From: Croceicoccus marinus
Lineage (GTDB): Bacteria; Pseudomonadota; Alphaproteobacteria; Sphingomonadales; Sphingomonadaceae
NCBI RefSeq assembly: GCF_001661675.2
Contig: NZ_CP019603.1
Location: forward strand, 1-64,000
Direction: 5' to 3'
DNA length: 64,000 nt
Within the stretch, counting starts at the first letter, position 1. Each line of letters begins with the position of its first letter. Positions 1 to 64,000 of this stretch are shown here, piece by piece. Position numbers and translations under genes: made by a program. The notes below the pieces were generated by a model. That model ran no database searches and was not told the DNA's origin. It saw nothing but the letters and a program-made list of their open reading frames with translations.

Positions 1-366
1 CAGTTCCAGGATCGCCGACAGCATATCGGGGTCCTCGGCAAAGCTCTTGTAGATCGTGCGGAGTGATGCTGGAGGCTCCGCGCCGAATTCTGCAAATTGT
101 GGCGCAAGCCATTCGAGCCACGATGCCTCCCGCTCGGGATCCGCTCTGGCATGACCGTGGACGAACAGGTTCACATTGAATGCCCGCTTCGTGCGGCCGC
201 GTGACTCCTGAATCATTGCCCCGCGCCGGCAGCGTCAGTTGCGCCTATGCCAATGGATCCGAGACCGCCCGCTTCAGACACTGCGGCTGCCAGCGAAGGA
301 GTTGAGACCCCGCCATCGGGGCCTGGATCAATGGCACTGTGATTTGAGATCATCGATAAGAGACAT
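1..366 (-). pseudogene. Nitronate monooxygenase (NMO/2-nitropropane dioxygenase family), 5' part, frameshifted and cut by window edge
   Basis: FMN-dependent enzymes of this family oxidise alkyl nitronates. The minus strand from ATG at 366 reads MSLIDDLKSQ. After a frame change near 335-345 it reads PLIQAPMAG, and after another near 304-312 it reads STPSLAAAVSEAGGLGSIG and on to the window edge. QAPMAG followed by the Gly-rich GGLGSIG is the FMN phosphate-binding start of NMO proteins. From about 300 to 1 the frame is open. Both breaks are explained by loss of one base each. The gene continues beyond position 1, so total length is unknown. Family assignment is good; whether the breaks are real or sequencing errors is open. 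Confidence 0.72.
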
Positions 367-467
367 AGGTACGCGGCGAGCGGATTTGATCTGAATGATA
401 GTCCGCTTATGCACGGGACTGGATGCCATGTGAATGGCAGCCTTGTCGGCGCTTGCTGCCCGGATGG

Positions 468-1244
468 TCAGACATATGCCAATGTCGGGTTTCGGCGTAT
501 TCGGACTTTCAAGCGCCCGCTGCTGAACGGCGTGATCTGGTCAACTTCTGCCGGAAAATCTTGGTGAATAGCGTTGGCAGCTTCGCTCGATCCGGCGCCA
601 GAGACCGGACGGTCCCGCTCAGTCGCGGATGTGTCGCTGCGGTAATCGCCGCGACAGGCGCGCATGGCCTTGGCGATGGCCTTGTTGGTCGCATCAAGGT
701 CGAAGCGCTCAGGATCGAACGTCTTACCTGCCCAGCGCCGCATTGCCTTAAGCTCCTCTTGCGTGCAGTCGAGCCATGCTTCCAAGAAGTCGGTATAGCC
801 CGGGTATCCGCCGACATCTTCTGGCGGACCCGACCGTTCGCCGGCGATGCAGCGGGGTACTTGAGCTCGTCCTCAGTTTCGGCACGACGCAATACCAGTT
901 GGTGCTGCCAGTCATCGCCAAAGTCGTATTCATAGGTGATGGTAAGCTTCGCATCGACCTCATAAGGAAATGTCAGATCCTTGAGCTGGACGTCGGTGGC
1001 CTCAAACACCCGTGAGCCATAAGCAGCATCCTGAATAGCCTCGGGCGCGCCAATGATCAGGTCTCGACACGAAATTGATGCAAATGGCTGTCGGTCCAAC
1101 CGAATGCCGCCTGCAACACCTCTTGAAGCTGTGCGAAATTGAGATCGCTCGCAGCTCCAGTGTGCGGGTGATCACTGGCTCGACGCCCACAATCCGGACT
1201 TCTATGCGGATGATATAGGCGTAGGGATTGTGAGGTTTGGGCAT
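468..1244 (-). pseudogene. Plasmid pRiA4b ORF-3 family protein, multiply frameshifted
   Basis: The family is common on alphaproteobacterial plasmids and integrated elements; its function is unknown. The pieces lie in three frames on the minus strand. MPKPHNPYAYIIRIEVRI starts at 1244. It is followed by LQEVLQAAFGWTDSHLHQF near 1080-1130, then by an acidic middle with EYDFGDDWQHQL near 920-950, and then by FLEAWLDCTQEELKAMRRW near 735-790. The order of these blocks matches the family's usual layout, so this is one gene with at least three one-base breaks, not several small genes. The 3' end after about 640 is not conserved, so the stop at 468 is only the end of the last open frame. It sits beside a broken ParDE pair, as expected for former mobile DNA. 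Confidence 0.7.
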
Positions 1245-1387
1245 GGCACGACTTTGCCCGTGATGGCAAAAACCCGCAAGCATGAGGCCCGCGATGGTGG
1301 GGCGTCGGCACCGGCGTGACCGATTTGCGAGTTTCCATGTGTCGGATTGGAATTTCGAAGATCGCGTCTATCGGCGGGCGCGCCCAA

Positions 1388-1677
1388 TTACAGATATCGA
1401 CCGAAGTCCCTGCTGTGGTGAAGAACCCGGACAATCAGAATCGCGCTGCCGGTCGGCCGATAAAAGATGACATGGGCCTGCTGCCTGATCGGCGCAGACC
1501 TGGAGCAAGCTCTTCGGCGCTCCTGCCGAGGCCTGGGTTTTCGAGCAGGGATTGAAAGCAGGATTGCAGCAGATCGCGGTACTTGCGGGCCTGCTCGATG
1601 CCAAACTCGGCAATCGTGTAATCGGCAATCTCGGCAAGATCGGATGCTGCTCGCCTGCTGATTTGCAGGTCAGGCAT
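1388..1677 (-). pseudogene. parE: ParE/RelE-superfamily toxin, frameshifted
   Basis: ParE toxins poison DNA gyrase and are neutralised by the ParD antitoxin. The start MPDLQISRRAASDLAEIADY at 1677 is typical of ParE. The frame holds until about 1490. The natural C-terminus, with HVIFYRPTGSAILIVRVLHH and ending DFGRYL, is in the next frame and stops at 1388. A single-base change near 1485-1495 explains the break. Without the C-terminal strand the toxin should be inactive. The start overlaps the 3' end of the parD remnant, the usual antitoxin-first order. Confidence 0.72.
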
Positions 1678-1919
1678 CTGCGGAGCGGCTACGCTTCTCT
1701 GCTGTTGTCCATATATCGTCCAGCGACTGATCGCTCACGCCACTTTCCAGCCTTCCGCGATCGCCTGCCTCAGTTCGGCCAAGCTGTTCTGCCCTTCCTG
1801 ATCGCGGTACGAGGTCACGAATATTTCGCTGTCGTTCGTGAATGCCCCGCGTGCGATCTGAGCCTTGATCCAGGCATCCTGACTGTCGCTGAGCGTGATG
1901 GTTTTGCGATGGTGGCCAT
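1670..1919 (-). pseudogene. parD: ParD-type antitoxin (ribbon-helix-helix), frameshifted
   Basis: ParD antitoxins bind the toxin and autoregulate the operon. The minus strand contains KTITLSDSQDAWIKAQIARG and later SLAELRQAIAEGW, the usual ParD core and C-terminal arm, followed in another frame by SDQSLDDIWTTAEKRSR just before the parE start. The ATG at 1919 (MATI) is one base out of frame with the core. Further breaks lie near the SEYIRDL segment and at EGLESGV. Restoring one base at each point gives a normal antitoxin of about 80 residues, so these are four separate one-base losses in 250 bp. Confidence 0.68.
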
Positions 1920-2142
1920 GTGCTTCTCCTGCAGAACCGGTATCATACTATTGATGCGGGCGGCAATTGTCCTAGTAAAATTCCTCATGATCAGATGGGC
2001 CGGTTCGCTGGTTAGCGATCGGCCTTCTTCTGATTGACTTATGAAACATTCCGCGGCGGTCGAGATGCTCTACGGGCGCTGGCGTCCTTGTGTCGACGCC
2101 CTTCGTACCGCAAGGTTCGCTGGTTCGTAGCGAGGCACGCGA

Positions 2143-2382
2143 TTGCAGAACGAAGCAATAGCAACCGCCCACCGCAAAAGCCTCGGCTTCGTCTTTTCGG
2201 ATTCCGGGCAGGGCCGGAGCGATTCCGGTGCGAAGATCGTGTGGGGACGCGGGAAGATGGCACCAGAGTGTCCATCGAAAGATGCGAAACGCGGCGGGGC
2301 CGAGCATTTGAAATGCGAATGCGGGGCGGATCTGGTCGCTCCCAAGGGTGAGACCAATACGCATCATTTAGCGCATGCGTGA
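2143..2382 (+). CDS. Small hypothetical ORF with a CoiA-like zinc-ribbon fragment
   Basis: An 80-residue reading frame ends in CECGADLVAPKGETNTHHLA. A CxC motif followed by an Asn-x-His-His segment resembles the N-terminal part of competence protein CoiA-like sequences. No convincing ribosome site is visible and the likeness is short, so this may be a fragment or chance. The rest of 1920-2624 holds several short overlapping frames on both strands and no gene I can support. Confidence 0.28.
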   Translation: MQNEAIATAHRKSLGFVFSDSGQGRSDSGAKIVWGRGKMAPECPSKDAKRGGAEHLKCECGADLVAPKGETNTHHLAHA

Positions 2383-2624
2383 ATCCCGTCCCCTGAGCGT
2401 GCCGTAGGAACCGCAGCCTCCGCAGGTCCTTTGATCCGTAAGCGCGAACTCAAATGCGTCTGCGTCGGTGGCGACAGCCGCGTGCCGCTAGGCTTTGAGT
2501 CACTAACCGAGAACATAATGATGGTGGCCATGGCTGTGGATGCTCTCAAAGCCCGCGTTGCTACTCAGTCATTGACCGCAAAAAATTTGACCCTTCTTTC
2601 GCCCGCGCCTAGAACACCCTCCTG

Positions 2625-2954
2625 ATGCTTCGCCGATTCCATCTCGTCCTGGCTGCGCTTGCCATGCTGGTCGCCCGCTGGCGATGCAATCGGGCATAGC
2701 GCTGGCGGCGGTCCCGATGGATCATGGCGAAATGGCGCAAACCGGGCGTTGCGGCGACGAGGATGCCGGTAACGAAGACAATTCAAGCGCGATGACGCCA
2801 GTGCTGTATCGCGATGTGTTCGGCGGTGTCGCCGCTCGATGCCGCCCCGGTCGAGCGGCTAGCTTTGACGCACCCATCCTTGCGACTTTTCGTTTCGTCC
2901 GAACATCGCGCTTTTTTGGCGAAGCTGCCAACTCCGCCTCCCAGACTTGCGTGA
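2625..2954 (+). pseudogene. Small exported Cys-rich protein of the copper island, frameshifted
   Basis: ATG at 2625 starts MLRRFHLVLAALAMLVA, a signal peptide. One base later the frame must change to read PLAMQSGIALAAVPMDHGEM. Near 2800 it must change again to read QCCIAMCSAVSPLDAAP and end KLPTPPPRLA at 2954. A CCxxMC cluster after a signal peptide, directly before copA, fits a periplasmic metal-binding or copper-sensing accessory protein of the type seen in sphingomonad copper operons. The function is inferred only from context. The first break fits a lost base, the second an extra one. Confidence 0.5.
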
Positions 2955-2990
2955 AATCGTTCTTTTATCGATTTCACGGAGTTTAGGATT

Positions 2991-3305
2991 ATGAATAAGT
3001 TAATGACCGCGGTCGCGCTGGCGATCGCTCTTCCTGGCGTCGCGCACGCCCAGGATGCTCCCGCGGAAAAGCCAAAGATGGAATGCGGCGAGAAGATGAA
3101 GGAGAAGTGCGCGTGCTGCGACAAGATGGCGAGCAAGCCCGTCAGCGGCAATACGGCACCTTCGCGGGATCCGCACGCAGACCATGACATGACTCCGCCG
3201 GCACCGGCACCGGCACCGGCTCCGGCGACGGGCACGCGCACCACTGAGCGTTTAGAACTTCCGAGGGCATTGCCCCGCCGGAAGACCTGTCGTCGCCGTC
3301 AGTGA
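2991..3305 (+). CDS. Small periplasmic metal-binding protein, probably frameshifted at its 3' end
   Basis: MNKLMTAVALAIALPGVAHA is a clear signal peptide with an AHA|QD cleavage site. The mature part has CACCDKM, then a His/Asp stretch (DPHADHDM) and Ala-Pro repeats. As written, the frame runs to 3305 through unlikely Arg-rich sequence. One extra base near 3225 would give the ending DGHAHH and a stop at 3245-3247, a more natural His-rich tail for a copper-binding protein. It lies 18 bp before copA and is probably co-transcribed with it. The role in copper binding is inferred from composition and neighbours. Confidence 0.55.
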   Translation: MNKLMTAVALAIALPGVAHAQDAPAEKPKMECGEKMKEKCACCDKMASKPVSGNTAPSRDPHADHDMTPPAPAPAPAPATGTRTTERLELPRALPRRKTCRRRQ

Positions 3306-3322
3306 GCCTAAGGAATCCATCC

Positions 3323-5326
3323 ATGAATGAACTTGTCCTCGAACGGCGTGCGCTGCTGCGTGCCGCCGCCGTATCCGGCGCAGGCTTCGGCCTAGCGCAA
3401 GCCCTGCCCGCCTGGCCAGCCTCTCTCGAAAGGCCTGGTCCGGCCCCTGCCTACCGTCAGTGGCAACGACATCTCGCTCGCTATCGGTCAGGTCAGCGTA
3501 GAGGTCGACGGCGAAGTCAGCCGTGCGATCGGCATCAACGGCACCGTGCCGGGACCGCTGATCCGCCTGAAGGAAGGCCAGCGCGTCCGCCTGCGCGTGC
3601 AGAACACGCTCGACGAAGACAGCTCGATCCACTGGCACGGCCTCCTGGTGCCGTTCGAAATGGACGGTGTTCCAGGAGTCAGCTTTCCCGGCATCATGCC
3701 GCGCTCGAGCTTCGAATACGAGTTCGATCTCAGCCACGCGGGGACCTACTGGTACCACAGCCACAGCGCCTATCAGGAAGAGGACGGCGTCTACGGCCCG
3801 ATCGTGATCGATCCTGCGGGCCCGACCCGGTGGCCTATGACCGCGAGCATGTGCTGGTTCTGTCGGACCACAGCCCGCTTGCGGGCGCGACGATCTACCG
3901 CAAGCTCAAGCAGATGGGCGGGCCCTATTTCAACCGCCAGCGGATGACGCTGTCGGGCCTGATGGCCGGCAAAGACCTTACCGCGCAGGAGCGCTGGGAA
4001 TGGGCGCAAATGCGGATGGACGCGGCGGACATCGCGGACGTCACCGGCTCGACCTACGCCTTCACCATCAACGGGTTCGGACCTTACGACAACTGGACCG
4101 GCCTGTTCACGCCGGGTGAGCGCGTAAGGCTGCGGGTCATCAACGCCTCGGCGCAGACGACTTTCAACATCCGCATCCCCGAACTCCGATGACGGTCGTG
4201 CAGGCCGACGGCCTTAATGTGCGGCCCGTGACCGTAGACGAGTTCCAAATCGGCACCGCGGAGACCTACGACGTCGTCGTCACTCCCGAAGATCGGGCCT
4301 ACAGTTTCGTCAGCGAAGCGAGCGACCGGTCAGGCTTGGGCCGGGCCACGCTCGCTCCGCACGAGGGTATGAGTGCGCCGGTTCCGCCGCTGCGCCCGCG
4401 CCCCCTCCTCACCATGAAGGACATGGGCATGGGCGACATGGACCATTCCGGCATGGGACATGGCGGTATGGAACATGGCGCGATGAGCGTTGGATCAACC
4501 GACCCTGAGAAGATGCGCGGCGTCGATCCGACTGCCCAACAGAACGCCTCCGGCGAGTTGTGGAAGCTGACCGGCTGGAAAGAGACAGGCGCTGCGGCGG
4601 CAACGGCAGCAGCGGCTGGCATGGCGGACATGGATCACGCGGCGATGGGGCACGGCCCGAGCGCTAGTCCGGTAACAGCCGCCACCCCCGTCGATCACGC
4701 AGCGATGGGCCATCCGATGCCCGCGCCAGCGTCAGCTGGCCAGGCGGCCGCTCCGATGGACCACGGCTCGATGGGGATGCGGGACTTCGCCATTGCGCCG
4801 CAGGTCGACAAGAACCCCGGCGTGCAGACGATCTCGCCGATGCCGGTCGACCGCATGGGGCGATCCTGGGACGGGTCTTGAGGACGTCGGACACCGGGTC
4901 CTCACCTACCGCGATCTCATGGCGCTCGAGCGCAATCCCGACGTGCGCGCGCCGTCCCGACAGCTCGACATCCACCTGACCGGTAACATGGAGCGCTACA
5001 TGTGGTCGTTCGACGGCGTGAAGATGAGCGAGCCGGCCGAGCCGATCCCGTTCCGCCATAACGAGCGCGTGCGCGTGAGGCTCGTCAACGACACGATGAT
5101 GCAGCACCCCATCCACTTGCACGGTCATTTCTTCGAGCTGGTGACAGGGCACGGCGCCCTTAGCCCGCGCAAGCACACGGTGAACGTCCAGCCCGGCGGG
5201 ACGGCGACCTTCGACGTCACCCTCGACGCACAGGGTGACTGGGCGTTCCACTGCCACAATCTCTATCACATGACCGCCGGGATGATGCGTGTCGTCTCCG
5301 TCCGTCCCGAGAAGGGAGGCGCGTAA
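3323..5326 (+). pseudogene. copA: CopA/PcoA-type periplasmic multicopper oxidase, at least four frameshifts
   Basis: CopA oxidises Cu(I) and sequesters copper in the periplasm. It starts at 3323 with a Tat-like leader (ERRALLRAAAVSGAGFG). Copper-ligand motifs appear in order: SSIHWHGLLVPFEMDG (about 3620), GTYWYHSHSAYQEEDG (about 3745), HPIHLHGHFFEL (about 5108) and WAFHCHNLYHM (about 5240). Between the second and third lies a Met/His-rich segment with repeated MDHxxMGH. Reading frame changes are needed near 3435, 3820, 4180 and 4860. The first three fit single-base losses and the last a gained base. With these corrected the protein is complete, about 665 residues. The SD-like AAGGAAT precedes the ATG. 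As written no full CopA can be made. Confidence 0.88.
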
Positions 5327-5327
5327 G

Positions 5328-6447
5328 ATGATCTCGCTCCACAGACTACCGCTCCTTGCGGCCGTCGCCTTCGCCAGCGCGCCTGTGCTCGCACAGGACC
5401 AGGCCGCGGCGCCTAAGCAGCCCGCTCCGGCTGAGACGACCTGCGCTCCCGAACACGCCGCCATGGGCCATTGCACGCTGCCGGCAGAGCAAGCAGCTCC
5501 TGCTCAGGCGCAACCCGGGTCTCAGGCCGCTTCAGCCTGCACGCCCGAGCATGCTGCGATGGGACATTGCCACCGCGCCTAGGCCTTCGCCCGCAACAAA
5601 ATCGGAACCGGCGGGACCGACCCAACCCGCGTGCTCTCCGGAACACGCGGCGATGGGGCATTGCACTCCGGCGGCAACCATGGGTGCCGAGGGAACGGAC
5701 CTGGCGGCAGGCTCGGGAACGGCTCCGCCGGTGCCCACCGACTACGCGGCCGATGCGATCTATGGACCTTCGGCGATGGCGTCGGGGCGTCACCATCTCT
5801 CGCTGCATCACGGCGGCCAGAACTTCTTCATGGCGATCCTCAACATCGCCGAGGTAAAGGTTAAGAATGGGCGCGATGCCTACGAGTGGGGCGGCGAAGC
5901 CTGGTATGGCGGCGACATCAACCGCCTGGTCGTAAAGACGGAAGGAGAAGGCGAGTTTGGTGCGGGCGTGGAATCCGCCGAGGTCCAGGCGCTCTACAGC
6001 CGCGCCATCGGGCCCTATTTCGATCTACAGGCAGGCGTCCGCTACGATTTCGAGCCGGATCCGTCGCGCGTCTACGCCACCATCGGGTTTGAAGGATTGG
6101 CGCCGGGATTCTTCGACGTCGAAGGCGCGCTGTTCCTGTCGGACCGGGGCGAGCTGATGGGACGATTGGAAGGCTATTACGACCAGCGCATTACGCAGCA
6201 GCTGATCCTGCAACCGCGCGCCGAGCTCAATTTCGCCGCCCAGAACAGCGAAGACATCGGGGTCGGCGCGGGCCTGACCGATGCCGAGATCGGAGTCCGG
6301 CTGCGCTACGACATCGCCCGCGAGTTCGCGCCCTATATCGGGGTCCAGTACGAGCGCGCCTTCGACGGGACGCGCGATTTCCTGCGCGCCGAGGGCGAAG
6401 CCACCGGCGGCTGGAATTTTCTGGGCGGCATCCGTTTCTGGTTCTGA
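5328..6447 (+). pseudogene. copB: CopB/PcoB outer-membrane copper resistance protein, one frameshift
   Basis: CopB is an outer-membrane beta-barrel made together with CopA. The start MISLHRLPLLAAVAFASA at 5328 is a signal peptide, one base after the copA stop. The N-terminal part carries three copies of a repeat like PEHAAMGHC, likely metal-binding. The first frame stops at 5582. The barrel domain continues in the next frame from about 5570 (SPATKSEPAGPTQ) to HHLSLHHGGQNFFMAIL, RYDFEPDPSRVYATIGFEGL and the final aromatic GGIRFWF at 6447. One extra C near 5567 explains the break. Corrected length is about 373 residues, normal for CopB. Confidence 0.86.
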
Positions 6448-6460
6448 GGGGAGAAAGAGA

Positions 6461-6767
6461 ATGCTGATATCGACCACGATTGCCTCTCCACTGGCGCTCC
6501 AGGCGACACCTGCGCCCGCGCCGCATGCCGGACATGGGCACGAGATGACTCCGCGACCCGCTTCGGCGAGCGCGGAGGTGCGAGGGCCATGTTCCGGCCG
6601 AGGATATCGCGCGCCTGCTGCGCGACAAGCCGACTGGAGTGACAGGGCTGGCGGTCGCAGAAATGCCTCTCGGATCGCCCGGCATGGAAGAGGGCGATCA
6701 AAAACAAGCCTATCAGGTCTTGGCCTTCGGTCCCTTGGGGCAGTCAATATTCAACAGGTACAATTGA
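6461..6767 (+). pseudogene. Chimeric remnant: exported leader joined to the C-terminal half of a DUF411 metal-binding protein
   Basis: The frame from ATG 6461 starts MLISTTIASPLALQA and continues PHAGHGHEM. From about 6590 the matching sequence is one frame over: CEGHVPAEDIARLLRDKP, GLAVAEMPLGSPGMEEGDQK and a stop at 6765-6767 after FNRYN. EGHVPA followed by MPLGSPGME is the C-terminal hallmark of DUF411 (COG3019) proteins, which accompany copper systems. The usual N-terminal half, with its paired cysteines, is absent, so an internal deletion seems to have joined a different leader to the DUF411 end, with a frameshift at or near the joint. Confidence 0.6.
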
Positions 6768-6787
6768 ACGATAACTGGAGAGTGTCC

Positions 6788-7099
6788 ATGAAACAGATCC
6801 TTTTTGCACTTGCCGCCACCGCCCTTTTTTCAACCCCAGCCAATGCCCAAAGCGCTGCCGAAGGTCAGCCTTCGCAGGCTGACAAACCCGCTCCAAAACC
6901 TCAGGCCTGTGAGATGATGCACGGGACGACCAAGATGCGCGGCGTGATGGTCAAGGGCAAAGACGGGAAGATGGTCTGCCAGATGACGGATCATGGGGCC
7001 ACGGATCACGGCCAGATAGACCATTCGCAAATGGACCACCACGATATGAAACATTCGCCGACGACAAAGGACGCGCACGCAGGCCACCGTCCGAAATAA
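6788..7099 (+). CDS. Small periplasmic Met/His-rich protein of the copper island
   Basis: A 103-residue protein. MKQILFALAATALFSTPANA is a signal peptide cut before QSAAEG. The mature chain has CEMMHGTTKMRGVMVKGKDG and then a tail of DHGxxDH and HSQMDHHDMKH repeats. Dense Met and His after a signal peptide fit copper or silver binding in the periplasm. The frame is intact, unlike its neighbours. It starts 20 bp after the DUF411 remnant. No named family is claimed. Confidence 0.6.
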   Translation: MKQILFALAATALFSTPANAQSAAEGQPSQADKPAPKPQACEMMHGTTKMRGVMVKGKDGKMVCQMTDHGATDHGQIDHSQMDHHDMKHSPTTKDAHAGHRPK

Positions 7100-7166
7100 G
7101 AGTCGGGGCAAGGCGCGGGCCAAGAAGAGGCTTTTCTGCTTGCCCCTTGTCCGAGGGAACGAGATC

Positions 7167-7499
7167 ATGACCATCTATACCTGTCGGATGCACCCCGATA
7201 TCAGGCAGGTAGAACCGGACGATTGCCCGAAATGCGGCATGCATTTCGTTCCCGAAGATAACATCGGCGCTGAATATTTGGGCTCCAATGATCAGCATGA
7301 CGATCACGCTCATTGTCGCGGGCCAGGCACCGGTCGTGTAGCAGAAGACGGTCGCTATGCTTCGGGTGCGCTGACGGCGACAATGCACATTGCAGACGAC
7401 AGCGGCGATACAGGGCTGCAAGGTATGGAACTTGTTCGCGTACCGCCGGGCGCTAAGTATGAGCGTGGCTATCTTGGGTCTCGATCATGCCTTCAGTAA
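7167..7499 (+). CDS. Heavy-metal-binding domain (HMBD) protein, probably truncated
   Basis: The first 33 residues, YTCRMHPDIRQVEPDDCPKC followed by GM, match the short heavy-metal-binding domain found at the N-terminus of copper ATPases and CusB-like proteins. Key residues are Cys6, Met-His-Pro, and the CPKCGM pair. A short HDDHAH segment follows. From about residue 50 the sequence no longer looks like any metal-transport protein, so the natural 3' end is probably lost at the border with the hut locus. The upstream ATG at 7167 follows GGGAACGAG. No trace of a P-type ATPase was found downstream. Confidence 0.5.
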   Translation: MTIYTCRMHPDIRQVEPDDCPKCGMHFVPEDNIGAEYLGSNDQHDDHAHCRGPGTGRVAEDGRYASGALTATMHIADDSGDTGLQGMELVRVPPGAKYERGYLGSRSCLQ

Positions 7500-7513
7500 A
7501 CGTCGAAAGCCCG

Positions 7514-9184
7514 TCATGTTGATAATATGCCGGGCAGGTCCAAGCCCTTGTCACGCGCGCAATCGATAGCGATGTCATAGCCAGCATCGGCGTGACGCAT
7601 CACGCCGCTTGCCGGGTCGTTCCAGAGCACACGTTCAAGCCGTTTCGCTGCCGCCTCGGTCCCGTCGGCGACGATGACCATTCCGGAATGCTGCGAATAG
7701 CCCATGCCGACCCCACCGCCATGATGCAGTGACACCCATGTTGCGCCGCTGGCAGTGTTCAGAAGCGCGTTCAGCAGCGGCCAGTCACTGACGGCATCGG
7801 TTCCGTCCTTCATCGCCTCAGTCTCGCGATTGGGGCTGGCCACAGATCCGCTGTCGAGGTGGTCGCGACCGATAACGACCGGGGCGTTCAACTCACCCTT
7901 CGCCACCATCTCGTTGAACGCCATGCCCAACCGGTGCCGGTCGCCCAGACCGACCCAGCAGATCCGCGCGGGCAGGCCCTGGAAGTGAATCTTCTCCCGC
8001 GCCATGTCGAGCCAGCGATGAAGCTGGACGTCGTCGGGCATCAGTTCCTTCACCTTCTGATCGGTGCGGTAGATGTCCTCGGGATCACCCGACAACGCGG
8101 CCCAGCGGAACGGGCCGATGCCGCGGCAGAACAGCGGGCGGATATAGGCCGGGACGAAGCCGGGAAAGTCGAAGGCATTCTCAACGCCCTCGTCCTTGGC
8201 GACTTGGCGGATGTTGTTGCCGTAATCGACGGTGGGTACGCCAGCCGACTGGAAGTCGAGCATGGCGCGCACATGCACCGCCATCGATGCCTTAGCGGCC
8301 ATTGCCACCGCCTCTGGCTCACGCTCCCGCCTTTCGATCCAGTCGCCCACGCTCCAGCCTGCGGGGAGATAGCCATTTACCGGGTCATGCGCGCTGGTCT
8401 GATCTGTCAGCAGATCGGGACGGATTCCGCGCGCGAACATCTCGGGGAGTATCTCGGCGGCATTGCCCAGCAGGCCGACCGACAAGGGTTTCTTTGCCGC
8501 ATTGGCCTCTTCGATGATGGCCATGGCCTCCTCGATCGTTTCGGTGCTGCGGTCGAGATAGCCGGTGCGAAGGCGCATCTCGATCCGGCTAGGCTGGCAC
8601 TCGATGGCAAGGCACGATGCACCCGCCATCACCGCCGCTAGCGGCTGCGCGCCGCCCATGCCGCCAAGCCCCGCCGTCAGCAGCCAGCGTCCGGAAAGGT
8701 CGCCGTCGTAATGCTGCCGCCCCATCTCGGCGAAAGTTTCATAGGTGCCCTGAACGATGCCCTGCGTGCCTATATATATCCATGACCCGGCCGTCATCTG
8801 ACCGTACATCGCAAGGCCTTTCTTATCGAGCTCTCCGAAATGCTCCCAGTTCGCCCACTTCGGGACAAGGTTGGAATTGGCGATCAGCACGCGCGGCGCA
8901 TCGGCATGGGTGCGGAACACGCCGACCGGCTTGCCCGATTGCACCAGCAGCGTCTCGTCATCCTTCAACCGCTTCAGCGTCTCGACGATCTTGTCATAGC
9001 TTTCCCAGTCACGCGCGGCGCGGCCGATGCCGCCATAGACAACCAACTCCTCGGGCCGTTCGGCCACGTCGGGGTGCAGATTGTTCATCAGCATGCGCAT
9101 GGGCGCTTCGGTCAGCCAACTCTGCGCCGAGATTTCGCTACCGGTCGCCGGGCGGATCACGCGGGTGTTGTCGATGCGGGTCAT
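7514..9184 (-). CDS. hutU: Urocanate hydratase
   Basis: HutU converts urocanate to imidazolonepropionate using tightly bound NAD+, the second step of histidine breakdown in the cytoplasm. At 556 residues it has the normal length. [20 protein letters not shown] is the NAD-binding glycine-rich segment, and [17 protein letters not shown] and [16 protein letters not shown] are conserved urocanase blocks. It is the last gene of hutI-hutH-hutG-hutU, starting three bases after hutG ends. No terminator was seen after it. The copper-island HMBD gene ends 14 bp beyond its stop on the other strand. Confidence 0.97.
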
Positions 9185-9187
9185 TGA

Positions 9188-10012
9188 TCAGTCTTCCTGG
9201 GATTGATGGCTGTAGGCGAAGGCAAGGCAGGCCTTCAAAATGTCAGAAAGAATCGCGGCCAGCGGAGCTGCGCGTTCGGGGTTGTATGGTGTGGGCCAGT
9301 TCGCCGGGGTCGGCATATCGGGCTCGTCGGCATAGCCGCGAATGGCGAGTTCCATCTGGATCGCGTGAATGCCCTTGGCGGGCTGGCCATAATGGCGCGT
9401 GGTCCAACCACCACGGAAGCGGCCGTTCAGAACATGGCTGTGATCGCTCTGTGCGCAGATCGCCGCAACCGCCCCGGCCAGCGCGGCATCACAGGTTTCT
9501 CCGCCATTGGTGCCGATGTTGAATTGCGGAAGTTCACCATCGAACAGTCGAGGAATGCGGCTGCGGATCGAATGAGCGTCATAGAGAACGACGGTGGGGT
9601 GCTCCGAACGCAGCCGCGCCAGTTCGTCATCAATCGCCGCATGATAGGGCCTGAACCAGCGCGCACGGCGCCGGGCGACCTCCTCGTCATCCGGAACCTC
9701 CCCATCATACAGCGGTTCGCCGTCAAAGTCGGTCGTGGGGCACAGTTCGGTCGTCGCCTGCCCGGGATAGAGCGAGACGCCGAATGGATCGCGGTTCACG
9801 TCGATCACACTGCGCGAGATGGTAGTGCGCACGGTTGTGGCACCCAGATCCCGGGCAAAGACGTAAAGCCTGTCCACCCACCAGTCGGCATCACGCCGCG
9901 CCAGCCAGGGCGAACGGAAGGCGCCGTCCACATCGGCCAGATCGCTGCCCGTGTGGGGAAAGGCGACCACGAGCGGCGCAGCGCCGCGATGGATTTCAAG
10001 CCAGTCGGTCAT
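9188..10012 (-). CDS. hutG: N-formylglutamate deformylase (N-formylglutamate amidohydrolase)
   Basis: HutG splits N-formylglutamate into glutamate and formate, the last step of the five-enzyme histidine pathway. The protein is 274 residues. [10 protein letters not shown] near the N-terminus, [20 protein letters not shown] and the [17 protein letters not shown] segment (metal-ligand His) match the amidohydrolase family. Its start overlaps the hutH stop by four bases (ATGA), so translation is coupled. Together with hutF, and with no hutG-type formimidase, it shows that this organism uses the formylglutamate branch. Confidence 0.95.
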
Positions 10013-11538
10013 GCCAGCCCCGGCAGATCGATTCCGGCCGCAGTGGCGAGATCGCCCGAGATCACGAGCGCACTCGCCTGCTTCATGTCAGGGTGAAAAT
10101 AGCGGTCATCCGTCAAGGTCGGCACATGCTGGCGAATAAGGGCGCGTGCAGCCTCAAGCGGATTACTGGACGACAGAGGAGCGTGAAAATCCATGCCCTG
10201 CGCGGCGGCAAGCGCTTCGATCGCGATCACGCCCGCGGCATTGTCCGCCATTTCGGCCAGACGCCGCGCGCCGTGCGCCGCCATCGAGACGTGGTCTTCC
10301 TGATTGGCCGAGGTCGGAATAGAATCGACGCTGGCCGGATAGGCCCGCTGTTTGTTTTCTGAAACCAGCGCCGCCGCCGTTACCTGCGGGATCATGAAGC
10401 CGGAGTTGAGGCCGGGTTTGGGAGTCAGGAACGCGGGCAGCCCGGAAAGCGCCGGATCGACCAGCATGGCGATTCGCCGTTCGGACAGCGAGCCGATCTC
10501 GCAGATCGCCATCGCCAGCATGTCGGCGGCAAAGGCAACCGGCTCTGCGTGGAAATTGCCGCCCGACAGGGCTTCGTCCGTATCGGCAAAGATCAGCGGA
10601 TTGTCGGAAACGCCATTGGCCTCGATCGCCAGCGTGGTCGCGGCCTGTCGCATCATGTCAAGCACGGCGCCCATCACCTGCGGCTGACAGCGCAGGCAAT
10701 AGGGGTCCTGCACCCGCTCGTCGCCTTTCAGATGGCTGGCGCGGATGGCGGAGCCTGCCATCAGGTCGCGCAAGGCTGCTGCCGTCTCGATCTGGCCTGC
10801 ATGGCCGCGTAATTCATGGATGCGCGCATCAAACGGAGTGTCGGATCCCTTGGCCGCTTCGGTCGAAAGTGCGCCTGTCACTAAGGCGCTTTTCATCAGG
10901 TTTTCAGCTTCGAACAATCCGGCCAGCGCATTGGCACAGGAAAACTGTGTGCCGTTCAGCAGCGCCAGCCCTTCCTTCGGTCCAAGCGTCAGCGGCGCCA
11001 GTCCGGCTCGCGACAGGGCATCGGCAGCCGGCATGGGCGAGCCTTCGTAAACAATCTCCCCTTCACCGATCATCGTGGCGGCGAGATGCGATAGCGGAGC
11101 CAGATCCCCACTTGCACCGACAGACCCTTGGCACGGCACAACGGGCGTAAGGCCATGTTCGAGCATCGCGCCCAACAATTCCAGCGTCTCGGGCCGGATG
11201 CCGGAGGCGCCGCGCGCAAGGCTGACGAGCTTCAGCGCCATCATTAATCGGACGACCGACTTCGGCGAAGGCTCGCCCACGCCTGCGGCATGGCTCAGCA
11301 CGATATTACGCTGGAGCGTGGCGAGATCCGTGTCGTCAATCCTCACGCTCGCCAGCTTACCGAATCCCGTGTTGATGCCATAGACGGGCTCGCCATGCGC
11401 AAGGATGCGCTCTACCGCAGCCGCGCTTTCGCACACCGCATCCATGCAGGCCGGATCAAGCGACGGCCAGGCACTACGATAGATCGCACGCCATTGCGTT
11501 AGCGACACCGCACCGGGCTGGAGGATCAGATCGCTCAT
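10009..11538 (-). CDS. hutH: Histidine ammonia-lyase (histidase)
   Basis: HutH removes ammonia from histidine to give urocanate, the first step of the pathway. [16 protein letters not shown] contains the Ala-Ser-Gly triad that cyclises to the MIO electrophile. [13 protein letters not shown] and [14 protein letters not shown] are conserved lyase blocks. An ATG at 11538 (MSDLILQPG) gives 509 residues, the family's usual size. Upstream in-frame codons back to 11631 overlap hutI and look non-native. It overlaps hutI by four bases and hutG by four bases. Confidence 0.97.
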
Positions 11539-12737
11539 TGCCCCCTCCACACGCGGTCGTGGAGCGGATTGAAACCCATCCGGTGCACAAGTTCGGCCGG
11601 ATCGCCCACGTTCCAGATCGCGAGATCGCATTGGCGGCCAACCGCCAGCTCGCCCGTCCGGTCACAAAGGCCAAGCGCACGCGCCGCGTTATGGGTCACG
11701 CCCGCAAGGCATTCATCGACGGTCAGGCCGAAGAGCACCGATCCCATATTCATTGTTAGCAGAAGCGATGTCAGCGGCGAGGTGCCGGGATTGCAGTCAG
11801 TCGCCAGCGCCATGGGCACGCCGGCTTCACGCAGCAACGCCACGGGCGGCTTGCGCGTCTCGCGCATGAAATAGAATGCCCCGGGCAGGAGCGTCGCGAC
11901 GGTTCCGGACCTCGCCATAGCCGCGACACCAACCTCATCCAGATATTCGAGGTGGTCGGCCGACAATGCGCCGTACCGGGCTGCAAGCGCGGCCCCGTGC
12001 TGATCGGACAATTGCTCGGCGTGAAGCTTGATCGGCAAACCGTGCGCCTCGGCCGCCGCGAGGACCCGTTCAGTCTGCGCGGTGGTGAAACCAATGTTTT
12101 CGCAGAATGCATCGACCGCATCGGCCAATCCTGCCTCCGCCACCGCAGGGATCATTTCATCAACAACAAGATCGATGTAGTCATCGGCGCGCCTCGCGAA
12201 TTCGGGCGGAAGCGCATGAGCACCGAGAAACGTCGTGCAGATCGTCACCGGCCGTTCATTCCCAAGGCGCCGGGCGGCGCGCAGCATTCGCATTTCGGTA
12301 TTGAGATCGAGGCCGTAGCCCGATTTCACTTCCACCGTCGTCGCGCCCTCGGCAATCAGCGTATCAAGCCGCGGAAGTGCGGCTGCTACCAGTTCATCCT
12401 CGCTGGCGGCGCGGGTTGACTGCATGGTCGACTTAATGCCGCCACCCGCTTGCGAGATTTCCTCGTAGGACGCGCCGGTGCGGCGCATCTCGTGCTCCGC
12501 CGAGCGATTGCCCGCGAAAACGAGATGGGTGTGACAATCAATGAGCCCCGGCGTGATCAGTCGGCCTTCGCAATCGACCGTACGGGCAGCTTCAAGAGCA
12601 GGTGCGTCGGCCGCAGGACCGGCATAAATGATATGCCCGTCCATGGCCGCGACCAGTCCGCGATCGACGATACGAAGCCGACCATTCTCGATCGTGGCGA
12701 GCTTTGCCCGGGTCCATATCGTTTCGCATTGCAACAT
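11535..12737 (-). CDS. hutI: Imidazolonepropionase
   Basis: HutI opens imidazolonepropionate to N-formimidoylglutamate, the third step. [17 protein letters not shown] holds the HxH metal ligands; [16 protein letters not shown] and [12 protein letters not shown] carry the later His and Asp ligands of the amidohydrolase fold. I chose ATG 12737 (MLQCETIW) because AGGAG lies nine bases upstream; an ATG at 12746 would sit directly on that SD. Length 400 residues. It is the first gene of the minus-strand hut operon, divergent from hutF. Confidence 0.95.
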
Positions 12738-12783
12738 TGGTAGCATCTCCTCACGATTCCCGTGTTGCATAGCGTCGATTTAA

Positions 12784-12793
12784 TGTATAGACA
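12784..12793. promoter_or_regulatory. Probable HutC operator in the hutI-hutF divergent promoter
   Basis: TGTATAGACA differs in one base from the palindrome TGTATATACA, the known type of site bound by GntR/UTRA HutC repressors. It lies 46 bp before the hutI start and 34 bp before the hutF start, so one bound dimer could block both promoters. Confidence 0.62.
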
Positions 12794-12827
12794 AAAATGA
12801 CTTCATTTCATACGGTGAGGCAGGGAT

Positions 12828-14192
12828 ATGGTCCAACGACAAACACTGCATTTTGCCAGGGCCCTTCTTCCGGAGGGATGGCAAAACGAAGTCAGCGTCA
12901 GGATCACCGATGGCCTGATCACTTCCGTAGAAAGTGATTGTCCGGCGACTGAAGGCGTGGAGCAATATGCCATAGCCATCCCCGGAATGCCGAATCTGCA
13001 TAGTCATGCCTTCCAGCGGGCGATGGCGGGCTTGGCAGAGCATGGCGGAGGCAACAGTGACAACTTCTGGAGCTGGCGCGAGTTGATGTATCGGCTTGCA
13101 GCAAAGATCGGGCCAGATGAACTGCGGATCATTGCCGCGATGGCGCAGATCGAAATGTTGGAATCAGGTTTCACCCGGGTGGCTGAATTCCATTACGTGC
13201 ACCACACTGCCAATGGTGCAAGATTCAGCGATATTGCCGAAATGTCGAAAGCGATTTTCGCGGCCGCTGGCGAGACCGGCATTGGCATCACCCATTTGCC
13301 TGTGTTCTATGCGCACTCCGGTTTTGGAGGCATGCCACCGGCCGATGGACAGCGCCGCTTCACCAGCGACATCGACTTGTTCGCACGGCTATTAGAAAGT
13401 TGTAGGGCCGCGGCGAAAGCTTTGCCCGATGCAACTGTCGGCGTCGCACCCCACTCGTTGCGAGCAGTCACTCCTGCTGAAATCTGCTTGCTGCAGGAAT
13501 TGGCCGGCGAGGCACCGATCCATATCCACATTGCCGAGCAAGTCCGCGAGGTTGAGGACTGTCAGGCAGCATTGGGTAGCACTCCGGTTCAATGGCTTTT
13601 GGATAATGCCAACGTGTCAGGGCAATGGTGCCTAGTCCATGCTACCCACGTCACAGAAGCCGAAGTGACGGGCGTGGCCCAGTCAGAAGCGGTCGTTGGG
13701 CTGTGCCCAATAACCGAAGCCAATCTGGGAGATGGAATCTTCCCCGCAAAGGACTTCGTCGAGGCTGGTGGTCGTTTCGGTATTGGCTCCGATTCGAATG
13801 TACGAATTGACATGCCCGAGGAATTGCGATTGCTGGAATATGGCCAGCGCCTTACCCATCGGTCCCGCAATGTATTGATTTCACAAGATTGTGCATCGAC
13901 CGGCAGATTTCTCTTCCGATCCGCCGTAACGGGCGGCGCACAGGCCGTGGGCGTGGACGCAGGCCTGCGCCCAGGTGCGCCAGCCGACTTCGTCGCGTTG
14001 GATGCCGATGCGCTGCACCTTGGCCGGAATGAATTGGACAGTTCGCTGGACCAGCTGATTTTCGCCGTAGGCACCCGTGCGATCGACCGCGTATGGCGTC
14101 GCGGGCAATGCGTGGTTATTGGAGGGCAGCATGTTCAGCGCGAGCAGATTGAGGGGGAATACCGCAAGATGCTAACGGGATTGATGGCATGA
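12828..14192 (+). CDS. hutF: Formimidoylglutamate deiminase
   Basis: HutF deiminates N-formimidoylglutamate to N-formylglutamate, the substrate of HutG. It has 454 residues, normal for the family. PGMPNLHSHAFQRAMAG carries the HxH metal site; VGVAPHSLRAVTP, IHIHIAEQ, LVHATHV and GIGSDSNVRIDMPEELRLLE are further active-site segments. GTG/ATG choice: ATG 12828 follows GGCAGGGAT. The stop overlaps the hutC start by four bases, so repressor and enzyme are translated together. It diverges from hutI. Confidence 0.95.
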   Translation: MVQRQTLHFARALLPEGWQNEVSVRITDGLITSVESDCPATEGVEQYAIAIPGMPNLHSHAFQRAMAGLAEHGGGNSDNFWSWRELMYRLAAKIGPDELRIIAAMAQIEMLESGFTRVAEFHYVHHTANGARFSDIAEMSKAIFAAAGETGIGITHLPVFYAHSGFGGMPPADGQRRFTSDIDLFARLLESCRAAAKALPDATVGVAPHSLRAVTPAEICLLQELAGEAPIHIHIAEQVREVEDCQAALGSTPVQWLLDNANVSGQWCLVHATHVTEAEVTGVAQSEAVVGLCPITEANLGDGIFPAKDFVEAGGRFGIGSDSNVRIDMPEELRLLEYGQRLTHRSRNVLISQDCASTGRFLFRSAVTGGAQAVGVDAGLRPGAPADFVALDADALHLGRNELDSSLDQLIFAVGTRAIDRVWRRGQCVVIGGQHVQREQIEGEYRKMLTGLMA

Positions 14193-14884
14193 CGGCGCTG
14201 CATGAGCGCATTCGCACCGATATTGAGAAGAAGATCTTGGGCGGTGAGTTGAAGCCCGGCGATCGGCTTCCGATCGAACATGATCTGATGGCTGAATATG
14301 GCTGTTCCCGGATGACGGTGAACAAGGCAATCTCAGCTCTGGCAGCCGCTGGACTGGTGCAGCGAAAGCGAAAGGCGGGCACGTTTGTGGCGACGCCACA
14401 GGCCCATGCCATGGTTCTCGACATTCCCGATCTCGCCGACGAAGTGCGCGGACGCGGTCAGGCCTATCGCTATCGCCTGCTTCACCGCGAGGTCTGCAAT
14501 GCAGCCAAGGTCGACGCTTCACTCGAAATCGAAGGCGACGTGCTTTGGACTGTTGGAGTGCATATGGCCGATGGCAAACCATTCGCCCACGAAAGTCGCG
14601 CCGTGAGCCTGTCTGCAGTGCCCGATATTGACGAGGCTGTCTTCGATCCAGAGGGGCCCGGCACTTGGTTGCTACGGCATGTCCCGTGGACGGAAGCCGA
14701 AACGCGCATTTCTGCAAGTGGCGCTATGGACGGCGAGGCGCAGGCGCTTCGCGTTCCGGAACAGACGCCCTGCCTCACCGTAACCCGGCGAACCTGGCGA
14801 GCAGACGAACATGTCACCGCAGTGAGGCAACTCTTCCTCGGCGGTTCGTACAGTCTTGTTGCTCATTTTGGCGCATCGCAGTAA
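14189..14884 (+). CDS. hutC: Histidine utilisation repressor, GntR family with UTRA domain
   Basis: HutC represses hut genes until urocanate binds. Residues about 5-70 form the GntR winged helix, with EHDLMAEYGCSRMTVNKAIS and a wing ending AGTFVATPQ. Residues about 90-228 are the UTRA ligand domain, ending in RQLFLGGSYSLVAHFG. Length 231. It is coupled to hutF by an ATGA overlap. Sites of the HutC type occur before hutI/hutF and before the TonB receptor downstream, so autoregulation and control of that receptor are both likely. Confidence 0.93.
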   Translation: MTALHERIRTDIEKKILGGELKPGDRLPIEHDLMAEYGCSRMTVNKAISALAAAGLVQRKRKAGTFVATPQAHAMVLDIPDLADEVRGRGQAYRYRLLHREVCNAAKVDASLEIEGDVLWTVGVHMADGKPFAHESRAVSLSAVPDIDEAVFDPEGPGTWLLRHVPWTEAETRISASGAMDGEAQALRVPEQTPCLTVTRRTWRADEHVTAVRQLFLGGSYSLVAHFGASQ

Positions 14885-14985
14885 TAATATTACGCAAGCG
14901 CAATTTTAAAGCATTGCGATACATTCTAGACGACTGGATTATGCGTTCGCGCGCCTTGGAAAACAACAATTTGGCGGAAAATTCA

Positions 14986-14995
14986 TGTATATACA
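14986..14995. promoter_or_regulatory. Perfect HutC-type operator upstream of the TonB receptor
   Basis: TGTATATACA is a perfect 10-bp palindrome and matches the classic HutC site. It lies 73 bp before the receptor's ATG and about 100 bp after the hutC stop. The surrounding bases are AT-rich compared with the neighbouring genes, as for a promoter. Confidence 0.68.
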
Positions 14996-15067
14996 ACAAA
15001 ATGGTTGACCGCTTGCCATGTGACTGTTTCTTTACGGCCCGGGTATCAGGCCAAGGGAGGCTCACAC

Positions 15068-17758
15068 ATGAATTTCAGAACTATCCTGCTCACCGGTAGC
15101 GCGCTTGCAGTGGCGGTTGTTGCACCTGCTCAGGCGCAGGATGGCAGCTCTGAAACAGACAGCCCTGCGGCTGAAGATACTGGTCAGATCGTCGTTACCG
15201 GTTCCCGCATCCGCCGGGCCGACATTGAAGGTGTCGGCCCCACCACCGTCGTCTCGGCCGAGGAAATCGAGAACACGGGCATCGTCAATGTGGAAACCCT
15301 GCTGCAGCGCCTTCCGGCAAACGCCGGTTTTGCGGGCAACCAGACATCCGCCTACTGGACCAGCAACGGTTGGGGCACCTCGCAGGTCAATCTTCGCGGC
15401 CTTGGCATCAAGCGCACGCTGGTTCTGCTGAACGGACGCCGCCTTGTCGCCGGTGGCACCGGGGCAAATTCATCCCCCGATCTCAACATGATCCCGGTCA
15501 ACATGCTCGCCCGTATCGAAGTGCTGAAGGATGGCGCGTCGGCCGTTTACGGCGCGGATGCGATGGCCGGCGTGGTCAATCTCATTACCCGCACCGATTA
15601 TGAAGGCATCAGCGTCGGCGGTCGCTATGGCATCAACGAGGAGGGCGATGGCGGCGATCTGACGCTCGATTTCCTTGGCGGGTGGCGCGCCGATGACGGC
15701 GGCATCATGATCGCGGCCAGCTATCAGAAGACCGACCCCGTCAACATGGCCAGCCGTGCGCCGTGCTCGCTGGCAGAGGTGACGCCTGGGCAGCTTTCGT
15801 GCGTCAACAGCGCCTCCACGATTGGTGGGCGCGCCGTCCTGCCTAATGGCCAGCAGATCAATTTCAACCAGGATCCCGACGGGGACGGCGACTTCTACGA
15901 ACCCTACGATCCGGCGAAGCACAATTTCAATTCGGCCTACACGCTCAATGCCGTGAACCCGATCGAACGCTACAGCATCGGCGTGTTCGGAGACTGGGCG
16001 CTGGGCGACAGCATTGAGGCTTTCGGCGAATTCCTCTACACCAAGCGTGAAACCGACCAGATCGCAACGCCCGGTACACTTCGCAATCTGGCGATCCCGG
16101 CCAGCTTCCCAAGCAATCCGACGGGCGAGGACATCGTCCTGATCCAGCGCCGCCTTGCCGAAGCGGGGCCGCGCCAGTTCTTTCAGAACACCGAGACCTG
16201 GCAGGGCACGGGCGGTTTGCGCGGCGAAATCTCGAATGGCTGGAACTGGGAAGTGTCCGCCACCTGGGGCCGCAACACGGGCACAGACGGGCAAACCAAT
16301 GTCGCCAATCTTGAGAATGTCAGAGATTCTATTGATCCCGCAATTTGTGGCACCGGCGGCGTTCCTTGCGCCGACTTCCTCGGTTACGGCGACCTGAACC
16401 CCGATGTGCTCGACTATATATTGACGACTCTTCGCGACACCGGAGGCAATGAACTCGTCTCTTTCAACGCAGACCTAACAGGCGAAATCGCCCAGTTGCC
16501 GGCTGGTCCTCTCGCCTTTGCGACCGGTGCCAACTATCGCGAGGAAAAGGGCTGGCGCGACCCTGATCCGCTGACAGTCGCAGGCATCGCGAACACCAAC
16601 CAACAGGATCCCATCTCGGGCACCTCAAAGGTCAAAGAAGCCTATCTCGAGCTTTCGCTTCCAATCTTCGCCGACGCTCCTTTTGCTGAGGCTCTGACGC
16701 TGGATGGTGCCGTCCGCGTTTCGGATTACGACCTGTTTGGCACTGACTGGAACTACAAGCTCGGCGCTGACTGGGAAATCACCCGCGGTTTCCGCATGCG
16801 CGCCACCTATGGCACTGGCTTCCGCATTCCAAATGTCCCCGAACTGTTCGGCGGCGTTTCTGAAGGCAATCTGACCACCACCGATCCGTGTAGCGGCTAT
16901 AGCACCAGCGGCAATGCCACATTGATCGCCAATTGCCAGGCTTCGGGTGTTCCGACCGGCTATACCCAGCTCGGCAATACGATCCTCACCACCCGTGGCG
17001 GCAATCCCGATCTTCAGCCGGAGAGCTCGACGACCTGGACGCTTGGCGCCGTCTTCGAACCGCGCGGCACTGTCCCCGGCCTGACGCTGACGGCCGACTG
17101 GTTTGACATCGACATCAAGGATGCCATCCGCGCCATTCCGGGGTCGACCAAGCTAGCGGTCTGCTACGCCAGCGAAAACCTGAGCAGCGAATTCTGCGAC
17201 GATTTCACCCGTAGTCCGCTGACCGGAGAAGTGACCTATCTTTCGGCCCAGCCCATCAATACCGGCCGCGAGAAGATGAGCGGCCTCGATCTCGGCATGA
17301 TCTATGACCGGGCGATCGGATCATTCGAGGTGTCGCTGAACCTGAATGTCACTTGGCTCAACGAATATACCGTATATCCGTTCGAAGGCGGAGAACCGAT
17401 CCAGTTCGATGGCTTTATCGGTGGGGGCAACGGGGGTTACCCCGAATGGCGCGGCTACGGCGTATTGACTGTGGCGAATGGGCCGGTTTCTGGCACCTGG
17501 TCAACCCAATGGATCGGTTCGGCAACCGACTTCAACGCTGCGCCCGGCGATATCGGCTACAGCACGCCGGACGTGTTTTATCACAACGCTCAGCTGGCAT
17601 TTGCGGTAAACGATGCGACCAGCTTCCGACTGGGTGTAGACAACGTCTTTGACCGCAGCGCTCCTTATATCCAAAGCTTTACCGACGCGAATACCGACAC
17701 GATGACCTACGACCTGATGGGTCGCCGGTTCTATGTCGGCGTCCGCACCGGTTTCTGA
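15068..17758 (+). CDS. TonB-dependent outer-membrane receptor, putative member of the hut regulon
   Basis: An outer-membrane active transporter. MNFRTILLTGSALAVAVVAP is a signal peptide cut after AQAQ. The plug domain starts with IVVTGSRIRRADIEG and includes RGLGIKRTLVLLNGRRLVAG and VLKDGASAVYGADAMAGVVN. The barrel runs to the C-terminal aromatic residue (YVGVRTGF). ATG 15068 follows AAGGGAGG; 896 residues. The plug and barrel resemble the large receptors of sphingomonads that take up organic substrates rather than classic siderophores. The HutC-type site upstream and the hut genes beside it suggest histidine, urocanate or a metal-histidine complex as cargo. The cargo is inferred only. Confidence 0.9.
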   Translation: MNFRTILLTGSALAVAVVAPAQAQDGSSETDSPAAEDTGQIVVTGSRIRRADIEGVGPTTVVSAEEIENTGIVNVETLLQRLPANAGFAGNQTSAYWTSNGWGTSQVNLRGLGIKRTLVLLNGRRLVAGGTGANSSPDLNMIPVNMLARIEVLKDGASAVYGADAMAGVVNLITRTDYEGISVGGRYGINEEGDGGDLTLDFLGGWRADDGGIMIAASYQKTDPVNMASRAPCSLAEVTPGQLSCVNSASTIGGRAVLPNGQQINFNQDPDGDGDFYEPYDPAKHNFNSAYTLNAVNPIERYSIGVFGDWALGDSIEAFGEFLYTKRETDQIATPGTLRNLAIPASFPSNPTGEDIVLIQRRLAEAGPRQFFQNTETWQGTGGLRGEISNGWNWEVSATWGRNTGTDGQTNVANLENVRDSIDPAICGTGGVPCADFLGYGDLNPDVLDYILTTLRDTGGNELVSFNADLTGEIAQLPAGPLAFATGANYREEKGWRDPDPLTVAGIANTNQQDPISGTSKVKEAYLELSLPIFADAPFAEALTLDGAVRVSDYDLFGTDWNYKLGADWEITRGFRMRATYGTGFRIPNVPELFGGVSEGNLTTTDPCSGYSTSGNATLIANCQASGVPTGYTQLGNTILTTRGGNPDLQPESSTTWTLGAVFEPRGTVPGLTLTADWFDIDIKDAIRAIPGSTKLAVCYASENLSSEFCDDFTRSPLTGEVTYLSAQPINTGREKMSGLDLGMIYDRAIGSFEVSLNLNVTWLNEYTVYPFEGGEPIQFDGFIGGGNGGYPEWRGYGVLTVANGPVSGTWSTQWIGSATDFNAAPGDIGYSTPDVFYHNAQLAFAVNDATSFRLGVDNVFDRSAPYIQSFTDANTDTMTYDLMGRRFYVGVRTGF

Positions 17759-17772
17759 ACGGTAGGAACTAG

Positions 17773-18483
17773 ATGAAGATACGTTGGCCTTCATTTGTCC
17801 GGCGCCTGCACAAATGGCTGGCGCTGGTCATCGGGCTACAGGTCGTGCTGTGGACGGCAACCGGTTTCTATATGGTTGTCGTCCACATCGAACGGATCCA
17901 TGGCGACCATCTCGTCAAGCCGGTCGAGCGCCCTGTTTTTGATATGGGAAGTGCGATCGCACCTGCCACACTCCTTGAGACTGTGCCGAATGCGACCGAC
18001 ATCCGAAGTTCGTTTCTCCTTGGCCGGCCAGTCTGGCGCGTGACGGGTTCTGGCGGTGTGCAGCTTTTCGATGCCACCACCGGCGAGCCGATCCAGCCCG
18101 TCAGCGCCGAACAGGCGGAAGCGATTGCGCAAAGCCGCTATACGTCGGACGAAGCCGTCAGCTCTGTCCGCCTGCTGACCGAATCCCCAATGGAGATGCA
18201 GGGGCGTAAACCTCCGTACTGGCAAGTCACCTTTGATCGCTGGGACAGCCCTACCTTCTACATCTCCCCTGAGACAGGCGAACTGGTTTCGCGCCGCCAT
18301 TCGCTCTGGCGCATCTTCGACTTCGCCTGGATGCTGCACATTATGGACTATGACGAACGCAGCGATGTGAACAATCTGCTGCTGCGAACCAGCACCTGGC
18401 TTGCCGTGGCGATGGCGCTCAGCGGGGCATGGCTACTGGTTTGGGCATTCCCGCGCCGACGCAAGAAGAAGAAAAAAGCATGA
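17773..18483 (+). CDS. PepSY-domain membrane protein (first of a pair)
   Basis: A 236-residue inner-membrane protein. Its first transmembrane helix is at residues about 14-36 (WLALVIGLQVVLWTATGFYM). A periplasmic PepSY-like middle has VQLFDATTGEPIQPVS and TFYISPETGELVSRR. A second helix near residue 205-225 is followed by a basic RRRKKKKKA tail. His/Trp positions in LHKWLAL and WMLHIMDY resemble PepSY-associated membrane proteins (PiuB/FecR-exchange type) that accompany TonB receptors and may reduce metal ligands. It starts 14 bp after the receptor stop. Confidence 0.8.
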   Translation: MKIRWPSFVRRLHKWLALVIGLQVVLWTATGFYMVVVHIERIHGDHLVKPVERPVFDMGSAIAPATLLETVPNATDIRSSFLLGRPVWRVTGSGGVQLFDATTGEPIQPVSAEQAEAIAQSRYTSDEAVSSVRLLTESPMEMQGRKPPYWQVTFDRWDSPTFYISPETGELVSRRHSLWRIFDFAWMLHIMDYDERSDVNNLLLRTSTWLAVAMALSGAWLLVWAFPRRRKKKKKA

Positions 18484-19217
18484 AGCGTATTCGGTTCACC
18501 CCTCTCTTCTTCCGCCGCATCCATAAATGGGTCGGCCTGATATTGGGCATCCAGTTCATCCTGTGGTCGATCAGCGGCGCGATGATGGCCATCATCGACA
18601 TGGAAGACGTACGTGCCCAGCCTCCGGTCATCGAGCACCCCATTGTCACCGGAGGACTAATTGAGCCCGATCAGATTGGCCTTGAAGATTCCATTGATAG
18701 CTTTCGGCTACATATGTCGGAAGGCCGGCCGATCTATCAATTAGCTGGTAATGGCGTGGTCCGTCTATTTGATGCCACCACCGGCGACTCTATCGTGGTC
18801 GATGAGGCGCTCGTCCGTCAGCGCGCCGCTTTGATCAATGGTGCGACGATCCGTTCGGTCAGTCTGCTCGACGCACCCAATCTCGAAGCGCGTGAGTTCG
18901 ACGGCCCGATGTGGCGCGTCGATTTCAACGATGCTGAAAATACCAGCGCCTATTTCGCTGCTGACACCGGCCACCTCCTGATAGCCCGCGGCGATGGCTG
19001 GCGTTTGTGGGACTTCTTCTGGATGCTCCACAACATGGACTACGTGAACAGAACCAGCTTCAATCATCCGCTGATCATCGCGGTGGCTTTTGGTGTCCTG
19101 TTCCTGTCCGGTACCGGATTTTACCTCTTGTTTAAATCATTCACCCGCCGCGATTTCAAATGGCTCAAGAGATCGATGTCGAAGCAATCCAAATCACCAG
19201 CACCAACCTCCGGCTAG
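18480..19217 (+). CDS. PepSY-domain membrane protein (second of a pair)
   Basis: A 245-residue paralogue of the preceding protein with the same plan: RRIHKWVGLILGIQFILWSI helix near residues 12-35, periplasmic VRLFDATTGDSIVVDEA, then WDFFWMLHNMDY and a second helix (VAFGVLFLSGTGFYLLF). ATG 18480 overlaps the previous stop by four bases, so the two are translated together and may form a heterodimer. Receptor plus two PepSY proteins looks like one transport operon. It is followed 14 bp later by an IS element, so any further gene of the operon could have been cut off. Confidence 0.8.
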   Translation: MKRIRFTPLFFRRIHKWVGLILGIQFILWSISGAMMAIIDMEDVRAQPPVIEHPIVTGGLIEPDQIGLEDSIDSFRLHMSEGRPIYQLAGNGVVRLFDATTGDSIVVDEALVRQRAALINGATIRSVSLLDAPNLEAREFDGPMWRVDFNDAENTSAYFAADTGHLLIARGDGWRLWDFFWMLHNMDYVNRTSFNHPLIIAVAFGVLFLSGTGFYLLFKSFTRRDFKWLKRSMSKQSKSPAPTSG

Positions 19218-19230
19218 TGCTCGGCACTAA

Positions 19231-20154
19231 GAGGCTGTTTGGAAAAGCGGCTGAAGGGGTTGCGCCGGGGCTAGCTGTCTGATTGTGCTTTGCACGCCTT
19301 CGGCTCCAGGCTCTGCATGTGGACCCAGCAGAGCCGAGGGCGAATGGCCCGGATTGCCAAGAAGACAAAGCGCTACCCCAGTGACCTGACCGATGAGGAA
19401 TGGGATCGCCTGGCACCGTTGATGCCCAAGCCGGGGCGCCGAGGCCGTCCCCGCGAGGTGGATTTCCGCGAGGTCGTCAGTGCGGTCCGCTATCTTGTTC
19501 GGTCGGGTTGTGACTGGCGCATGCTGCCGATCCATTTCGGGGCGTGGCAGACGGTCTACGGTTGGTTTCGCGACTTGGCGCGCAAGTTCCTGTTCCAGAC
19601 GAACCACGACATTGAGATGATGCTGGATCGTGAGCGCCAAGGGCGGGAGGCGAGTCCGAGCGCTGCGGTGATCGACAGCCAGTCGGTCAAGACGCCATCG
19701 GCAGAAACGCGCGGGTTTGATGCTGGAAAGAAGGTTGTCGGGCGCAAGCGGCACATCGCCGTCGATACCGATGGCCGGTTGCTGATGGTGAACCTCACCA
19801 CCGCAGACATTTCGGACACCGCGGGCGCCCACACCATCCTCGACGGCATCCGCAAGCGATGGCCCTAGGTAAAGCATCTCTTCGCTGATGGCGCCTATGA
19901 CCGCCTCAAGCTCATGGACAAATCCAGATATCTGGATTTCGTTATCATGGTCATCCGCCAAAGCGATCAGCAGCAAGGCTTCAAGGTGCTGCCTCGGCGA
20001 TGGGTCGTCGAGCGGACCTTTGGCTGGATGATCCGGTGGCGCCGATTGGTCCGCCTCTACGAGAAGCGCATCGACGTCTCACACGCCATGATCCTCGTCG
20101 CCTTGGGCAATCTCCTACGTCGAAACGCTCATCCCTGATTTTCCAAACGGACTC
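19231..20154 (+). mobile_element. IS5-superfamily insertion sequence with decayed transposase
   Basis: The left end GAGGCTGTTTGGAAAA (19231-19246) and the right end, read inward as GAGTCCGTTTGGAAAA (20139-20154), are inverted repeats with two mismatches. TAA flanks both sides (19228-19230 and 20155-20157), a likely target duplication. Length 924 bp. It landed between the PepSY operon and a TetR remnant. Confidence 0.85.
19344..20138 (+). pseudogene. IS5-family transposase with internal amber stop
   Basis: DDE transposase. The start MARIAKKTKRYPSDLTDEEW at 19344 is typical. AVIDSQSVKTPSAE carries the first catalytic Asp; HLFADGAYDRLKLMDK and WVVERTFGWMIRWRRL carry the second Asp and the Glu. 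A TAG at 19866-19868 (after IRKRWP, where a Trp is normal) breaks the frame, which is otherwise open in the same register to 20138. A single G-to-A change in TGG explains it. The element is probably immobile unless helped in trans. Confidence 0.85.
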
Positions 20155-20160
20155 TAAGAG

Positions 20161-20190
20161 GTTGTCCGATAAGAAGGATTATTAGACAAG
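20161..20190. repeat. 30-bp imperfect dyad, copy 1
   Basis: A sequence beginning TTGTCCGATAAGAAGGAT and ending AGACAAG, with TTGTC and GACAA as inverted ends. A second copy with 26 of 30 bases identical is at 54727-54756. This copy lies just upstream of a TetR-family remnant, so it may be a regulator operator. Confidence 0.45.
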
Positions 20191-20439
20191 TTCTACGGTG
20201 TCGCAGCTTTGGGTGACGAAGCGCGCTGCCACTCTGAGGAAAATAGGCGCCGGGTTACCATTGCGCTGAAAATCGGATTGCATGGCGCCGATGCCTGGCT
20301 ATCCGTTCGTCGAGAATAAAGTGTGACGGCGTCGACTGGCCGGAACGCTGTTTTCGCTGGCCGACGCCTTTCAAGGACCCGGTCGGCTAGCCAGCCGGAC
20401 GCCGAAGCCGATGAGAAATCATCACCGCCAACAGGGCGC

Positions 20440-20801
20440 AATGGCGCTGACGATGAAGACCGATCGCACCCCCGGCACGAACATCTCGTCCGGCTGGTGA
20501 TTAGCGAAAACCGGCATCACGACGAACACATCGCCACCGTCCAAGATCTGAGGAGCCGCAACTCGAGCGTGATCGACCAGCTTGCGGAGATATTGATAAA
20601 GGGTGAGGCGGCAGGCGTATACCGTTCCAGTATCGACCCTTTCGACCTGCATGCGAATATATCCTCGCTCAGCTTCTACAACATGTCGACCCGCCATCCT
20701 TCTCTGCATAATCTCGTCGTCGGTTCGCCGCGCCCGCCGTCAGGGCGAAACGACTGCATCAGATCGTGCAATGCGTGATGCGCTAGGTCGCCAAAGACTG
20801 A
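20440..20801 (+). pseudogene. TetR/AcrR-family regulator, decayed C-terminal part
   Basis: The frame around 20480-20720 reads HLVRLVISENRHHDEHI, SSVIDQLAEILIKGEAAGVY and SIDPFDLHANISSLSFYNMS. These are helices of the ligand-binding domain of TetR regulators of the CecR/YbiH-like type. The natural end, RAKRLHQIVQCVMR then VAKD, lies in another frame and has a TAG in place of a Tyr codon. The DNA-binding N-terminus cannot be read in any frame between 20190 and 20440. No functional regulator remains. Confidence 0.55.
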
Positions 20802-20956
20802 ACGTCTGGGCCCCGCCTGCCAATTACGCGCAGTTAGATGCTTACTGGAGGATTGGGTGCACTGGGCCGACACGAGATTGTGCACTCTGCTACAGCGCAA
20901 TCGGGCGTGGATCGGCATAAGGTCGAGCAAGAGGATCCATCTAAGAGAGGCGCTTG

Positions 20957-21349
20957 ATGAACCTGCCCGGTCGCAGCAGCACGCATTCCATTACGAAGAG
21001 GAACTGCATCCGGCTCCGGGGGCCACGGGCGATCTTGCTGGCGGCGACCTGCTGCGCGGCGATTGCGGGCACCGGCCTGCAGGGCGCGACGCAGTCGTCT
21101 GCGGGATCGGCATTACCGGGCGCGGCGAAGCAGCTTGTGGAGACGACCTGTGCGGGGTGCCATTCCTTTGCGCTTGCCACTTCGCGCGGGCGCACGCCGG
21201 GCGAATGGAACGATATCGTCCAGCAGATGATCGGGCTGGGCGCGCCGCTGGGCCCCGAACAGGCGCAGACCGCGACCGAATATCTTGCCGCCACCTGCGC
21301 AGGCTCGTCCAATCGCTCACCAATCGAGGTGTTCGGATTGAGTTCGTGA
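20957..21349 (+). CDS. Cytochrome c-like small protein, 3' end replaced by recombinase DNA
   Basis: ATG 20957 follows AAGAGAGG. A basic start and hydrophobic stretch (AILLAATCCAAIAGTG) suggest an export signal. Then come KQLVETTCAGCHSFALATS, with a CxxCH haem-binding motif, and TPGEWNDIVQQMIGLGA and TATEYLAATCAG, as in short cytochrome c domains that serve quinoprotein dehydrogenases. From about 21300 the DNA matches a serine recombinase in another frame, so the last residues (SSNRSPIEVFGLSS) are not native. The haem domain itself is nearly complete; a Met axial ligand could be the Met in QQMIG. Confidence 0.55.
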   Translation: MNLPGRSSTHSITKRNCIRLRGPRAILLAATCCAAIAGTGLQGATQSSAGSALPGAAKQLVETTCAGCHSFALATSRGRTPGEWNDIVQQMIGLGAPLGPEQAQTATEYLAATCAGSSNRSPIEVFGLSS

Positions 21350-21639
21350 AGGAAAGCCTGGCAATCACCGGCGAAGATTCTCCCATGGCCAACCTGATAC
21401 TTTCAGTCATGGGCGCGTTCGCCGAATTCGAGCGCGCTTTGATCCGAGAACGACAATGCGAAGGCATCGCTGTCGCCAAGCAACGTGGCGCTTATCGCGG
21501 ACGAAAACGGTCCCTGTCCGACGAAATGATCGCTGAGTTGCATCGCCGCGCCGCCGCCGGTGAGCGCAAGGCAGCCATCGCACGCGAACTGGGTATCAGC
21601 CGTGAAACGCTATACCAGTATCTCCGCGCCGCCACCTGA
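21301..21639 (+). pseudogene. Serine recombinase (resolvase/invertase) C-terminal fragment
   Basis: The frame reads LVQSLTNRGVRIEFVKESLA, then SPMANLILSVMGAFAEFERA, RERQCEGIAVAKQRGAYRGR and a helix-turn-helix ELGISRETLYQYLRAAT before the stop at 21639. This is the E-helix and DNA-binding domain of Tn3-type resolvases. The N-terminal catalytic part, with the active Ser and the Arg residues before LRRLVQ, is missing and is replaced by cytochrome c coding DNA. Confidence 0.82.
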
Positions 21640-21692
21640 CGCCCATGTTCGCATTATGTCCGGCAAGTCGTTGTCTGGCGCACAAACCCTAA

Positions 21693-22646
21693 GAGCCTGA
21701 TCCGAAATTAAGTTGAGTGGTATCAGCTGGTTAGCTTGACGCTTACCCAAGTCGTTGATTCAGCGGTTTTGCAACGAACCAAAGGAAATCAACGATGTGG
21801 ACCGACACCACTCGCGCACTGTATGCCCGCGCGGAACTGGCATTGCCAAGTGATTTGACCGATGCCGAATGGGCGGTGCTGGAGCCGTTCTTCCCGCCAC
21901 CTTCTCATGTTGGCCGCCCTCGCAAGTGGCCGCTGCGGCGGATTGTCGAAGCGATCCTGTATCTGCTGCGGGGCGGACTGCCATGGCGGATGCTACCGCC
22001 CTGCTTTCCGCCAGTCTCGACGGTGCGGCGCTGGTTCTACCTGTGGCGTGATAACAGGCTGTGGCTGTCGCTCAATCATGTCCTGTTGCTGATCGGGCGC
22101 GAAGCTGTAGGCCGCGAGGCGTCGCCAAGCGCCGGAGTGATCGACAGCCAGAGCGTCAAAACCACGGAAAGTGGCGGCCCACGGGGCTATGACGCAGGCA
22201 AGAAGATCAAGGGACGCAAGCGCCACATCCTCACCGACACCGATGGAAATCTCGTTCATGCGGTAATCCACACCGCCGACATCCAGGATCGTGATGGCGC
22301 ACCGCTGGTGCTCGCCGAAATCATCCATCGCTTCCCGTGGCTACGGCATGTCTTCGCCGATGGCGGATATGCTGGCGACAAGCTCCGTCAGGCGTTGCGC
22401 AGGGTTGGTAAGTGGACCATCGAAATCGTCAAACGGTCCGACAAAGCAAAGGGCTTTGTGGTTCTCCCACGCCGCTGGGCTGTCGAGCGCACTTTGGCAT
22501 GGCTCAACCGAAACCGGCGTCTCGCAAAGGACTTCGAGCAGACCATCGCCTCGGCAACCGCGTGGCTGTTCATCGCATCGATCCAGCTCCTCACGCGCCG
22601 CATCACAAGGCTATGAAATCACATCGGTTAGTTTTGAATCAGACTC
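21693..22646 (+). mobile_element. IS5-superfamily insertion sequence, apparently intact
   Basis: The left end GAGCCTGATCCGAAATTAAG (21693-21712) and the right end, read inward as GAGTCTGATTCAAAACTAAC (22627-22646), match at most positions. TAA flanks both sides (21690-21692, 22647-22649). Length 954 bp with one open transposase frame. Confidence 0.88.
21795..22616 (+). CDS. IS5-family transposase
   Basis: A 273-residue DDE transposase. The N-terminal DUF4096-like part reads LPSDLTDAEWAVLEPFFPPP and GRPRKWPLRRIVEAILYLL. The catalytic core has AGVIDSQSVKTTESGGPRGY (Asp), HVFADGGYAGDKLRQAL (Asp) and WAVERTLAWLNRNRRL (Glu). ATG 21795 follows AAAGGAAATC. No break is seen, so this copy may still move. 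It is distinct from the IS at 19231: the ends and the protein differ. Confidence 0.95.
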   Translation: MWTDTTRALYARAELALPSDLTDAEWAVLEPFFPPPSHVGRPRKWPLRRIVEAILYLLRGGLPWRMLPPCFPPVSTVRRWFYLWRDNRLWLSLNHVLLLIGREAVGREASPSAGVIDSQSVKTTESGGPRGYDAGKKIKGRKRHILTDTDGNLVHAVIHTADIQDRDGAPLVLAEIIHRFPWLRHVFADGGYAGDKLRQALRRVGKWTIEIVKRSDKAKGFVVLPRRWAVERTLAWLNRNRRLAKDFEQTIASATAWLFIASIQLLTRRITRL

Positions 22647-22691
22647 TAAGGTGACGCCCAATACAGGTCGCTCATACTCAGTCTCCTCGCG

Positions 22692-22725
22692 GAGCCTGGA
22701 GCCCAAGGCGTGCAAAGCACAATCA
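22692..22725 (-). repeat. 34-bp inverted fragment of the first IS element
   Basis: The bases GAGCCTGGAGCC to CACAATCA match, on the opposite strand and with one mismatch, 19280-19313 inside the left non-coding part of the IS at 19231. No IS end lies next to it, so it is a relic of another copy. Apart from this, the GntR-type site at 22872 and an inverted pair CGATCATTACG/CGTAATCGAT (22911-22921 and 22949-22958), the stretch 22647-23140 holds no gene I can support. Confidence 0.6.
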
Positions 22726-22871
22726 TATCGTCGCCTGCAAATCAATGGGTCCTGAGCTTAGGTGGCCAACGATATTCGAATCACTGCTGACTATTCAAAA
22801 AGTGAAGCAAGCCTCGACATTTGCCTTAAGAAAACGGCTTAAAGCCGTGATTTTTGCCCTGAAAAGCCAAT

Positions 22872-22886
22872 ATTGGTCCGACCTTT
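22872..22886. promoter_or_regulatory. GntR(FadR/PdhR-like) operator candidate, site 1, upstream of aldehyde dehydrogenase
   Basis: ATTGGTCCGACCTTT has the TGGTNNNACC core of FCD-subfamily GntR regulators, with a mismatch in the right arm. It lies 255 bp before the ALDH start. Weaker on its own than sites 2 and 6. Confidence 0.45.
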
Positions 22887-23140
22887 CAAACATATTGCCG
22901 ATCCGAAAATCGATCATTACGTATTAGCTATACGCACACTGAGAGATGCGTAATCGATGAGAGGTTTGGCATCACCCATTCCCCGCATTCGAGATGAGCG
23001 AACAGCGTCGACCATCGTGACGAGACTCGCTGGCTAAGCACTGTCTGACCGATGGTGTTTGATGCGGCGCGCCGGTCAGACGGTTGCAACGAAAAAAGAC
23101 TAATGAGCTGGCAAATAGTGCCTGCGAGATGGAGAGAGCT

Positions 23141-24646
23141 ATGAACGAAACGGCTTTTGCGCAGACGCTGCATGGTAAAAAAGGGCACGAAGTCCACCTT
23201 CCACGCAATCGCATGCTGATCGGCGGAGAATGGACCGAGAGCGCCGATGGGCAATGCATCGATGTGGAGGATCCGGCCACCGCCGAAATCTTCACCCGCG
23301 TCCCGGCAGGTTCCGCCGAGGATATTGACCGTGCTGTTAGCGCCGCGCGAAAGGCATTTGAGTCTGCAAGCTGGGCGCGCATGCGTCCGCTCGACCGCGG
23401 CAAGATAATCGAGAATATCGCCCGCAAGATCGAGGAGCACGCCGGCGAACTGGCACTTCTGGAAAGTTACGACAACGGCAAGGCGGTGCATCACGCGCTA
23501 GCCGTCGACGTGCCGGCGGCGATCGACATTTTTCGCTACATGGCGGGCTGGACGTCCAAGATCGGCGGGCAGGTCAATCCGATTTCCGGCGACGGGCAGC
23601 AATACCACAGCTATTCCGTGCGCGAGCCAGTGGGCGTGGTCGGCCAGATCGTGCCATGGAACTATCCGCTGGCGATGGCCGCGTGGAAGATTGCCCCGGC
23701 TCTGGCGGCAGGCTGCACGATCGTCCTGAAACCCTCGGAAGTTACGCCGCTGACCGCGCTTCGGCTGGCTGAACTCGCGCTCGAGGCCGGTTTGCCCGAA
23801 GGCGTGCTCAACGTGGTCACGGGGTACGGTCAGGATGCCGGGCAGGCTTTGGTCGCACATCCCGGCGTGGACAAGATCGCCTTCACCGGTTCGACAAGGG
23901 TCGGCAAGCAGATCGTGCGCACCGCTGCCGATGATCTGAAACGCGTGACTTTGGAGCTCGGCGGTAAATCGCCTTCGCTGATCTTTGCCGATGCGGACCT
24001 CGAAAAGGCTACGCTCGGCGCCGCGCTCGCCATCTTTTTCAATTCGGGGCAGGTGTGCCTCGCCGCCTCGCGCCTGTTCGTCGAACGATCGGTCTATGAT
24101 CAGGTGGTCGAGGGCATCGCAAAGGTGGCGCAAGGCTTCAAGCTGGGTCATGGCCGTGATCCGGAAACGATGCTGGGGCCGCTGGTGTCGCGTGCGCAGC
24201 AGATCCGCGTGCTCGACTATATCGAACAGGGCCGGCAGTGCGGCGCCGAAGTCGTCACCGGCGGCGGGACCGGCGGCAAGGACGGCTATTTTGTAGAGCC
24301 GACGATCTTCGCCAATCCGAACCGCGATGCCAGCATCGTGCGCGAAGAGATCTTCGGTCCGGTTCTTGTCGCGACGCCGTTCGACGATGTCGAGGAGGTG
24401 GTGAAGGCTGCCAATGACACGCGCTTTGGGCTGGCGGCCAATATCTGGACCCGCGATCTTTCGCGCGCGCATCTTACCGCACGTCAACTGCAGGCCGGCG
24501 TGGTCTGGATCAACACCCACGGCATGAACGATCCTTCCGCGCCTTTTGGCGGCGTGAAGGAATCCGGCTGGGGCCGCGAGGTCGGGGAAGAGGGCTTGCT
24601 GCACTACACCGAGACCAAGACGGTGACCGCTCTGCTTGGCGAATGA
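23141..24646 (+). CDS. NAD(P)-dependent aldehyde dehydrogenase
   Basis: Oxidises an aldehyde to the acid. VPWNYPLAMAAWKIAPALAA and KPSEVTPLTALRLAELALEA form the cofactor site; LELGGKSPSLIFADAD holds the general-base Glu and FNSGQVCLAASRLFVERS the catalytic Cys. ATG 23141 (MNETAFAQTL) follows GAGAGAG, giving 501 residues; earlier in-frame ATGs at 23084 and 23129 have no better SD. It is followed by a small Cys-rich ORF and a zinc alcohol dehydrogenase, a natural alcohol-to-acid pair. Confidence 0.93.
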   Translation: MNETAFAQTLHGKKGHEVHLPRNRMLIGGEWTESADGQCIDVEDPATAEIFTRVPAGSAEDIDRAVSAARKAFESASWARMRPLDRGKIIENIARKIEEHAGELALLESYDNGKAVHHALAVDVPAAIDIFRYMAGWTSKIGGQVNPISGDGQQYHSYSVREPVGVVGQIVPWNYPLAMAAWKIAPALAAGCTIVLKPSEVTPLTALRLAELALEAGLPEGVLNVVTGYGQDAGQALVAHPGVDKIAFTGSTRVGKQIVRTAADDLKRVTLELGGKSPSLIFADADLEKATLGAALAIFFNSGQVCLAASRLFVERSVYDQVVEGIAKVAQGFKLGHGRDPETMLGPLVSRAQQIRVLDYIEQGRQCGAEVVTGGGTGGKDGYFVEPTIFANPNRDASIVREEIFGPVLVATPFDDVEEVVKAANDTRFGLAANIWTRDLSRAHLTARQLQAGVVWINTHGMNDPSAPFGGVKESGWGREVGEEGLLHYTETKTVTALLGE

Positions 24647-24806
24647 GCGCGAACATGGCTGCCTTCACAACAGGAAAAGAAGGGAGACATGAGTGAATGA
24701 GTTGTTTTTCGACGTGTTTGGCGGCGTGTAGGCAGCGTGCTCACCGCTGCGATCGCCATGCGACGATGGCCAGGACGCAGAAAGACTCGTTCGAAGACAC
24801 AGTTCC

Positions 24807-24962
24807 GTGAATTGGAACGATCTGCGTGAAAAGCTTCCCGCATGCGCCGAATGCGCAACGTTTAAATTCGCGATCGGCCAACGCGACCAGATGGTCGAGT
24901 GCTGCCGCAATCCAAAGGCGATTGAGGATACGACCATGATCGTCGGGCCGATTTGCGCCTGA
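24807..24962 (+). CDS. Candidate Cys-rich small protein between aldehyde and alcohol dehydrogenase genes
   Basis: A GTG-started frame of 51 residues. It contains LPACAECATFKF, VECCRNPKAIED and ends VGPICA: five cysteines (CxxC, CC, C). About 70% of codons end in G or C by eye, as in the neighbouring genes. Its stop lies 24 bp before the alcohol dehydrogenase ATG. In the same frame, upstream of a TAG at 24729-24731, a short GTG-started VNELFFDVFGGV follows AAGAAGGGAGA. Whether either is translated is unknown and no family is recognised. The rest of the 340-bp gap shows nothing else. Confidence 0.35.
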   Translation: MNWNDLREKLPACAECATFKFAIGQRDQMVECCRNPKAIEDTTMIVGPICA

Positions 24963-24986
24963 CGCAGAAGGATCAAGGAGAAGAAC

Positions 24987-26081
24987 GTGAAGGCTGCCAT
25001 ACTCAATAACCTGGACGGTACGTTTCAGGTCGGCGAAATCGAAATCGACGAACCCCGCGACCACGAGGTGCTGGTCGAGGTGAAGGCATCGGGCCTTTGC
25101 CATTCCGATCTTCACTTTGCCGAGACCGATTTCGGCGTGCCGCTTCCCGCCGTGTTGGGGCACGAACTGGCCGGCGTGGTCATCGCGGTCGGTCCCGAAG
25201 TGCGCGAATTCGAGATTGGCGACCATGTCGTCGGCTCGCTTATCCAGTTCTGTGGTCATTGCCGCGCCTGCAATTCGGGCAAGACCTATCAATGCACCCA
25301 TCCAGAAGAAACGCTGCGCGCCGATGAGGGTGAGAAGCCGCGCCTGCGAGGTGAGAGCGGGGCCGTCACGCAAGTTTTCGGTACGGGTGCCTTTGCGGAA
25401 AAGGCGCTGGTGCATGAAAACCAGCTTGCCAAGGTGCCAAAGGAACTGCCGTTCGCACAGGCCTCGCTGCTGGGCTGCGGCACGATCACCGGGGCAGGTG
25501 CAGCGATCAATACCGCTTCTGTCCGCCCGGGCGATACGGTTGCCGTGATCGGCATTGGCGGCGTCGGGCTTAACGTTATTTCGGGTGCGAAGCTGGCTGG
25601 CGCAGGGCGCATTGTGGCGATCGACATGCAGCCAAGGAAGGAAGAGCTTGCCCGCAAGTTCGGTGCGACCGATTTCATCGATGCGTCTTCCGGCAATTCT
25701 GTCGAAGCGTTGCGCACGCTTATACCGGGCGGCGCGGATCACGTTTTCGAGGTCGTGGGCATCAAGGCTACATCGGAGCAGGCGATCCAGATGGCCCGCA
25801 AGGGCGGGGGCGCCTATATGATCGGGGTCCATGCGCCGACATCGACCATCGATGTCAATGTCACGGTCGACCTGTTGACCAATCAGGTTGATCTCCGCGG
25901 TGTCTATATGGGTTCGACTAATATCAAGCAAGACATCCCGATGTATGCCCAGCTGTACTTGCAGGGTAAGCTCAACCTCGATGACCTGATCTCGCGCGAG
26001 ATCGGGATCGAGGAGATTAATGAGGCCTATACGGAGCTGAAGGGCGGTGCGATCGCCCGCAGCGTGATTACCTCGTTCTGA
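24987..26081 (+). CDS. Zinc-dependent alcohol dehydrogenase (medium-chain family)
   Basis: Oxidises an alcohol to an aldehyde with NAD(P)+. 364 residues. GLCHSDLHFAETDFG and LGHELAGVVIAVGPEV carry the catalytic-zinc Cys, His and Glu. CGHCRACNSGKTYQC holds the four structural-zinc cysteines. VAVIGIGGVGLNVISGAKLA is the Rossmann nucleotide site, with IDMQPRKEELAR after it, the Asp suggesting NAD preference. ATG follows AAGGAGAAGAAC. The protein lies nearest the class III-type group; the substrate is unknown. It shares a transcription unit with the aldehyde dehydrogenase and is followed by a strong bidirectional terminator. Confidence 0.92.
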   Translation: MKAAILNNLDGTFQVGEIEIDEPRDHEVLVEVKASGLCHSDLHFAETDFGVPLPAVLGHELAGVVIAVGPEVREFEIGDHVVGSLIQFCGHCRACNSGKTYQCTHPEETLRADEGEKPRLRGESGAVTQVFGTGAFAEKALVHENQLAKVPKELPFAQASLLGCGTITGAGAAINTASVRPGDTVAVIGIGGVGLNVISGAKLAGAGRIVAIDMQPRKEELARKFGATDFIDASSGNSVEALRTLIPGGADHVFEVVGIKATSEQAIQMARKGGGAYMIGVHAPTSTIDVNVTVDLLTNQVDLRGVYMGSTNIKQDIPMYAQLYLQGKLNLDDLISREIGIEEINEAYTELKGGAIARSVITSF

Positions 26082-26106
26082 TCGAAGCGTTCATCATGTG
26101 CAAAAG

Positions 26107-26139
26107 AAAAGGAGCGGTGCTGAAGCGCCGCTCCTTTTT
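26107..26139. terminator. Bidirectional intrinsic terminator
   Basis: AAAAGGAGCGG, a short loop, then CCGCTCCTTTTT. The stem has a T-run on each strand, so it can end both the plus-strand alcohol dehydrogenase transcript and the minus-strand Rieske oxygenase transcript, which converge here. Confidence 0.85.
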
Positions 26140-26160
26140 AGTGGGGCAGAATCTTTTCCG

Positions 26161-27204
26161 TCAGGCCGCCATGCCCTGACCTTCTTCAGCCTCAGCCATA
26201 GCGCTGAGCAGGCGGCGAGCCTGGTTCACGGCGCCGTCGCTGGCAATGCCGACGAAGGTACGACCAGGATCGTCATTGATCCGTTCCTGCTGTAGCGCCA
26301 GCGTCTGTTCGTCTTCGGTGATCGTGTCGAAGAACTGATCGAAAAGCTTGTCAGGCACGCCGGTCGCCGGATCGGCCGTGGTGCAGATAGTCCACAAATA
26401 ATGGCTGGTCGTTTCCGTTTCGGGCGTGATGAAATGGTTGTTCGCCAGTTCAAAGCCATTGTCGCGGCGGCCTTCATAGGCGCCGGTCCCCGCATCGCAG
26501 CCACCCGCATTGACGCGCAGGGTCATGCCCCGGGCCGGTTCGAAGCGCACTTCCTGCCAGCGATCGACGCGTCCCTTGAAGCCGCCCGCGTCGATATAGG
26601 AACGCGGCGGGACCGAATTGGGCATCTTGCGCAGAAGTTCCACGCGCTTGCCGTCGAACTCTACCTTGGTTTCCGCGCCATAATGCTGTTCGGGGTTACC
26701 GCCGATCGTGCCCGCGTGGATGTAAGGCACATGGGTCAGGTCCATGATATTGTCGACGATAAGCTGCCAATCGGCATTCACCGGGAAATTATAGGGTCGC
26801 CACGTCCACTTTGGATCGTTGTGTTCCGGACTGTCGATGATCTGTGCGGGATCGGCCAGTTCGGCATCGCCCATCCAGATCCAGATCAGATGATCCTTTT
26901 CGACAACCGGATAGCTGCGCACATTGGCGGCAGGCGGAATACGTTCCTGATTAGGAATGCGCGCGCACTTGCCGTCGGCTTCGAATTCGACTCCGTGATA
27001 GGCGCAGCGGATGCGACAACCGTCTACGTGGCCGGAACTGAGGGGCATCGCACGGTGACTGCACCGGTCTTCCAGTGCGGCGATTTTGCCGTCTTCGGTG
27101 CGAAAGAGGACGACCGGTTTGTTCAGGAGCTTGCGGGCGAGTGTCTTGCCCGACTCGATCTCGGCGGCGAAGGCAGCGACATACCAGGTGTTCTTGATGA
27201 ACAT
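26161..27204 (-). CDS. Rieske oxygenase of the vanillate O-demethylase (VanA) type
   Basis: Single-component oxygenase subunits of this type hydroxylate or O-demethylate aromatic acids using electrons from a separate reductase. From ATG 27204 (MFIKNTWYVAAFAAEI) it has 347 residues. Rieske ligands are Cys48 and His50 (DRCSHRAMPL) and Cys67 and His70 (IRCAYHG). The iron site is IMDLTHVPYIHAG with His158 and His163. No VanB-type reductase adjoins it; the reductase at 36850 could serve it. It diverges from the acyl-CoA dehydrogenase gene, with GntR-type site 2 between them. The substrate is not predictable. Confidence 0.88.
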   Translation of the reverse strand: MFIKNTWYVAAFAAEIESGKTLARKLLNKPVVLFRTEDGKIAALEDRCSHRAMPLSSGHVDGCRIRCAYHGVEFEADGKCARIPNQERIPPAANVRSYPVVEKDHLIWIWMGDAELADPAQIIDSPEHNDPKWTWRPYNFPVNADWQLIVDNIMDLTHVPYIHAGTIGGNPEQHYGAETKVEFDGKRVELLRKMPNSVPPRSYIDAGGFKGRVDRWQEVRFEPARGMTLRVNAGGCDAGTGAYEGRRDNGFELANNHFITPETETTSHYLWTICTTADPATGVPDKLFDQFFDTITEDEQTLALQQERINDDPGRTFVGIASDGAVNQARRLLSAMAEAEEGQGMAA

Positions 27205-27552
27205 GAATCTCTCCAGATAATTCCTGCCGATCTGAGCGGCACTGTTCTGATCTGTATTTTCAGTATGCTGCCATGCTGCGCGCAAGCCAATTCCAATAGC
27301 ATAATGCCATAAGATTTTCGGGATGGAGGGGGCATGAAATTCAGCGCCGTTGTCGTGTGTAGGCGGGCGAGGCGCAATTTCACGGGTTCTGAATGGTATT
27401 TGCGAAATTGAATAATTTCGATTTGCTTAGATAATAAACCTACTAATTTCAATACGTTGATTGGCCGCCGGCAACGCAATTTTTCTCTAGCAGCCGGTTT
27501 GGAACGGCGCTCGCTTTGTCGCCTGCCTCAGATTGGCCGACATCACTCTTGC

Positions 27553-27567
27553 AATGGTAGGACCATT
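27553..27567. promoter_or_regulatory. GntR(FadR/PdhR-like) operator candidate, site 2, before acyl-CoA dehydrogenase
   Basis: AATGGTAGGACCATT is a perfect palindrome around a 3-bp centre. It lies 47 bp before the acyl-CoA dehydrogenase ATG and could also act on the divergent Rieske gene. The 410-bp gap (27205-27614) holds no other supported feature. Confidence 0.68.
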
Positions 27568-27614
27568 ATGCTTTTTCAGCGTTGAGAGTGATCGAAACAT
27601 CTGAAAGGCACATC

Positions 27615-28751
27615 ATGGACTTCGAACTTCCCGATGAGATCAAGGATTTCTGCGAGGCGACAAAGGCCATCGTCAACGACCTGCTGCCGCTGGAGCGCGA
27701 ATTCGTTGAGACTGGCGTGGTCCCGCCGATCGTTCGTCAGACCCTAGTCGATAACGGATATTTCGGCATGGCCTTGCCCGAGGAATATGGCGGCCTTGGG
27801 CTTGGCGCTCTGGCGCAGGCTGCGGTGCAGATCGAGCTTGCGCGCCTTCCCCCCCAATTCTGGACCGAAATTCGCCCACTGATGGGTCCGGGCGCGAAGA
27901 ACATCGCCTATCACTGCACTGAAGCGCAGAAGGAGATGCTGATCCCGGGAATGGCAACTGGCGAAATTCCGGTAGCCTTCGCTCTCACAGAGCCGGGTTC
28001 GGGGTCTGATCCCGGTTCAATGCGCACCACCGCGACGCGCAATGCCGATGGCTGGGTGATCAATGGATCGAAGACCTATATCTCGAACGGCAAGAACGCG
28101 AAATTTGTCACGGTCTATGCCTACACGGACAAGAGCGCAGGTGCTCGCGGCGGCATCTCGGCCTTCTTGATGCCGGCGGATACGCCGGGCTTTTCGGTGT
28201 CGGGCGTGATCGAGCTGATGGGTACTTCGCCGGCCGTGTACGAACTGACATTCGATGAATGTCAGGTGCCTGCCGACGCTCTGATCGGCGAAGAGGGCAA
28301 GGGCTTCAGCTATGCGCTTGAATGTTTGAACGAAGGCCGCATGAATGTTGGCGCGACGGCAGTGGGAATGGGCGAATATGCGCTCGAACTTGCGACTGAA
28401 GAAGCGAAAGTGCGCCCGGCGTTCGGCAATGTCATCGCCGATTTTCAGGCAATTCGCCATTATCTGGCCGGTATGGCGACCGACATGCGTGCCGCGCGCC
28501 TGATCCTGCTCGATGCCGCATGGCGCTATGATCAGGGCGAAAAGCGCCGCGAACTGGCTTCGATGGCGAAGCTGTTCGCGACCGAGGCGGGTGGCCGTAC
28601 GGTCGATACCGCGCTGCAGATTTATGGCGGCGCGGGCTATTGCAAGGGCTATGCGATCGAACGGCTCTATCGCGATATCCGCATCACGCGGATTTATGAG
28701 GGTTCTTCGGAAATCCAGAAGAACACCATCGCAAAAGAACTGCTGCGCTGA
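27615..28751 (+). CDS. Acyl-CoA dehydrogenase
   Basis: FAD enzyme that forms a double bond in an acyl-CoA thioester and gives electrons to ETF. ATG 27615 (MDFELPDEIKDFCEATKAIV) gives 378 residues. EIPVAFALTEPGSGSDPGSM is the FAD/substrate loop. ALQIYGGAGYCKGYAIERLYRD and ITRIYEGSSEIQKNTIAKEL are the C-terminal signature, with the Glu of YEGSSE at the usual catalytic place. The etfB gene starts 29 bp later, so the enzyme and its electron acceptor are made together. Chain-length or ring-substrate preference cannot be read. Confidence 0.93.
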   Translation: MDFELPDEIKDFCEATKAIVNDLLPLEREFVETGVVPPIVRQTLVDNGYFGMALPEEYGGLGLGALAQAAVQIELARLPPQFWTEIRPLMGPGAKNIAYHCTEAQKEMLIPGMATGEIPVAFALTEPGSGSDPGSMRTTATRNADGWVINGSKTYISNGKNAKFVTVYAYTDKSAGARGGISAFLMPADTPGFSVSGVIELMGTSPAVYELTFDECQVPADALIGEEGKGFSYALECLNEGRMNVGATAVGMGEYALELATEEAKVRPAFGNVIADFQAIRHYLAGMATDMRAARLILLDAAWRYDQGEKRRELASMAKLFATEAGGRTVDTALQIYGGAGYCKGYAIERLYRDIRITRIYEGSSEIQKNTIAKELLR

Positions 28752-28780
28752 TTCACCTCTGCATTGAATAGGATAGGCTT

Positions 28781-29527
28781 ATGAAGGCCCTGGTGCCCGT
28801 GAAGCGGGTTATTGACTATAACGTGAAGCCGCGTGTGAAAGCGGACGGCTCGGGCGTGGATCTTGCGAACGTGAAAATGAGCATGAACCCGTTTGACGAG
28901 ATCGCGGTGGAAGAAGCGATCCGGCTGAAGGAAGCGGGCAAGATCGACGAGATCGTGGCCGTCTCCATCGGCCCGGCGAAGGCGCAGGAGACGCTGCGCA
29001 CGGCGCTGGCGATGGGCGCGGATAGCGCGGTGCTGGTCGAGACGGACGACACCGTGGAGCCGCTCGCGGTGGCGAAGATCCTGAAGGCCGTGGCCGCAGA
29101 GGTCGAACCGGGCCTCATCATCCTGGGCAAGCAGGCGATCGACGATGATGCGAACCAGACCGGCCAGATGCTGGCTGCGCTGATGGATCTGCCGCAGGGC
29201 ACCTTTGCATCGAAGGTCGAGGTCGAGGGTGACAGCGTCAGCGTGACCCGCGAAGTCGATGGCGGGCTGGAGACGGTGAAGCTGTCGCTGCCTGCGATTA
29301 TCACCACCGATTTGCGCCTGAACGAGCCGCGCTATGCTTCGCTGCCCAACATCATGAAGGCGAAGAAGAAGCCTCTCGAGACCAAGACCCCGGCCGATTA
29401 CGGCGTGGATATCGCGCCGCGCCTGAAGACGCTGACCGTCGCCGAACCGCCGGTGCGGCAGGCGGGCATGAAGGTCGCCGATGTCGATGAACTGGTCGCC
29501 AAATTGAAGAACATGGGAGTCGCATGA
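28781..29527 (+). CDS. etfB: Electron transfer flavoprotein, beta subunit
   Basis: ETF takes electrons from acyl-CoA dehydrogenases. The beta subunit binds AMP. 248 residues. [40 protein letters not shown] and [20 protein letters not shown] are conserved ETF-beta blocks, with the ETF signature around [20 protein letters not shown]. It is the first of three coupled genes (etfB-etfA-ETF-QO). Confidence 0.96.
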
Positions 29528-30456
29528 TGAAGACGCTCGTTTATGTCGATCACGACAGTGCCAATCTGGGCGATGCGACCCTCGCCACCGTCACTGCCGC
29601 CTCGAAGCTGGGCGAAGTGCACCTGCTGGTCGCGGGCGCGGGCTGCGGCGCGGTGGGCGAAGCCGCAAGCAAGATCGCGGGCGTGGGCAAGGTCCATGTC
29701 GCCGACGATGCAGCCTTTGAACACCAGCTGGCCGAGAATGTCGCGCCGCTTGTCACCTCGCTGATGGATCATCATGACGCGGTGCTGTTCCCGGCCACGA
29801 CCACCGGCAAGAACATCGCGCCGCGCGTGGCGGCGCTGCTCGATGTCATGCAGATCAGCGACATCCTCTCGGTCGAGGGCGAGAAGACCTTCACGCGTCC
29901 GATCTATGCGGGCAACGCGATTGCGACCGTTGAATCGACCGATGCGAAGCTGGTCATCACCGTACGCGGCACTGCCTTCGACAAGGCCGAGGCCGAGGGC
30001 GGATCGGCTGCCATCGAGGCGGTCGCCTCCACCGGCGATGCGGGCAAATCCAGCTTCGTCGGCGCCGAGATCGCCAAGAGCGAACGCCCGGGACTGACCA
30101 GCGCCAAGATCATCGTGTCGGGCGGCCGCGCGCTGAAGGACAGCGAAACCTTCGAAAGCGTCATCATGCCGCTCGCCGACAAGCTCGGCGCGGGCGTGGG
30201 CGCATCGCGTGCTGCCGTGGACGCGGGCTATGTCCCCAACGACTACCAGGTCGGCCAGACCGGCAAGATCGTGGCACCGGAAGTCTATATCGCCATCGGC
30301 ATCTCGGGCGCGATCCAGCACCTTGCGGGGATGAAGGATAGCAAGACCATCATCGCCATCAACAAGGACGAAGACGCACCCATCTTCCAGGTCGCTGACA
30401 TCGGCCTCGTCGCGGATCTGTACAAGGCCGTGCCGGAGTTGACTGAAGGCCTATGA
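29524..30456 (+). CDS. etfA: Electron transfer flavoprotein, alpha subunit
   Basis: The alpha subunit holds the redox FAD. 310 residues. [20 protein letters not shown] and [20 protein letters not shown], followed by [19 protein letters not shown], are the FAD-binding signature of ETF-alpha. It begins in the 4-base overlap with etfB (two adjacent ATGs at 29524 and 29527) and overlaps the ETF-quinone oxidoreductase start by four bases. Confidence 0.96.
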
Positions 30457-32105
30457 CCACACGCGAATCCATGCCTTATGATGTCGTCATCGTCGGTGGC
30501 GGCGTTGCGGGATTGGGCGCCGCGATCCGGCTGAAGCAGGTGAACGCGGATCTTGAAGTCTGCGTGCTTGAGAAGGGATCGGAGATCGGGGCGCATATAT
30601 TGTCGGGCGCGGTGGTCGATCCCAAGGCGCTGGACGAGCTGCTGCCCGACTGGCGCGATGACGATTGCCCGATGGCCGAGACCCCAGTGACCGATAACTG
30701 GCACTGGACCCTGTCGGCCAAGGGCAAGTTCGCCATGCCGCACATCATGATGCCGCCCTTTATGTCGAACGATGGCAATTACACCGGTTCGCTGGGCAGC
30801 CTGTGCCGCTGGCTTGCCGAAAAGGCCGAAGGGCTGGGCGTGGAAATCTTCCCCGGCTTCCCGGCGGCCGAGGTGCTTTACAACGATGACGGTTCGGTCA
30901 AGGGCGTTGCGACCGGCGACATGGGCGTGGCCGCCGATGGCAGCCACAAGCCGGACTATCAGCCCGGCATGGAGCTGCACGGCAAATATACGCTGTTTGC
31001 CGAAGGCGCGCGCGGGTCGCTGACCAAGCAGTTGAAGGCGAAATTCGACCTTGAGGCCGATTGCGAGCCGCAGGTCTATGGCCTTGGCATGAAGGAATTG
31101 TGGGACATCGATCCCAAGAAGCACGTTCCGGGCCGCGTGCTCCACACGCAGGGCTGGCCGCTCTCTGAGAACGACGCATGGGGCGGCGGCTTCCTCTACC
31201 ACCAGGCGAACGGTCAGGTGGCCTTGGGCTTCGTTGTCGCATTGGATTACAAGAACCCCTATCTCTACCCGTTCGAGGAATTCCAGCGCTGGAAGCAGCA
31301 CCCGGAAATCCGCGCCATTCTCGAAGGCGGCAAGCGCGTGTCATACGGCGCGCGCGTCATCAACGAAGGCGGCTGGCAGTCGGTGCCGAAGCTCACCTTC
31401 CCCGGCGGCGCCTTGATCGGGTGCAGCGCCGGCTTCGTCAACGTGCCGCGCATCAAGGGCAGCCATACCGCGATGAAGTCGGGCATGCTGGCGGCCGAGG
31501 CCGTTGCCGCGGCCATCGCCTCTGACCGCGCAGGTGACGAGGTCGTCGATTACGAGACGACCCTGCGTTCGAGCTGGATCGCGGACGAATTGCAGAAGGT
31601 GAAGAACGCCGAGCCTGCGGTTGCCAAGTTCGGCGGCGCGATCGGCACCATCGTCGCGGGCGCGGACATGTGGATGCGCACTTTGAAGATCGGCCTGCCG
31701 ATCACGATGAAGCACCACCGCGACTGCGACCAGACGATGCGGGCGGATCTGTTCAAGCCGATCCAATACCCCAAGCCTGATGGCGTGATCAGCTTCGACC
31801 GGCTGTCATCGGTCTTCCTGTCGAACACCAATCACGAGGAAGACCAGCCCTGCCATCTTCAGCTCAAGGACCCGGATGTTCCGCTGAAGATCAACCTGCC
31901 GGTCTATGCCGGGCCTGCGGCGCGTTACTGCCCGGCGGGGGTGTATGAATATACCGGTCTCGACGAAGAGGGCGCAGAGCTCAAATTCGTGATCAACGCG
32001 CAGAACTGCGTCCACTGCAAGACCTGCGACATCAAGGACCCGACCCAGAACATCAACTGGGTCACCCCCGAAGGCGGCGGCGGGCCCAATTATCCCAATA
32101 TGTGA
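30453..32105 (+). CDS. Electron transfer flavoprotein-ubiquinone oxidoreductase
   Basis: Membrane-attached flavoprotein that passes electrons from ETF to ubiquinone. 550 residues. [20 protein letters not shown] is the FAD site. [20 protein letters not shown], with an earlier Cys in ARYCPAG, is the 4Fe-4S site, and [15 protein letters not shown] the usual C-terminus. Its presence completes a local route from acyl-CoA dehydrogenase to the respiratory chain. Such genes are normally single-copy housekeeping, so a copy inside a catabolic island suggests heavy acyl-CoA dehydrogenation load or a pathway-dedicated set. Confidence 0.96.
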
Positions 32106-32129
32106 GCGGGCGGCACTCGCTGGATGTAG

Positions 32130-32906
32130 TCAGCGGACGTAAAGTCCGCCGTTCATGTCCAGCGTTGCCCCGACGAAAAAGCCGCCGCGGTCTGATGCCA
32201 GCAGGGCCGTCGCTGCGGCAATCTCGCTGACCTCCATGAAGCGACCGATCGGGACCTTGCCTTCCACCATGGCGATCTGTTCGTCCGACAAACGAGCCTT
32301 CGCCGTGGCGATGGGGCCGGGGGAAATCGCATTCACCGTGATCCCCTTGTCGGCCAGCAATTGCGCGAAATATTTCGTCAGCATGATCGCGCCGGCCTTG
32401 GATGAGGCATAATGCGGCGAAGCAACCGTGCCGCCGTTTTGCCCTGCCAATGAGGTGATATTGACGATTCGGCCATAGCCGTTTTCCGTCATGTGATCCT
32501 TGAAGACCTGGCAGCCCAGAAAAACGCTGCGCATGTTGATGGCGACGATCTCGTCGAATTCCTCTGGCGTGATGTCGTCAACCGGTGTGCGCTTTGCAAA
32601 GCCGGCATTGTTCACCAGAATATCGACCTTGCTCCATTTGGCGATGACGGCATCGCGTCCGGCGATGAAATCATCCTTGCTGCGTACGTCGAGCGAGACC
32701 ACCATAACGCTCTCGCCCGAAGGGTCGAGGGACCCGGCGACGGCCGAAGCCGCCGCCAGGTCGATATCGCAGATCGCAACATTTCCGCCCCCCGCGTGAA
32801 TTTCGCGGCATATGGCCTCGCCAACGCCCTTGGCGCCGCCGGTTACCATCGCAGTCCGCCCTTCGAACGAGAAGGAGCCGGGCTGGGGGATTTCATTAAG
32901 GGTCAT
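32130..32906 (-). CDS. Short-chain dehydrogenase/reductase (SDR)
   Basis: NAD(P)-dependent oxidoreductase, 258 residues. MVTGGAKGVGEAICREIHAG holds the TGxxxGxG nucleotide site. CDIDLAAA with Asp after the second strand suggests NAD. VNNAGFAKRT is the NAG motif; the catalytic Ser lies in NITSLAGQNGG, and Tyr and Lys in HYASSKAGAIM. It follows the TonB receptor gene on the same strand after 21 bp and is probably in the same unit. It converges on the ETF-QO gene. Confidence 0.9.
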   Translation of the reverse strand: MTLNEIPQPGSFSFEGRTAMVTGGAKGVGEAICREIHAGGGNVAICDIDLAAASAVAGSLDPSGESVMVVSLDVRSKDDFIAGRDAVIAKWSKVDILVNNAGFAKRTPVDDITPEEFDEIVAINMRSVFLGCQVFKDHMTENGYGRIVNITSLAGQNGGTVASPHYASSKAGAIMLTKYFAQLLADKGITVNAISPGPIATAKARLSDEQIAMVEGKVPIGRFMEVSEIAAATALLASDRGGFFVGATLDMNGGLYVR

Positions 32907-32927
32907 GTCGCGATCCAGTTCCTTGAC

Positions 32928-35213
32928 TTAGTACTTGTAGCCCAGCGTCACGCCATAGCTGCGCGGGGTATTGGTGAAGATCTTCCAGTACCGGGACTGA
33001 CCCGTCGGAACGACGAGGAAGGCCGTAATGTCGTCGGCATGCATGATCTGGAAATTATTGGTCAGGTTCTTGCCCCACAGACCAAGGTTCCAGCGCCCAT
33101 CGGCACTTTCATAGTTCAGACGCGCGTTGAGCGTGCGCCCGCGCGTGTCGTCATACAGGTTCTGCCAGGCCGAGAGATTATTCGCGTCATCGGTGGAGAT
33201 GCGCGAAGAATAGTTGAATTCGACCTGCGGCGTCAGGATCGCGCCATTGGGCAGATAGGCATCGTATTTGGCGCGCGCCAGGAACGAGTGCTTGGGCGCA
33301 TATTTCGCCGGATTGCCCGAATAGTCGACATTGACCAGCGGGTCGTAGAGCGACGTATATTCGCCATCGAGATAGGTGTAGTTGAAGGTCAGCTGCAGCC
33401 CGTCGACCGGACGAAGCTTAGATTCAAGTTCCATGCCCTGCATCTTCAGCGTGCCGTTGAACGTGTGCGCCACGCCGCCCGCGCCCGAGAAGTTCTGCAG
33501 ATCCTTCGTTTCCTGGTCGAACAGCGCGACGTTGAGGTCAAGCATATTGCCGAACAGGCGGGTCTTCGCGCCGATTTCGAAGTTGCGCGCCTTTTCCGGA
33601 TCCAGCGGGATGGTCGGGTTAAGATAGGCATTGTCGACGAAACCGCCCGATTTGAAGCCCTTGGCATAGGTTGCATACAGGTTCACGCCATCCATCGGCT
33701 CGTACTTGACGGTGAAGCGCGGAGTGAACGCGTCCCAGCTTTCACCGCCCGAGGCTTCGACGTCGCCCGGAAAGCCAAGGCCGGGGATGCCATCAGGATC
33801 GGTGGTCGAAAAGGCGCGGTAGTCGATCGACTTCTTGTCTTTCGTGTAACGGCCACCGGCAACGACCGAGATTCGGTCGGTTACTTCGAAGGTCAGTTCT
33901 CCGAAGATTGCGTAGGACTTGACCTTGCCGTCCTGAATGCGGGTGATGTTCGAGACATCCGGGTTGGTGCGGATGCGTCCGTCGAACACGCTTTCTGGCA
34001 GCGGGCTGTAATAGAAGATGTTCGTCGTCGAGACATCGGCGTTGAGGTAATAGACGCCCACCACATAGGACAGGCGATTGGGTGCGGACGCATAACGCAG
34101 TTCCTGCGTGAAGCTGCGATTCTTTACGTCCTGCCGACGGTCGAAAACGGGCACGACCGTTCCGACGGGAATGTCGTCGTTGATCGCGTGGCTGTCGTTC
34201 ATGCGATAGCCGGTGATCGCGGTCAGCGTACCGCCCATCAGGTCAAGATCACCGCGCAGGTAACCGCCCCGCAGGCGCTGCCTGTATGGTGAGGGGGCGT
34301 AGTCGTTATTCGTCCACTCGTCATTGGTGAAATCGCCGAAGGTATCGGGCACAACCTGATCGCCGCCAATGCCCAGATGGATCGAACCGGCATTGCCCTT
34401 GGTATAGGAATAATCCCCAGCCAGAACGATCTCGAGCGTGTCTGTCGGGGTGAACAGCAGTTTGCCGCGCATGGCATAGCCATCGGTCTCGCCGTAATTG
34501 CCGGGCTGGTTGGGGGTCTTGATCAAACCGTCGGAGCGCTCGGTCGAGAATGCGAAGCGGGCGGCCAGCTTGTCTTCCACGACGGTGCCGTTGACGACGC
34601 CTTCGGTGCGGAAATAGCCGCCATTGCCGCCGGTGACCTGCAACGAATACTCGTCGCCGAATTCGGGGTTGTTCGTCACGACCGCGATGGCGCCACCCAC
34701 GACGTTGCGGCCGAACAGCGTGCCCTGCGGCCCGCGCAGCACCTCGACACGGTTAACGTCATAGAAGTTCGCGTTCAGGTCGTTGTTGAACACGTAATAG
34801 ATGTCATCCTGGAAATAGGCGACGGGCGTGTCGAGTGTCGCGGTGCGAAAGGTCGACACATTGCCGCGGATCGAAAGGATCGAAAGCGACTTGTCAGACG
34901 TGTTGACGGTGATGCCGGGAAGCTCGGTGGTGAGCGCGGTCGGGCTGAAGACCTGCTGTTCGGCAAGGTCCGCGCCGCCGAACGCAGCGATCGAGAAGGG
35001 AACGTCGCGCACAGTCGATTCGCGGCGTTGAGCGGTCACGATGATTTCCTGCGTGTCGTCCCGGCGGACAGGCCCCTCAGTCATCTGATCGGAGTCCTCA
35101 TCACCTACCGAATCCGATGATGCCGTGGTTGGTGCGTCCTGTGCGAATGCGGGCGTGGCAAAGCAGGCCGCGATGGCAAGGCATGACGTAAGTGTCTGAA
35201 TATAGTTCTTCAT
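32928..35213 (-). CDS. TonB-dependent outer-membrane receptor
   Basis: ATG 35213 (MKNYIQTLTSCLAIAACFAT) gives a signal peptide cut after AFAQ and a 761-residue product; GGGAGAGAAG precedes it. The plug begins EIIVTAQRRESTVRDVPFSI, the TonB-box region of the sphingomonad FyuA-like receptors, and has EVLRGPQGTLFGRNVVGGAI. The barrel ends at the aromatic YGVTLGYKY. It is divergent from the Rieske oxygenase operon, with GntR-type site 3 between them, which ties it to uptake of that pathway's substrate. The cargo is unknown. Confidence 0.92.
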   Translation of the reverse strand: MKNYIQTLTSCLAIAACFATPAFAQDAPTTASSDSVGDEDSDQMTEGPVRRDDTQEIIVTAQRRESTVRDVPFSIAAFGGADLAEQQVFSPTALTTELPGITVNTSDKSLSILSIRGNVSTFRTATLDTPVAYFQDDIYYVFNNDLNANFYDVNRVEVLRGPQGTLFGRNVVGGAIAVVTNNPEFGDEYSLQVTGGNGGYFRTEGVVNGTVVEDKLAARFAFSTERSDGLIKTPNQPGNYGETDGYAMRGKLLFTPTDTLEIVLAGDYSYTKGNAGSIHLGIGGDQVVPDTFGDFTNDEWTNNDYAPSPYRQRLRGGYLRGDLDLMGGTLTAITGYRMNDSHAINDDIPVGTVVPVFDRRQDVKNRSFTQELRYASAPNRLSYVVGVYYLNADVSTTNIFYYSPLPESVFDGRIRTNPDVSNITRIQDGKVKSYAIFGELTFEVTDRISVVAGGRYTKDKKSIDYRAFSTTDPDGIPGLGFPGDVEASGGESWDAFTPRFTVKYEPMDGVNLYATYAKGFKSGGFVDNAYLNPTIPLDPEKARNFEIGAKTRLFGNMLDLNVALFDQETKDLQNFSGAGGVAHTFNGTLKMQGMELESKLRPVDGLQLTFNYTYLDGEYTSLYDPLVNVDYSGNPAKYAPKHSFLARAKYDAYLPNGAILTPQVEFNYSSRISTDDANNLSAWQNLYDDTRGRTLNARLNYESADGRWNLGLWGKNLTNNFQIMHADDITAFLVVPTGQSRYWKIFTNTPRSYGVTLGYKY

Positions 35214-35313
35214 TTCTGGTCTTCTCTCCCTGAAGCCGATTGAACGATTGTGTTCTGGAGCGCAGAAAGAGCGATGAAGAGAAATAATAGCAATAGCATC
35301 GTCCCTATTTTCG

Positions 35314-35328
35314 AATGGTACAACCATA
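35314..35328. promoter_or_regulatory. GntR(FadR/PdhR-like) operator candidate, site 3, between TonB receptor and Rieske operon
   Basis: AATGGTACAACCATA has intact TGGTNNNACCA arms with one outer mismatch. It is 101 bp from the receptor start and 131 bp from the oxygenase start, placed to control both. Confidence 0.6.
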
Positions 35329-35458
35329 TTCCGATTGGGGCTGTGGCGGCAGAACATTTAGCTCGGAATCGAAATGCCGTCCGGACATCCGGGTGCAAGC
35401 GGGGGGCGACCGGGGGTCGGCCCAGCACAATGACAGAACCAGAAACTGTGAGGATCAA

Positions 35459-36772
35459 ATGCAGACCAAGGACAGCGAAGACCTGACCCGCGTGGGCCCG
35501 GGCACCGTCATGGGTACATTCATGCGCCAATATTGGGTGCCGGCTTGCCTTTCATCGGAGCTGGTAGCCGATGGCGATCCGGTTCGCTTGATGATCATGT
35601 GCGAAAAGCTGATTGCCTTCCGTGACAGCAAAGGCCGCGTCGGCATAATGGACCACCGCTGCCCTCACCGTTGCGCCTCGCTCTTCATCGGCCGTAACGA
35701 GGAAAGTGGTATTCGCTGTGTCTATCATGGCTGGAAATTCGACGTTGACGGCAAGTGCGTCGACATGCCCTCGGTTCCTGCCCGCATGGACTTCAAGGAG
35801 CGTGTCCACGCCAAGGCCTACAAGACCTATGAGGCGAATGGACTGATCTGGGTGTACATGGGTGCCGATCAGGACAATCCTCCGCCGCACCCGCAGATCG
35901 AGGCTGCGATGCATCCCGATGCCGAGATCTGGTGTCTGCAGCGCGACTGCAACTGGCTCCAGGCGCTGGAAGGCGACATCGACACCAGCCATGTCGGCTT
36001 CCTCCACGTCGGTTCCTTGAAGGCCGAGGATCTGGACGAGGATCACCCGATGCGTCCGACCGTCCTCAACCGCGCGCCGGAATATGAAGTCGCGCAGTCC
36101 GACTGGGGCGTGATGTATGGCGGCTATCGTCCGAACGACGACGGGCAGATGTCATGGCGCGTGGCGCATTACATGTTCCCGTTCTGGACGCAGACACCCA
36201 ATAATCGCTTTGCCACCCGCGCCATCGCCCGCGCTTGGGTTCCGATCGACGATGAACACTCGATGCTGTTCGACATCACCTGCGGCAGCGATGCGGGCAA
36301 CCCTGCCTATACCTCGACGCTGAAGGACGGCACGCCGCTGTTCGACGTGATCAGCTATGCGCCCAACACCACCGACTGGTACGGCCGCTGGCGCTCGACC
36401 GACAGCGAAGCGAACGATTGGGCGATCGACCGCGATTCCCAGCGCAACGGCACCCAGTTCACCGGCATTCCGAACATCACCATGCAGGATCAGGCCGTGA
36501 CCGAGAGCATGGGGCCGATCACCGACCACAGTTTCGAGAACCTGGCCCCGACCGACCAGATGATCGCGCGTGTCCGTCGCCGGGTTTTGATGGCCGCGCG
36601 CGCCGTGGCCGAAGGCAAGGCGCCCGCACCCGGCGCGCAGGAACCGGAAGTGTTCTACAATGCGCGAGCCGGTTCCTTCCTGCATAACCCCGATGACAGC
36701 CTTGCCGGTGCCTATGAAACCGCGCTGTCCAAGGCAACGCGCTGGGGCAAGGAGGTCGAGGCGGCCGAATAA
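35459..36772 (+). CDS. Rieske non-haem iron oxygenase, phthalate 4,5-dioxygenase type
   Basis: Oxygenase of the two-component type that works with a phthalate-dioxygenase-reductase-like partner. ATG 35459 gives 437 residues; the upstream frame to 35315 is not native. Rieske ligands are Cys68/His70 (HRCPHRCASLF) and Cys87/His90 (IRCVYHGWKFDVDGKCVDMP). Iron ligands are His178 and His183 in EGDIDTSHVGFLHVG. GPGTVMGTFMRQYWVPACLS at the start is typical. Members hydroxylate rings or O-/N-demethylate; LigXa is one demethylase of the group. The matching reductase gene follows after 77 bp. Confidence 0.92.
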   Translation: MQTKDSEDLTRVGPGTVMGTFMRQYWVPACLSSELVADGDPVRLMIMCEKLIAFRDSKGRVGIMDHRCPHRCASLFIGRNEESGIRCVYHGWKFDVDGKCVDMPSVPARMDFKERVHAKAYKTYEANGLIWVYMGADQDNPPPHPQIEAAMHPDAEIWCLQRDCNWLQALEGDIDTSHVGFLHVGSLKAEDLDEDHPMRPTVLNRAPEYEVAQSDWGVMYGGYRPNDDGQMSWRVAHYMFPFWTQTPNNRFATRAIARAWVPIDDEHSMLFDITCGSDAGNPAYTSTLKDGTPLFDVISYAPNTTDWYGRWRSTDSEANDWAIDRDSQRNGTQFTGIPNITMQDQAVTESMGPITDHSFENLAPTDQMIARVRRRVLMAARAVAEGKAPAPGAQEPEVFYNARAGSFLHNPDDSLAGAYETALSKATRWGKEVEAAE

Positions 36773-36849
36773 GGCCCCACGGCTTCGGCTCCAGTTTCCG
36801 GTCAGCAAATTTCGGGGCCGGTGAAGGTCCGTCGTTTCGGGAGAGAACG

Positions 36850-37869
36850 ATGCGAGATGTAGAGGACATGCAATACGCGGGCGAGGTCGAGACCCCCGAG
36901 ATCGACGACACGCCTGCGTATGGGCAAGGAAGTACCATGAAAGCCAGAATCAAGAAGATCGAATGGGAAGCGGACGGGATCAACTCCTACTTCCTGACCA
37001 CGCTCGACGGGCAGGACATGCCCGCATTCGAACCGGGCGCGCATGTCGATGTCCAGCTCAAGCCGGGTCTGACCCGCAGCTACTCGCTGGTCAACGATCC
37101 GAAAGAACGCCGCTATTACGAGATCGCGGTCCACCATGCGATCGACAGCCGCGGTGGATCGCGCCACATTCACGAGGTGTGGCGCGTAGGCGAAATCGTC
37201 GAGATCTCGGCGCCAAAGAACAATTTCCCGATGCACGAAGATGCCGCGCATACCGTGCTGATCGCGGGCGGCATCGGCGTTACCCCGATGCTGCCGATGA
37301 TCGCGCGGCTTGAGGATCTGGGAAAAAGCTGGGAGCTGCATTACGTGGCCGCCACGCCCGAGCGTGCCGCCTATGTCGACCGGATTGCCGCTTTTCCCAA
37401 TGCGAAGATCGTGTTCGACGGGATCGAGGGCGGGGCAAAGCTCGACCTTGCAGGGCTGAGCGAAAGCGCGCCCGGCGATGCCCATCTGTATTGCTGCGGT
37501 CCGGGCGGGATGCTGGATGCCTTCGTCGCGCTTAACAAGGGGCGTCCTTCCGAGAACGTCCATATCGAATATTTCTCGGCCGAGACCGAAATCGCGACCG
37601 ATGGCGGCTATGCGCTTGAACTGACGCGCAGCGGCAAGACCATTACCGTGGCCGAAGGCGAGACCATGCTCGATGCGCTGCTGACGGCGGGTGTCGATAT
37701 CGGCTTTGCCTGTTCGGAAGGCGTGTGCGGCACCTGTCAGGTCAAGGTGCTGGACGGCGTGCCCGATCACCGCGACCACTTCCTGACCGACGAAGAGAAG
37801 GCGGCAAACACTTCGGTGATGGTCTGCTGCTCCGGCTCGTTCTCATCGAAATTGGTGCTCGACATCTAA
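36850..37869 (+). CDS. Phthalate dioxygenase reductase-type FMN/2Fe-2S oxidoreductase
   Basis: Passes electrons from NAD(P)H via FMN and a C-terminal plant-type ferredoxin to the oxygenase. RSYSLVNDPKERRYYEIAV is the flavin site; VLIAGGIGVTPMLPMIARL and HLYCCGPGGMLDAFVAL form the nucleotide site. The cluster ligands are in CSEGVCGTCQVKV plus Cys in VMVCCSG near the end. From ATG 36850 (SD GGGAGAGAAC) it has 339 residues; ATG 36937 (SD AAGGAAG) would give the family's usual 310, without an acidic N-terminal extension. The choice is open. Confidence 0.93.
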   Translation: MRDVEDMQYAGEVETPEIDDTPAYGQGSTMKARIKKIEWEADGINSYFLTTLDGQDMPAFEPGAHVDVQLKPGLTRSYSLVNDPKERRYYEIAVHHAIDSRGGSRHIHEVWRVGEIVEISAPKNNFPMHEDAAHTVLIAGGIGVTPMLPMIARLEDLGKSWELHYVAATPERAAYVDRIAAFPNAKIVFDGIEGGAKLDLAGLSESAPGDAHLYCCGPGGMLDAFVALNKGRPSENVHIEYFSAETEIATDGGYALELTRSGKTITVAEGETMLDALLTAGVDIGFACSEGVCGTCQVKVLDGVPDHRDHFLTDEEKAANTSVMVCCSGSFSSKLVLDI

Positions 37870-37937
37870 CAGAGCATCGATCCCGGTTTGATAGAGCCGC
37901 AAAGCGGCCGGCCGGTTCCAACGCAGGAGAGAGGATT

Positions 37938-39287
37938 TTGGCAGTTTCGCTGAGCAGCAATCAGCAGGGCGGTTTTCTCGATGCCCTGCCGCTGTCCTAT
38001 TACCAGATATGGTCGGTGCTGATGATCGCGGCGACCGTCGTGCTCGACGGGCTCGACAACCAGATGCTGGGCCTTGCCGCGCCATCGCTGATTGCCGAAT
38101 GGGACATAAGCCGGGATACGCTGGGCATGGTCTTTGCTCTGGGCTTTGTGGGCATGGCGATCGGCACGCTGGTCTCGGGCGTGATCGGCGATCTTGTCGG
38201 CAGGCGAGGGGCATTGCTGATCGGCGTGTCACTATTCGGCATTGCCACCTTGCTGACCGGATTTTCTACCGCGCTGTGGCAGGTCGCAGTGCTCAAGTTC
38301 CTGGCTGGCGCAGGGCTTGGCGGCGTACCCGGTACGGCGTCGGCCATGATCGCGGAATTCACGCCTGCGCGCTGGCGTAGCCAGGCGGTGACTTTCGGCG
38401 TCGTCTGCGTATCGATTGGCGGCGTGCTGGGCGGTCTTGCGGCGGCGGCGATCCTGCCTTCGCTCGGCTGGCGCTGGCTCTTCTATCTGGGCGGCGCGAT
38501 CACCATAGCCTTCGTTCTCTATCTTCTACTCGTCCTGCCGGAATCCCCGCAATATCTGCTGGACAGCGGTAAGCGCCGGGTCGAATTCGAAAAGGTGATG
38601 ACGCGCATCGGCCATCCCGATCCCGCTTCGCTAAAGGCGCAGGGCGCGGGCGGAGAGGTTGAAAAAATGCCGTTTTCCGCGCTGTTCGGCGCGGCGCATC
38701 TGCGCGATACGCTCGCACTCGCGCTGGCGATGTTTTCGGGCATGTTCATGATCTACCTGATGTTCAACTGGGCCCCCACTATGCTGACGACCAGTGGCTA
38801 TGACCTGAAACTGGCCAGCCTTGGCTTGACCAGTTTCAACATGGGCGGGGTGATCGGCGCGATGCTGGCATCCTTCGCCATTATCAAGCTGGGTTCGCGC
38901 ATTACACTTGTCACCATGGCGCTTGTCGGCACGCTGGTTTGCACCGCGCTGGCGATCTTGCCGATGGGCGCAGGTGGCAACGAGAACGCCATGCTGGGCC
39001 TGCTGGTCGCTATGGGCCTGTTCGCCAGCGCCGCGCAATCGGCCATGTTCGCCGTGGGCGCCCACGCGTTTCCCACCGGCGTCAGGGCGCGCGGGCTTGG
39101 CACCATGGGACTGTCCGGGCGTGCAGGCGCCATTGTCAGCGCATTGGCCGGCGCATGGCTTATCGGCGGCGGCGCACAGATGTTCTTCGGCGCGCTGGCC
39201 GTGCTGATGCTGGTCAATGCGATCGGGTTTCTAATCGTGCAAAGCCATATTCCGCGGCTTGACCGCAACCAGGAGAAGCCCGCGTGA
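37938..39287 (+). CDS. MFS transporter, aromatic acid:H+ symporter (AAHS)-like
   Basis: Inner-membrane uptake carrier, about 449 residues with twelve predicted helices. DGLDNQMLGLAAPSLIAEWD in the first helix and GVIGDLVGRRGALLIGVSLF in the 2-3 loop (the GxxxDxxGRR motif) fit the AAHS group (PcaK-like), as does LPESPQYLLDSGKR in the centre. A TTG start at 37938 fits best: AGGAGAGAGG lies a few bases before, and no ATG precedes the conserved start. Its stop overlaps the GMC gene by four bases. It should import an acidic substrate or intermediate. Confidence 0.87.
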   Translation: MAVSLSSNQQGGFLDALPLSYYQIWSVLMIAATVVLDGLDNQMLGLAAPSLIAEWDISRDTLGMVFALGFVGMAIGTLVSGVIGDLVGRRGALLIGVSLFGIATLLTGFSTALWQVAVLKFLAGAGLGGVPGTASAMIAEFTPARWRSQAVTFGVVCVSIGGVLGGLAAAAILPSLGWRWLFYLGGAITIAFVLYLLLVLPESPQYLLDSGKRRVEFEKVMTRIGHPDPASLKAQGAGGEVEKMPFSALFGAAHLRDTLALALAMFSGMFMIYLMFNWAPTMLTTSGYDLKLASLGLTSFNMGGVIGAMLASFAIIKLGSRITLVTMALVGTLVCTALAILPMGAGGNENAMLGLLVAMGLFASAAQSAMFAVGAHAFPTGVRARGLGTMGLSGRAGAIVSALAGAWLIGGGAQMFFGALAVLMLVNAIGFLIVQSHIPRLDRNQEKPA

Positions 39288-40951
39288 CGCACAGTTTCGA
39301 TTATATCGTCATCGGCTCGGGTTCAGCAGGCAGCGTGCTGGCCAATCGCCTGTCTGCCGACCCCACCATTTCGCTCGCCCTGATCGAGGCGGGGCCGTCC
39401 GATCGCAAATGGCCGGTCAACATCAAGACGATCATGCCGGTCGGTAATATCTTCCTGATTCCGCATGCGCGTTACAACTGGCAGCAGCAGTTGAGCGGCG
39501 GCGATGCGATCGACGGGCGCGTCATCGGCTTTCCGCGCGGCAAGCTTTTCGGTGGATGCAGCGCGATCAATGGCGGCGTCTATATTCGCGGACAGGAAGA
39601 AGATTACGCAGGCTGGGTGCAGGCAGGCAATCCCGGCTGGGGCTGGGACGATGTACTTCCCGTTTTCAAGCGGCTCGAAAACTACCACGGCCCTGACAAG
39701 TCATGGCACGGCAGGGGTGCGGAACTGGATGTCGAAAAGCCCGCATCGTTCAACCCGATCACTGCCGCGATCATCGACGCTGCGGTAGAGGCAGGGCATT
39801 TCCGCAACGAGGATTTCGCTAGCGAACGCAAGGATGGCTTTGGGCGCTATGACCTCAACCAGCGGCGCGGGACGCGCCTTTCGGCGGCCCGCGCTTTCCT
39901 CCACCCGGCACTTGGACGACCGAACCTCAGCGTTTTCGATGAAACGCTGGTACGGCGCATCATCATCAATGATGGCCGCGCCACCGGGATCGAGATCGAG
40001 CGCGAAGGCAAGCGCGAGATCATGACCGCCAAAAGCGAAGTGCTAGTCAGCGCGGGCGCGACAAATTCGCCGCATCTGTTGATGCTCTCGGGCATTGGCG
40101 ACAGGGATGATCTGGTCAAGGTGGGCGTCGAGCCGGCACACCATCTTCCGGGCGTCGGCGCGCATCTGCAAGATCATCCCACCGTGCATATCTCGGTTGA
40201 AAATCCGACGGGGGAATCCTATGCAAACTCGCGTTCGGCGCTGGCCCGCAATGCCTTCGCGCCGTTCATATATGCTTTGAAACGCGAAGGCATGTTCGCT
40301 TCGAACGTGGCGGAGTGCGGCGGCTTCGTCTGCACCGACGGCAGCGGCAGGCCCGATATCCAGATGACCTTCCTGGTCGGGTTGAAGGGCAATGCCCGCG
40401 TGGTGCCCAGCGACCATGGCTTCATGGCGCTGATCCAGCTACTTCGCCCCAATAGCGAGGGGCGCGTGCGGCTGGCGAGCAACAGGGCCGAGGACAAGCC
40501 GATCATCGAGCCCAATTTCTTTGACGATCCGCGCGACATGGCAACGCTTATCGCCGGTTTCCGCGAGGCGCGGCGCATTTTTGCGCAACCTGCGCTGGCC
40601 GCCATGCGCGGCAAGGAGATCGAGCCTGGGGCCGAGCATCTCAGCGACGAAGCGCTCGACAAGGCGCTGCGCAAGATCGTCAATACTGCCTATCACCCCA
40701 CCGGCACCTGTAAGATGGGGCCTGCCAGCGATCCGCTAGCCGTGGTCGATGACCGGTTGAGGGTGCACGGGATCGACGGGCTGCGCGTGATCGATGCCTC
40801 GGTCATGCCCTCGATCATCAGCGGCAATACAAGCGCGCCCACGATGATGATCGCCCAGCGCGCCGCCGATTTCATTCTGGAAGAGCGCAAATCGCATAAT
40901 TCGCAAGCGGCCGAAACGGTCCGGGTTGCAGAAACGGAGCTTCAGTCATGA
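39284..40951 (+). CDS. GMC-family FAD oxidoreductase (alcohol dehydrogenase type)
   Basis: Oxidises a primary alcohol to an aldehyde with FAD. 555 residues. YIVIGSGSAGSVLANRLSAD is the ADP-binding site; FPRGKLFGGCSAINGGVYIR and AGATNSPHLLMLSGIG are the two GMC signatures. YHPTGTCKMGPASDPLAVVD has the catalytic His and SGNTSAPTMMIAQRAADFI the second active-site Asn. Relatives oxidise polyethylene glycol, choline and lignin-derived alcohols; none can be singled out. Four-base overlaps with the MFS gene and the aldehyde dehydrogenase place it in one tight operon. Confidence 0.93.
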   Translation: MTHSFDYIVIGSGSAGSVLANRLSADPTISLALIEAGPSDRKWPVNIKTIMPVGNIFLIPHARYNWQQQLSGGDAIDGRVIGFPRGKLFGGCSAINGGVYIRGQEEDYAGWVQAGNPGWGWDDVLPVFKRLENYHGPDKSWHGRGAELDVEKPASFNPITAAIIDAAVEAGHFRNEDFASERKDGFGRYDLNQRRGTRLSAARAFLHPALGRPNLSVFDETLVRRIIINDGRATGIEIEREGKREIMTAKSEVLVSAGATNSPHLLMLSGIGDRDDLVKVGVEPAHHLPGVGAHLQDHPTVHISVENPTGESYANSRSALARNAFAPFIYALKREGMFASNVAECGGFVCTDGSGRPDIQMTFLVGLKGNARVVPSDHGFMALIQLLRPNSEGRVRLASNRAEDKPIIEPNFFDDPRDMATLIAGFREARRIFAQPALAAMRGKEIEPGAEHLSDEALDKALRKIVNTAYHPTGTCKMGPASDPLAVVDDRLRVHGIDGLRVIDASVMPSIISGNTSAPTMMIAQRAADFILEERKSHNSQAAETVRVAETELQS

Positions 40952-42429
40952 ACGCAAACACGCCCATCACCTCGGTCATCGCGAAGCGCGATCAGGACAT
41001 GCTGATCAGCGGCAAGCGCGTGCCCGCCGTTTCCGGCCAGCGTTTCGAAACACGCAATCCTGCCACGGGCGAACTGCTGGCCAATGTCGCGCAGGGCGGC
41101 GCCGAAGATGTCGACCGCGCCGTGAAAGCCGCGCGAGAGGCGTTGAGCGGCCCGTGGAGCCGGATGAAGCCCGCCGAGCGGCAGGCGATCATGCTGCGCC
41201 TTGCCGATCTGGTCGAAGAGAACTGGGACGAGCTTGCCATGCTCGACACGCTGGACCTTGGCGCGCCGCTATCGCGTACGCGGCTGGGCAAGGTCAGGGC
41301 GGGCGCATTGCTGCGCTATTATGCCGGACAGGCCCCGCTGATTTCGGGCGAGACGCTATCCAATTCCGTACCCGGCGATGTGCTGAGCCATACGCTGAAA
41401 GAGCCGATCGGCGTGGTAGCCGCGATCAACCCGTGGAACGGTCCCATCGGCATGTCGGTATGGAAGTCCGGCCCTGTCCTGGCCACCGGTTGTACGCTGG
41501 TGATGAAACCCGCCGAACAGACGCCGCTGTCAGCGCTGCGCTTTGCCGAGCTGTGCCTTGAGGCGGGCGTACCCGATGGCGTCATCAATGTCGTCACCGG
41601 CCTTGGCGATGCGGGCGCGGCGCTTTCTGCCCATCCGGATGTCGACAAGATCGCGTTCACCGGTTCGACCGGCGTGGGTCAGAAAATTATCGAGGCTGCG
41701 GCCCCGACGATGAAGCGAGTCACCGTCGAACTGGGTGGCAAATCGCCCAATATCGTCTTTGCCGATGCCGATCTCGACAAGGCGGTGCCGGCCGCGGCCA
41801 ATGCGGTCTTTGCCAATGCCGGCCAGATCTGCAGCGCGGGCACGCGCCTGTTCGTCCAGTCCTCGATCCACGATGAATTCATTGAGCGTCTTGTCGAACA
41901 CAGCCGCACCATTCGCGTTGGCGATCCGCTTGACCCCGAAACACAGATCGGTCCGGTCGTGTCTCAGGCGCAGATGGAGCGCATCCTTTCTTTCATCGAC
42001 GGGGCCGAGGATGAGGGCGCCAGCCCGCTGTTGGGCGGTGCGCGCAAGGCGGGCGAAGGATATGACGCGGGCTATTTCATCGAACCCACCATTTTTGGCA
42101 ATGTCACCGACGGTATGACGATTGCGCGCGAAGAGATCTTCGGGCCGGTCCTATCGGCTTTTTCCTTCGACACGGTCGATGAGGTGCTGACCCGTGCCAA
42201 TGCGACAAGCTTCGGCCTTGGCAGCGGCGTGTGGACCAGCAATCTTGCCACCGCGCATAAGATGGCGCGCGGCATCAAGGCCGGTTCGGTCTGGGTTAAC
42301 TGCTACCAGATGCTCGACCCTGGCGTTCCTTTCGGCGGATATAAGTTGAGCGGATTCGGGCGCGAGTCCGGCCCGCATCACATCGAGGAATATCTGGAAA
42401 CGAAGGCGGTCTGGATCAACCTCGACTGA
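40948..42429 (+). CDS. NAD(P)-dependent aldehyde dehydrogenase
   Basis: 493 residues. AINPWNGPIGMSVWKSGPVL, MKPAEQTPLSALRFAELCLE and FTGSTGVGQKIIEAAAPTM form the cofactor site. ELGGKSPNIVFADADLDK has the general-base Glu and NAGQICSAGTRLFVQSS the catalytic Cys. It overlaps the GMC gene by four bases, so it probably oxidises the aldehyde that enzyme makes. It is the last gene of the oxygenase-reductase-MFS-GMC-ALDH run. It shares under 50% identity by eye with the other ALDH in the island. Confidence 0.94.
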   Translation: MNANTPITSVIAKRDQDMLISGKRVPAVSGQRFETRNPATGELLANVAQGGAEDVDRAVKAAREALSGPWSRMKPAERQAIMLRLADLVEENWDELAMLDTLDLGAPLSRTRLGKVRAGALLRYYAGQAPLISGETLSNSVPGDVLSHTLKEPIGVVAAINPWNGPIGMSVWKSGPVLATGCTLVMKPAEQTPLSALRFAELCLEAGVPDGVINVVTGLGDAGAALSAHPDVDKIAFTGSTGVGQKIIEAAAPTMKRVTVELGGKSPNIVFADADLDKAVPAAANAVFANAGQICSAGTRLFVQSSIHDEFIERLVEHSRTIRVGDPLDPETQIGPVVSQAQMERILSFIDGAEDEGASPLLGGARKAGEGYDAGYFIEPTIFGNVTDGMTIAREEIFGPVLSAFSFDTVDEVLTRANATSFGLGSGVWTSNLATAHKMARGIKAGSVWVNCYQMLDPGVPFGGYKLSGFGRESGPHHIEEYLETKAVWINLD

Positions 42430-42447
42430 TCCGACAGGGCGCGTGGG

Positions 42448-43665
42448 TCAGATCCACGTGCCCGTGAGATCGGGGTTGGATGTGCGTTCGCGCGCGGCCT
42501 CTTCCAGCTTTTCGAAGAACAGGCGCTGGGTCGCTGTGGGTCGCCAGCTGCGCCGCGTGGTGATCCCCACCATGCGGCGGCTGCCTTCCAGCGGCTTGCC
42601 AATCTGCGTCAAAAGCCCGCTGCGGATCTGCAGCGCGACCTGATCGGGCGACAATAGCGTCAGCAGGTTCGAGTAGGTCAGCAGGCGGCCGATGATCATC
42701 ACCGATCCGCATTCGATCTGCGTTTCGGGCCTTGGCCCTTCGGCAAAGAACCGTTCCCAATGTGCCCTGAGCGGGGCGTCGGCGGGCGCCACGATCCATG
42801 GATAGGACCGCAGCTGGTCCATGGTCGGCCTTTCCACCGATGCAAGCGGGTGCTGGCTGCCGGCGGCGACGACCAGAAGGTCCTCGATAAGCGGACGCTG
42901 ATATAGGTCGGCGATCTCGTGGGGGCGAAGTGCACCCACGATCATGTCGATGGCGCCATCGCGCAGCGGCTCCACAAGCTCGCTCCAGCTGCCTTCCAGT
43001 ACCTTGAACGACGCCTTTGGCACTTCCTTGGCGATATCGGCCATGGCGCGCGGCACGATATAGGGGCGAGCGAGCGGCAGCGCGCCGAAGGAGATCATTT
43101 CGCTGCGGCTGTCGCTGTCGAGCGCGAGATCGACCAGCGCCGCCTGAATTTCGGCAACGGCAAGCCGCGACCCGCGCGCAAGCTTTTTGCCTGCTGCATT
43201 CAGCCACACTGCCCGTCCGCGTCGTTCGACCAGATCGGTGCCGATGACCAGCTCCAGATCGCCCACCGCGCGATGGACAGCCGTTTGCGATATGGCAATG
43301 CTGCGCGCTGCTTCGGCAAAGCTGCCGGCATCCGCAAGCGCCAGAAAGGCGCGCAGCTGCGTCATCGTCATGAGCCGTTCGGGATTGTTGAACACATTGG
43401 TCAGGCCTTGGGCGCTGTCGGCCAGATGTTTCAGCGCGGCCTCTGTCCGTTCGATCACGATGCGACCCATGGCGGTGGGGATCATGCCGCCAGAACGCCG
43501 TTCGAACAGCGTATAGCCGAACTGGCGTTCAAGCTTGGCAATGCCTTGTGTCAGGGCGGGTTGGGAAAGGTTCACCAGGGAACCTGCCGCGGTGATACTG
43601 CCGTGTTCGCGGATGGCCACCAGCCCGCGCAGGTGCCGGATGTTGATCTCGAAAACTTCGGTCAT
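42448..43665 (-). CDS. LysR-family regulator with two tandem helix-turn-helix domains
   Basis: Normal LysR proteins have about 300 residues with one N-terminal winged helix. This one has about 405. Residues about 8-67 read RHLRGLVAIREHGSITAAGS and SQPALTQGIAKLERQFGYTL followed by FERR. Residues about 100-160 repeat the plan: MTQLRAFLALADAGSFAEAA, SQTAVHRAVGDLELVIGTDL and VERR. A normal effector domain follows. ATG 43665 or a GTG at 43692 may be used. It converges on the aldehyde dehydrogenase operon and is likely a local regulator. A weak hairpin at 42437-42463 lies at the convergence. Confidence 0.9.
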   Translation of the reverse strand: MTEVFEINIRHLRGLVAIREHGSITAAGSLVNLSQPALTQGIAKLERQFGYTLFERRSGGMIPTAMGRIVIERTEAALKHLADSAQGLTNVFNNPERLMTMTQLRAFLALADAGSFAEAARSIAISQTAVHRAVGDLELVIGTDLVERRGRAVWLNAAGKKLARGSRLAVAEIQAALVDLALDSDSRSEMISFGALPLARPYIVPRAMADIAKEVPKASFKVLEGSWSELVEPLRDGAIDMIVGALRPHEIADLYQRPLIEDLLVVAAGSQHPLASVERPTMDQLRSYPWIVAPADAPLRAHWERFFAEGPRPETQIECGSVMIIGRLLTYSNLLTLLSPDQVALQIRSGLLTQIGKPLEGSRRMVGITTRRSWRPTATQRLFFEKLEEAARERTSNPDLTGTWI

Positions 43666-43723
43666 TTCCTCAACCCGCTCTCGGTCCGGCACCTGATTGT
43701 TCCGATGTGTCTCTCGATAGAAC

Positions 43724-44905
43724 TTATAGCATCATGCCTTGAGAGCGATATGTCTCGATCTCGTCGTCCGGTAAATCTAATATGTCGTGAAGGATGGCGC
43801 CGCCATCCTCGCCCAGCGCGGGCATGTGATCGCGGGCATGGGCGGCCGAATTGGACATTTTGAAAGGAGGGTTGGTCACTTTGAACTGGCCGGCACCGTC
43901 GTCCAGCGTGGTAAAGGCCTGGCGTGCTGCCAGTTGCTCGTCCTCCATCACCTCGGTGACGTTGCGATAGACAGCGCAGGGCACGCCTTTTGCCGATAGC
44001 TGTGCTTCGGCCTGTGCCGAACTGTGCTTCATGGTCCAGCTCTCGGCTTCGGCCAGCAGCGCATCCCAGTTTCGATTGCGATCGGCATTGGTGGCAAAGC
44101 GCGGATCGTCGGCCAGATCTTCACGCTCCATTGCTTTTACCAGGCTCAGGAAATTGCCGGGGCTGGTGGGGGCGACCATGATGAATCCGTCGGCGGTGCG
44201 CAAAGGTTTGTAAAGCGGGCGGCGCTGATCGAGAGGCTGCTGCGCGGTCTGCGTTTCATACACCAGCATGCCGACCATCGCTTCCAGCATGGACACATCG
44301 ATGAACTGGCCCGCGCCGGTCCGTTCGCGTTGGAAGAGCGCGGTCTGGATCGCGCCAAAAGCGTGGGTGCCACCAAGAACGTCAGCGATGAAGATGCCGC
44401 TGGTTGCCGGCTTGTCCGCATTGTCCTGATATTCAAGATTGGTCATGTCGAATCCGCTGCTGGCATGGATGACCGGCGCATAGGCGGGGGAATGGGCCTT
44501 GGGCCCTTGTTGGCCATAGCCTGAGATCGAGCAGTAGATCAGGCGCGGATTGGTTTTGGCCAGCGTTTCATAATCAAGGCCGAAACGGGCCATCACGCCG
44601 GGGCGGAAATTTTCGACCACGATGTCACACTGGCTGGCCAGCTTGCGGATGGTCTCCTGCATGGCAGGGTTCTTCAGGTCGCAGGCAAGACTGCGCTTGC
44701 CGGCGTTGAGCTGTGCGAAATAGCGGCTCTTGCCATCGCGCAGCGGCGGACGGGCGCGGACCTGATCGCCGCCTTTCATCGTCTCCACCTTGATGACCTC
44801 GGCGCCAAGATCGGCCAGCATGCGAGTGGCGAACGGACCTGCCATCACTGCCGTGAAATCCAGCACCCTGATCCCATCAAGGGCGCCTGCCATCCGATCG
44901 TCCAC
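43724..44905 (-). CDS. Class III (CaiB/BaiF family) CoA-transferase
   Basis: Moves CoA between carboxylic acids; this would activate an acid made by the aldehyde dehydrogenases. 393 residues from a GTG at 44905 with GGAGAG before it; ATG 44893 is possible. GIRVLDFTAVMAGPFATRML and LGAEVIKVETMKGGDQVR are the family's N-terminal CoA-binding blocks. LNAGKRSLACDLKNP is conserved, and the catalytic Asp is expected in the ISGYGQQGP to GFDMTNLEY part. GntR-type site 4 is directly upstream. No CoA-ligase gene lies in the island, so this may be the sole activation step. Confidence 0.9.
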   Translation of the reverse strand: MDDRMAGALDGIRVLDFTAVMAGPFATRMLADLGAEVIKVETMKGGDQVRARPPLRDGKSRYFAQLNAGKRSLACDLKNPAMQETIRKLASQCDIVVENFRPGVMARFGLDYETLAKTNPRLIYCSISGYGQQGPKAHSPAYAPVIHASSGFDMTNLEYQDNADKPATSGIFIADVLGGTHAFGAIQTALFQRERTGAGQFIDVSMLEAMVGMLVYETQTAQQPLDQRRPLYKPLRTADGFIMVAPTSPGNFLSLVKAMEREDLADDPRFATNADRNRNWDALLAEAESWTMKHSSAQAEAQLSAKGVPCAVYRNVTEVMEDEQLAARQAFTTLDDGAGQFKVTNPPFKMSNSAAHARDHMPALGEDGGAILHDILDLPDDEIETYRSQGMML

Positions 44906-44930
44906 ACCGCTCTCCGTCTCTTAAAGGTGT

Positions 44931-44945
44931 AATGGTCCTACCTAT
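44931..44945. promoter_or_regulatory. GntR(FadR/PdhR-like) operator candidate, site 4, before the CoA-transferase
   Basis: AATGGTCCTACCTAT keeps the left arm and ACC of the right arm. It starts 25 bp before the CoA-transferase start codon, in the likely promoter. Confidence 0.5.
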
Positions 44946-45007
44946 AAAAATCGGGCGGTAAAATGCAAGTGGGTGCCGATGGTCATCAGCGCGCAAAGCG
45001 CCAGATG

Positions 45008-45742
45008 CTAGCGCGCCGCGTTTTCCTGCATGTGTTGGTGTATCCGGTCGAGGTGCGCGGTCATTTCCGCGACGGCTGCATCGCAGTCCCTCTCTCGCAG
45101 GGCCGTGACAAGGCGGTGGCGCGAATCGATCAAGGTTTCCTGCAACGTCTTGTAATTCGGCCCGGCCACGAAAGCCTGCAGGATCGATGATAAGGCCCCG
45201 ACGAACAACGCATAGATGCGGTTCCCCGTCGCTTCGGCCAGCACCTGATAGAACTCAACCGCGCAGTGATAGCGTGCCTCGACATCGGTCTCGATGCGGG
45301 TCTGCTCCACGATGGCGGCCAAGCGATCGAATTGGGCGTCGGTCCCGCGTTCGCACGCAAGGCGAACGACAGTGGCTTGAATGCTGAGACGCGCTTCGGT
45401 CAATTCGTCGAGCGAGACTTTGCCGAGATGGACGAAGTCCTGCATCGCCTGCGCGACATGTTCATTTTCTGCCGCCTGAATGAAGGCGCCGCCCTTCACG
45501 CCCTTTTCGTTGCGGATGATACCCGACATTTCAAGGCTTCGCAGCGCCTCGCGCACCGCGTTGCGGCTGATCTGGAAGCGGACGGCCAGTTCGCGTTCGG
45601 CCGGAAGCTTGTCACCTGCCTTTAACGTGCCATCAGCGACCATCTGGCGCACCTGATCGCATACCGCTTCGAATGCGCGCTGCGTCTTGATGGGTTTGAA
45701 GCCCCTCTTGATTTCGCTTCCTGCCGGTTTTGCCATGATCAT
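45008..45742 (-). CDS. GntR-family regulator, FadR/FCD subfamily; probable regulator of the island
   Basis: 244 residues. The winged helix (about residues 15-85) has LPAERELAVRFQISRNAVRE and ALRSLEMSGII. The C-terminal all-helical FCD domain has LTEARLSIQATVVRLACERG and ends HLDRIHQHMQENAAR, with His residues that bind a metal and an acid ligand in relatives. This subfamily binds TGGTNNNACCA sites. Six such sites lie in promoters from 22.9 to 46.8 kb, one 70 bp upstream of this gene. It is therefore the best candidate for the island's controller and is likely autoregulated. Which effector it binds is unknown. Confidence 0.92.
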   Translation of the reverse strand: MIMAKPAGSEIKRGFKPIKTQRAFEAVCDQVRQMVADGTLKAGDKLPAERELAVRFQISRNAVREALRSLEMSGIIRNEKGVKGGAFIQAAENEHVAQAMQDFVHLGKVSLDELTEARLSIQATVVRLACERGTDAQFDRLAAIVEQTRIETDVEARYHCAVEFYQVLAEATGNRIYALFVGALSSILQAFVAGPNYKTLQETLIDSRHRLVTALRERDCDAAVAEMTAHLDRIHQHMQENAAR

Positions 45743-45811
45743 GTTTTGCCAGTTGCTCTTGTTTTCCAGCTATCGGTATTGCCCGTTTCGCGTGCTGACA
45801 AGTGCTGGCCC

Positions 45812-45826
45812 AATGGTCCGACCTCT
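45812..45826. promoter_or_regulatory. GntR(FadR/PdhR-like) operator candidate, site 5, in the gntR-merR intergenic region
   Basis: AATGGTCCGACCTCT has the TGGTNNNACC core. It lies 70 bp before the gntR start and 120 bp before the merR-like start, consistent with autoregulation. Confidence 0.5.
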
Positions 45827-45945
45827 TGCCAACGGGCTTTCCGGCCCGGATCGGATCGATCGACCTTGATCTGGCGCAAAGGTGGCGGCCTGCGGGTGCA
45901 CGGGCATCTTGCGCAGTCCCGCATCGCGTGCTGTAGCCTTGGCCA

Positions 45946-46689
45946 ATGAAAATGAAGGAACTGGAAGAAGCAACCGGCGTGAACAGGGAAACGATACGCG
46001 TTTTCCTGCGCGAGGGTCTTGTTCCTCAACCGGAACGCAGCGGCAGGACCGTCGCCGAATACGGCGATCAGCATGTTGAAGCGATCCGCGCGGTGCGGCG
46101 GCTTCAGCGGGAGAACCGGTTGACGCTGTCCCAGATCAAGGAGCTTGTTGCCGGCAGCGGAACCAGCAAGCGGGTTGATGAGAGCGCCTTCGACGACCTG
46201 GAAACCCTGGTGGCTCACAGCGAAGCATCCGATCAGGCCCCTGTGCCCCTCGATTCTCTGGTCAAGCGTTATCCCAAGGCCCGACAGGACGCGAAGACAC
46301 TGAGCGAAATCGGGATTATCGAGATTATCGAGACCGATCAGGGTGAAGCCTTGAGCCTGACCTCGGCGGAACTGGTCAGCATCTGGGGCGATATGCGCAA
46401 CGCCGGTTTCAATGACACGCTCGATTATTCGCCGGACATATTGGGCTTCTATATCGAGGCTTCGGATTTCGTCGGCGCGTGGGAGGCCAAGACCTTTCTC
46501 GAACATGTCGAGGGCCGCAGGGACGTGGAGGAGGCAGCCCGCCTGGTCGAAGCGGCCTTGCCGCTCATGCTCAACTTTTTTGGCCTGATGCGCCGCCGCG
46601 CCTTTTTCCGGCATGTCGATGCGATCAGGCACGCGCGCGAAACGTCAGATAGCCGAACGCTGGATCATCGCGCGCATCGCGAACAATAG
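45946..46689 (+). CDS. MerR-family transcriptional regulator
   Basis: 247 residues. The N-terminal MerR winged helix reads MKELEEATGVNRETIRVFLR, then EGLVPQPERSGRTVAEYGDQ and LTLSQIKELVAG. The C-terminal 170 residues are helical, without the Cys ligands of metal-sensing MerR proteins, and are not assigned to a known ligand domain. It is divergent from gntR. No clear SD precedes the ATG at 45946 or 45952. Target genes are unknown; the P450 gene downstream on the same strand is 200 bp away. Confidence 0.8.
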   Translation: MKMKELEEATGVNRETIRVFLREGLVPQPERSGRTVAEYGDQHVEAIRAVRRLQRENRLTLSQIKELVAGSGTSKRVDESAFDDLETLVAHSEASDQAPVPLDSLVKRYPKARQDAKTLSEIGIIEIIETDQGEALSLTSAELVSIWGDMRNAGFNDTLDYSPDILGFYIEASDFVGAWEAKTFLEHVEGRRDVEEAARLVEAALPLMLNFFGLMRRRAFFRHVDAIRHARETSDSRTLDHRAHREQ

Positions 46690-46791
46690 TCGCGCCATTC
46701 GATTTGTCTGCGGACATTCGATTATGCGAATCAACATCCTCCGATTTCCGCCGGATTAGCCCGATCGCATCGAGTCATGCGAGTTTCCGCC

Positions 46792-46806
46792 AATGGTTCG
46801 ACCATT
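46792..46806. promoter_or_regulatory. GntR(FadR/PdhR-like) operator candidate, site 6, before the P450 gene
   Basis: AATGGTTCGACCATT is a perfect palindrome around a 3-bp centre, with the same arms as site 2. It lies 86 bp before the P450 start. Confidence 0.68.
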
Positions 46807-46892
46807 TTGGCGCTTGACCCAAATCATCTCTGCAGATTACGTATATTGAATACGCAAGAGGCGGCGAAATGGCCGCGGTTCGGGAGATAGAG

Positions 46893-48194
46893 ATGGCTTC
46901 GGCAACACAGGCGACTTCGCGTCCCATTATCCCTCAGCACATTGCAGAGACCGTCATTGCGGCGAAGTCCTATGCCGATGATGCCGTGATCTATGACGCA
47001 TTCAAATGGCTGCGCGGAAACATGCCGCTGGGCGTGGCCGAGGTCGAAGGATTCGATCCCATGTGGATCGTAACCCGCCATGCCGACATCCGCGAGGTCG
47101 AGAAGAACGCTAAACTTTTTCACAACGCCGATTTCAACCCGGTGCTGAACGACCGCGCTTCGGACGATTTTACCCGTGAAATGACGGGCGGGTCGGTCAG
47201 CGGCCTGGCGTCGCTGACCTATATGGATCCGCCGGTTCACCAGCAATATCGCATGCTGACGGCCAACTGGTTCCTGCCGGGCAAGATTGGAAAGCTCGAA
47301 GACCAGATTCGCGTTCTGGCCAAGCAGTCTGTCGAGCACTTCCTCAGCTTTGACGGTGAATGTGATTTCGTGCGTGATTTCGCGCTGCATTACCCGCTGC
47401 GCGTGATCATGACGCTTTTCGGCGTGCCGCCCGAAGATGAACCCAGGATGCTGAAGCTGACGCAGGAGTTCTTTGGCGGCCACGACCCTGAAGAGCAGCG
47501 TGACGAGATGAAGGACGATCCCGTCGCCGCCGCCAAGATGTGGGCCGCAGCGCTTGAGGATTTCTTCCAGTATTTCGACGCGCTGGCCGAAAAGCGCCGG
47601 GCCGAGCCGCAGGACGACCTTCTGACCCTGATCGCCAATTCGCGGATCAATGGCGCCCCCATCGGGCGTGACGAAGCCAATGGCTATTTCGTCGCCATCG
47701 CGACTGCGGGGCATGACACCACCTCTTCATCCGTCACAGGGGGCATGCACGGCATGATCGAGTTCCCTGAGAACTTCGAGAAGGTGAAGGCCGATCCCGC
47801 AATGATCCCTGGTCTTGTCGACGAGGCGATCCGCTGGACCAGTCCCGTGAAGCATTTCATGCGCAACGCGACGCAGGATGTGGAGGTCGGCGGACAGCTG
47901 ATCCGTTCGATGGACCGACTGATGATGTGTTACCCATCGGGCAATCGTGATGAGGCGGTGTTCGACGATCCGGACCGTTTTGACATCAGGCGCAGCCCCA
48001 ACAAGCACATCGCTTTCGGATTTGGCCCGCACATGTGCCTTGGCCAGCATCTGGCGAAACTGGAAATGCGCATCCTCTTCGAAGAACTGATGCCGCATAT
48101 CGCATCGATCGAGCTGGCTGGCCCGCCCAAGCTGGTCGAGGCCAATTTTGTTGGCGGTTACAAGAGCCTGCCGGTCCGCTTCCGCAAGGCCTAA
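46893..48194 (+). CDS. Cytochrome P450
   Basis: Haem monooxygenase of the soluble bacterial type, 433 residues from ATG 46893 (SD GGGAGA); an ATG at 46869 is also possible. The oxygen-binding I-helix is TAGHDTTSSS. The ExxR pair is in VDEAIRWTSP. The haem loop is FGFGPHMCLGQHLAKLEM with the thiolate Cys. Electrons would come from a ferredoxin and reductase, neither of which is adjacent. Relatives act on terpenoids, alkanes and steroids; no subfamily is claimed. The TonB receptor gene follows after 84 bp, probably in the same unit. Confidence 0.94.
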   Translation: MASATQATSRPIIPQHIAETVIAAKSYADDAVIYDAFKWLRGNMPLGVAEVEGFDPMWIVTRHADIREVEKNAKLFHNADFNPVLNDRASDDFTREMTGGSVSGLASLTYMDPPVHQQYRMLTANWFLPGKIGKLEDQIRVLAKQSVEHFLSFDGECDFVRDFALHYPLRVIMTLFGVPPEDEPRMLKLTQEFFGGHDPEEQRDEMKDDPVAAAKMWAAALEDFFQYFDALAEKRRAEPQDDLLTLIANSRINGAPIGRDEANGYFVAIATAGHDTTSSSVTGGMHGMIEFPENFEKVKADPAMIPGLVDEAIRWTSPVKHFMRNATQDVEVGGQLIRSMDRLMMCYPSGNRDEAVFDDPDRFDIRRSPNKHIAFGFGPHMCLGQHLAKLEMRILFEELMPHIASIELAGPPKLVEANFVGGYKSLPVRFRKA

Positions 48195-48278
48195 GCGCAA
48201 GAAATCCTGAAAAATAAGCAATTGAGATAGGGATATGGTTCCGAAGACGGCCAGCCCTGAATGAACAGGAGAGGGATA

Positions 48279-50657
48279 ATGAAGACAGCAATCATACTTG
48301 CCGTTTCGGCATCGACACTGGCCATTGCGGGCAATGCCTTCGCGCAGGACATGCAGCCATCGGATGAAGCCGAGCCACAGTCCGCTCAGCCGTCACAAGG
48401 ACTGCAAGAAATCATCGTCACGGCCCAGAAACGGTCGGAATCGTTGAACGACGTACCACTCTCGATCACCGCCGCATCGGGCGACCAGCTGGCGGATCAG
48501 GGCATCACCGATGTTGCCGATCTGGTGAAGGTCGTGCCAGGCTTCACTTATACCGAAAGCGCCTATGCAACGCCGGTCTACACGCTGCGCGGCGTGGGAT
48601 TTTACGATACCAGCCTTGCGGCAAAACCCACGGTCAGCGTCTACCAGGACCAGGTCCCGATCCCGTTTTCCATCATGACGCGCGGTGCCACGCTCGATCT
48701 TGAACGGGTCGAGGTTTTGAAGGGCCCGCAGGGCACTCTGTTTGGTTCGAATGCCACCGGCGGCGCGATCAACTATATCGCGGCCAAGCCGACGGATTAT
48801 CTTGAAGGCGGTCTTTCTGCCACGGTTCAGAACCTTGGCGAAGTCACGGTGGGCGGCCATGTCAGCGGCCCGCTGAGCGATACGATCAAGGCGCGCTTCG
48901 CGGCGCAGACCGTCCAGGGCGGGGCATGGCAGCGCAGCTATACACGCGATGATGAACTGGGCGATCAACGCTTTACGTCCGCGCGCATGCTGGTGGATTT
49001 TGAGCCGAGCGATGCGCTGCGTTTCGAGCTGAACCTCAACGGTTTCATCGATAAGAGTGACGGGCAGGCCGCGCAGCTGATCGGCGTGGTGCCGCTGGGT
49101 AATCCGGCGCGGCTCGGCGATCTCGCTACCTATCCTGTCGCGCCTGAAAACAACCGCGACGCCGACTGGACCGATACGCAGGCGCCCAAGCGCGACAACT
49201 GGTTCTATCAGGCGGCTCTGCGCGGCGATCTCGATCTTTCCAGCGCCGTGACGCTGACCTCGATCACCAGCTGGTCGGAATATTCGCATGACACCGCCAT
49301 CGATCCCGATGGCGTGGCGCTTCGCGACTATTTCTACAACACCACCGGTGACATCAGCGCCTTTTCGCAGGAACTGCGTCTGCAGGGCGAGATGGGCAAT
49401 CTGACATGGATCATCGGCGGAAATTACGCCCGCGAAAAGACCTATCAGCAGGACGACGCCGGGCCTTACGACCAGTCCACATCGGCCTATAATTTTGTCG
49501 ATGCAGGACTGGGCGGCCCGTTCTTCGTCTATAGCCAGTATGCCCGTCAGAAATTCGTGAACAAGGCGATCTTTGCCAATGTCGATTACGACATCGGCGA
49601 TCTGGTCACCTTGCACGGCGGCATTCGCTATACCGATACCGACATCGATTTCGCAGGCTGCACCGCCGATCGCGGCGACGCTCTGGGGCAGGGGATCGAG
49701 AACTTGCTGAACTTCATCCGCTCGGGCGCGGGGCTGGACCCGATCACGATCGCCGACGACGCCTGCGTGACGATCGATTCCTCAACGCTTACCGCTGTCG
49801 AAGTGATCGACAAGCTGGATGAGGACAACGTCTCGTGGCGCGCGGGCATCGACCTCAAGCCTTCGCCCGACGCGCTCGTCTATGCCAGCGTCAGCCGCGG
49901 CTTCAAATCGGGTAGCTTTCCGCTGCTGTCGGCCAGCGATGCCAACCAGTTCAGCCCGGTCACGCAGGAATCTGTAACGGCCTATGAAATCGGAACGAAG
50001 CTGACGGTTCTGGATCGTACGGCCCAGATCAACGCGGCGGTGTTCTACTATGATTATGCCGACAAGCAGTTCAAGGGCCGCGTGGTCGCCAACCCGGATA
50101 TCTTTGGCCCGCTCGAAGCATTGGTCAACGTGCCCAAGTCCGAGGTGAAGGGAGCGGAACTGCAACTGGATCTGGCACCCACCGATGGCCTGCGCTTCAG
50201 CATCGGCGCCACTTATCTCGATACCAAGATCAAGGGCAGCTTCGTCAATTACGATCCTTACGGAAATCAGGTCGATTTTGCCGGGTCGAGCTTCCCCTAT
50301 ACGCCCAAGTACCAGGTCCTCATGGATGGCCAGTACGAGTGGGCGGCAAGCGACAGCATCTCGCCCTATATCGGCGCGAATCTCAGCTTTCAAAGCGATT
50401 CAAAGGCCGTGCTGGGCGATGCCCGCGCGACGCCGTCCGATGATCTGACAAGCCGGGGGGGGCTGACGATCGACGATTACGTGCTGATCGATTTGCGTGC
50501 TGGCCTGAAGCTTGCCGAAAAATACAAGATCGGCGCATTCGTTCGCAATCTGACGAACGAATATTACTGGAACAATGCCACGCGGATCACCGACACGACG
50601 GTACGCTATGCGGGACGTCCGCGTACGTATGGCGTGACCGTCTCGGCAAGCTTCTGA
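48279..50657 (+). CDS. TonB-dependent outer-membrane receptor
   Basis: ATG 48279 (SD AGGAGAGGG) gives 792 residues; an ATG at 48261 lies upstream of that SD. MKTAIILAVSASTLAIAGNA is a signal peptide cut after FAQ. The plug has EIIVTAQKRSESLNDVPLSI, VPGFTYTESAYATPVYTLRG and EVLKGPQGTLFGSNATGGAI. The barrel ends TYGVTVSASF. It pairs with the P450 gene, so it probably imports that enzyme's substrate. A strong hairpin follows the stop. Confidence 0.93.
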   Translation: MKTAIILAVSASTLAIAGNAFAQDMQPSDEAEPQSAQPSQGLQEIIVTAQKRSESLNDVPLSITAASGDQLADQGITDVADLVKVVPGFTYTESAYATPVYTLRGVGFYDTSLAAKPTVSVYQDQVPIPFSIMTRGATLDLERVEVLKGPQGTLFGSNATGGAINYIAAKPTDYLEGGLSATVQNLGEVTVGGHVSGPLSDTIKARFAAQTVQGGAWQRSYTRDDELGDQRFTSARMLVDFEPSDALRFELNLNGFIDKSDGQAAQLIGVVPLGNPARLGDLATYPVAPENNRDADWTDTQAPKRDNWFYQAALRGDLDLSSAVTLTSITSWSEYSHDTAIDPDGVALRDYFYNTTGDISAFSQELRLQGEMGNLTWIIGGNYAREKTYQQDDAGPYDQSTSAYNFVDAGLGGPFFVYSQYARQKFVNKAIFANVDYDIGDLVTLHGGIRYTDTDIDFAGCTADRGDALGQGIENLLNFIRSGAGLDPITIADDACVTIDSSTLTAVEVIDKLDEDNVSWRAGIDLKPSPDALVYASVSRGFKSGSFPLLSASDANQFSPVTQESVTAYEIGTKLTVLDRTAQINAAVFYYDYADKQFKGRVVANPDIFGPLEALVNVPKSEVKGAELQLDLAPTDGLRFSIGATYLDTKIKGSFVNYDPYGNQVDFAGSSFPYTPKYQVLMDGQYEWAASDSISPYIGANLSFQSDSKAVLGDARATPSDDLTSRGGLTIDDYVLIDLRAGLKLAEKYKIGAFVRNLTNEYYWNNATRITDTTVRYAGRPRTYGVTVSASF

Positions 50658-50669
50658 CGAGCTCTCCCC

Positions 50670-50706
50670 GGAACCGCGGCAATTCATGCTGGATTGCCGC
50701 GGTTCC
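50670..50706. terminator. Strong stem-loop after the TonB receptor gene
   Basis: GGAACCGCGGCAAT pairs perfectly (14 bp) with ATTGCCGCGGTTCC across a 9-base loop, 13 bases after the stop codon. No T-run follows, so it may be a terminator of the non-canonical kind or an mRNA-stabilising hairpin. It marks the right edge of the intact island. Confidence 0.6.
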
Positions 50707-51256
50707 ATCTGTGTGGATGGCGCAAGGGGGCCGCGTGAAAGTTCTTACGGTCGGCGAAAGGCCGACTATGGAGGAAGCCCATTTTAGCATTTTATTCGAT
50801 TATGTCAGTTCCTACAATCTAACGGTCCGCAACCGGCGAGTTTCAGCTATTAAGCTTTTCGCACGATGACGGACGCTGGCAACCGGCTCGTTAAGCGGTT
50901 AAGTCGTAAATGGCGGTGGTGGTCGAAAAGCGTTATTGGCGCCATCGCAGTTCCCATAGGAGCGGTTGTACTATTGATCCCGTTGGTCGCCATGGGCCGT
51001 GATCCCGCTGGAACGCTTTTGCAGGTCTAGCCGCGGACGCCGTGGGTGAGCTGATCATCGAAGCCGGTGCGCCGCATGAAAAGCCATGAGGCGTTGATGA
51101 ATTCTCGGTAAGCAATACGAGTGGACTGACCCTCGGAGTAACCTATGCCAACGTCCGCTACTCACACTTTTCAGCCCAAAAGCTGATGGGAGGACGCCCC
51201 CCGACGGCATCGATGTGCCAAAGTGGAAGTGTTGAACATCACTGAAGGAGGCGTCC
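50707..51256. other. Gene-free stretch leading into IS110 debris
   Basis: No reading frame here resembles a known protein. From about 51190 the sequence looks like the non-coding leader of an IS110 element, with GGACGCC and GGCGTCC as an inverted pair (about 51193 and 51250). A short in-frame piece at 51130-51190 (LTLGVTYANVRYSHFSAQ) could be a barrel-protein relic but is too short to call. Confidence 0.4.
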
Positions 51257-51611
51257 GTGTCGGAAGTTACCACAATCGGTCTGGATATCGCTAAGAGCGT
51301 GTTTCACGCGCACGGTGTGGACGGGAGCGGCAAGCAGGTTTTCAGCCGCGGTTGAGCCGAGGCAAGTGGCAGGATTTCATGGCGCAGCAGCCGCGTTGCC
51401 TGATGGCAATGGAGGCATGTGGCGGAGCGCATCACTGGGCACGCGAGTTTACGGCGCTCGGTCACGAGATCCGGTTGATCCCGCCTTCCTATGTGAAGCC
51501 GTTTGTAAAGCGCCAGAAGAACGATGCCGCCGATGCCGAAGCGACTTGCGAGGCTGCACAGCGCCCGAACATGCGCTTCGTTGCGGTCGAGAGCGAGGAG
51601 CAGCAGGCAGC
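51257..51611 (+). pseudogene. IS110-family transposase, N-terminal fragment, frameshifted
   Basis: From GTG 51257: VSEVTTIGLDIAKSVFHAHG, with the first Asp of the DEDD site. A stop follows at about 51352. In the next frame the protein goes on WQDFMAQQPRCLMAMEACGG, where the Glu is the second catalytic residue, then SYVKPFVKRQKNDAADAEAT with the third and fourth Asp. A single base lost near 51345 explains the break. Homology ends near 51611, where the DNA changes to an E2 acyltransferase gene on the other strand. The C-terminal transposase domain is absent. Confidence 0.8.
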
Positions 51612-51926
51612 TGCGAGTTGCCACAGGTTCTCACTTTGCGCGTCACGGAGGACGGGGAGCATCAGACCGGCATCAGTCTTTGTCGCGATCCCGATGGGCA
51701 TGCTTCGGAACCGCGAAACGATGCCTGCTTCATCGTCGAAGGGTGCGTTGAGCATAGGATGATCGGGCAGGATCTTGCAAATCGCGGTGATCAGCATGGA
51801 CAGGATGGTCAGTTTCGGTTTGTTGCCGCGCGCAGCGTTGCGATCGCTTGGCATCTCCTCAAGCTTGGTGACATCGACTTCCTCGATTGAGCTGAAGTGC
51901 GGGATGTGGCGTTTGGATGCCGCCAT
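51609..51926 (-). pseudogene. 2-oxo acid dehydrogenase E2 (lipoamide acyltransferase), internal catalytic-domain fragment
   Basis: The minus strand reads MAASKRHIPHFSSIEEVDVT, then KLTILSMLITAICKILPDHP, DDEAGIVSRFRSMPIGIATK and MLPVLRDAQSENLWQLA. This is the start of the catalytic domain of branched-chain or pyruvate E2. The lipoyl and subunit-binding domains (which should lie at higher positions) and the C-terminal active-site His-Asp part are absent. It is cut on one side by the IS110 fragment and on the other by an IS3 orfA fragment. Confidence 0.8.
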
Positions 51927-52103
51927 TTTCTTGCTTCAACTCGCGGACTTGGTCCGACTCCAGCCCCCATACTGCCGCTTCCACCTGTAGAATGTCTGCT
52001 TGGAAATCCCGACTTGGCGGATCAAATCGGCCACCGGCGGGCCCAACTCCGCCTGCTTCTGCATCGACAAAATCTGCTCTGTAGAAAACCGCTTTCGTTT
52101 CAC
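51925..52103 (-). pseudogene. IS3-family orfA fragment
   Basis: From a GTG at 52103: KRKRFSTEQILSMQKQAELG, PPVADLIRQVGISKQTFYRW and KRQYGG, an IS3-type orfA helix-turn-helix. The frame then needs one more base to continue LESDQVRELKQEN before the E2 fragment begins at about 51925. Only the first 65 or so residues of orfA remain. Confidence 0.78.
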
Positions 52104-52481
52104 AGACTTGTCTCCCTCCAAAGCAAAATCCGCCGGATTTCCTGCTGACCCTTATCATTGTCATGGCCTCGGCCTGGACCGCTGCAAACCCCTTCGGCCT
52201 TACCATCAGCCGCGATGCGATCGGACGGCGAGACGAACTCAAGCGCGCGCTTGCGCAGGCCGACCAGCAACTGACTGCGCCTGTGGCAGACACCGAGCCC
52301 GATCAGCCTTAGACTGCGGCGCTTGAAGGCTGCGGCTGCTCGGCAAGGGACGGACCATCGGTCTGACTGACAGGGCAAGTCGCGGCTTGACCTTGCGTGC
52401 TTGCGCGCTGAATTACCGGCTATGAGCATCACAAATCTTACGCCCGACAACGGTTTTGCCGGTGACTTTGCCGTGCGCCTC

Positions 52482-52754
52482 CTAGGCCTGCACTACAAAG
52501 CCCAATCCGTTCCAACCGGCAAGTTGCGGATCCAGAGCCAGGGCTTCGAGGATGTCGAGCGAAATTTCGAGCCGATCGGCTTCCTCGGCATCGACGTTGA
52601 AGCCAATGTCGTAATGCTTGGCCAGAAACGCCAGATCGCGCACGCGCGGCACCAGTTCCTCGACCACGCGGCCCAGTTGGGCGCGGCTGTAGCGTATGTG
52701 GAGCGCCGATAGCTTGATCGAAATGCCCGGCCCATCCTGAACGCCTTTTCCGAA
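52482..52754 (-). pseudogene. putA: PutA proline dehydrogenase-domain fragment
   Basis: The minus strand reads GPGISIKLSALHIRYSRAQL, then VVEELVPRVRDLAFLAKHYD, IGFNVDAEEADRLEISLDIL and NGLGFVVQA. This is part of the FAD-binding barrel of the bifunctional proline-utilisation enzyme PutA. The fragment is about 90 residues out of more than 1000. It ends at a TAG (52482) on one side and meets IS3 DNA on the other. Between it and the IS3 orfA piece (52104-52481) I see no supported gene; a plus-strand 49-codon frame at 52163 is unassigned. Confidence 0.8.
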
Positions 52755-53000
52755 GGAACGCAGATGAAGCCAAAAACACTCCAGGTCGAACCCGGCAGCC
52801 AAGCTCAGCGCGGAGGCGGTCGTCAAAGACATCAAGCGGCGTACCCGGCGGCATTTCTCGGCAGAGGACAAGATCCGCATCGTTCTGGAAGGCCTGCGCG
52901 GCGATGACAGCATTGCCGAGCTGTGCCGCATGGAGGGGATCGCCCAGAACCTCTACTACACCTGATCGAAGAAATTTATGGAATGGAGCTACGCAAGATA

Positions 53001-53014
53001 ATCCGGGGGATCAT
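53001..53014 (+). repeat. Shared core of short insert, copy 1
   Basis: ATCCGGGGGATCAT, followed by CTTGCCG. Lies in the middle of extra DNA that splits orfA of the IS3 remnant between FME and KRRLAGD. Confidence 0.6.
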
Positions 53015-53240
53015 CTTGCCGGTGACATGGCAAGCGCCGGCTTGCCGGCGATACCGCACGGGCCGCGACCAGCACCGAGGTGCAGGATCTGCGCCGCGAA
53101 GGCCGCGATCTGGAGAAGTGCGTCGCGGATCTCACCCTTGAGAACCGGCTGCTTAAAAAAGCATCAGCGGGCTTGGGGACGACGAGGCATGAGATATCCC
53201 GCATCCGAGAAACTGGAAATGTCCTGAGGGTCAGAAATTG

Positions 53241-53254
53241 ATCCGGGGGATCAT
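53241..53254 (+). repeat. Shared core of short insert, copy 2
   Basis: ATCCGGGGGATCAT, followed by TTTCCCG, so 19 of 21 bases match copy 1. Lies in the middle of extra DNA that splits the start of orfB between KLE and RIVEQ. Confidence 0.6.
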
Positions 53255-54237
53255 TTTCCCGAAGGGGCGCATCGTCGAGCAATCGCACCTGCCAGCCAAG
53301 CGTACGCTGGACCAACTCGGCATTCCCCGCCGGACATTCTACCGCTGTTACGATCGCTTCCTCGAAGGCGGTCCGGAGGGCCCCTCTACGCCGGGCCGCG
53401 TGTGGAACCGGATCGAGGCCCGCATCCAGCACCAGATCGTCGAGATGGCGCTGGAGCACAGCGATCTCTCCCCGCGCGAACTGGCCGTACGCTTCACTGA
53501 CGAGAGGCGCTACTTCGTGTCGGAAGCCAGCGTTTACAGGCTGCTAAAGGCCCATGATCTCATCACCAGCCCGGCCTATACGGTCATCAAGGGAGCGGAG
53601 GAGTTCCGCGACAAGACTACCCGGCCGAACGAAATTTGGCAGACGGGAAGCGCAGCTGAACGGAGGCGAAGCCGGAGGACACTTCACCTATTTCAAGATC
53701 ATCGGGTGGGGCTGGATGTATCTCTCGACCGTGCCCGACGACTTCCCGCGGCTCACGTCATCGCGTGGAAGCTGTGCTCGACCATGTGCGCCAGCGATGT
53801 CACCGATACGCACGACCTCGCGCTGGAGGCGTCAGGCTGCGACCCATGCTACCGTGCTGCACAAGCCCCGGCTAATGTCGGACAATGGGCCAAGCTACAT
53901 CGCGAACGAGCTGGCTGATTATCTGGACACCAAGGACATGGCCCATGTCCGCGGCGCGCCGTTCCATCCCCAGACCCAGGACAAGATCGAGCGCTGGCAC
54001 CAGACGTTGAAGAACCGCGTGCTACTGGATAACTATTTCCTGCCCGGTGACCTCGAATGCCAGATCGAGGCCTTCATCGAACACTACAACCACCAGCGCG
54101 ACAACGAGAGCCTGGACAATGTGACGCCTGCAGATGCCTACTTCGGCAGGGCTTCTGCCATCCTGGAGCGGCGCAGAAAGATCAAACGAAAGACCATCGC
54201 CCATCGGCGCTTTCAGCACCGCAAGATCGCCGCTTAA

Positions 54238-55153
54238 GATCAACCCTCCAGACGAGGCCAACACTCATAAAGCGAGCGACCAGATCTGTGCCAAATGCTT
54301 TGAATCATTTTTACATAATCTATATTAGCAATTTTTCTCATAATCTCGGGTTTAGTTCCCATCGCCTCCATCCGTCCCTTGTTCGACGGACAAGCTCGTC
54401 TGCTCGTAATCTTGGTGATCCGCTACGAAACGTGGAGCGATGCCGAGCGCAAATTCGCCGCTATGCCATATGACCTTCGTCGCAAGACCGTCAGCGGTAA
54501 CGTTTATTCTCAATTAGATCTTTGGTAGCGGCGGCAATGGTACCAGTCTCGACCGCATGGAAGAGGAAAATCAGGCTTATCAAAAAAAATAGAAAAAGCG
54601 GCTGCTAAGCGTCCCCAAGCAGTATGCCGACCCGAGATCTTTAACATGAATATTAATCGATCTGTGCAGGGTGACCTACCGCACTTTGCTGATCCTAGCG
54701 CGCTTCTCGTCTGCATCGGTGGGTAGCTTGTCCGTTAAGAAGGATTGTCAGACAAGCTCTGCAGTGACGCCAGTCTCGGACTGAATGCCTATGCAAATTC
54801 GATCGCGTGCAAGCTGCCCGAGGGTGCGGCGGGGCGTACCAATCAAGCAGTGCTTCTCTCATCATGATGGGCCGGCCCAATCTCGCCTATTTCGACTGGC
54901 GGGCGCTGACGAACTTGCAGCGATGCTGATAGGGCGTCGAACAAACTCAGGACCCTTTGGGTTTATGTGCGACCATCCACTCGTTCGATACGGAAATTGA
55001 TTGGAAAGGGGACGGATGCCAACCTTGGCAAGTCGATGCTGAACTATCCGTAGCAAACATATTGGCGGCGACTGCTCTCTTCCATCAGCGTGCCATTGAA
55101 GGGGCTTCGTCCGATCGCTCAGGGCAGTGTTGAAAGCGATAGTTGAAAATCCA
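54238..55153. other. Gene-free stretch with second copy of the 30-bp dyad
   Basis: AT-richer than the flanks around 54300-54350, with no supported gene. At 54727-54756 lies a sequence starting CTTGTC and ending GACAAG (perfect inverted ends), 26 of 30 bases identical to 20161-20190. Minus-strand codons just beyond it (DADEKRARI) could be the start of a lost TetR gene, but nothing continues. Confidence 0.4.
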
Positions 55154-55378
55154 ATGCAAAATTCGCATAATACGCTAAATCTTACGCAGGTGAGATTGAC
55201 GGATAGGAGAAGATTGGTGCCTAAAAGAAGACAAGAAGAAGATGAAACGGACCCTCTATCTAAAGTAGGGACAGGAACTGCGCTTCAGGCAACTGACATC
55301 ACAAGCGAAATCAAACTCACAATCAACGACCAGATTGCGATCTGGAAAGCGATGGCTCTTTGGATGTCTGAAGATTAG
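55154..55378 (+). CDS. Hypothetical small protein
   Basis: A 74-residue frame, MQNSHNTLNLTQVRLTDRRR to IAIWKAMALWMSED. It is polar in the first half and has no signal peptide, membrane helix or known motif. Base composition is poorer in GC than the catabolic genes, which fits foreign DNA. An upstream in-frame start at 55127 is possible. No clear ribosome site. It may be a real accessory gene or chance. Confidence 0.33.
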   Translation: MQNSHNTLNLTQVRLTDRRRLVPKRRQEEDETDPLSKVGTGTALQATDITSEIKLTINDQIAIWKAMALWMSED

Positions 55379-56142
55379 AGTGATTGCCGACATGGCCTTC
55401 AATAGCCTCACTTAGAGAAGCCACCCCGTTATCGCATCAGGCACCGACGCCGTAGATGTCGAGCTTCGGGTGGGTCTGGCACGACAGCCGTTGATTGATG
55501 GGGAACTCGGTGGTCTTAATCTAACAGCGAATAGTCAGCAGCAGATCGACATGCGCTCTGCCGCTCCTGCAACGAACGCTCTGCTGCAGCGCGGCGACCA
55601 ATGGGCCGCGAAAAGCTAGAAAATTGATGACTAAGCAAGGCGGTCAGGCGGATCACCCGCCGCGCGCCTCGCACCAATTTGAGAGAGCAAAGAAACCCGA
55701 CTGTCTACATACCATCGCCTTCGCTGACTCGCGAAGTTAGTAAATTGCCTGAAGAAATTAAGGTCCACGGTGATGTCCAACAATCGGGCCATTTCATCTC
55801 GCGGGGGTTTCGAATAGCGACATCGCTAACTCGAATGATTTCTTCAGCAAGCCTTTGTCATTTTTGGGAATTGCGATGTTCAGAGCCAGTGCGGCGGCAA
55901 CTTTCCTGCCGCTGGATCGCGCGCGATCAGCAAAATGGCGCATCTGGCATTGGCCGCCGCAAGTGCTTCGGCGCGGCCACTGCCCTGCACGCCGCCCACC
56001 AATACGAAATTCCTCGGCCGCCATTCCATCGGCTCGATCCCGTCATCCGCCTTAATTCTTCACGCTTGCCCGTTCCGTCGAATGCCTACCATATGCTAAG
56101 AAAAGGCACTTTCAGCCTATCCTAGATATGCGGCGGACCTCC
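55379..56142. other. Gene-free stretch
   Basis: No supported gene. On the minus strand near 55890-56020 a frame reads NFVLVGGVQGSGRAEALAAA and ILLIARDPAAGKL, like the nucleotide-binding start of an SDR, but it stops after about 50 residues. It may be the stump of a lost dehydrogenase gene. Confidence 0.35.
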
Positions 56143-57306
56143 TTAGAACGAACGGGGCAACCCAAGGCTTTCCGCAATTCCGTTACGCACCATTTCATTG
56201 GTGATCGGACCGATCCGCCACAAGCGGCTGTCGCGCCAATAGCGTTGCATGTCGGTTTCGGCCGAATAGCCCATGCCGCCAAGGATTTGGATGCCGAGAT
56301 CGGCGGCCTTGTTGGCATTTTCCGACGCTATCAGCTTGAGCATGTTGGCCTCAACCCCAACCTGTTCGCCCCGGCTCTGCTTGTCAGCGCAATAATGCAG
56401 CATCAGTTCTGTTGTCTTTTGCATCGTCGCAATATCGGCCACGTAATGCTGCAGGCTTTGGAAGCGTCCGATGACCCCGCCGAACGCCTTGCGCTGCTGC
56501 ATGTAGTCGAGGGCATCTTCTAGCACGCCGTCGATCACGCCAAGGCAGAACGCGCCGACCATGATGCGTTCGTTGTTGAGCGTCGGGAGCAGTATGTGCC
56601 AGGCCTTGTCCGGCTCACCCAGCACGGCGTCATCGGCAACGAAGGCATTGTCGAAATGGATGGAGCAGCTGCCCATCGACCGCATGCCAAGCTTGGCCAG
56701 AGGCGTAATCTTCACGCCCTCGGTGCTTGTCGGAACCCAGAACAGGGTCAGGCCGTGATGCTTCTTTTCCGCCGTTTTGTCGCTGCGCGCGATGACCAGC
56801 AGGTAATCCGCGACATGTGCGGAAGAACTCCAGATCTTTTCGCCGTTCAGGACCCAGCCCCCATCGACCTTTTCCGCCGTGGTAGCCATCGCGCCCAGCA
56901 GGTCGGTGCCGCCAGCGGGTTCGGTAAAGGCGATCGCGGCCTTGAGCCGGCCATTGGCGATTTCCGGCAGGAACTTCGCCTTCTGCTCCGGGCTGCCGTA
57001 GAGGCCGATGGATTTCGATCCGGCGAACGAGGTGATGCCCCAGATCCATGCGAGCCCACCCAGCGTCCGCGCAAGCTCGCGCGCGAGCAGCATCTGCATC
57101 ACGACATCGCCGCCCTGTCCTTCGTAATCCTCCGAAATTCCGACTCCATGGAAACCGGTCTCGGCGAACTTATCCCAAAGGGCGAAGGGGTAGTTATGTT
57201 CGTCCATTTCAAGGCTGCGGGCCCAGTCCTTGGGTGCCTCGTTGTCCACCCAGCGACGAACCATGTCCCTGAAGGCCTGATATTCTTCGGGAAGTTCGAA
57301 ATCCAT
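56143..57306 (-). CDS. Acyl-CoA dehydrogenase
   Basis: 387 residues, MDFELPEEYQAFRDMVRRWV at the start with GAGGAGAG before the ATG. AAIAFTEPAGGTDLLGAMAT is the FAD/substrate loop; VLNGEKIWSSSAHVADYLLV is the next conserved block. ANKAADLGIQILGGMGYSAE is the C-terminal signature, followed by MQRYWRDSRLWRIGPITNEM, where many family members have a catalytic Glu elsewhere. It could use the ETF pair at 28.8-30.5 kb. A GntR gene follows upstream. The substrate may be a ring or branched acyl-CoA. Confidence 0.92.
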   Translation of the reverse strand: MDFELPEEYQAFRDMVRRWVDNEAPKDWARSLEMDEHNYPFALWDKFAETGFHGVGISEDYEGQGGDVVMQMLLARELARTLGGLAWIWGITSFAGSKSIGLYGSPEQKAKFLPEIANGRLKAAIAFTEPAGGTDLLGAMATTAEKVDGGWVLNGEKIWSSSAHVADYLLVIARSDKTAEKKHHGLTLFWVPTSTEGVKITPLAKLGMRSMGSCSIHFDNAFVADDAVLGEPDKAWHILLPTLNNERIMVGAFCLGVIDGVLEDALDYMQQRKAFGGVIGRFQSLQHYVADIATMQKTTELMLHYCADKQSRGEQVGVEANMLKLIASENANKAADLGIQILGGMGYSAETDMQRYWRDSRLWRIGPITNEMVRNGIAESLGLPRSF

Positions 57307-57346
57307 GCTGCTCTCCTCAATCGTTTAGTCTTTATAATCGAATTGG

Positions 57347-58072
57347 TTATCTGTCCCGGTCGCCAGCCATGGCCAGCAATCTGGCCGCCAATTCGTCGAG
57401 CTGGATCAACACGCCGTCGGCATCGCCCCGTTTGAGACAGGCCAAAATGGCCTTGTGCTTGCGCAAACCGGCCTTTGAAATCGTGGTCGATCCGTGCAGC
57501 AGGATGAACCGCGCAATCAGCGAGCGGCGGTCAAGCGTTGAGCGCAGTAGTTCCGCATTTGCCGAGGCGATGATGAAGACCGAATGGAATTCATGGCCGG
57601 CGCGGATCGCCGCTAGTGCGTGGCCCCGGTCCAGCGCGTCGCGGTAAATCTCGATAGCATGCCCCAGCCGCGCTATTTCCTCTGGCCCGACGTTGGGCAT
57701 GCCCCATTCGTAGCCGAACCGCCAAAGCTTGGTCTGAACGCGCAGCAAGTCGTGCGTCGCGGCGAGATCGATGGGCGTCACCCGTTTCAGGCGATGCGCC
57801 TCAACCTGCAGCAAGCCTTCTGCCGCCAACGCAGCAAAAGCCTCCCGAACGGGCGTCGGGCTTACGCCCAATTGTTCGGCAACCGCGGTTTCCCGCAAAA
57901 GGGTTCCGGGGGCGATGCGGGCGCTGACTATTTCCAGCCGCAGCCTGTCCGCCACCGCTTCGGCGCGTGTCGCGTTCGGCTGGAGCGGGGTTTGCGAGCC
58001 GGTGGCAAGCGCCACCTGCGGCTTGATGCCGGGCGACGGCATATGCGAATCTGTTCGGTCCAGCGCTCCCAT
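57347..58072 (-). CDS. GntR-family regulator, FCD subfamily
   Basis: 241 residues. The winged helix at about 35-105 has IAPGTLLRETAVAEQLGVSP and TPVREAFAALAAEGLLQVEA. The FCD domain follows (DLLRVQTKLWRFGYEWGMPN and later RFILLHGSTTISKAGLRKHK). It lies upstream of the acyl-CoA dehydrogenase gene on the same strand, 40 bp apart, so the two may be co-transcribed. A perfect palindrome 40-51 bp upstream of its start may be its own operator. It differs clearly from the GntR protein at 45008. Confidence 0.9.
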   Translation of the reverse strand: MGALDRTDSHMPSPGIKPQVALATGSQTPLQPNATRAEAVADRLRLEIVSARIAPGTLLRETAVAEQLGVSPTPVREAFAALAAEGLLQVEAHRLKRVTPIDLAATHDLLRVQTKLWRFGYEWGMPNVGPEEIARLGHAIEIYRDALDRGHALAAIRAGHEFHSVFIIASANAELLRSTLDRRSLIARFILLHGSTTISKAGLRKHKAILACLKRGDADGVLIQLDELAARLLAMAGDRDR

Positions 58073-58111
58073 CTTTTACCTGCTAGGGACGATCCGAGCT
58101 ATACGCCATAT

Positions 58112-58123
58112 ATTCTATAGAAT
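58112..58123. promoter_or_regulatory. Palindrome upstream of the second gntR gene
   Basis: ATTCTATAGAAT is a perfect 12-bp palindrome 40-51 bp before the gntR start. It differs from the TGGTNNNACCA sites, so it would be read by a different protein, possibly this GntR itself. Confidence 0.4.
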
Positions 58124-58226
58124 GTTTTGTTGCGCGAGCAGCACTTCGACCGATCGACGGATCGACCGCCAATCCCCCGGAAATGATCGTGTCAGTATCG
58201 GCCAGCCCGAACTTGCCGGGCCCGAA

Positions 58227-58525
58227 TCATGGCCATTGCGAAAGCCTGCCCCCCATCCCGTCGAACACCGGCTTCATCTGTTCCGGTACGTTTCCGATGC
58301 CAACGCCGGTTCCGAAATTCACGCCTCGCCGTTCGTAGATCCGCCAGCCGTCGGGGTGCGCCGCAGGCGATCCTGATAGCCGCCGATGGCCAGCAGGTCC
58401 GTCTGCGCATGTTCGTCGCCATCTTCGCGATGGAACCAGTGCCACGCCATGATGCGGGAACTAGCGCGGGCCTCGTCGCCGTCGATCTCGATGGTGCTTT
58501 GCAAGGAAATTCCCGCGCCCAGCAC
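58227..58525 (-). pseudogene. SnoaL/NTF2-like protein, N-terminally truncated and frameshifted
   Basis: The minus strand from about 58500 reads STIEIDGDEARASSRIMAWH, then QTDLLAIGGYQDRLRRTP, and in the next frame DGWRIYERRGVNFGTGVGIG and PVFDGMGGRLSQWP to the stop at 58227. This is the second half of a SnoaL-like cone-shaped domain of the type encoded near dehydrogenases. The first half, with its YxxxxD segment, is absent. It abuts the end of the phosphotransferase gene. Confidence 0.55.
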
Positions 58526-59614
58526 TAGATTGACGCGTCGACCAGCTTGGCGGTCTCGAGATCTTCATAGGCTGTCGTCAGGCGAAGGTGGTTCATCACA
58601 TTGATTTCCCACCCGTAATTTACGACCGGAGTGGTAAGCCACCCGATATAGACCGCCCATACCATCATGTGCCGATACTCGTTCCAGACCGTATCCATCG
58701 ATGGCGCGTTCGCGACGCCTTCCTGCGACAGCCGGTCGAGATAATAGGCAAGCAAGTCACGTTCGCTGCCGCGCCGATCTTCGATCGAAAGCCCGGTTGC
58801 GATAATATAGCTGACGTCGTGCATAGCATAGCCGCGTACCATCAGTTGCCAGTCGAGCAGTCCGGCGACACCGTTGGGCAGCCGGTAGGTGTTCCCAAAG
58901 TGCGTGTCGCCGTGGAGCAGTGTCTGAGGCAGGGTCGATTGATGCCGCTGAAGTGCCTGGACGCCCGCCAGAAGTCGGTCAGGCGTGGAGCGGAGCCGCT
59001 GCACCATCTCGCGCTTGAAGTTTTCGTTCTCAACCTCATGCGCAATATAGGATGGAGCCACACGGTTCATCAGATCCGTCACCTTGCCCTCGATATGGGT
59101 CTCGACCCAGACGAGATCGCCCGATAAACGCGGTGAATCCCAGAAGCGGGCGTGAAGACTTGCCAATTGGTCGAGCAGCAGGCGGATATCGTCCGGTGCG
59201 CTGCGTCGTATTGGGAAAGGTTGCACCGCGTTCGGTCAGGTCTTCCAGCAACAAACCGAAATGGGTGGATTCCGCATTGAAATCCCCTCCGTAGCAGCGG
59301 GGCGCCTCAATCGTCAGTTCGGGACGAATGTTCAGGTAGAATGCGACTTCGTTGGCGTAAAAGGGTGCCATCACCTCATCGATCGCGCGGGTCAGCTTGA
59401 TGACCAGCCGGGTCGGAATATCGGCGGGCGATCCGGCGGCATAGTCGACTTCGATCGCAACGCGTCCGGCGGTCGATACCATCTGTTCGCCGTAAGTCTT
59501 GGCATCGAGTATACGAACAGCCGTGACTGATGCGGATGGATTCGTGGTCGCCAGCAAAAGATTGATGTAGTCCGGCGTAATCGCGTCGGTTGATGTTGGA
59601 TGGGCTAGAGCCAT
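58525..59614 (-). pseudogene. Phosphotransferase family (APH/choline-kinase fold) protein, frameshifted
   Basis: Kinase-fold proteins of this group are often encoded beside acyl-CoA dehydrogenases. The N-terminal part from 59614 runs MALAHPTSTDAITPDYINLL to FGLLLEDLTERGATFPNT. The C-terminal part, in another frame, has DDIRLLLDQLASLHARFWDS, LLHGDTHFGNTYRLPNGVAG (Brenner-like HGDxHxGN, catalytic Asp) and LLDWQLMVRGYAMHDVSYI (DFG-like Asp). One extra base near 59195 joins them. Corrected length is about 362 residues. Whether the break is real needs read data. Confidence 0.75.
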
Positions 59615-59735
59615 GATCCTTATCCCTTATTTCGCGGCTATTGGCCTAATCGGCAATCAAGGCTTCGTGCGCCGTAGGGCGCGTCCGTCACCTGTTCGCC
59701 GATCTAAGTGGCGAACGCCGTCATCGTGGCCCTTC

Positions 59736-61334
59736 CTATTTCATCTTCTTGAGTTCGCGCAGTGCGCGATTGGCCGCGATGCGCCCCGCAATACCCGATA
59801 CGCCGCCGCCCGGATGGGCGCCCGCGCCGCCGATAAGGAAGCCGGGGAATGGCGGCTTGGGCCCGCCAAAGCCTGTGGCGGGACGATGGACCCCGGCGCG
59901 CAGGGCACCGAAATCGACGTGGGTGACACAGCCGTTGGTGACGTTGAGCCGCTTCTCACGCTCGCGCGCGGTTTCGACGAACCGGCCCACTTCGGTATCG
60001 AGACCGTCATAGAACTCACCTAGCTGCGTCTTGATCGACGTCATCGTGCGATCCTTGAGCTGCTGCGACCAGCCCTCGCGCGCATCGACTGCGATGCTGG
60101 GGAGGTAGACATAGGCCAGCGAACCGCCCGGAGGAGCCTGCGTCGGGTCCGAGTTCGACAGTGGCGTCACCGACACCGCATGTCGCCTCGGAATATCGCC
60201 GCGGCGGGCGGCGGCAAAGGACTCGCGCACTTCATCGGGCGTGCCAATCAGGCCCACGGCCTTGTTGAGATCGGCATCGTCGTGACGCAGGTCCTGATGC
60301 TTCTTCAGCGTCAGCGGACCCGACATCGCCAGATTGGCGAGGAAGGGGGCGGCATTGGAACGGTTCGCGGGCGCGTGCTCGATGCGCTTCATCAACGTGC
60401 GGGGCACGCAGCCAGGCGTGGTCAGGCGCATGGCCGTGCGCGGATCGCAGGTGGCGATCACCATCTTGGAACGAATGACCCGGCCATCCTGCAGCCGCAC
60501 ACCTTTTGCCGCGCCATCGTCGACGATGATCTCGGCAACAGGAGCATTGAGTTCGATCTGCGCGCCCGACGCCTCGATACTGCGCGCCAGCGCGTCGGAG
60601 AACGACTGGAGGCTGCCGATGGGCTTGCCCGTGCCATATTTGTGGGTGACGGCGAAAATCATATAGGCGGCCGCATTGCCATCGTCGTCGACGGGGCCGG
60701 CGCCCGCGGCAATGCCCAGCAGCAGTGCGATGGTCGCCGGATGTTCGAAACGCTCGCATGCGACCTGGTCGGCGGTGGCCTTAGACAGCGCCACCAGCTC
60801 GTCCTTCAGCCGCACGTTGCGTACTGCGCTGCCGATCATCTTGGACATGTTCTTCACGTCGGGACGCCCGGGTTCCGACATCATGATCGGAAAGCCGATG
60901 TCCATCATGACGTTCAGCGTCTTCATGAACTCCAGATAGGCCTTGCCGTCATTGCGATTGATGCGCGCGATGTCTTCGGCGGTGCGGCGATAATCGTAGA
61001 ACAGCGCGATCGAACTGCCATCGGGATGGAGATAGGCGTAGGTCGGATCGGGATCGACCGTGCGCAGCCCGTATTTGGGCAGGTCGAAATCCTCGATGAT
61101 CCCGGATTTGCGGGCGAACAGCAGTTCCACGGCGCATGGCGTGACGAGGTGTTCGGGCGCTTCGGGGATCATATAGCCCGAACTGGTCATGCCGCCGACC
61201 TTGTCGAGCCGCTCTACCACGAGCACTTTCTTGCCCTCGCGCGCCAGATATCCGGCAGCGGCCATGCCATTGTGGCCGGCGCCAATCACGACGGTGTCAA
61301 ACTGGTCGGCGTCAATGTTGGGGTGCGTTGCCAT
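59736..61334 (-). CDS. FAD-dependent NAD(P)/phytoene-desaturase-like oxidoreductase
   Basis: 532 residues. DTVVIGAGHNGMAAAGYLAR followed by a Glu (VLVVERLDKVGG) is the FAD Rossmann site. The C-terminus has FLIGGAGAHPGGGVSGIAGR, the second FAD-contact block of CrtI/PYROXD2-like enzymes. It is shorter in carotenoid motifs than true desaturases and no crt genes are near, so a role in catabolism of an isoprenoid-like or alicyclic compound is more likely; this is inference. It shares a strand and close spacing (3 bp) with the upstream SDR gene. Confidence 0.88.
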   Translation of the reverse strand: MATHPNIDADQFDTVVIGAGHNGMAAAGYLAREGKKVLVVERLDKVGGMTSSGYMIPEAPEHLVTPCAVELLFARKSGIIEDFDLPKYGLRTVDPDPTYAYLHPDGSSIALFYDYRRTAEDIARINRNDGKAYLEFMKTLNVMMDIGFPIMMSEPGRPDVKNMSKMIGSAVRNVRLKDELVALSKATADQVACERFEHPATIALLLGIAAGAGPVDDDGNAAAYMIFAVTHKYGTGKPIGSLQSFSDALARSIEASGAQIELNAPVAEIIVDDGAAKGVRLQDGRVIRSKMVIATCDPRTAMRLTTPGCVPRTLMKRIEHAPANRSNAAPFLANLAMSGPLTLKKHQDLRHDDADLNKAVGLIGTPDEVRESFAAARRGDIPRRHAVSVTPLSNSDPTQAPPGGSLAYVYLPSIAVDAREGWSQQLKDRTMTSIKTQLGEFYDGLDTEVGRFVETAREREKRLNVTNGCVTHVDFGALRAGVHRPATGFGGPKPPFPGFLIGGAGAHPGGGVSGIAGRIAANRALRELKKMK

Positions 61335-61337
61335 GGT

Positions 61338-62174
61338 TCAGGCGTCTGCCGTTGTGGTGTAGGCCTTGCCCCATTCTGCCAGGGCCAGCAGGCGGGTCTT
61401 GCGATCGCACTGGATCTGCGGGATCTTTGCCTCGTCCGGTCCGTCGGGGACCAGCACCAGCGGTTCCTTGCCCAAGCTGGCCAGCGCCAGCGCGCACACG
61501 TCGTCAGGGTCATAGGCGATGGAGTAGTCCATCCCCAGCCCCTCGGTTGACTTGCGCAGCGTAGGCGTATCCATGATCGGGGCGCCCATGCCGAGAATAT
61601 CGACATTCTGCCCGTCAAGTTCGGCCCAGAGCGATTCCACGAAGTTCAGTTCGAAAGCCTTGGTGGCGGAATACATGACGAGCCAAGGCTGGCCGCCAAG
61701 TCCGGCACCAGAGGACATGACGATGATGCCGCCCTTGCCGCGCTTTAGGAAGCGGTTGCTAAAGCCGTGGGTGGCTTCCAGCACATTGGCGGCGTTCATC
61801 GTCAGCAATCGCAGCGACCGTTCGACCGGCGAGGCGAGGAAGCTGTTGCCCGCCCCGTCCGCACCGGCATTGGAGATGTACAGACCCACGTCGAGATCGG
61901 CGGTTTCCTCGACAATGCGGCCACCAGCGCCCTGCTCGGTCAGATCGGCAACAAGCGCGCGGAATTCGATACCGTATTCGGAAGCGAGCTGCTTTCCCAG
62001 CGCGTCGAGCGCCTCTTGCCGGCGCGAGATGAGGACGAGGTTGATGCCCATGGCGGCAAGCTGCCTGGCATAGCACGCACCCGTGCCGTCGGAGGCACCA
62101 GCGATGACGGCCCAGGGACCATATTTCCCCGAAAAGGCGGCCCGGTCGAAATCGGGCAGGTCGATCTTGCGCAT
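61338..62174 (-). CDS. Short-chain dehydrogenase/reductase (SDR)
   Basis: 278 residues from ATG 62174 (MRKIDLPDFDRAAFSGKYGP); a TTG at 62195 is also in frame. WAVIAGASDGTGACYARQLA carries the glycine-rich nucleotide motif and LVLISRRQEAL the Arg pair that suggests NADPH. SNAGADGAGNSF replaces the usual NNAG. The catalytic Ser is in IVMSSGAGLGG and Tyr-Lys in MYSATKAFELN. It is three bases upstream of the FAD oxidoreductase gene and likely co-transcribed. It resembles the KAR/17-beta-HSD type group. Confidence 0.88.
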   Translation of the reverse strand: MRKIDLPDFDRAAFSGKYGPWAVIAGASDGTGACYARQLAAMGINLVLISRRQEALDALGKQLASEYGIEFRALVADLTEQGAGGRIVEETADLDVGLYISNAGADGAGNSFLASPVERSLRLLTMNAANVLEATHGFSNRFLKRGKGGIIVMSSGAGLGGQPWLVMYSATKAFELNFVESLWAELDGQNVDILGMGAPIMDTPTLRKSTEGLGMDYSIAYDPDDVCALALASLGKEPLVLVPDGPDEAKIPQIQCDRKTRLLALAEWGKAYTTTADA

Positions 62175-62195
62175 AAGCTTTTCTGTTCCTTTCAA

Positions 62196-62675
62196 TTGCC
62201 GCAGGCGCGTGCTGGCCCCGGCGATGCTGTTTGCGGCGCAGCCTATAGATACGTGAAGTGGCGCCCGCCTATCGAGGGGAGGGCGGGCGGGAAGGCTCGG
62301 AGCCTGCCGGCCCGCTCAATGTTCGCGGTCTTGCCGGTGACGACTCCGGTATAATTTCCGACCGCCGCGCGTGTATAGAGATAGGCGAAGCGGGCGCGGT
62401 CCGTCGCGCCCTCCATTGGAATCGCAAGTCCTGCCGCTTGCGCCCGATCGTGCGTGGCGGTTCAGGCCGCGATGTTGGGCTGGCGATAGCCGATATAATG
62501 CAGCGCGATAGTGCGATCGTTTGGGAAAGGGCATCGATAGGTCTAGGCCATGCGAAGCGAGGTTCGATCAGCACAGCCTTTCGCAGATCTAGGTGCGAGT
62601 GCGTGCGGATGATAACTGGATTGCCCTAAAGATCGCGGAATTCTTCTTACAAGTCGATTCCCACCGTCAAATCCC
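62196..62675. other. Gene-free stretch between P450 and SDR genes
   Basis: No supported gene. A minus-strand frame ends TIALHYIGYRQPNIAA at about 62470, which could be the tail of a lost protein, but nothing upstream of it continues in any frame. GGGCGGGCGGG near 62280 is low-complexity. Confidence 0.35.
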
Positions 62676-63974
62676 CTACGCTCCGTCGACATCCCACAGC
62701 ACATGCAGGGCATCAGGCCCGCGCATGTTCAGGCCGCGGATTTCGGGCTGGGGATAGGCCGGGTCAAAGCGCAGGCCCGGAAGGTCGAGTATCTCTTCCA
62801 GCGCGACCTCCATCTCGGTCAGCGCCATGTGCATGCCAAGACACATGTGCGGCCCAAAGCCAAAACTCAGCAGCGGCCGCATCGGGCGCTTGAGCCACAG
62901 CCGGTCGGGATCATCGTACACTTCGGGATCGCGGTTGGCGGAAGCGATCGAGCATAGCACCGCCGTTCCCTTGGGTATGGTCATTCCGCCGATTTCCATG
63001 TCGCGGGCGGCAATACGGGCAACCGCGCCGGCCGTGGGATCGCGGCGCATGGTCTCCATGACCGCCTTGGGCACAAGGCTGAGATCCTGGCGCAGTTCCT
63101 CCAGCACGTCCGGCTCTTCCAGCAACTGTACCATCATATTGGCAAAGCTGCGGGTCGTCGTTTCGCCTGCGGCCAGCAGCAGCATGCGGATGAAGTTCGC
63201 GATATCCTCGTCGCTGAACTTCTCGCCCTCATGCTCGGTCGTCATCATATAGCCGAGGATGTCGTTACGCATTTCACCGCGCGCGCGATATTGCTGCACG
63301 ATCGGCATCAGCGTTTCGAACATGGATTGCCCGGCGACCATCGATTGGGGGATGGTGACCTTGGCGACTTCGGGATCGGTCTGCGGGGCGGCGACGACCT
63401 GAATGGCCCAGCTTGCCAGATTGCCCAGCAGGTCTTCGTCATGCGGAAAGCCGAAATAGGCATACATCGCGCGAATGGGGAAGGGCAGGGCAAACTCGCG
63501 CAGCAGGTCCGCCTTGCCGTTGGGGCGCAGTTTCTCGACGAATTCGTTCACAACCACCGGACGGATCAGCGTTTCCATCAGCTTGCGGATCTGGCCGCGC
63601 ATGAACGGCTTTTGCAGCGTCTTGCGGTATTTGGTGTGTTCCTCGCCATCCATCGCGGTGAGCAACAGATTGTCGACTGCCGCCCCGAACCCGTCACCGA
63701 CGATATAGCTGAGCCAGTCGTCGGGGTTCATCAACACCGAATGGATGTCATTATAGCGGTAGAGCGTCACCACAGGGCGGCCCGTCATCATATAGTCGGC
63801 CATGCTGGGAATGCTGTTTTCCTGCAGCAGGTCGCCGTGCATCACGGGGCACTTGGCGCGCTTTTCCTCGAACATCGGATAGGGGTTGGCGGGTGCGGCA
63901 CCCGAATAGCCGTGGGTGACGAGCGAGTAATCCCTGACCATCTGGTCGAGCATTGCATTATATTTGCCGGTCAT
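62676..63974 (-). CDS. Cytochrome P450
   Basis: 432 residues from ATG 63974, with GGAAAG just before it. The I-helix is LLLAAGETTTRSFANMM, with Glu in place of the common His/Asp beside the Thr pair. ExxR is represented by VMETMRRDP. The haem loop is FGFGPHMCLGMHMALTEM with the thiolate Cys. It is clearly different from the P450 at 46893. No ferredoxin or reductase gene is near. It is the first gene of the minus-strand block visible here, and its promoter is cut by the window edge. Confidence 0.93.
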   Translation of the reverse strand: MTGKYNAMLDQMVRDYSLVTHGYSGAAPANPYPMFEEKRAKCPVMHGDLLQENSIPSMADYMMTGRPVVTLYRYNDIHSVLMNPDDWLSYIVGDGFGAAVDNLLLTAMDGEEHTKYRKTLQKPFMRGQIRKLMETLIRPVVVNEFVEKLRPNGKADLLREFALPFPIRAMYAYFGFPHDEDLLGNLASWAIQVVAAPQTDPEVAKVTIPQSMVAGQSMFETLMPIVQQYRARGEMRNDILGYMMTTEHEGEKFSDEDIANFIRMLLLAAGETTTRSFANMMVQLLEEPDVLEELRQDLSLVPKAVMETMRRDPTAGAVARIAARDMEIGGMTIPKGTAVLCSIASANRDPEVYDDPDRLWLKRPMRPLLSFGFGPHMCLGMHMALTEMEVALEEILDLPGLRFDPAYPQPEIRGLNMRGPDALHVLWDVDGA

Positions 63975-64000
63975 TTCACTTTCCAATCCATGCGGTGCAG

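Follow-up and report, generated by a model that had tools for sequence, protein, structure and literature searches.

Do the uptake and oxidation genes of a catabolic island in Croceicoccus marinus answer to one regulator, and which compound might such a regulon serve? The island (Table 1) lies in the window, by which we mean the whole 64,000-nt stretch of contig NZ_CP019603.1 that was analysed. Open reading frames of at least 120 aa were listed, and island proteins were assigned by Pfam and profile searches. For the island proteins scanned against NCBIfam, none of the matches listed, at most 25 per protein, reached a curated cut-off, and no substrate could be taken from them. The LysR regulator is odd-looking in its tandem helix-turn-helix domains, yet similar proteins of ~408 aa are common in sphingomonads.

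Table 1. Island genes and candidate operators, in window coordinates
Feature	Position	Strand	Sequence	Remarks
GntR site 1	22872..22886	+	ATTGGTCCGACCTTT	upstream of ALDH1-ADH
Second operator, ALDH1 promoter (candidate)	22917..22936	+	TTACGTAT-N5-ATACGCA
Aldehyde dehydrogenase ALDH1	23141..24646	+		Pfam Aldedh; start by eye
Zinc alcohol dehydrogenase ADH	24987..26081	+		Pfam
VanA-type Rieske oxygenase	26161..27285	-		Pfam Rieske + VanA_C; start uncertain
GntR site 2	27553..27567	+	AATGGTAGGACCATT	acyl-CoA dehydrogenase promoter
Acyl-CoA dehydrogenase ACAD	27615..28751	+		Pfam; start by eye
EtfB, EtfA, ETF-ubiquinone oxidoreductase genes	28781..32105	+		Pfam
Short-chain dehydrogenase SDR	32130..32906	-		Pfam
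TonB-dependent receptor TonB1	32928..35213	-		Pfam; start by eye
GntR site 3	35314..35328	+	AATGGTACAACCATA	between TonB1 and LigX
LigX-type Rieske oxygenase	35459..36772	+		Pfam Rieske + LigXa_C
VanB-type reductase, aromatic-acid-type MFS transporter, GMC oxidoreductase, ALDH2	36850..42429	+		profile searches
LysR regulator, two N-terminal helix-turn-helix domains	42448..43692	-		profile searches
Family III CoA-transferase CoaT	43724..44905	-		Pfam
GntR site 4	44931..44945	-	AATGGTCCTACCTAT	overlaps apparent -10 box of coaT
FCD-type GntR regulator	45008..45742	-		Pfam GntR + FCD
GntR site 5	45812..45826	-	AATGGTCCGACCTCT	gntR-merR gap
MerR-family regulator	45946..46689	+		Pfam
GntR site 6	46792..46806	+	AATGGTTCGACCATT	P450-TonB2 promoter
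Second operator, P450 promoter (candidate)	46837..46856	+	TTACGTAT-N5-ATACGCA	17 bp past TTGACC
CYP108-like cytochrome P450	46893..48194	+		55% identity to P450terp; start by eye
TonB-dependent receptor TonB2	48261..50657	+		Pfam

Six sites and their specificity

A preliminary description of this DNA had proposed that six 15-bp sites tie the island into one GntR regulon, and we re-found all six in the sequence at exactly the coordinates it gave. Given the likely start codons, all six are intergenic; the mechanically longest reading frames run wrongly over site 3, and likely starts were used instead. Sites 2 and 6 are indeed perfect palindromes with no mismatch, site 3 has a single mismatch and sites 1, 4 and 5 have two each. 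The divergent merR gene that borders the gap containing site 5 had been missed.

In order to judge specificity, loose and sharp forms of the motif were counted. With up to three mismatches the window holds 19 matches against 14.7 expected, a number reached in 16 of 100 shuffles, and with up to two mismatches the motif has 56 places in the whole genome and its reversed form 46. Since the loose motif occurs at chance level, our conclusions rest on a sharper pattern and on the relatives. The sharp pattern, AWTGGTNNNACCWHW, covers all six sites and is found at just seven places in the 4,109,188 bases of the genome, six of them in the island; a shuffled island gives a mean of 0.005 matches. The pattern is thus not scattered through coding DNA: the one additional place (C3:78193, contig C3) lies within a mercuric-reductase-like open reading frame and, being in coding DNA, was set aside. 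A matrix built from the six sites ranks them first to sixth in the window, and each site still ranks second to seventh with a matrix made without it. The matrix scan of the window also placed site-like sequences at rank 7 (2344) and rank 10 (46685), which were left out of the count. Both the matrix and the pattern were derived from the six sites themselves, so independent evidence has to come from conservation in relatives.

Conservation in rearranged islands

Nine other genomes or plasmids outside Croceicoccus carry an orthologue of the island GntR (57-92% identical), and 39 of their 57 sharp-pattern places fall in the orthologous, partly rearranged island. In 22 scanned genomes without the orthologue, about 82 Mb, there are 47 such places. 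Within the islands of the relatives the sites precede the same genes even where gene order differs, and promoter alignments show conserved footprints in promoters that have otherwise diverged. The ACAD orthologue has a site at the position of site 2 in 13 of 13 islands, as does coaT at that of site 4, and site 3 is present in 11 of 13. Site 1 is kept in G006, G012, G011 and the Croceibacterium plasmid and is degenerate in A. xanthus; G356 and G040 have no site in the TonB1-LigX gap and none before gntR. The right arms of sites 1, 4 and 5 had been called damaged. Each of these sites does carry two mismatches, but at site 4 the asymmetric arm is a conserved feature rather than damage: 9 of 11 aligned coaT promoters keep it, 8 of them without any difference and the ninth with one change.

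Two more distant stretches were also searched. No such site was found near the distant GntR homologue (39%) of pAKD15 or in a 46-kb Methylibium stretch with a GntR gene. An ETF match in Novosphingobium humi (H3) belongs to a different cluster and was rejected as an island. Ten open reading frames flanking the islands of G069, KACC 22771 and G040 contributed no further pathway enzyme; they comprise one oligogalacturonate-lyase-like protein, a TonB receptor, a transposase, two integrase-type proteins, an MFS protein, HipA, a sulfatase and two without a match.

The chance counts of the loose motif would agree with an accidental build-up of short palindromes. That explanation is hardly credible, because the sharp pattern is nearly confined to the island within 4.1 Mb and the same sites recur before the same genes in relatives of rearranged order. 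It is this recurrence despite differing gene order that makes it very probable that one GntR-type repressor controls the uptake and oxidation genes of the island on the plasmid.

The GntR protein, its likely mode of action and a second candidate operator

The island GntR matches PF00392 (GntR) and PF07729 (FCD), both above cut-off. Aligned with E. coli FadR, the protein keeps Arg35, Arg45, Arg49 and Gly66, which we take to be the base-contacting positions. The operator consensus of the FadR subfamily is TKGT-N3-ACMA (PMC4494728). The six sites and their orthologous counterparts fit this type, although some arms end in ACCT, not ACCA. We put at slightly below 0.8 the probability that the GntR encoded at 45008-45742 uses the six sites as operators and controls the island as one local regulon; the sharp-pattern genome scan and the way sites track the same genes in the rearranged islands of orthologue carriers both favour that reading, which had been proposed from the C. 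marinus sequence.

Real operators of this kind might instead belong to another regulator, such as the island LysR or MerR or a GntR encoded elsewhere, with this gntR a bystander. lysR is present in 13 of 13 mapped islands, merR in the islands with P450, and other FCD GntR proteins are encoded in the genome. We consider such an assignment unlikely, since a TGGT/ACCA palindrome with 3-nt spacing is of the FadR-subfamily type (PMC4494728), gntR is central in the gene set and has its own site upstream in C. marinus, and the sites are kept in G069, G356 and P. aerophilus, where MerR is missing or only partial. Moreover, the 22 scanned sphingomonad genomes without the orthologue have other GntR proteins and show no such site cluster.

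Repression through these candidate operators is the likely mode of action of the island GntR, as judged from overlap with promoter elements. Site 4 overlaps the apparent -10 box of coaT (44941-44946; -35 at 44963-44968, by eye), and in relatives the site before etfB also overlaps an apparent -10 box (by eye). At P450 and ALDH1 the site is upstream of the -35 box (by eye), a position compatible with activation too. GntR could then be partly an activator, its upstream site recruiting polymerase at P450 and ALDH1 while coaT and etfB are repressed. FadR activates some promoters; in P450 promoters 6-8 bp separate the end of the site from TTGAC, and ahead of gntR the site is followed downstream by a conserved TTGT and CAATACCGA stretch. 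However, repressors bind upstream positions as well and the boxes were drawn by eye, and we regard partial activation as rather doubtful. It is compatible with the single regulon that we favour, and the two can hold together.

A second candidate operator, YTACGTAW-N5-ATACGCA, is new and was absent from the preliminary description. Before both P450 and ALDH1 it follows the GntR site at a distance of 30 bp, and among 397 family genomes it occurs at 8 places, all 8 of them P450 or ALDH1-type promoters. The island MerR is a candidate for its regulator, and merR is full length in every P450-bearing island examined. As a classical MerR activator site the element is a poor fit: it starts 17 bp past TTGAC and covers the start region, not the -35/-10 spacer. 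The second operator, together with the merR and lysR genes in the island, indicates that GntR is probably not the sole regulator. We tentatively suggest a regulon with two keys, in which a FadR-type repressor would act on the whole pathway and a second regulator, the candidate MerR at the transcription start, would gate only the CYP108-like P450, TonB2 and ALDH1, the pathway being a new terpenoid-type one common to several sphingomonad genera. If this is true, the entry enzymes would depend on a pair of signals, such as the substrate and a downstream acid.

Related systems and a possible pathway

The P450 is identical to P450terp (CYP108A1) at 233 of 426 aligned positions (55%). CYP families are named at an identity of at least about 40% to a member, and the P450 thus lies within the CYP108 range. 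P450terp hydroxylates alpha-terpineol at C7, and our best guess, based on this identity, is a p-menthane-like substrate. Like the alpha-terpineol system of Pseudomonas, the island has a zinc ADH and an ALDH in the same putative regulon as the P450. In the terp operon, however, a ferredoxin gene is next to the P450 gene, whereas here the TonB receptor follows straight after, leaving no room for one between the two genes (gap 66 bp), and the island adds FCD GntR control and Rieske, GMC and CoA-transferase genes. Compared with the FadR, PdhR and LldR regulons, the island shares the GntR and FCD domains, the TGGT-N3-ACCA site, the contact arginines and sites in divergent gaps; its predicted targets are instead a local 20-gene catabolic set that includes a P450, Rieske oxygenases and TonB receptors, and its GntR scores under the NCBIfam cut-offs for the named FCD members.

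The Rieske oxygenase and VanB-type reductase recall the tertiary-alcohol monooxygenase MdpJ/MdpK of Methylibium petroleiphilum. Against the pair in the Methylibium plasmid stretch, presumably MdpJK, LigX is only 30% and VanB only 34% identical; with such identities and no GntR site in that stretch, an MdpJ-like tertiary-alcohol role for LigX/VanB was rejected. The PEG operon of Sphingopyxis also brings together a TonB receptor, a GMC dehydrogenase, an ALDH and an MFS transporter; its regulator is of the AraC type, and it is not known to contain P450 or Rieske genes. That the pathway is undescribed, as had been claimed, is plausible, as the literature searched gave no account of it.

In the scheme we infer, the regulon would span ~22.9-50.7 kb and place under GntR the two TonB receptors, the MFS transporter, P450, two Rieske oxygenases, the alcohol, aldehyde and GMC dehydrogenases, the CoA-transferase, the acyl-CoA dehydrogenase together with its ETF chain, and also gntR. 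In the absence of substrate, a GntR dimer bound at AATGGT-N3-ACCATT would block transcription, most plainly of coaT (and of etfB in relatives). Binding of a pathway acid, or of its CoA ester, to the FCD domain would then release the dimer. At the promoters through which the pathway is entered, those of P450-TonB2 and ALDH1-ADH, another regulator, possibly the island MerR, would add a further gate at the second operator. P450 may hydroxylate a p-menthane-like terpenoid or an alkyl-aromatic, and ADH and ALDH1 would convert the hydroxylated product into an acid whose breakdown would begin with CoaT and ACAD.

Read in this way, a set of generic oxidoreductases becomes a single pathway that can be tested and that has a probable switch. 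The regulon indicates the first genes to delete, and the operator with its GntR would provide a ready sensor with which to screen for the pathway substrate. The two operators also locate the same pathway in other sphingomonads despite differing gene order.

Site specificity in C. marinus and its relatives

The window very probably forms the beginning of plasmid pCME4A9I of Croceicoccus marinus E4A9T, whose genome comprises 4,109,188 bases (contig C2, which carries the window, 761,621; contig C3, 346,204). The preliminary description had read six GntR sites in a catabolic island as one regulon; all six were found at the positions tabulated here, and every one is intergenic. The outcome of scanning depends on how strictly the motif is defined. 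The loose motif occurs at chance level in the window (19 matches versus 14.7 expected) and is not above chance in the whole genome (56 places versus 46 for the reversed pattern), whereas six of the seven genome places of the sharper pattern AWTGGTNNNACCWHW are the six sites, the seventh lying within a mercuric-reductase-like ORF. In shuffled island sequence this pattern occurred at a mean of 0.005 places. Using a matrix built from the six sites, the same six took ranks 1-6 in the window, and with leave-one-out matrices each omitted site ranked second to seventh in the window scan. Because both matrix and pattern were derived from the six sites themselves, the relatives provide the real test.

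Features of the window and of related stretches
Feature	Position	Observation
Copper-resistance genes	4189-6447	
Histidine-use genes	7514-19217	urocanase, aromatic amino acid lyase, two amidohydrolases, UTRA-type GntR; also TonB receptor, two PepSY-TM proteins
Island flanks	20857-22616; 53554-54237	resolvase, IS-type transposase, integrase-core genes
Site 1, ALDH1-ADH	22872	second operator at 22917
Site 2, ACAD	27553	
Site 3, TonB1-LigX gap	35314	A[T/A]TCCGATTGGGG directly after it, 35329-35340
LysR	42448-43692 (-)	two tandem LysR-type helix-turn-helix domains ahead of substrate domain
Site 4, coaT	44931	
Site 5, gntR-merR gap	45812	
Site 6, P450-TonB2	46792	second operator at 46837
Second acyl-CoA dehydrogenase beside second FCD GntR gene	56143-58072	strict pattern absent there
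G371, extra site	L084:5380	before another TonB receptor (39% like TonB2), ~45 kb from end of core genes
Croceibacterium atlanticum plasmid	L053:42-2742	ADH and ALDH1 frames broken, both operators still in promoter

Of 397 family genomes, nine encode a GntR orthologue, taken as a match at E <= 1e-50; this number includes the genome of the window itself. Genes and sites were mapped in 13 islands: this one, three from other Croceicoccus genomes and nine from outside the genus. When a place matching on both strands was counted once, 39 of the 57 pattern places in the nine records outside Croceicoccus fell within the island. The 22 scanned genomes without a GntR match at this threshold contain 47 pattern places in ~82 Mb, two genomes having none; part of these places may be operators of other GntR proteins.

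Pattern places in relatives
Record	In island/all
Croceicoccus G006	6/8
Croceicoccus G011	5/7
Croceicoccus G012	6/6
Aurantiacibacter xanthus	5/7
Pelagerythrobacter aerophilus	4/7
Croceibacterium atlanticum (plasmid record only)	6/6
Novosphingobium sp. KACC 22771 (plasmid record only)	4/5
G069	4/4
G040	4/6
G356	3/6
G371	4/7
G418	5/9

The gene order of the island varies among relatives, yet a site accompanies both coaT (family III CoA-transferase) and ACAD (acyl-CoA dehydrogenase) in 13/13 islands. The gap between TonB1 and the Rieske oxygenase gene LigX has a site in 11 of 13 islands, as does the region upstream of gntR. G356 and G040 lack the site at both positions, G040 having one between MFS and the reductase gene VanB instead. 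The gap upstream of gntR is common to etfB in KACC 22771, G069 and G418.

Promoter architecture and a candidate second operator

In promoter alignments the site blocks are conserved within otherwise diverged DNA. At ACAD, all six aligned promoters, including three from close relatives within Croceicoccus, share an identical CTTGCAATGGTAGGACCATTATGCTT. An additional site resembling AATGGAC(T/C)GACC lies 20-21 bp before the ACAD site, about two helical turns, in KACC 22771, G069, G418 and G371. The right arm of site 4 had been called damaged, a description that does not hold: 8 of the 11 coaT promoters laid out carry the asymmetric ATAGGTAGGACCATT unaltered, and a ninth differs by one change. 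TTGCA or TTGAC lies ~16-17 bp ahead of ATAGGTAGGACCATT, with boxes read by eye, and the edge of the site would double as the coaT -10 box, which would explain the asymmetric arm. In four relatives TTGACA-N16 before etfB (N17 in G356), likewise read by eye, runs into the site. Both geometries would fit a repressor.

The element that abuts site 3 varies little or not at all among the eight LigX promoters compared; it may serve as part of the promoter or as a LysR box. The tandem domains of the LysR protein are 29% alike over 83 positions; LysR-like proteins of ~408 aa are common in sphingomonads, and some JGI names are those of gallate-degradation regulators.

Comparison of the P450 and ALDH1 promoters revealed a common TTACGTAT-N5-ATACGCA, which in each begins 30 bp after the GntR site ends. 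ACGTAT-N5-ATACG occurs at exactly two places each in C. marinus, G006, G011, A. xanthus and the Croceibacterium plasmid, at one (P450) in the KACC 22771 plasmid, and at none in G069, P. aerophilus, G040, G001 and G009; G040 has the operator with wider spacing before P450. YTACGTAW-N5-ATACGCA is found at 8 places in 5 of 397 family genomes, all at P450 or ALDH1 promoters of genomes with a GntR orthologue. TTGACN-N17 lies ahead of the second operator in all eight P450 promoters written out. By association, MerR is the first candidate binder: it is encoded at full length in all ten islands with P450 (many closely related, hence not ten independent events), while the islands of G069, G356 and P. 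aerophilus, in which P450 has no match at E <= 1e-60, show at most a partial match to MerR. Upstream of merR itself the operator was not found.

Regulator and proposed pathway

The island GntR, encoded at 45008-45742 on the minus strand, has GntR and FCD domains, and its alignment with FadR shows conservation of Arg35, Arg45, Arg49 and Gly66, the residues by which FadR contacts its operator. PMC4494728 gives FadR-subfamily proteins a TKGT/ACMA consensus with 3-nt spacing. Distant GntR homologues (37-45%) on Variovorax, Cupriavidus and Pseudonocardia plasmids are likewise close to TGGT-N3-ACC(A/T) sites, some immediately upstream of gntR-, LigX- or coaT-like genes; no such site lies near the pAKD15 homologue (39%). 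The switch type therefore probably predates this island. At an FCD position occupied by Phe-His in some homologues, Tyr is found in the six GntR proteins of island type and in two distant ones; since in other FCD proteins this His ligates a metal, the effector mode of the island GntR may differ.

The island P450 is 55% identical to P450terp, which converts alpha-terpineol to 7-hydroxyterpineol (PMC7794910). In G371 and G418, P450, TonB2 and ALDH1 follow one another. On the best reading, the pathway would proceed by methyl hydroxylation, oxidation to the acid, CoA transfer and then acyl-CoA dehydrogenation; the two Rieske oxygenases and the GMC/ALDH2 pair would act at later steps. The core may serve an acid that cells can also take up directly, because G069, G356 and P. 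aerophilus keep it without P450. The genes on the island flanks are as expected if the island is mobile.

PMC5740743 states that pCME4A9I carries many genes for aromatic compounds; its text does not contain 'P450' or 'terpen'. Neither the cluster nor its regulator is described in the literature listings searched, which cover a minority of subscription journals. By kind, the island system would be a FadR-type regulon; what is new in it is the set of targets and the double operator at the entry promoters.
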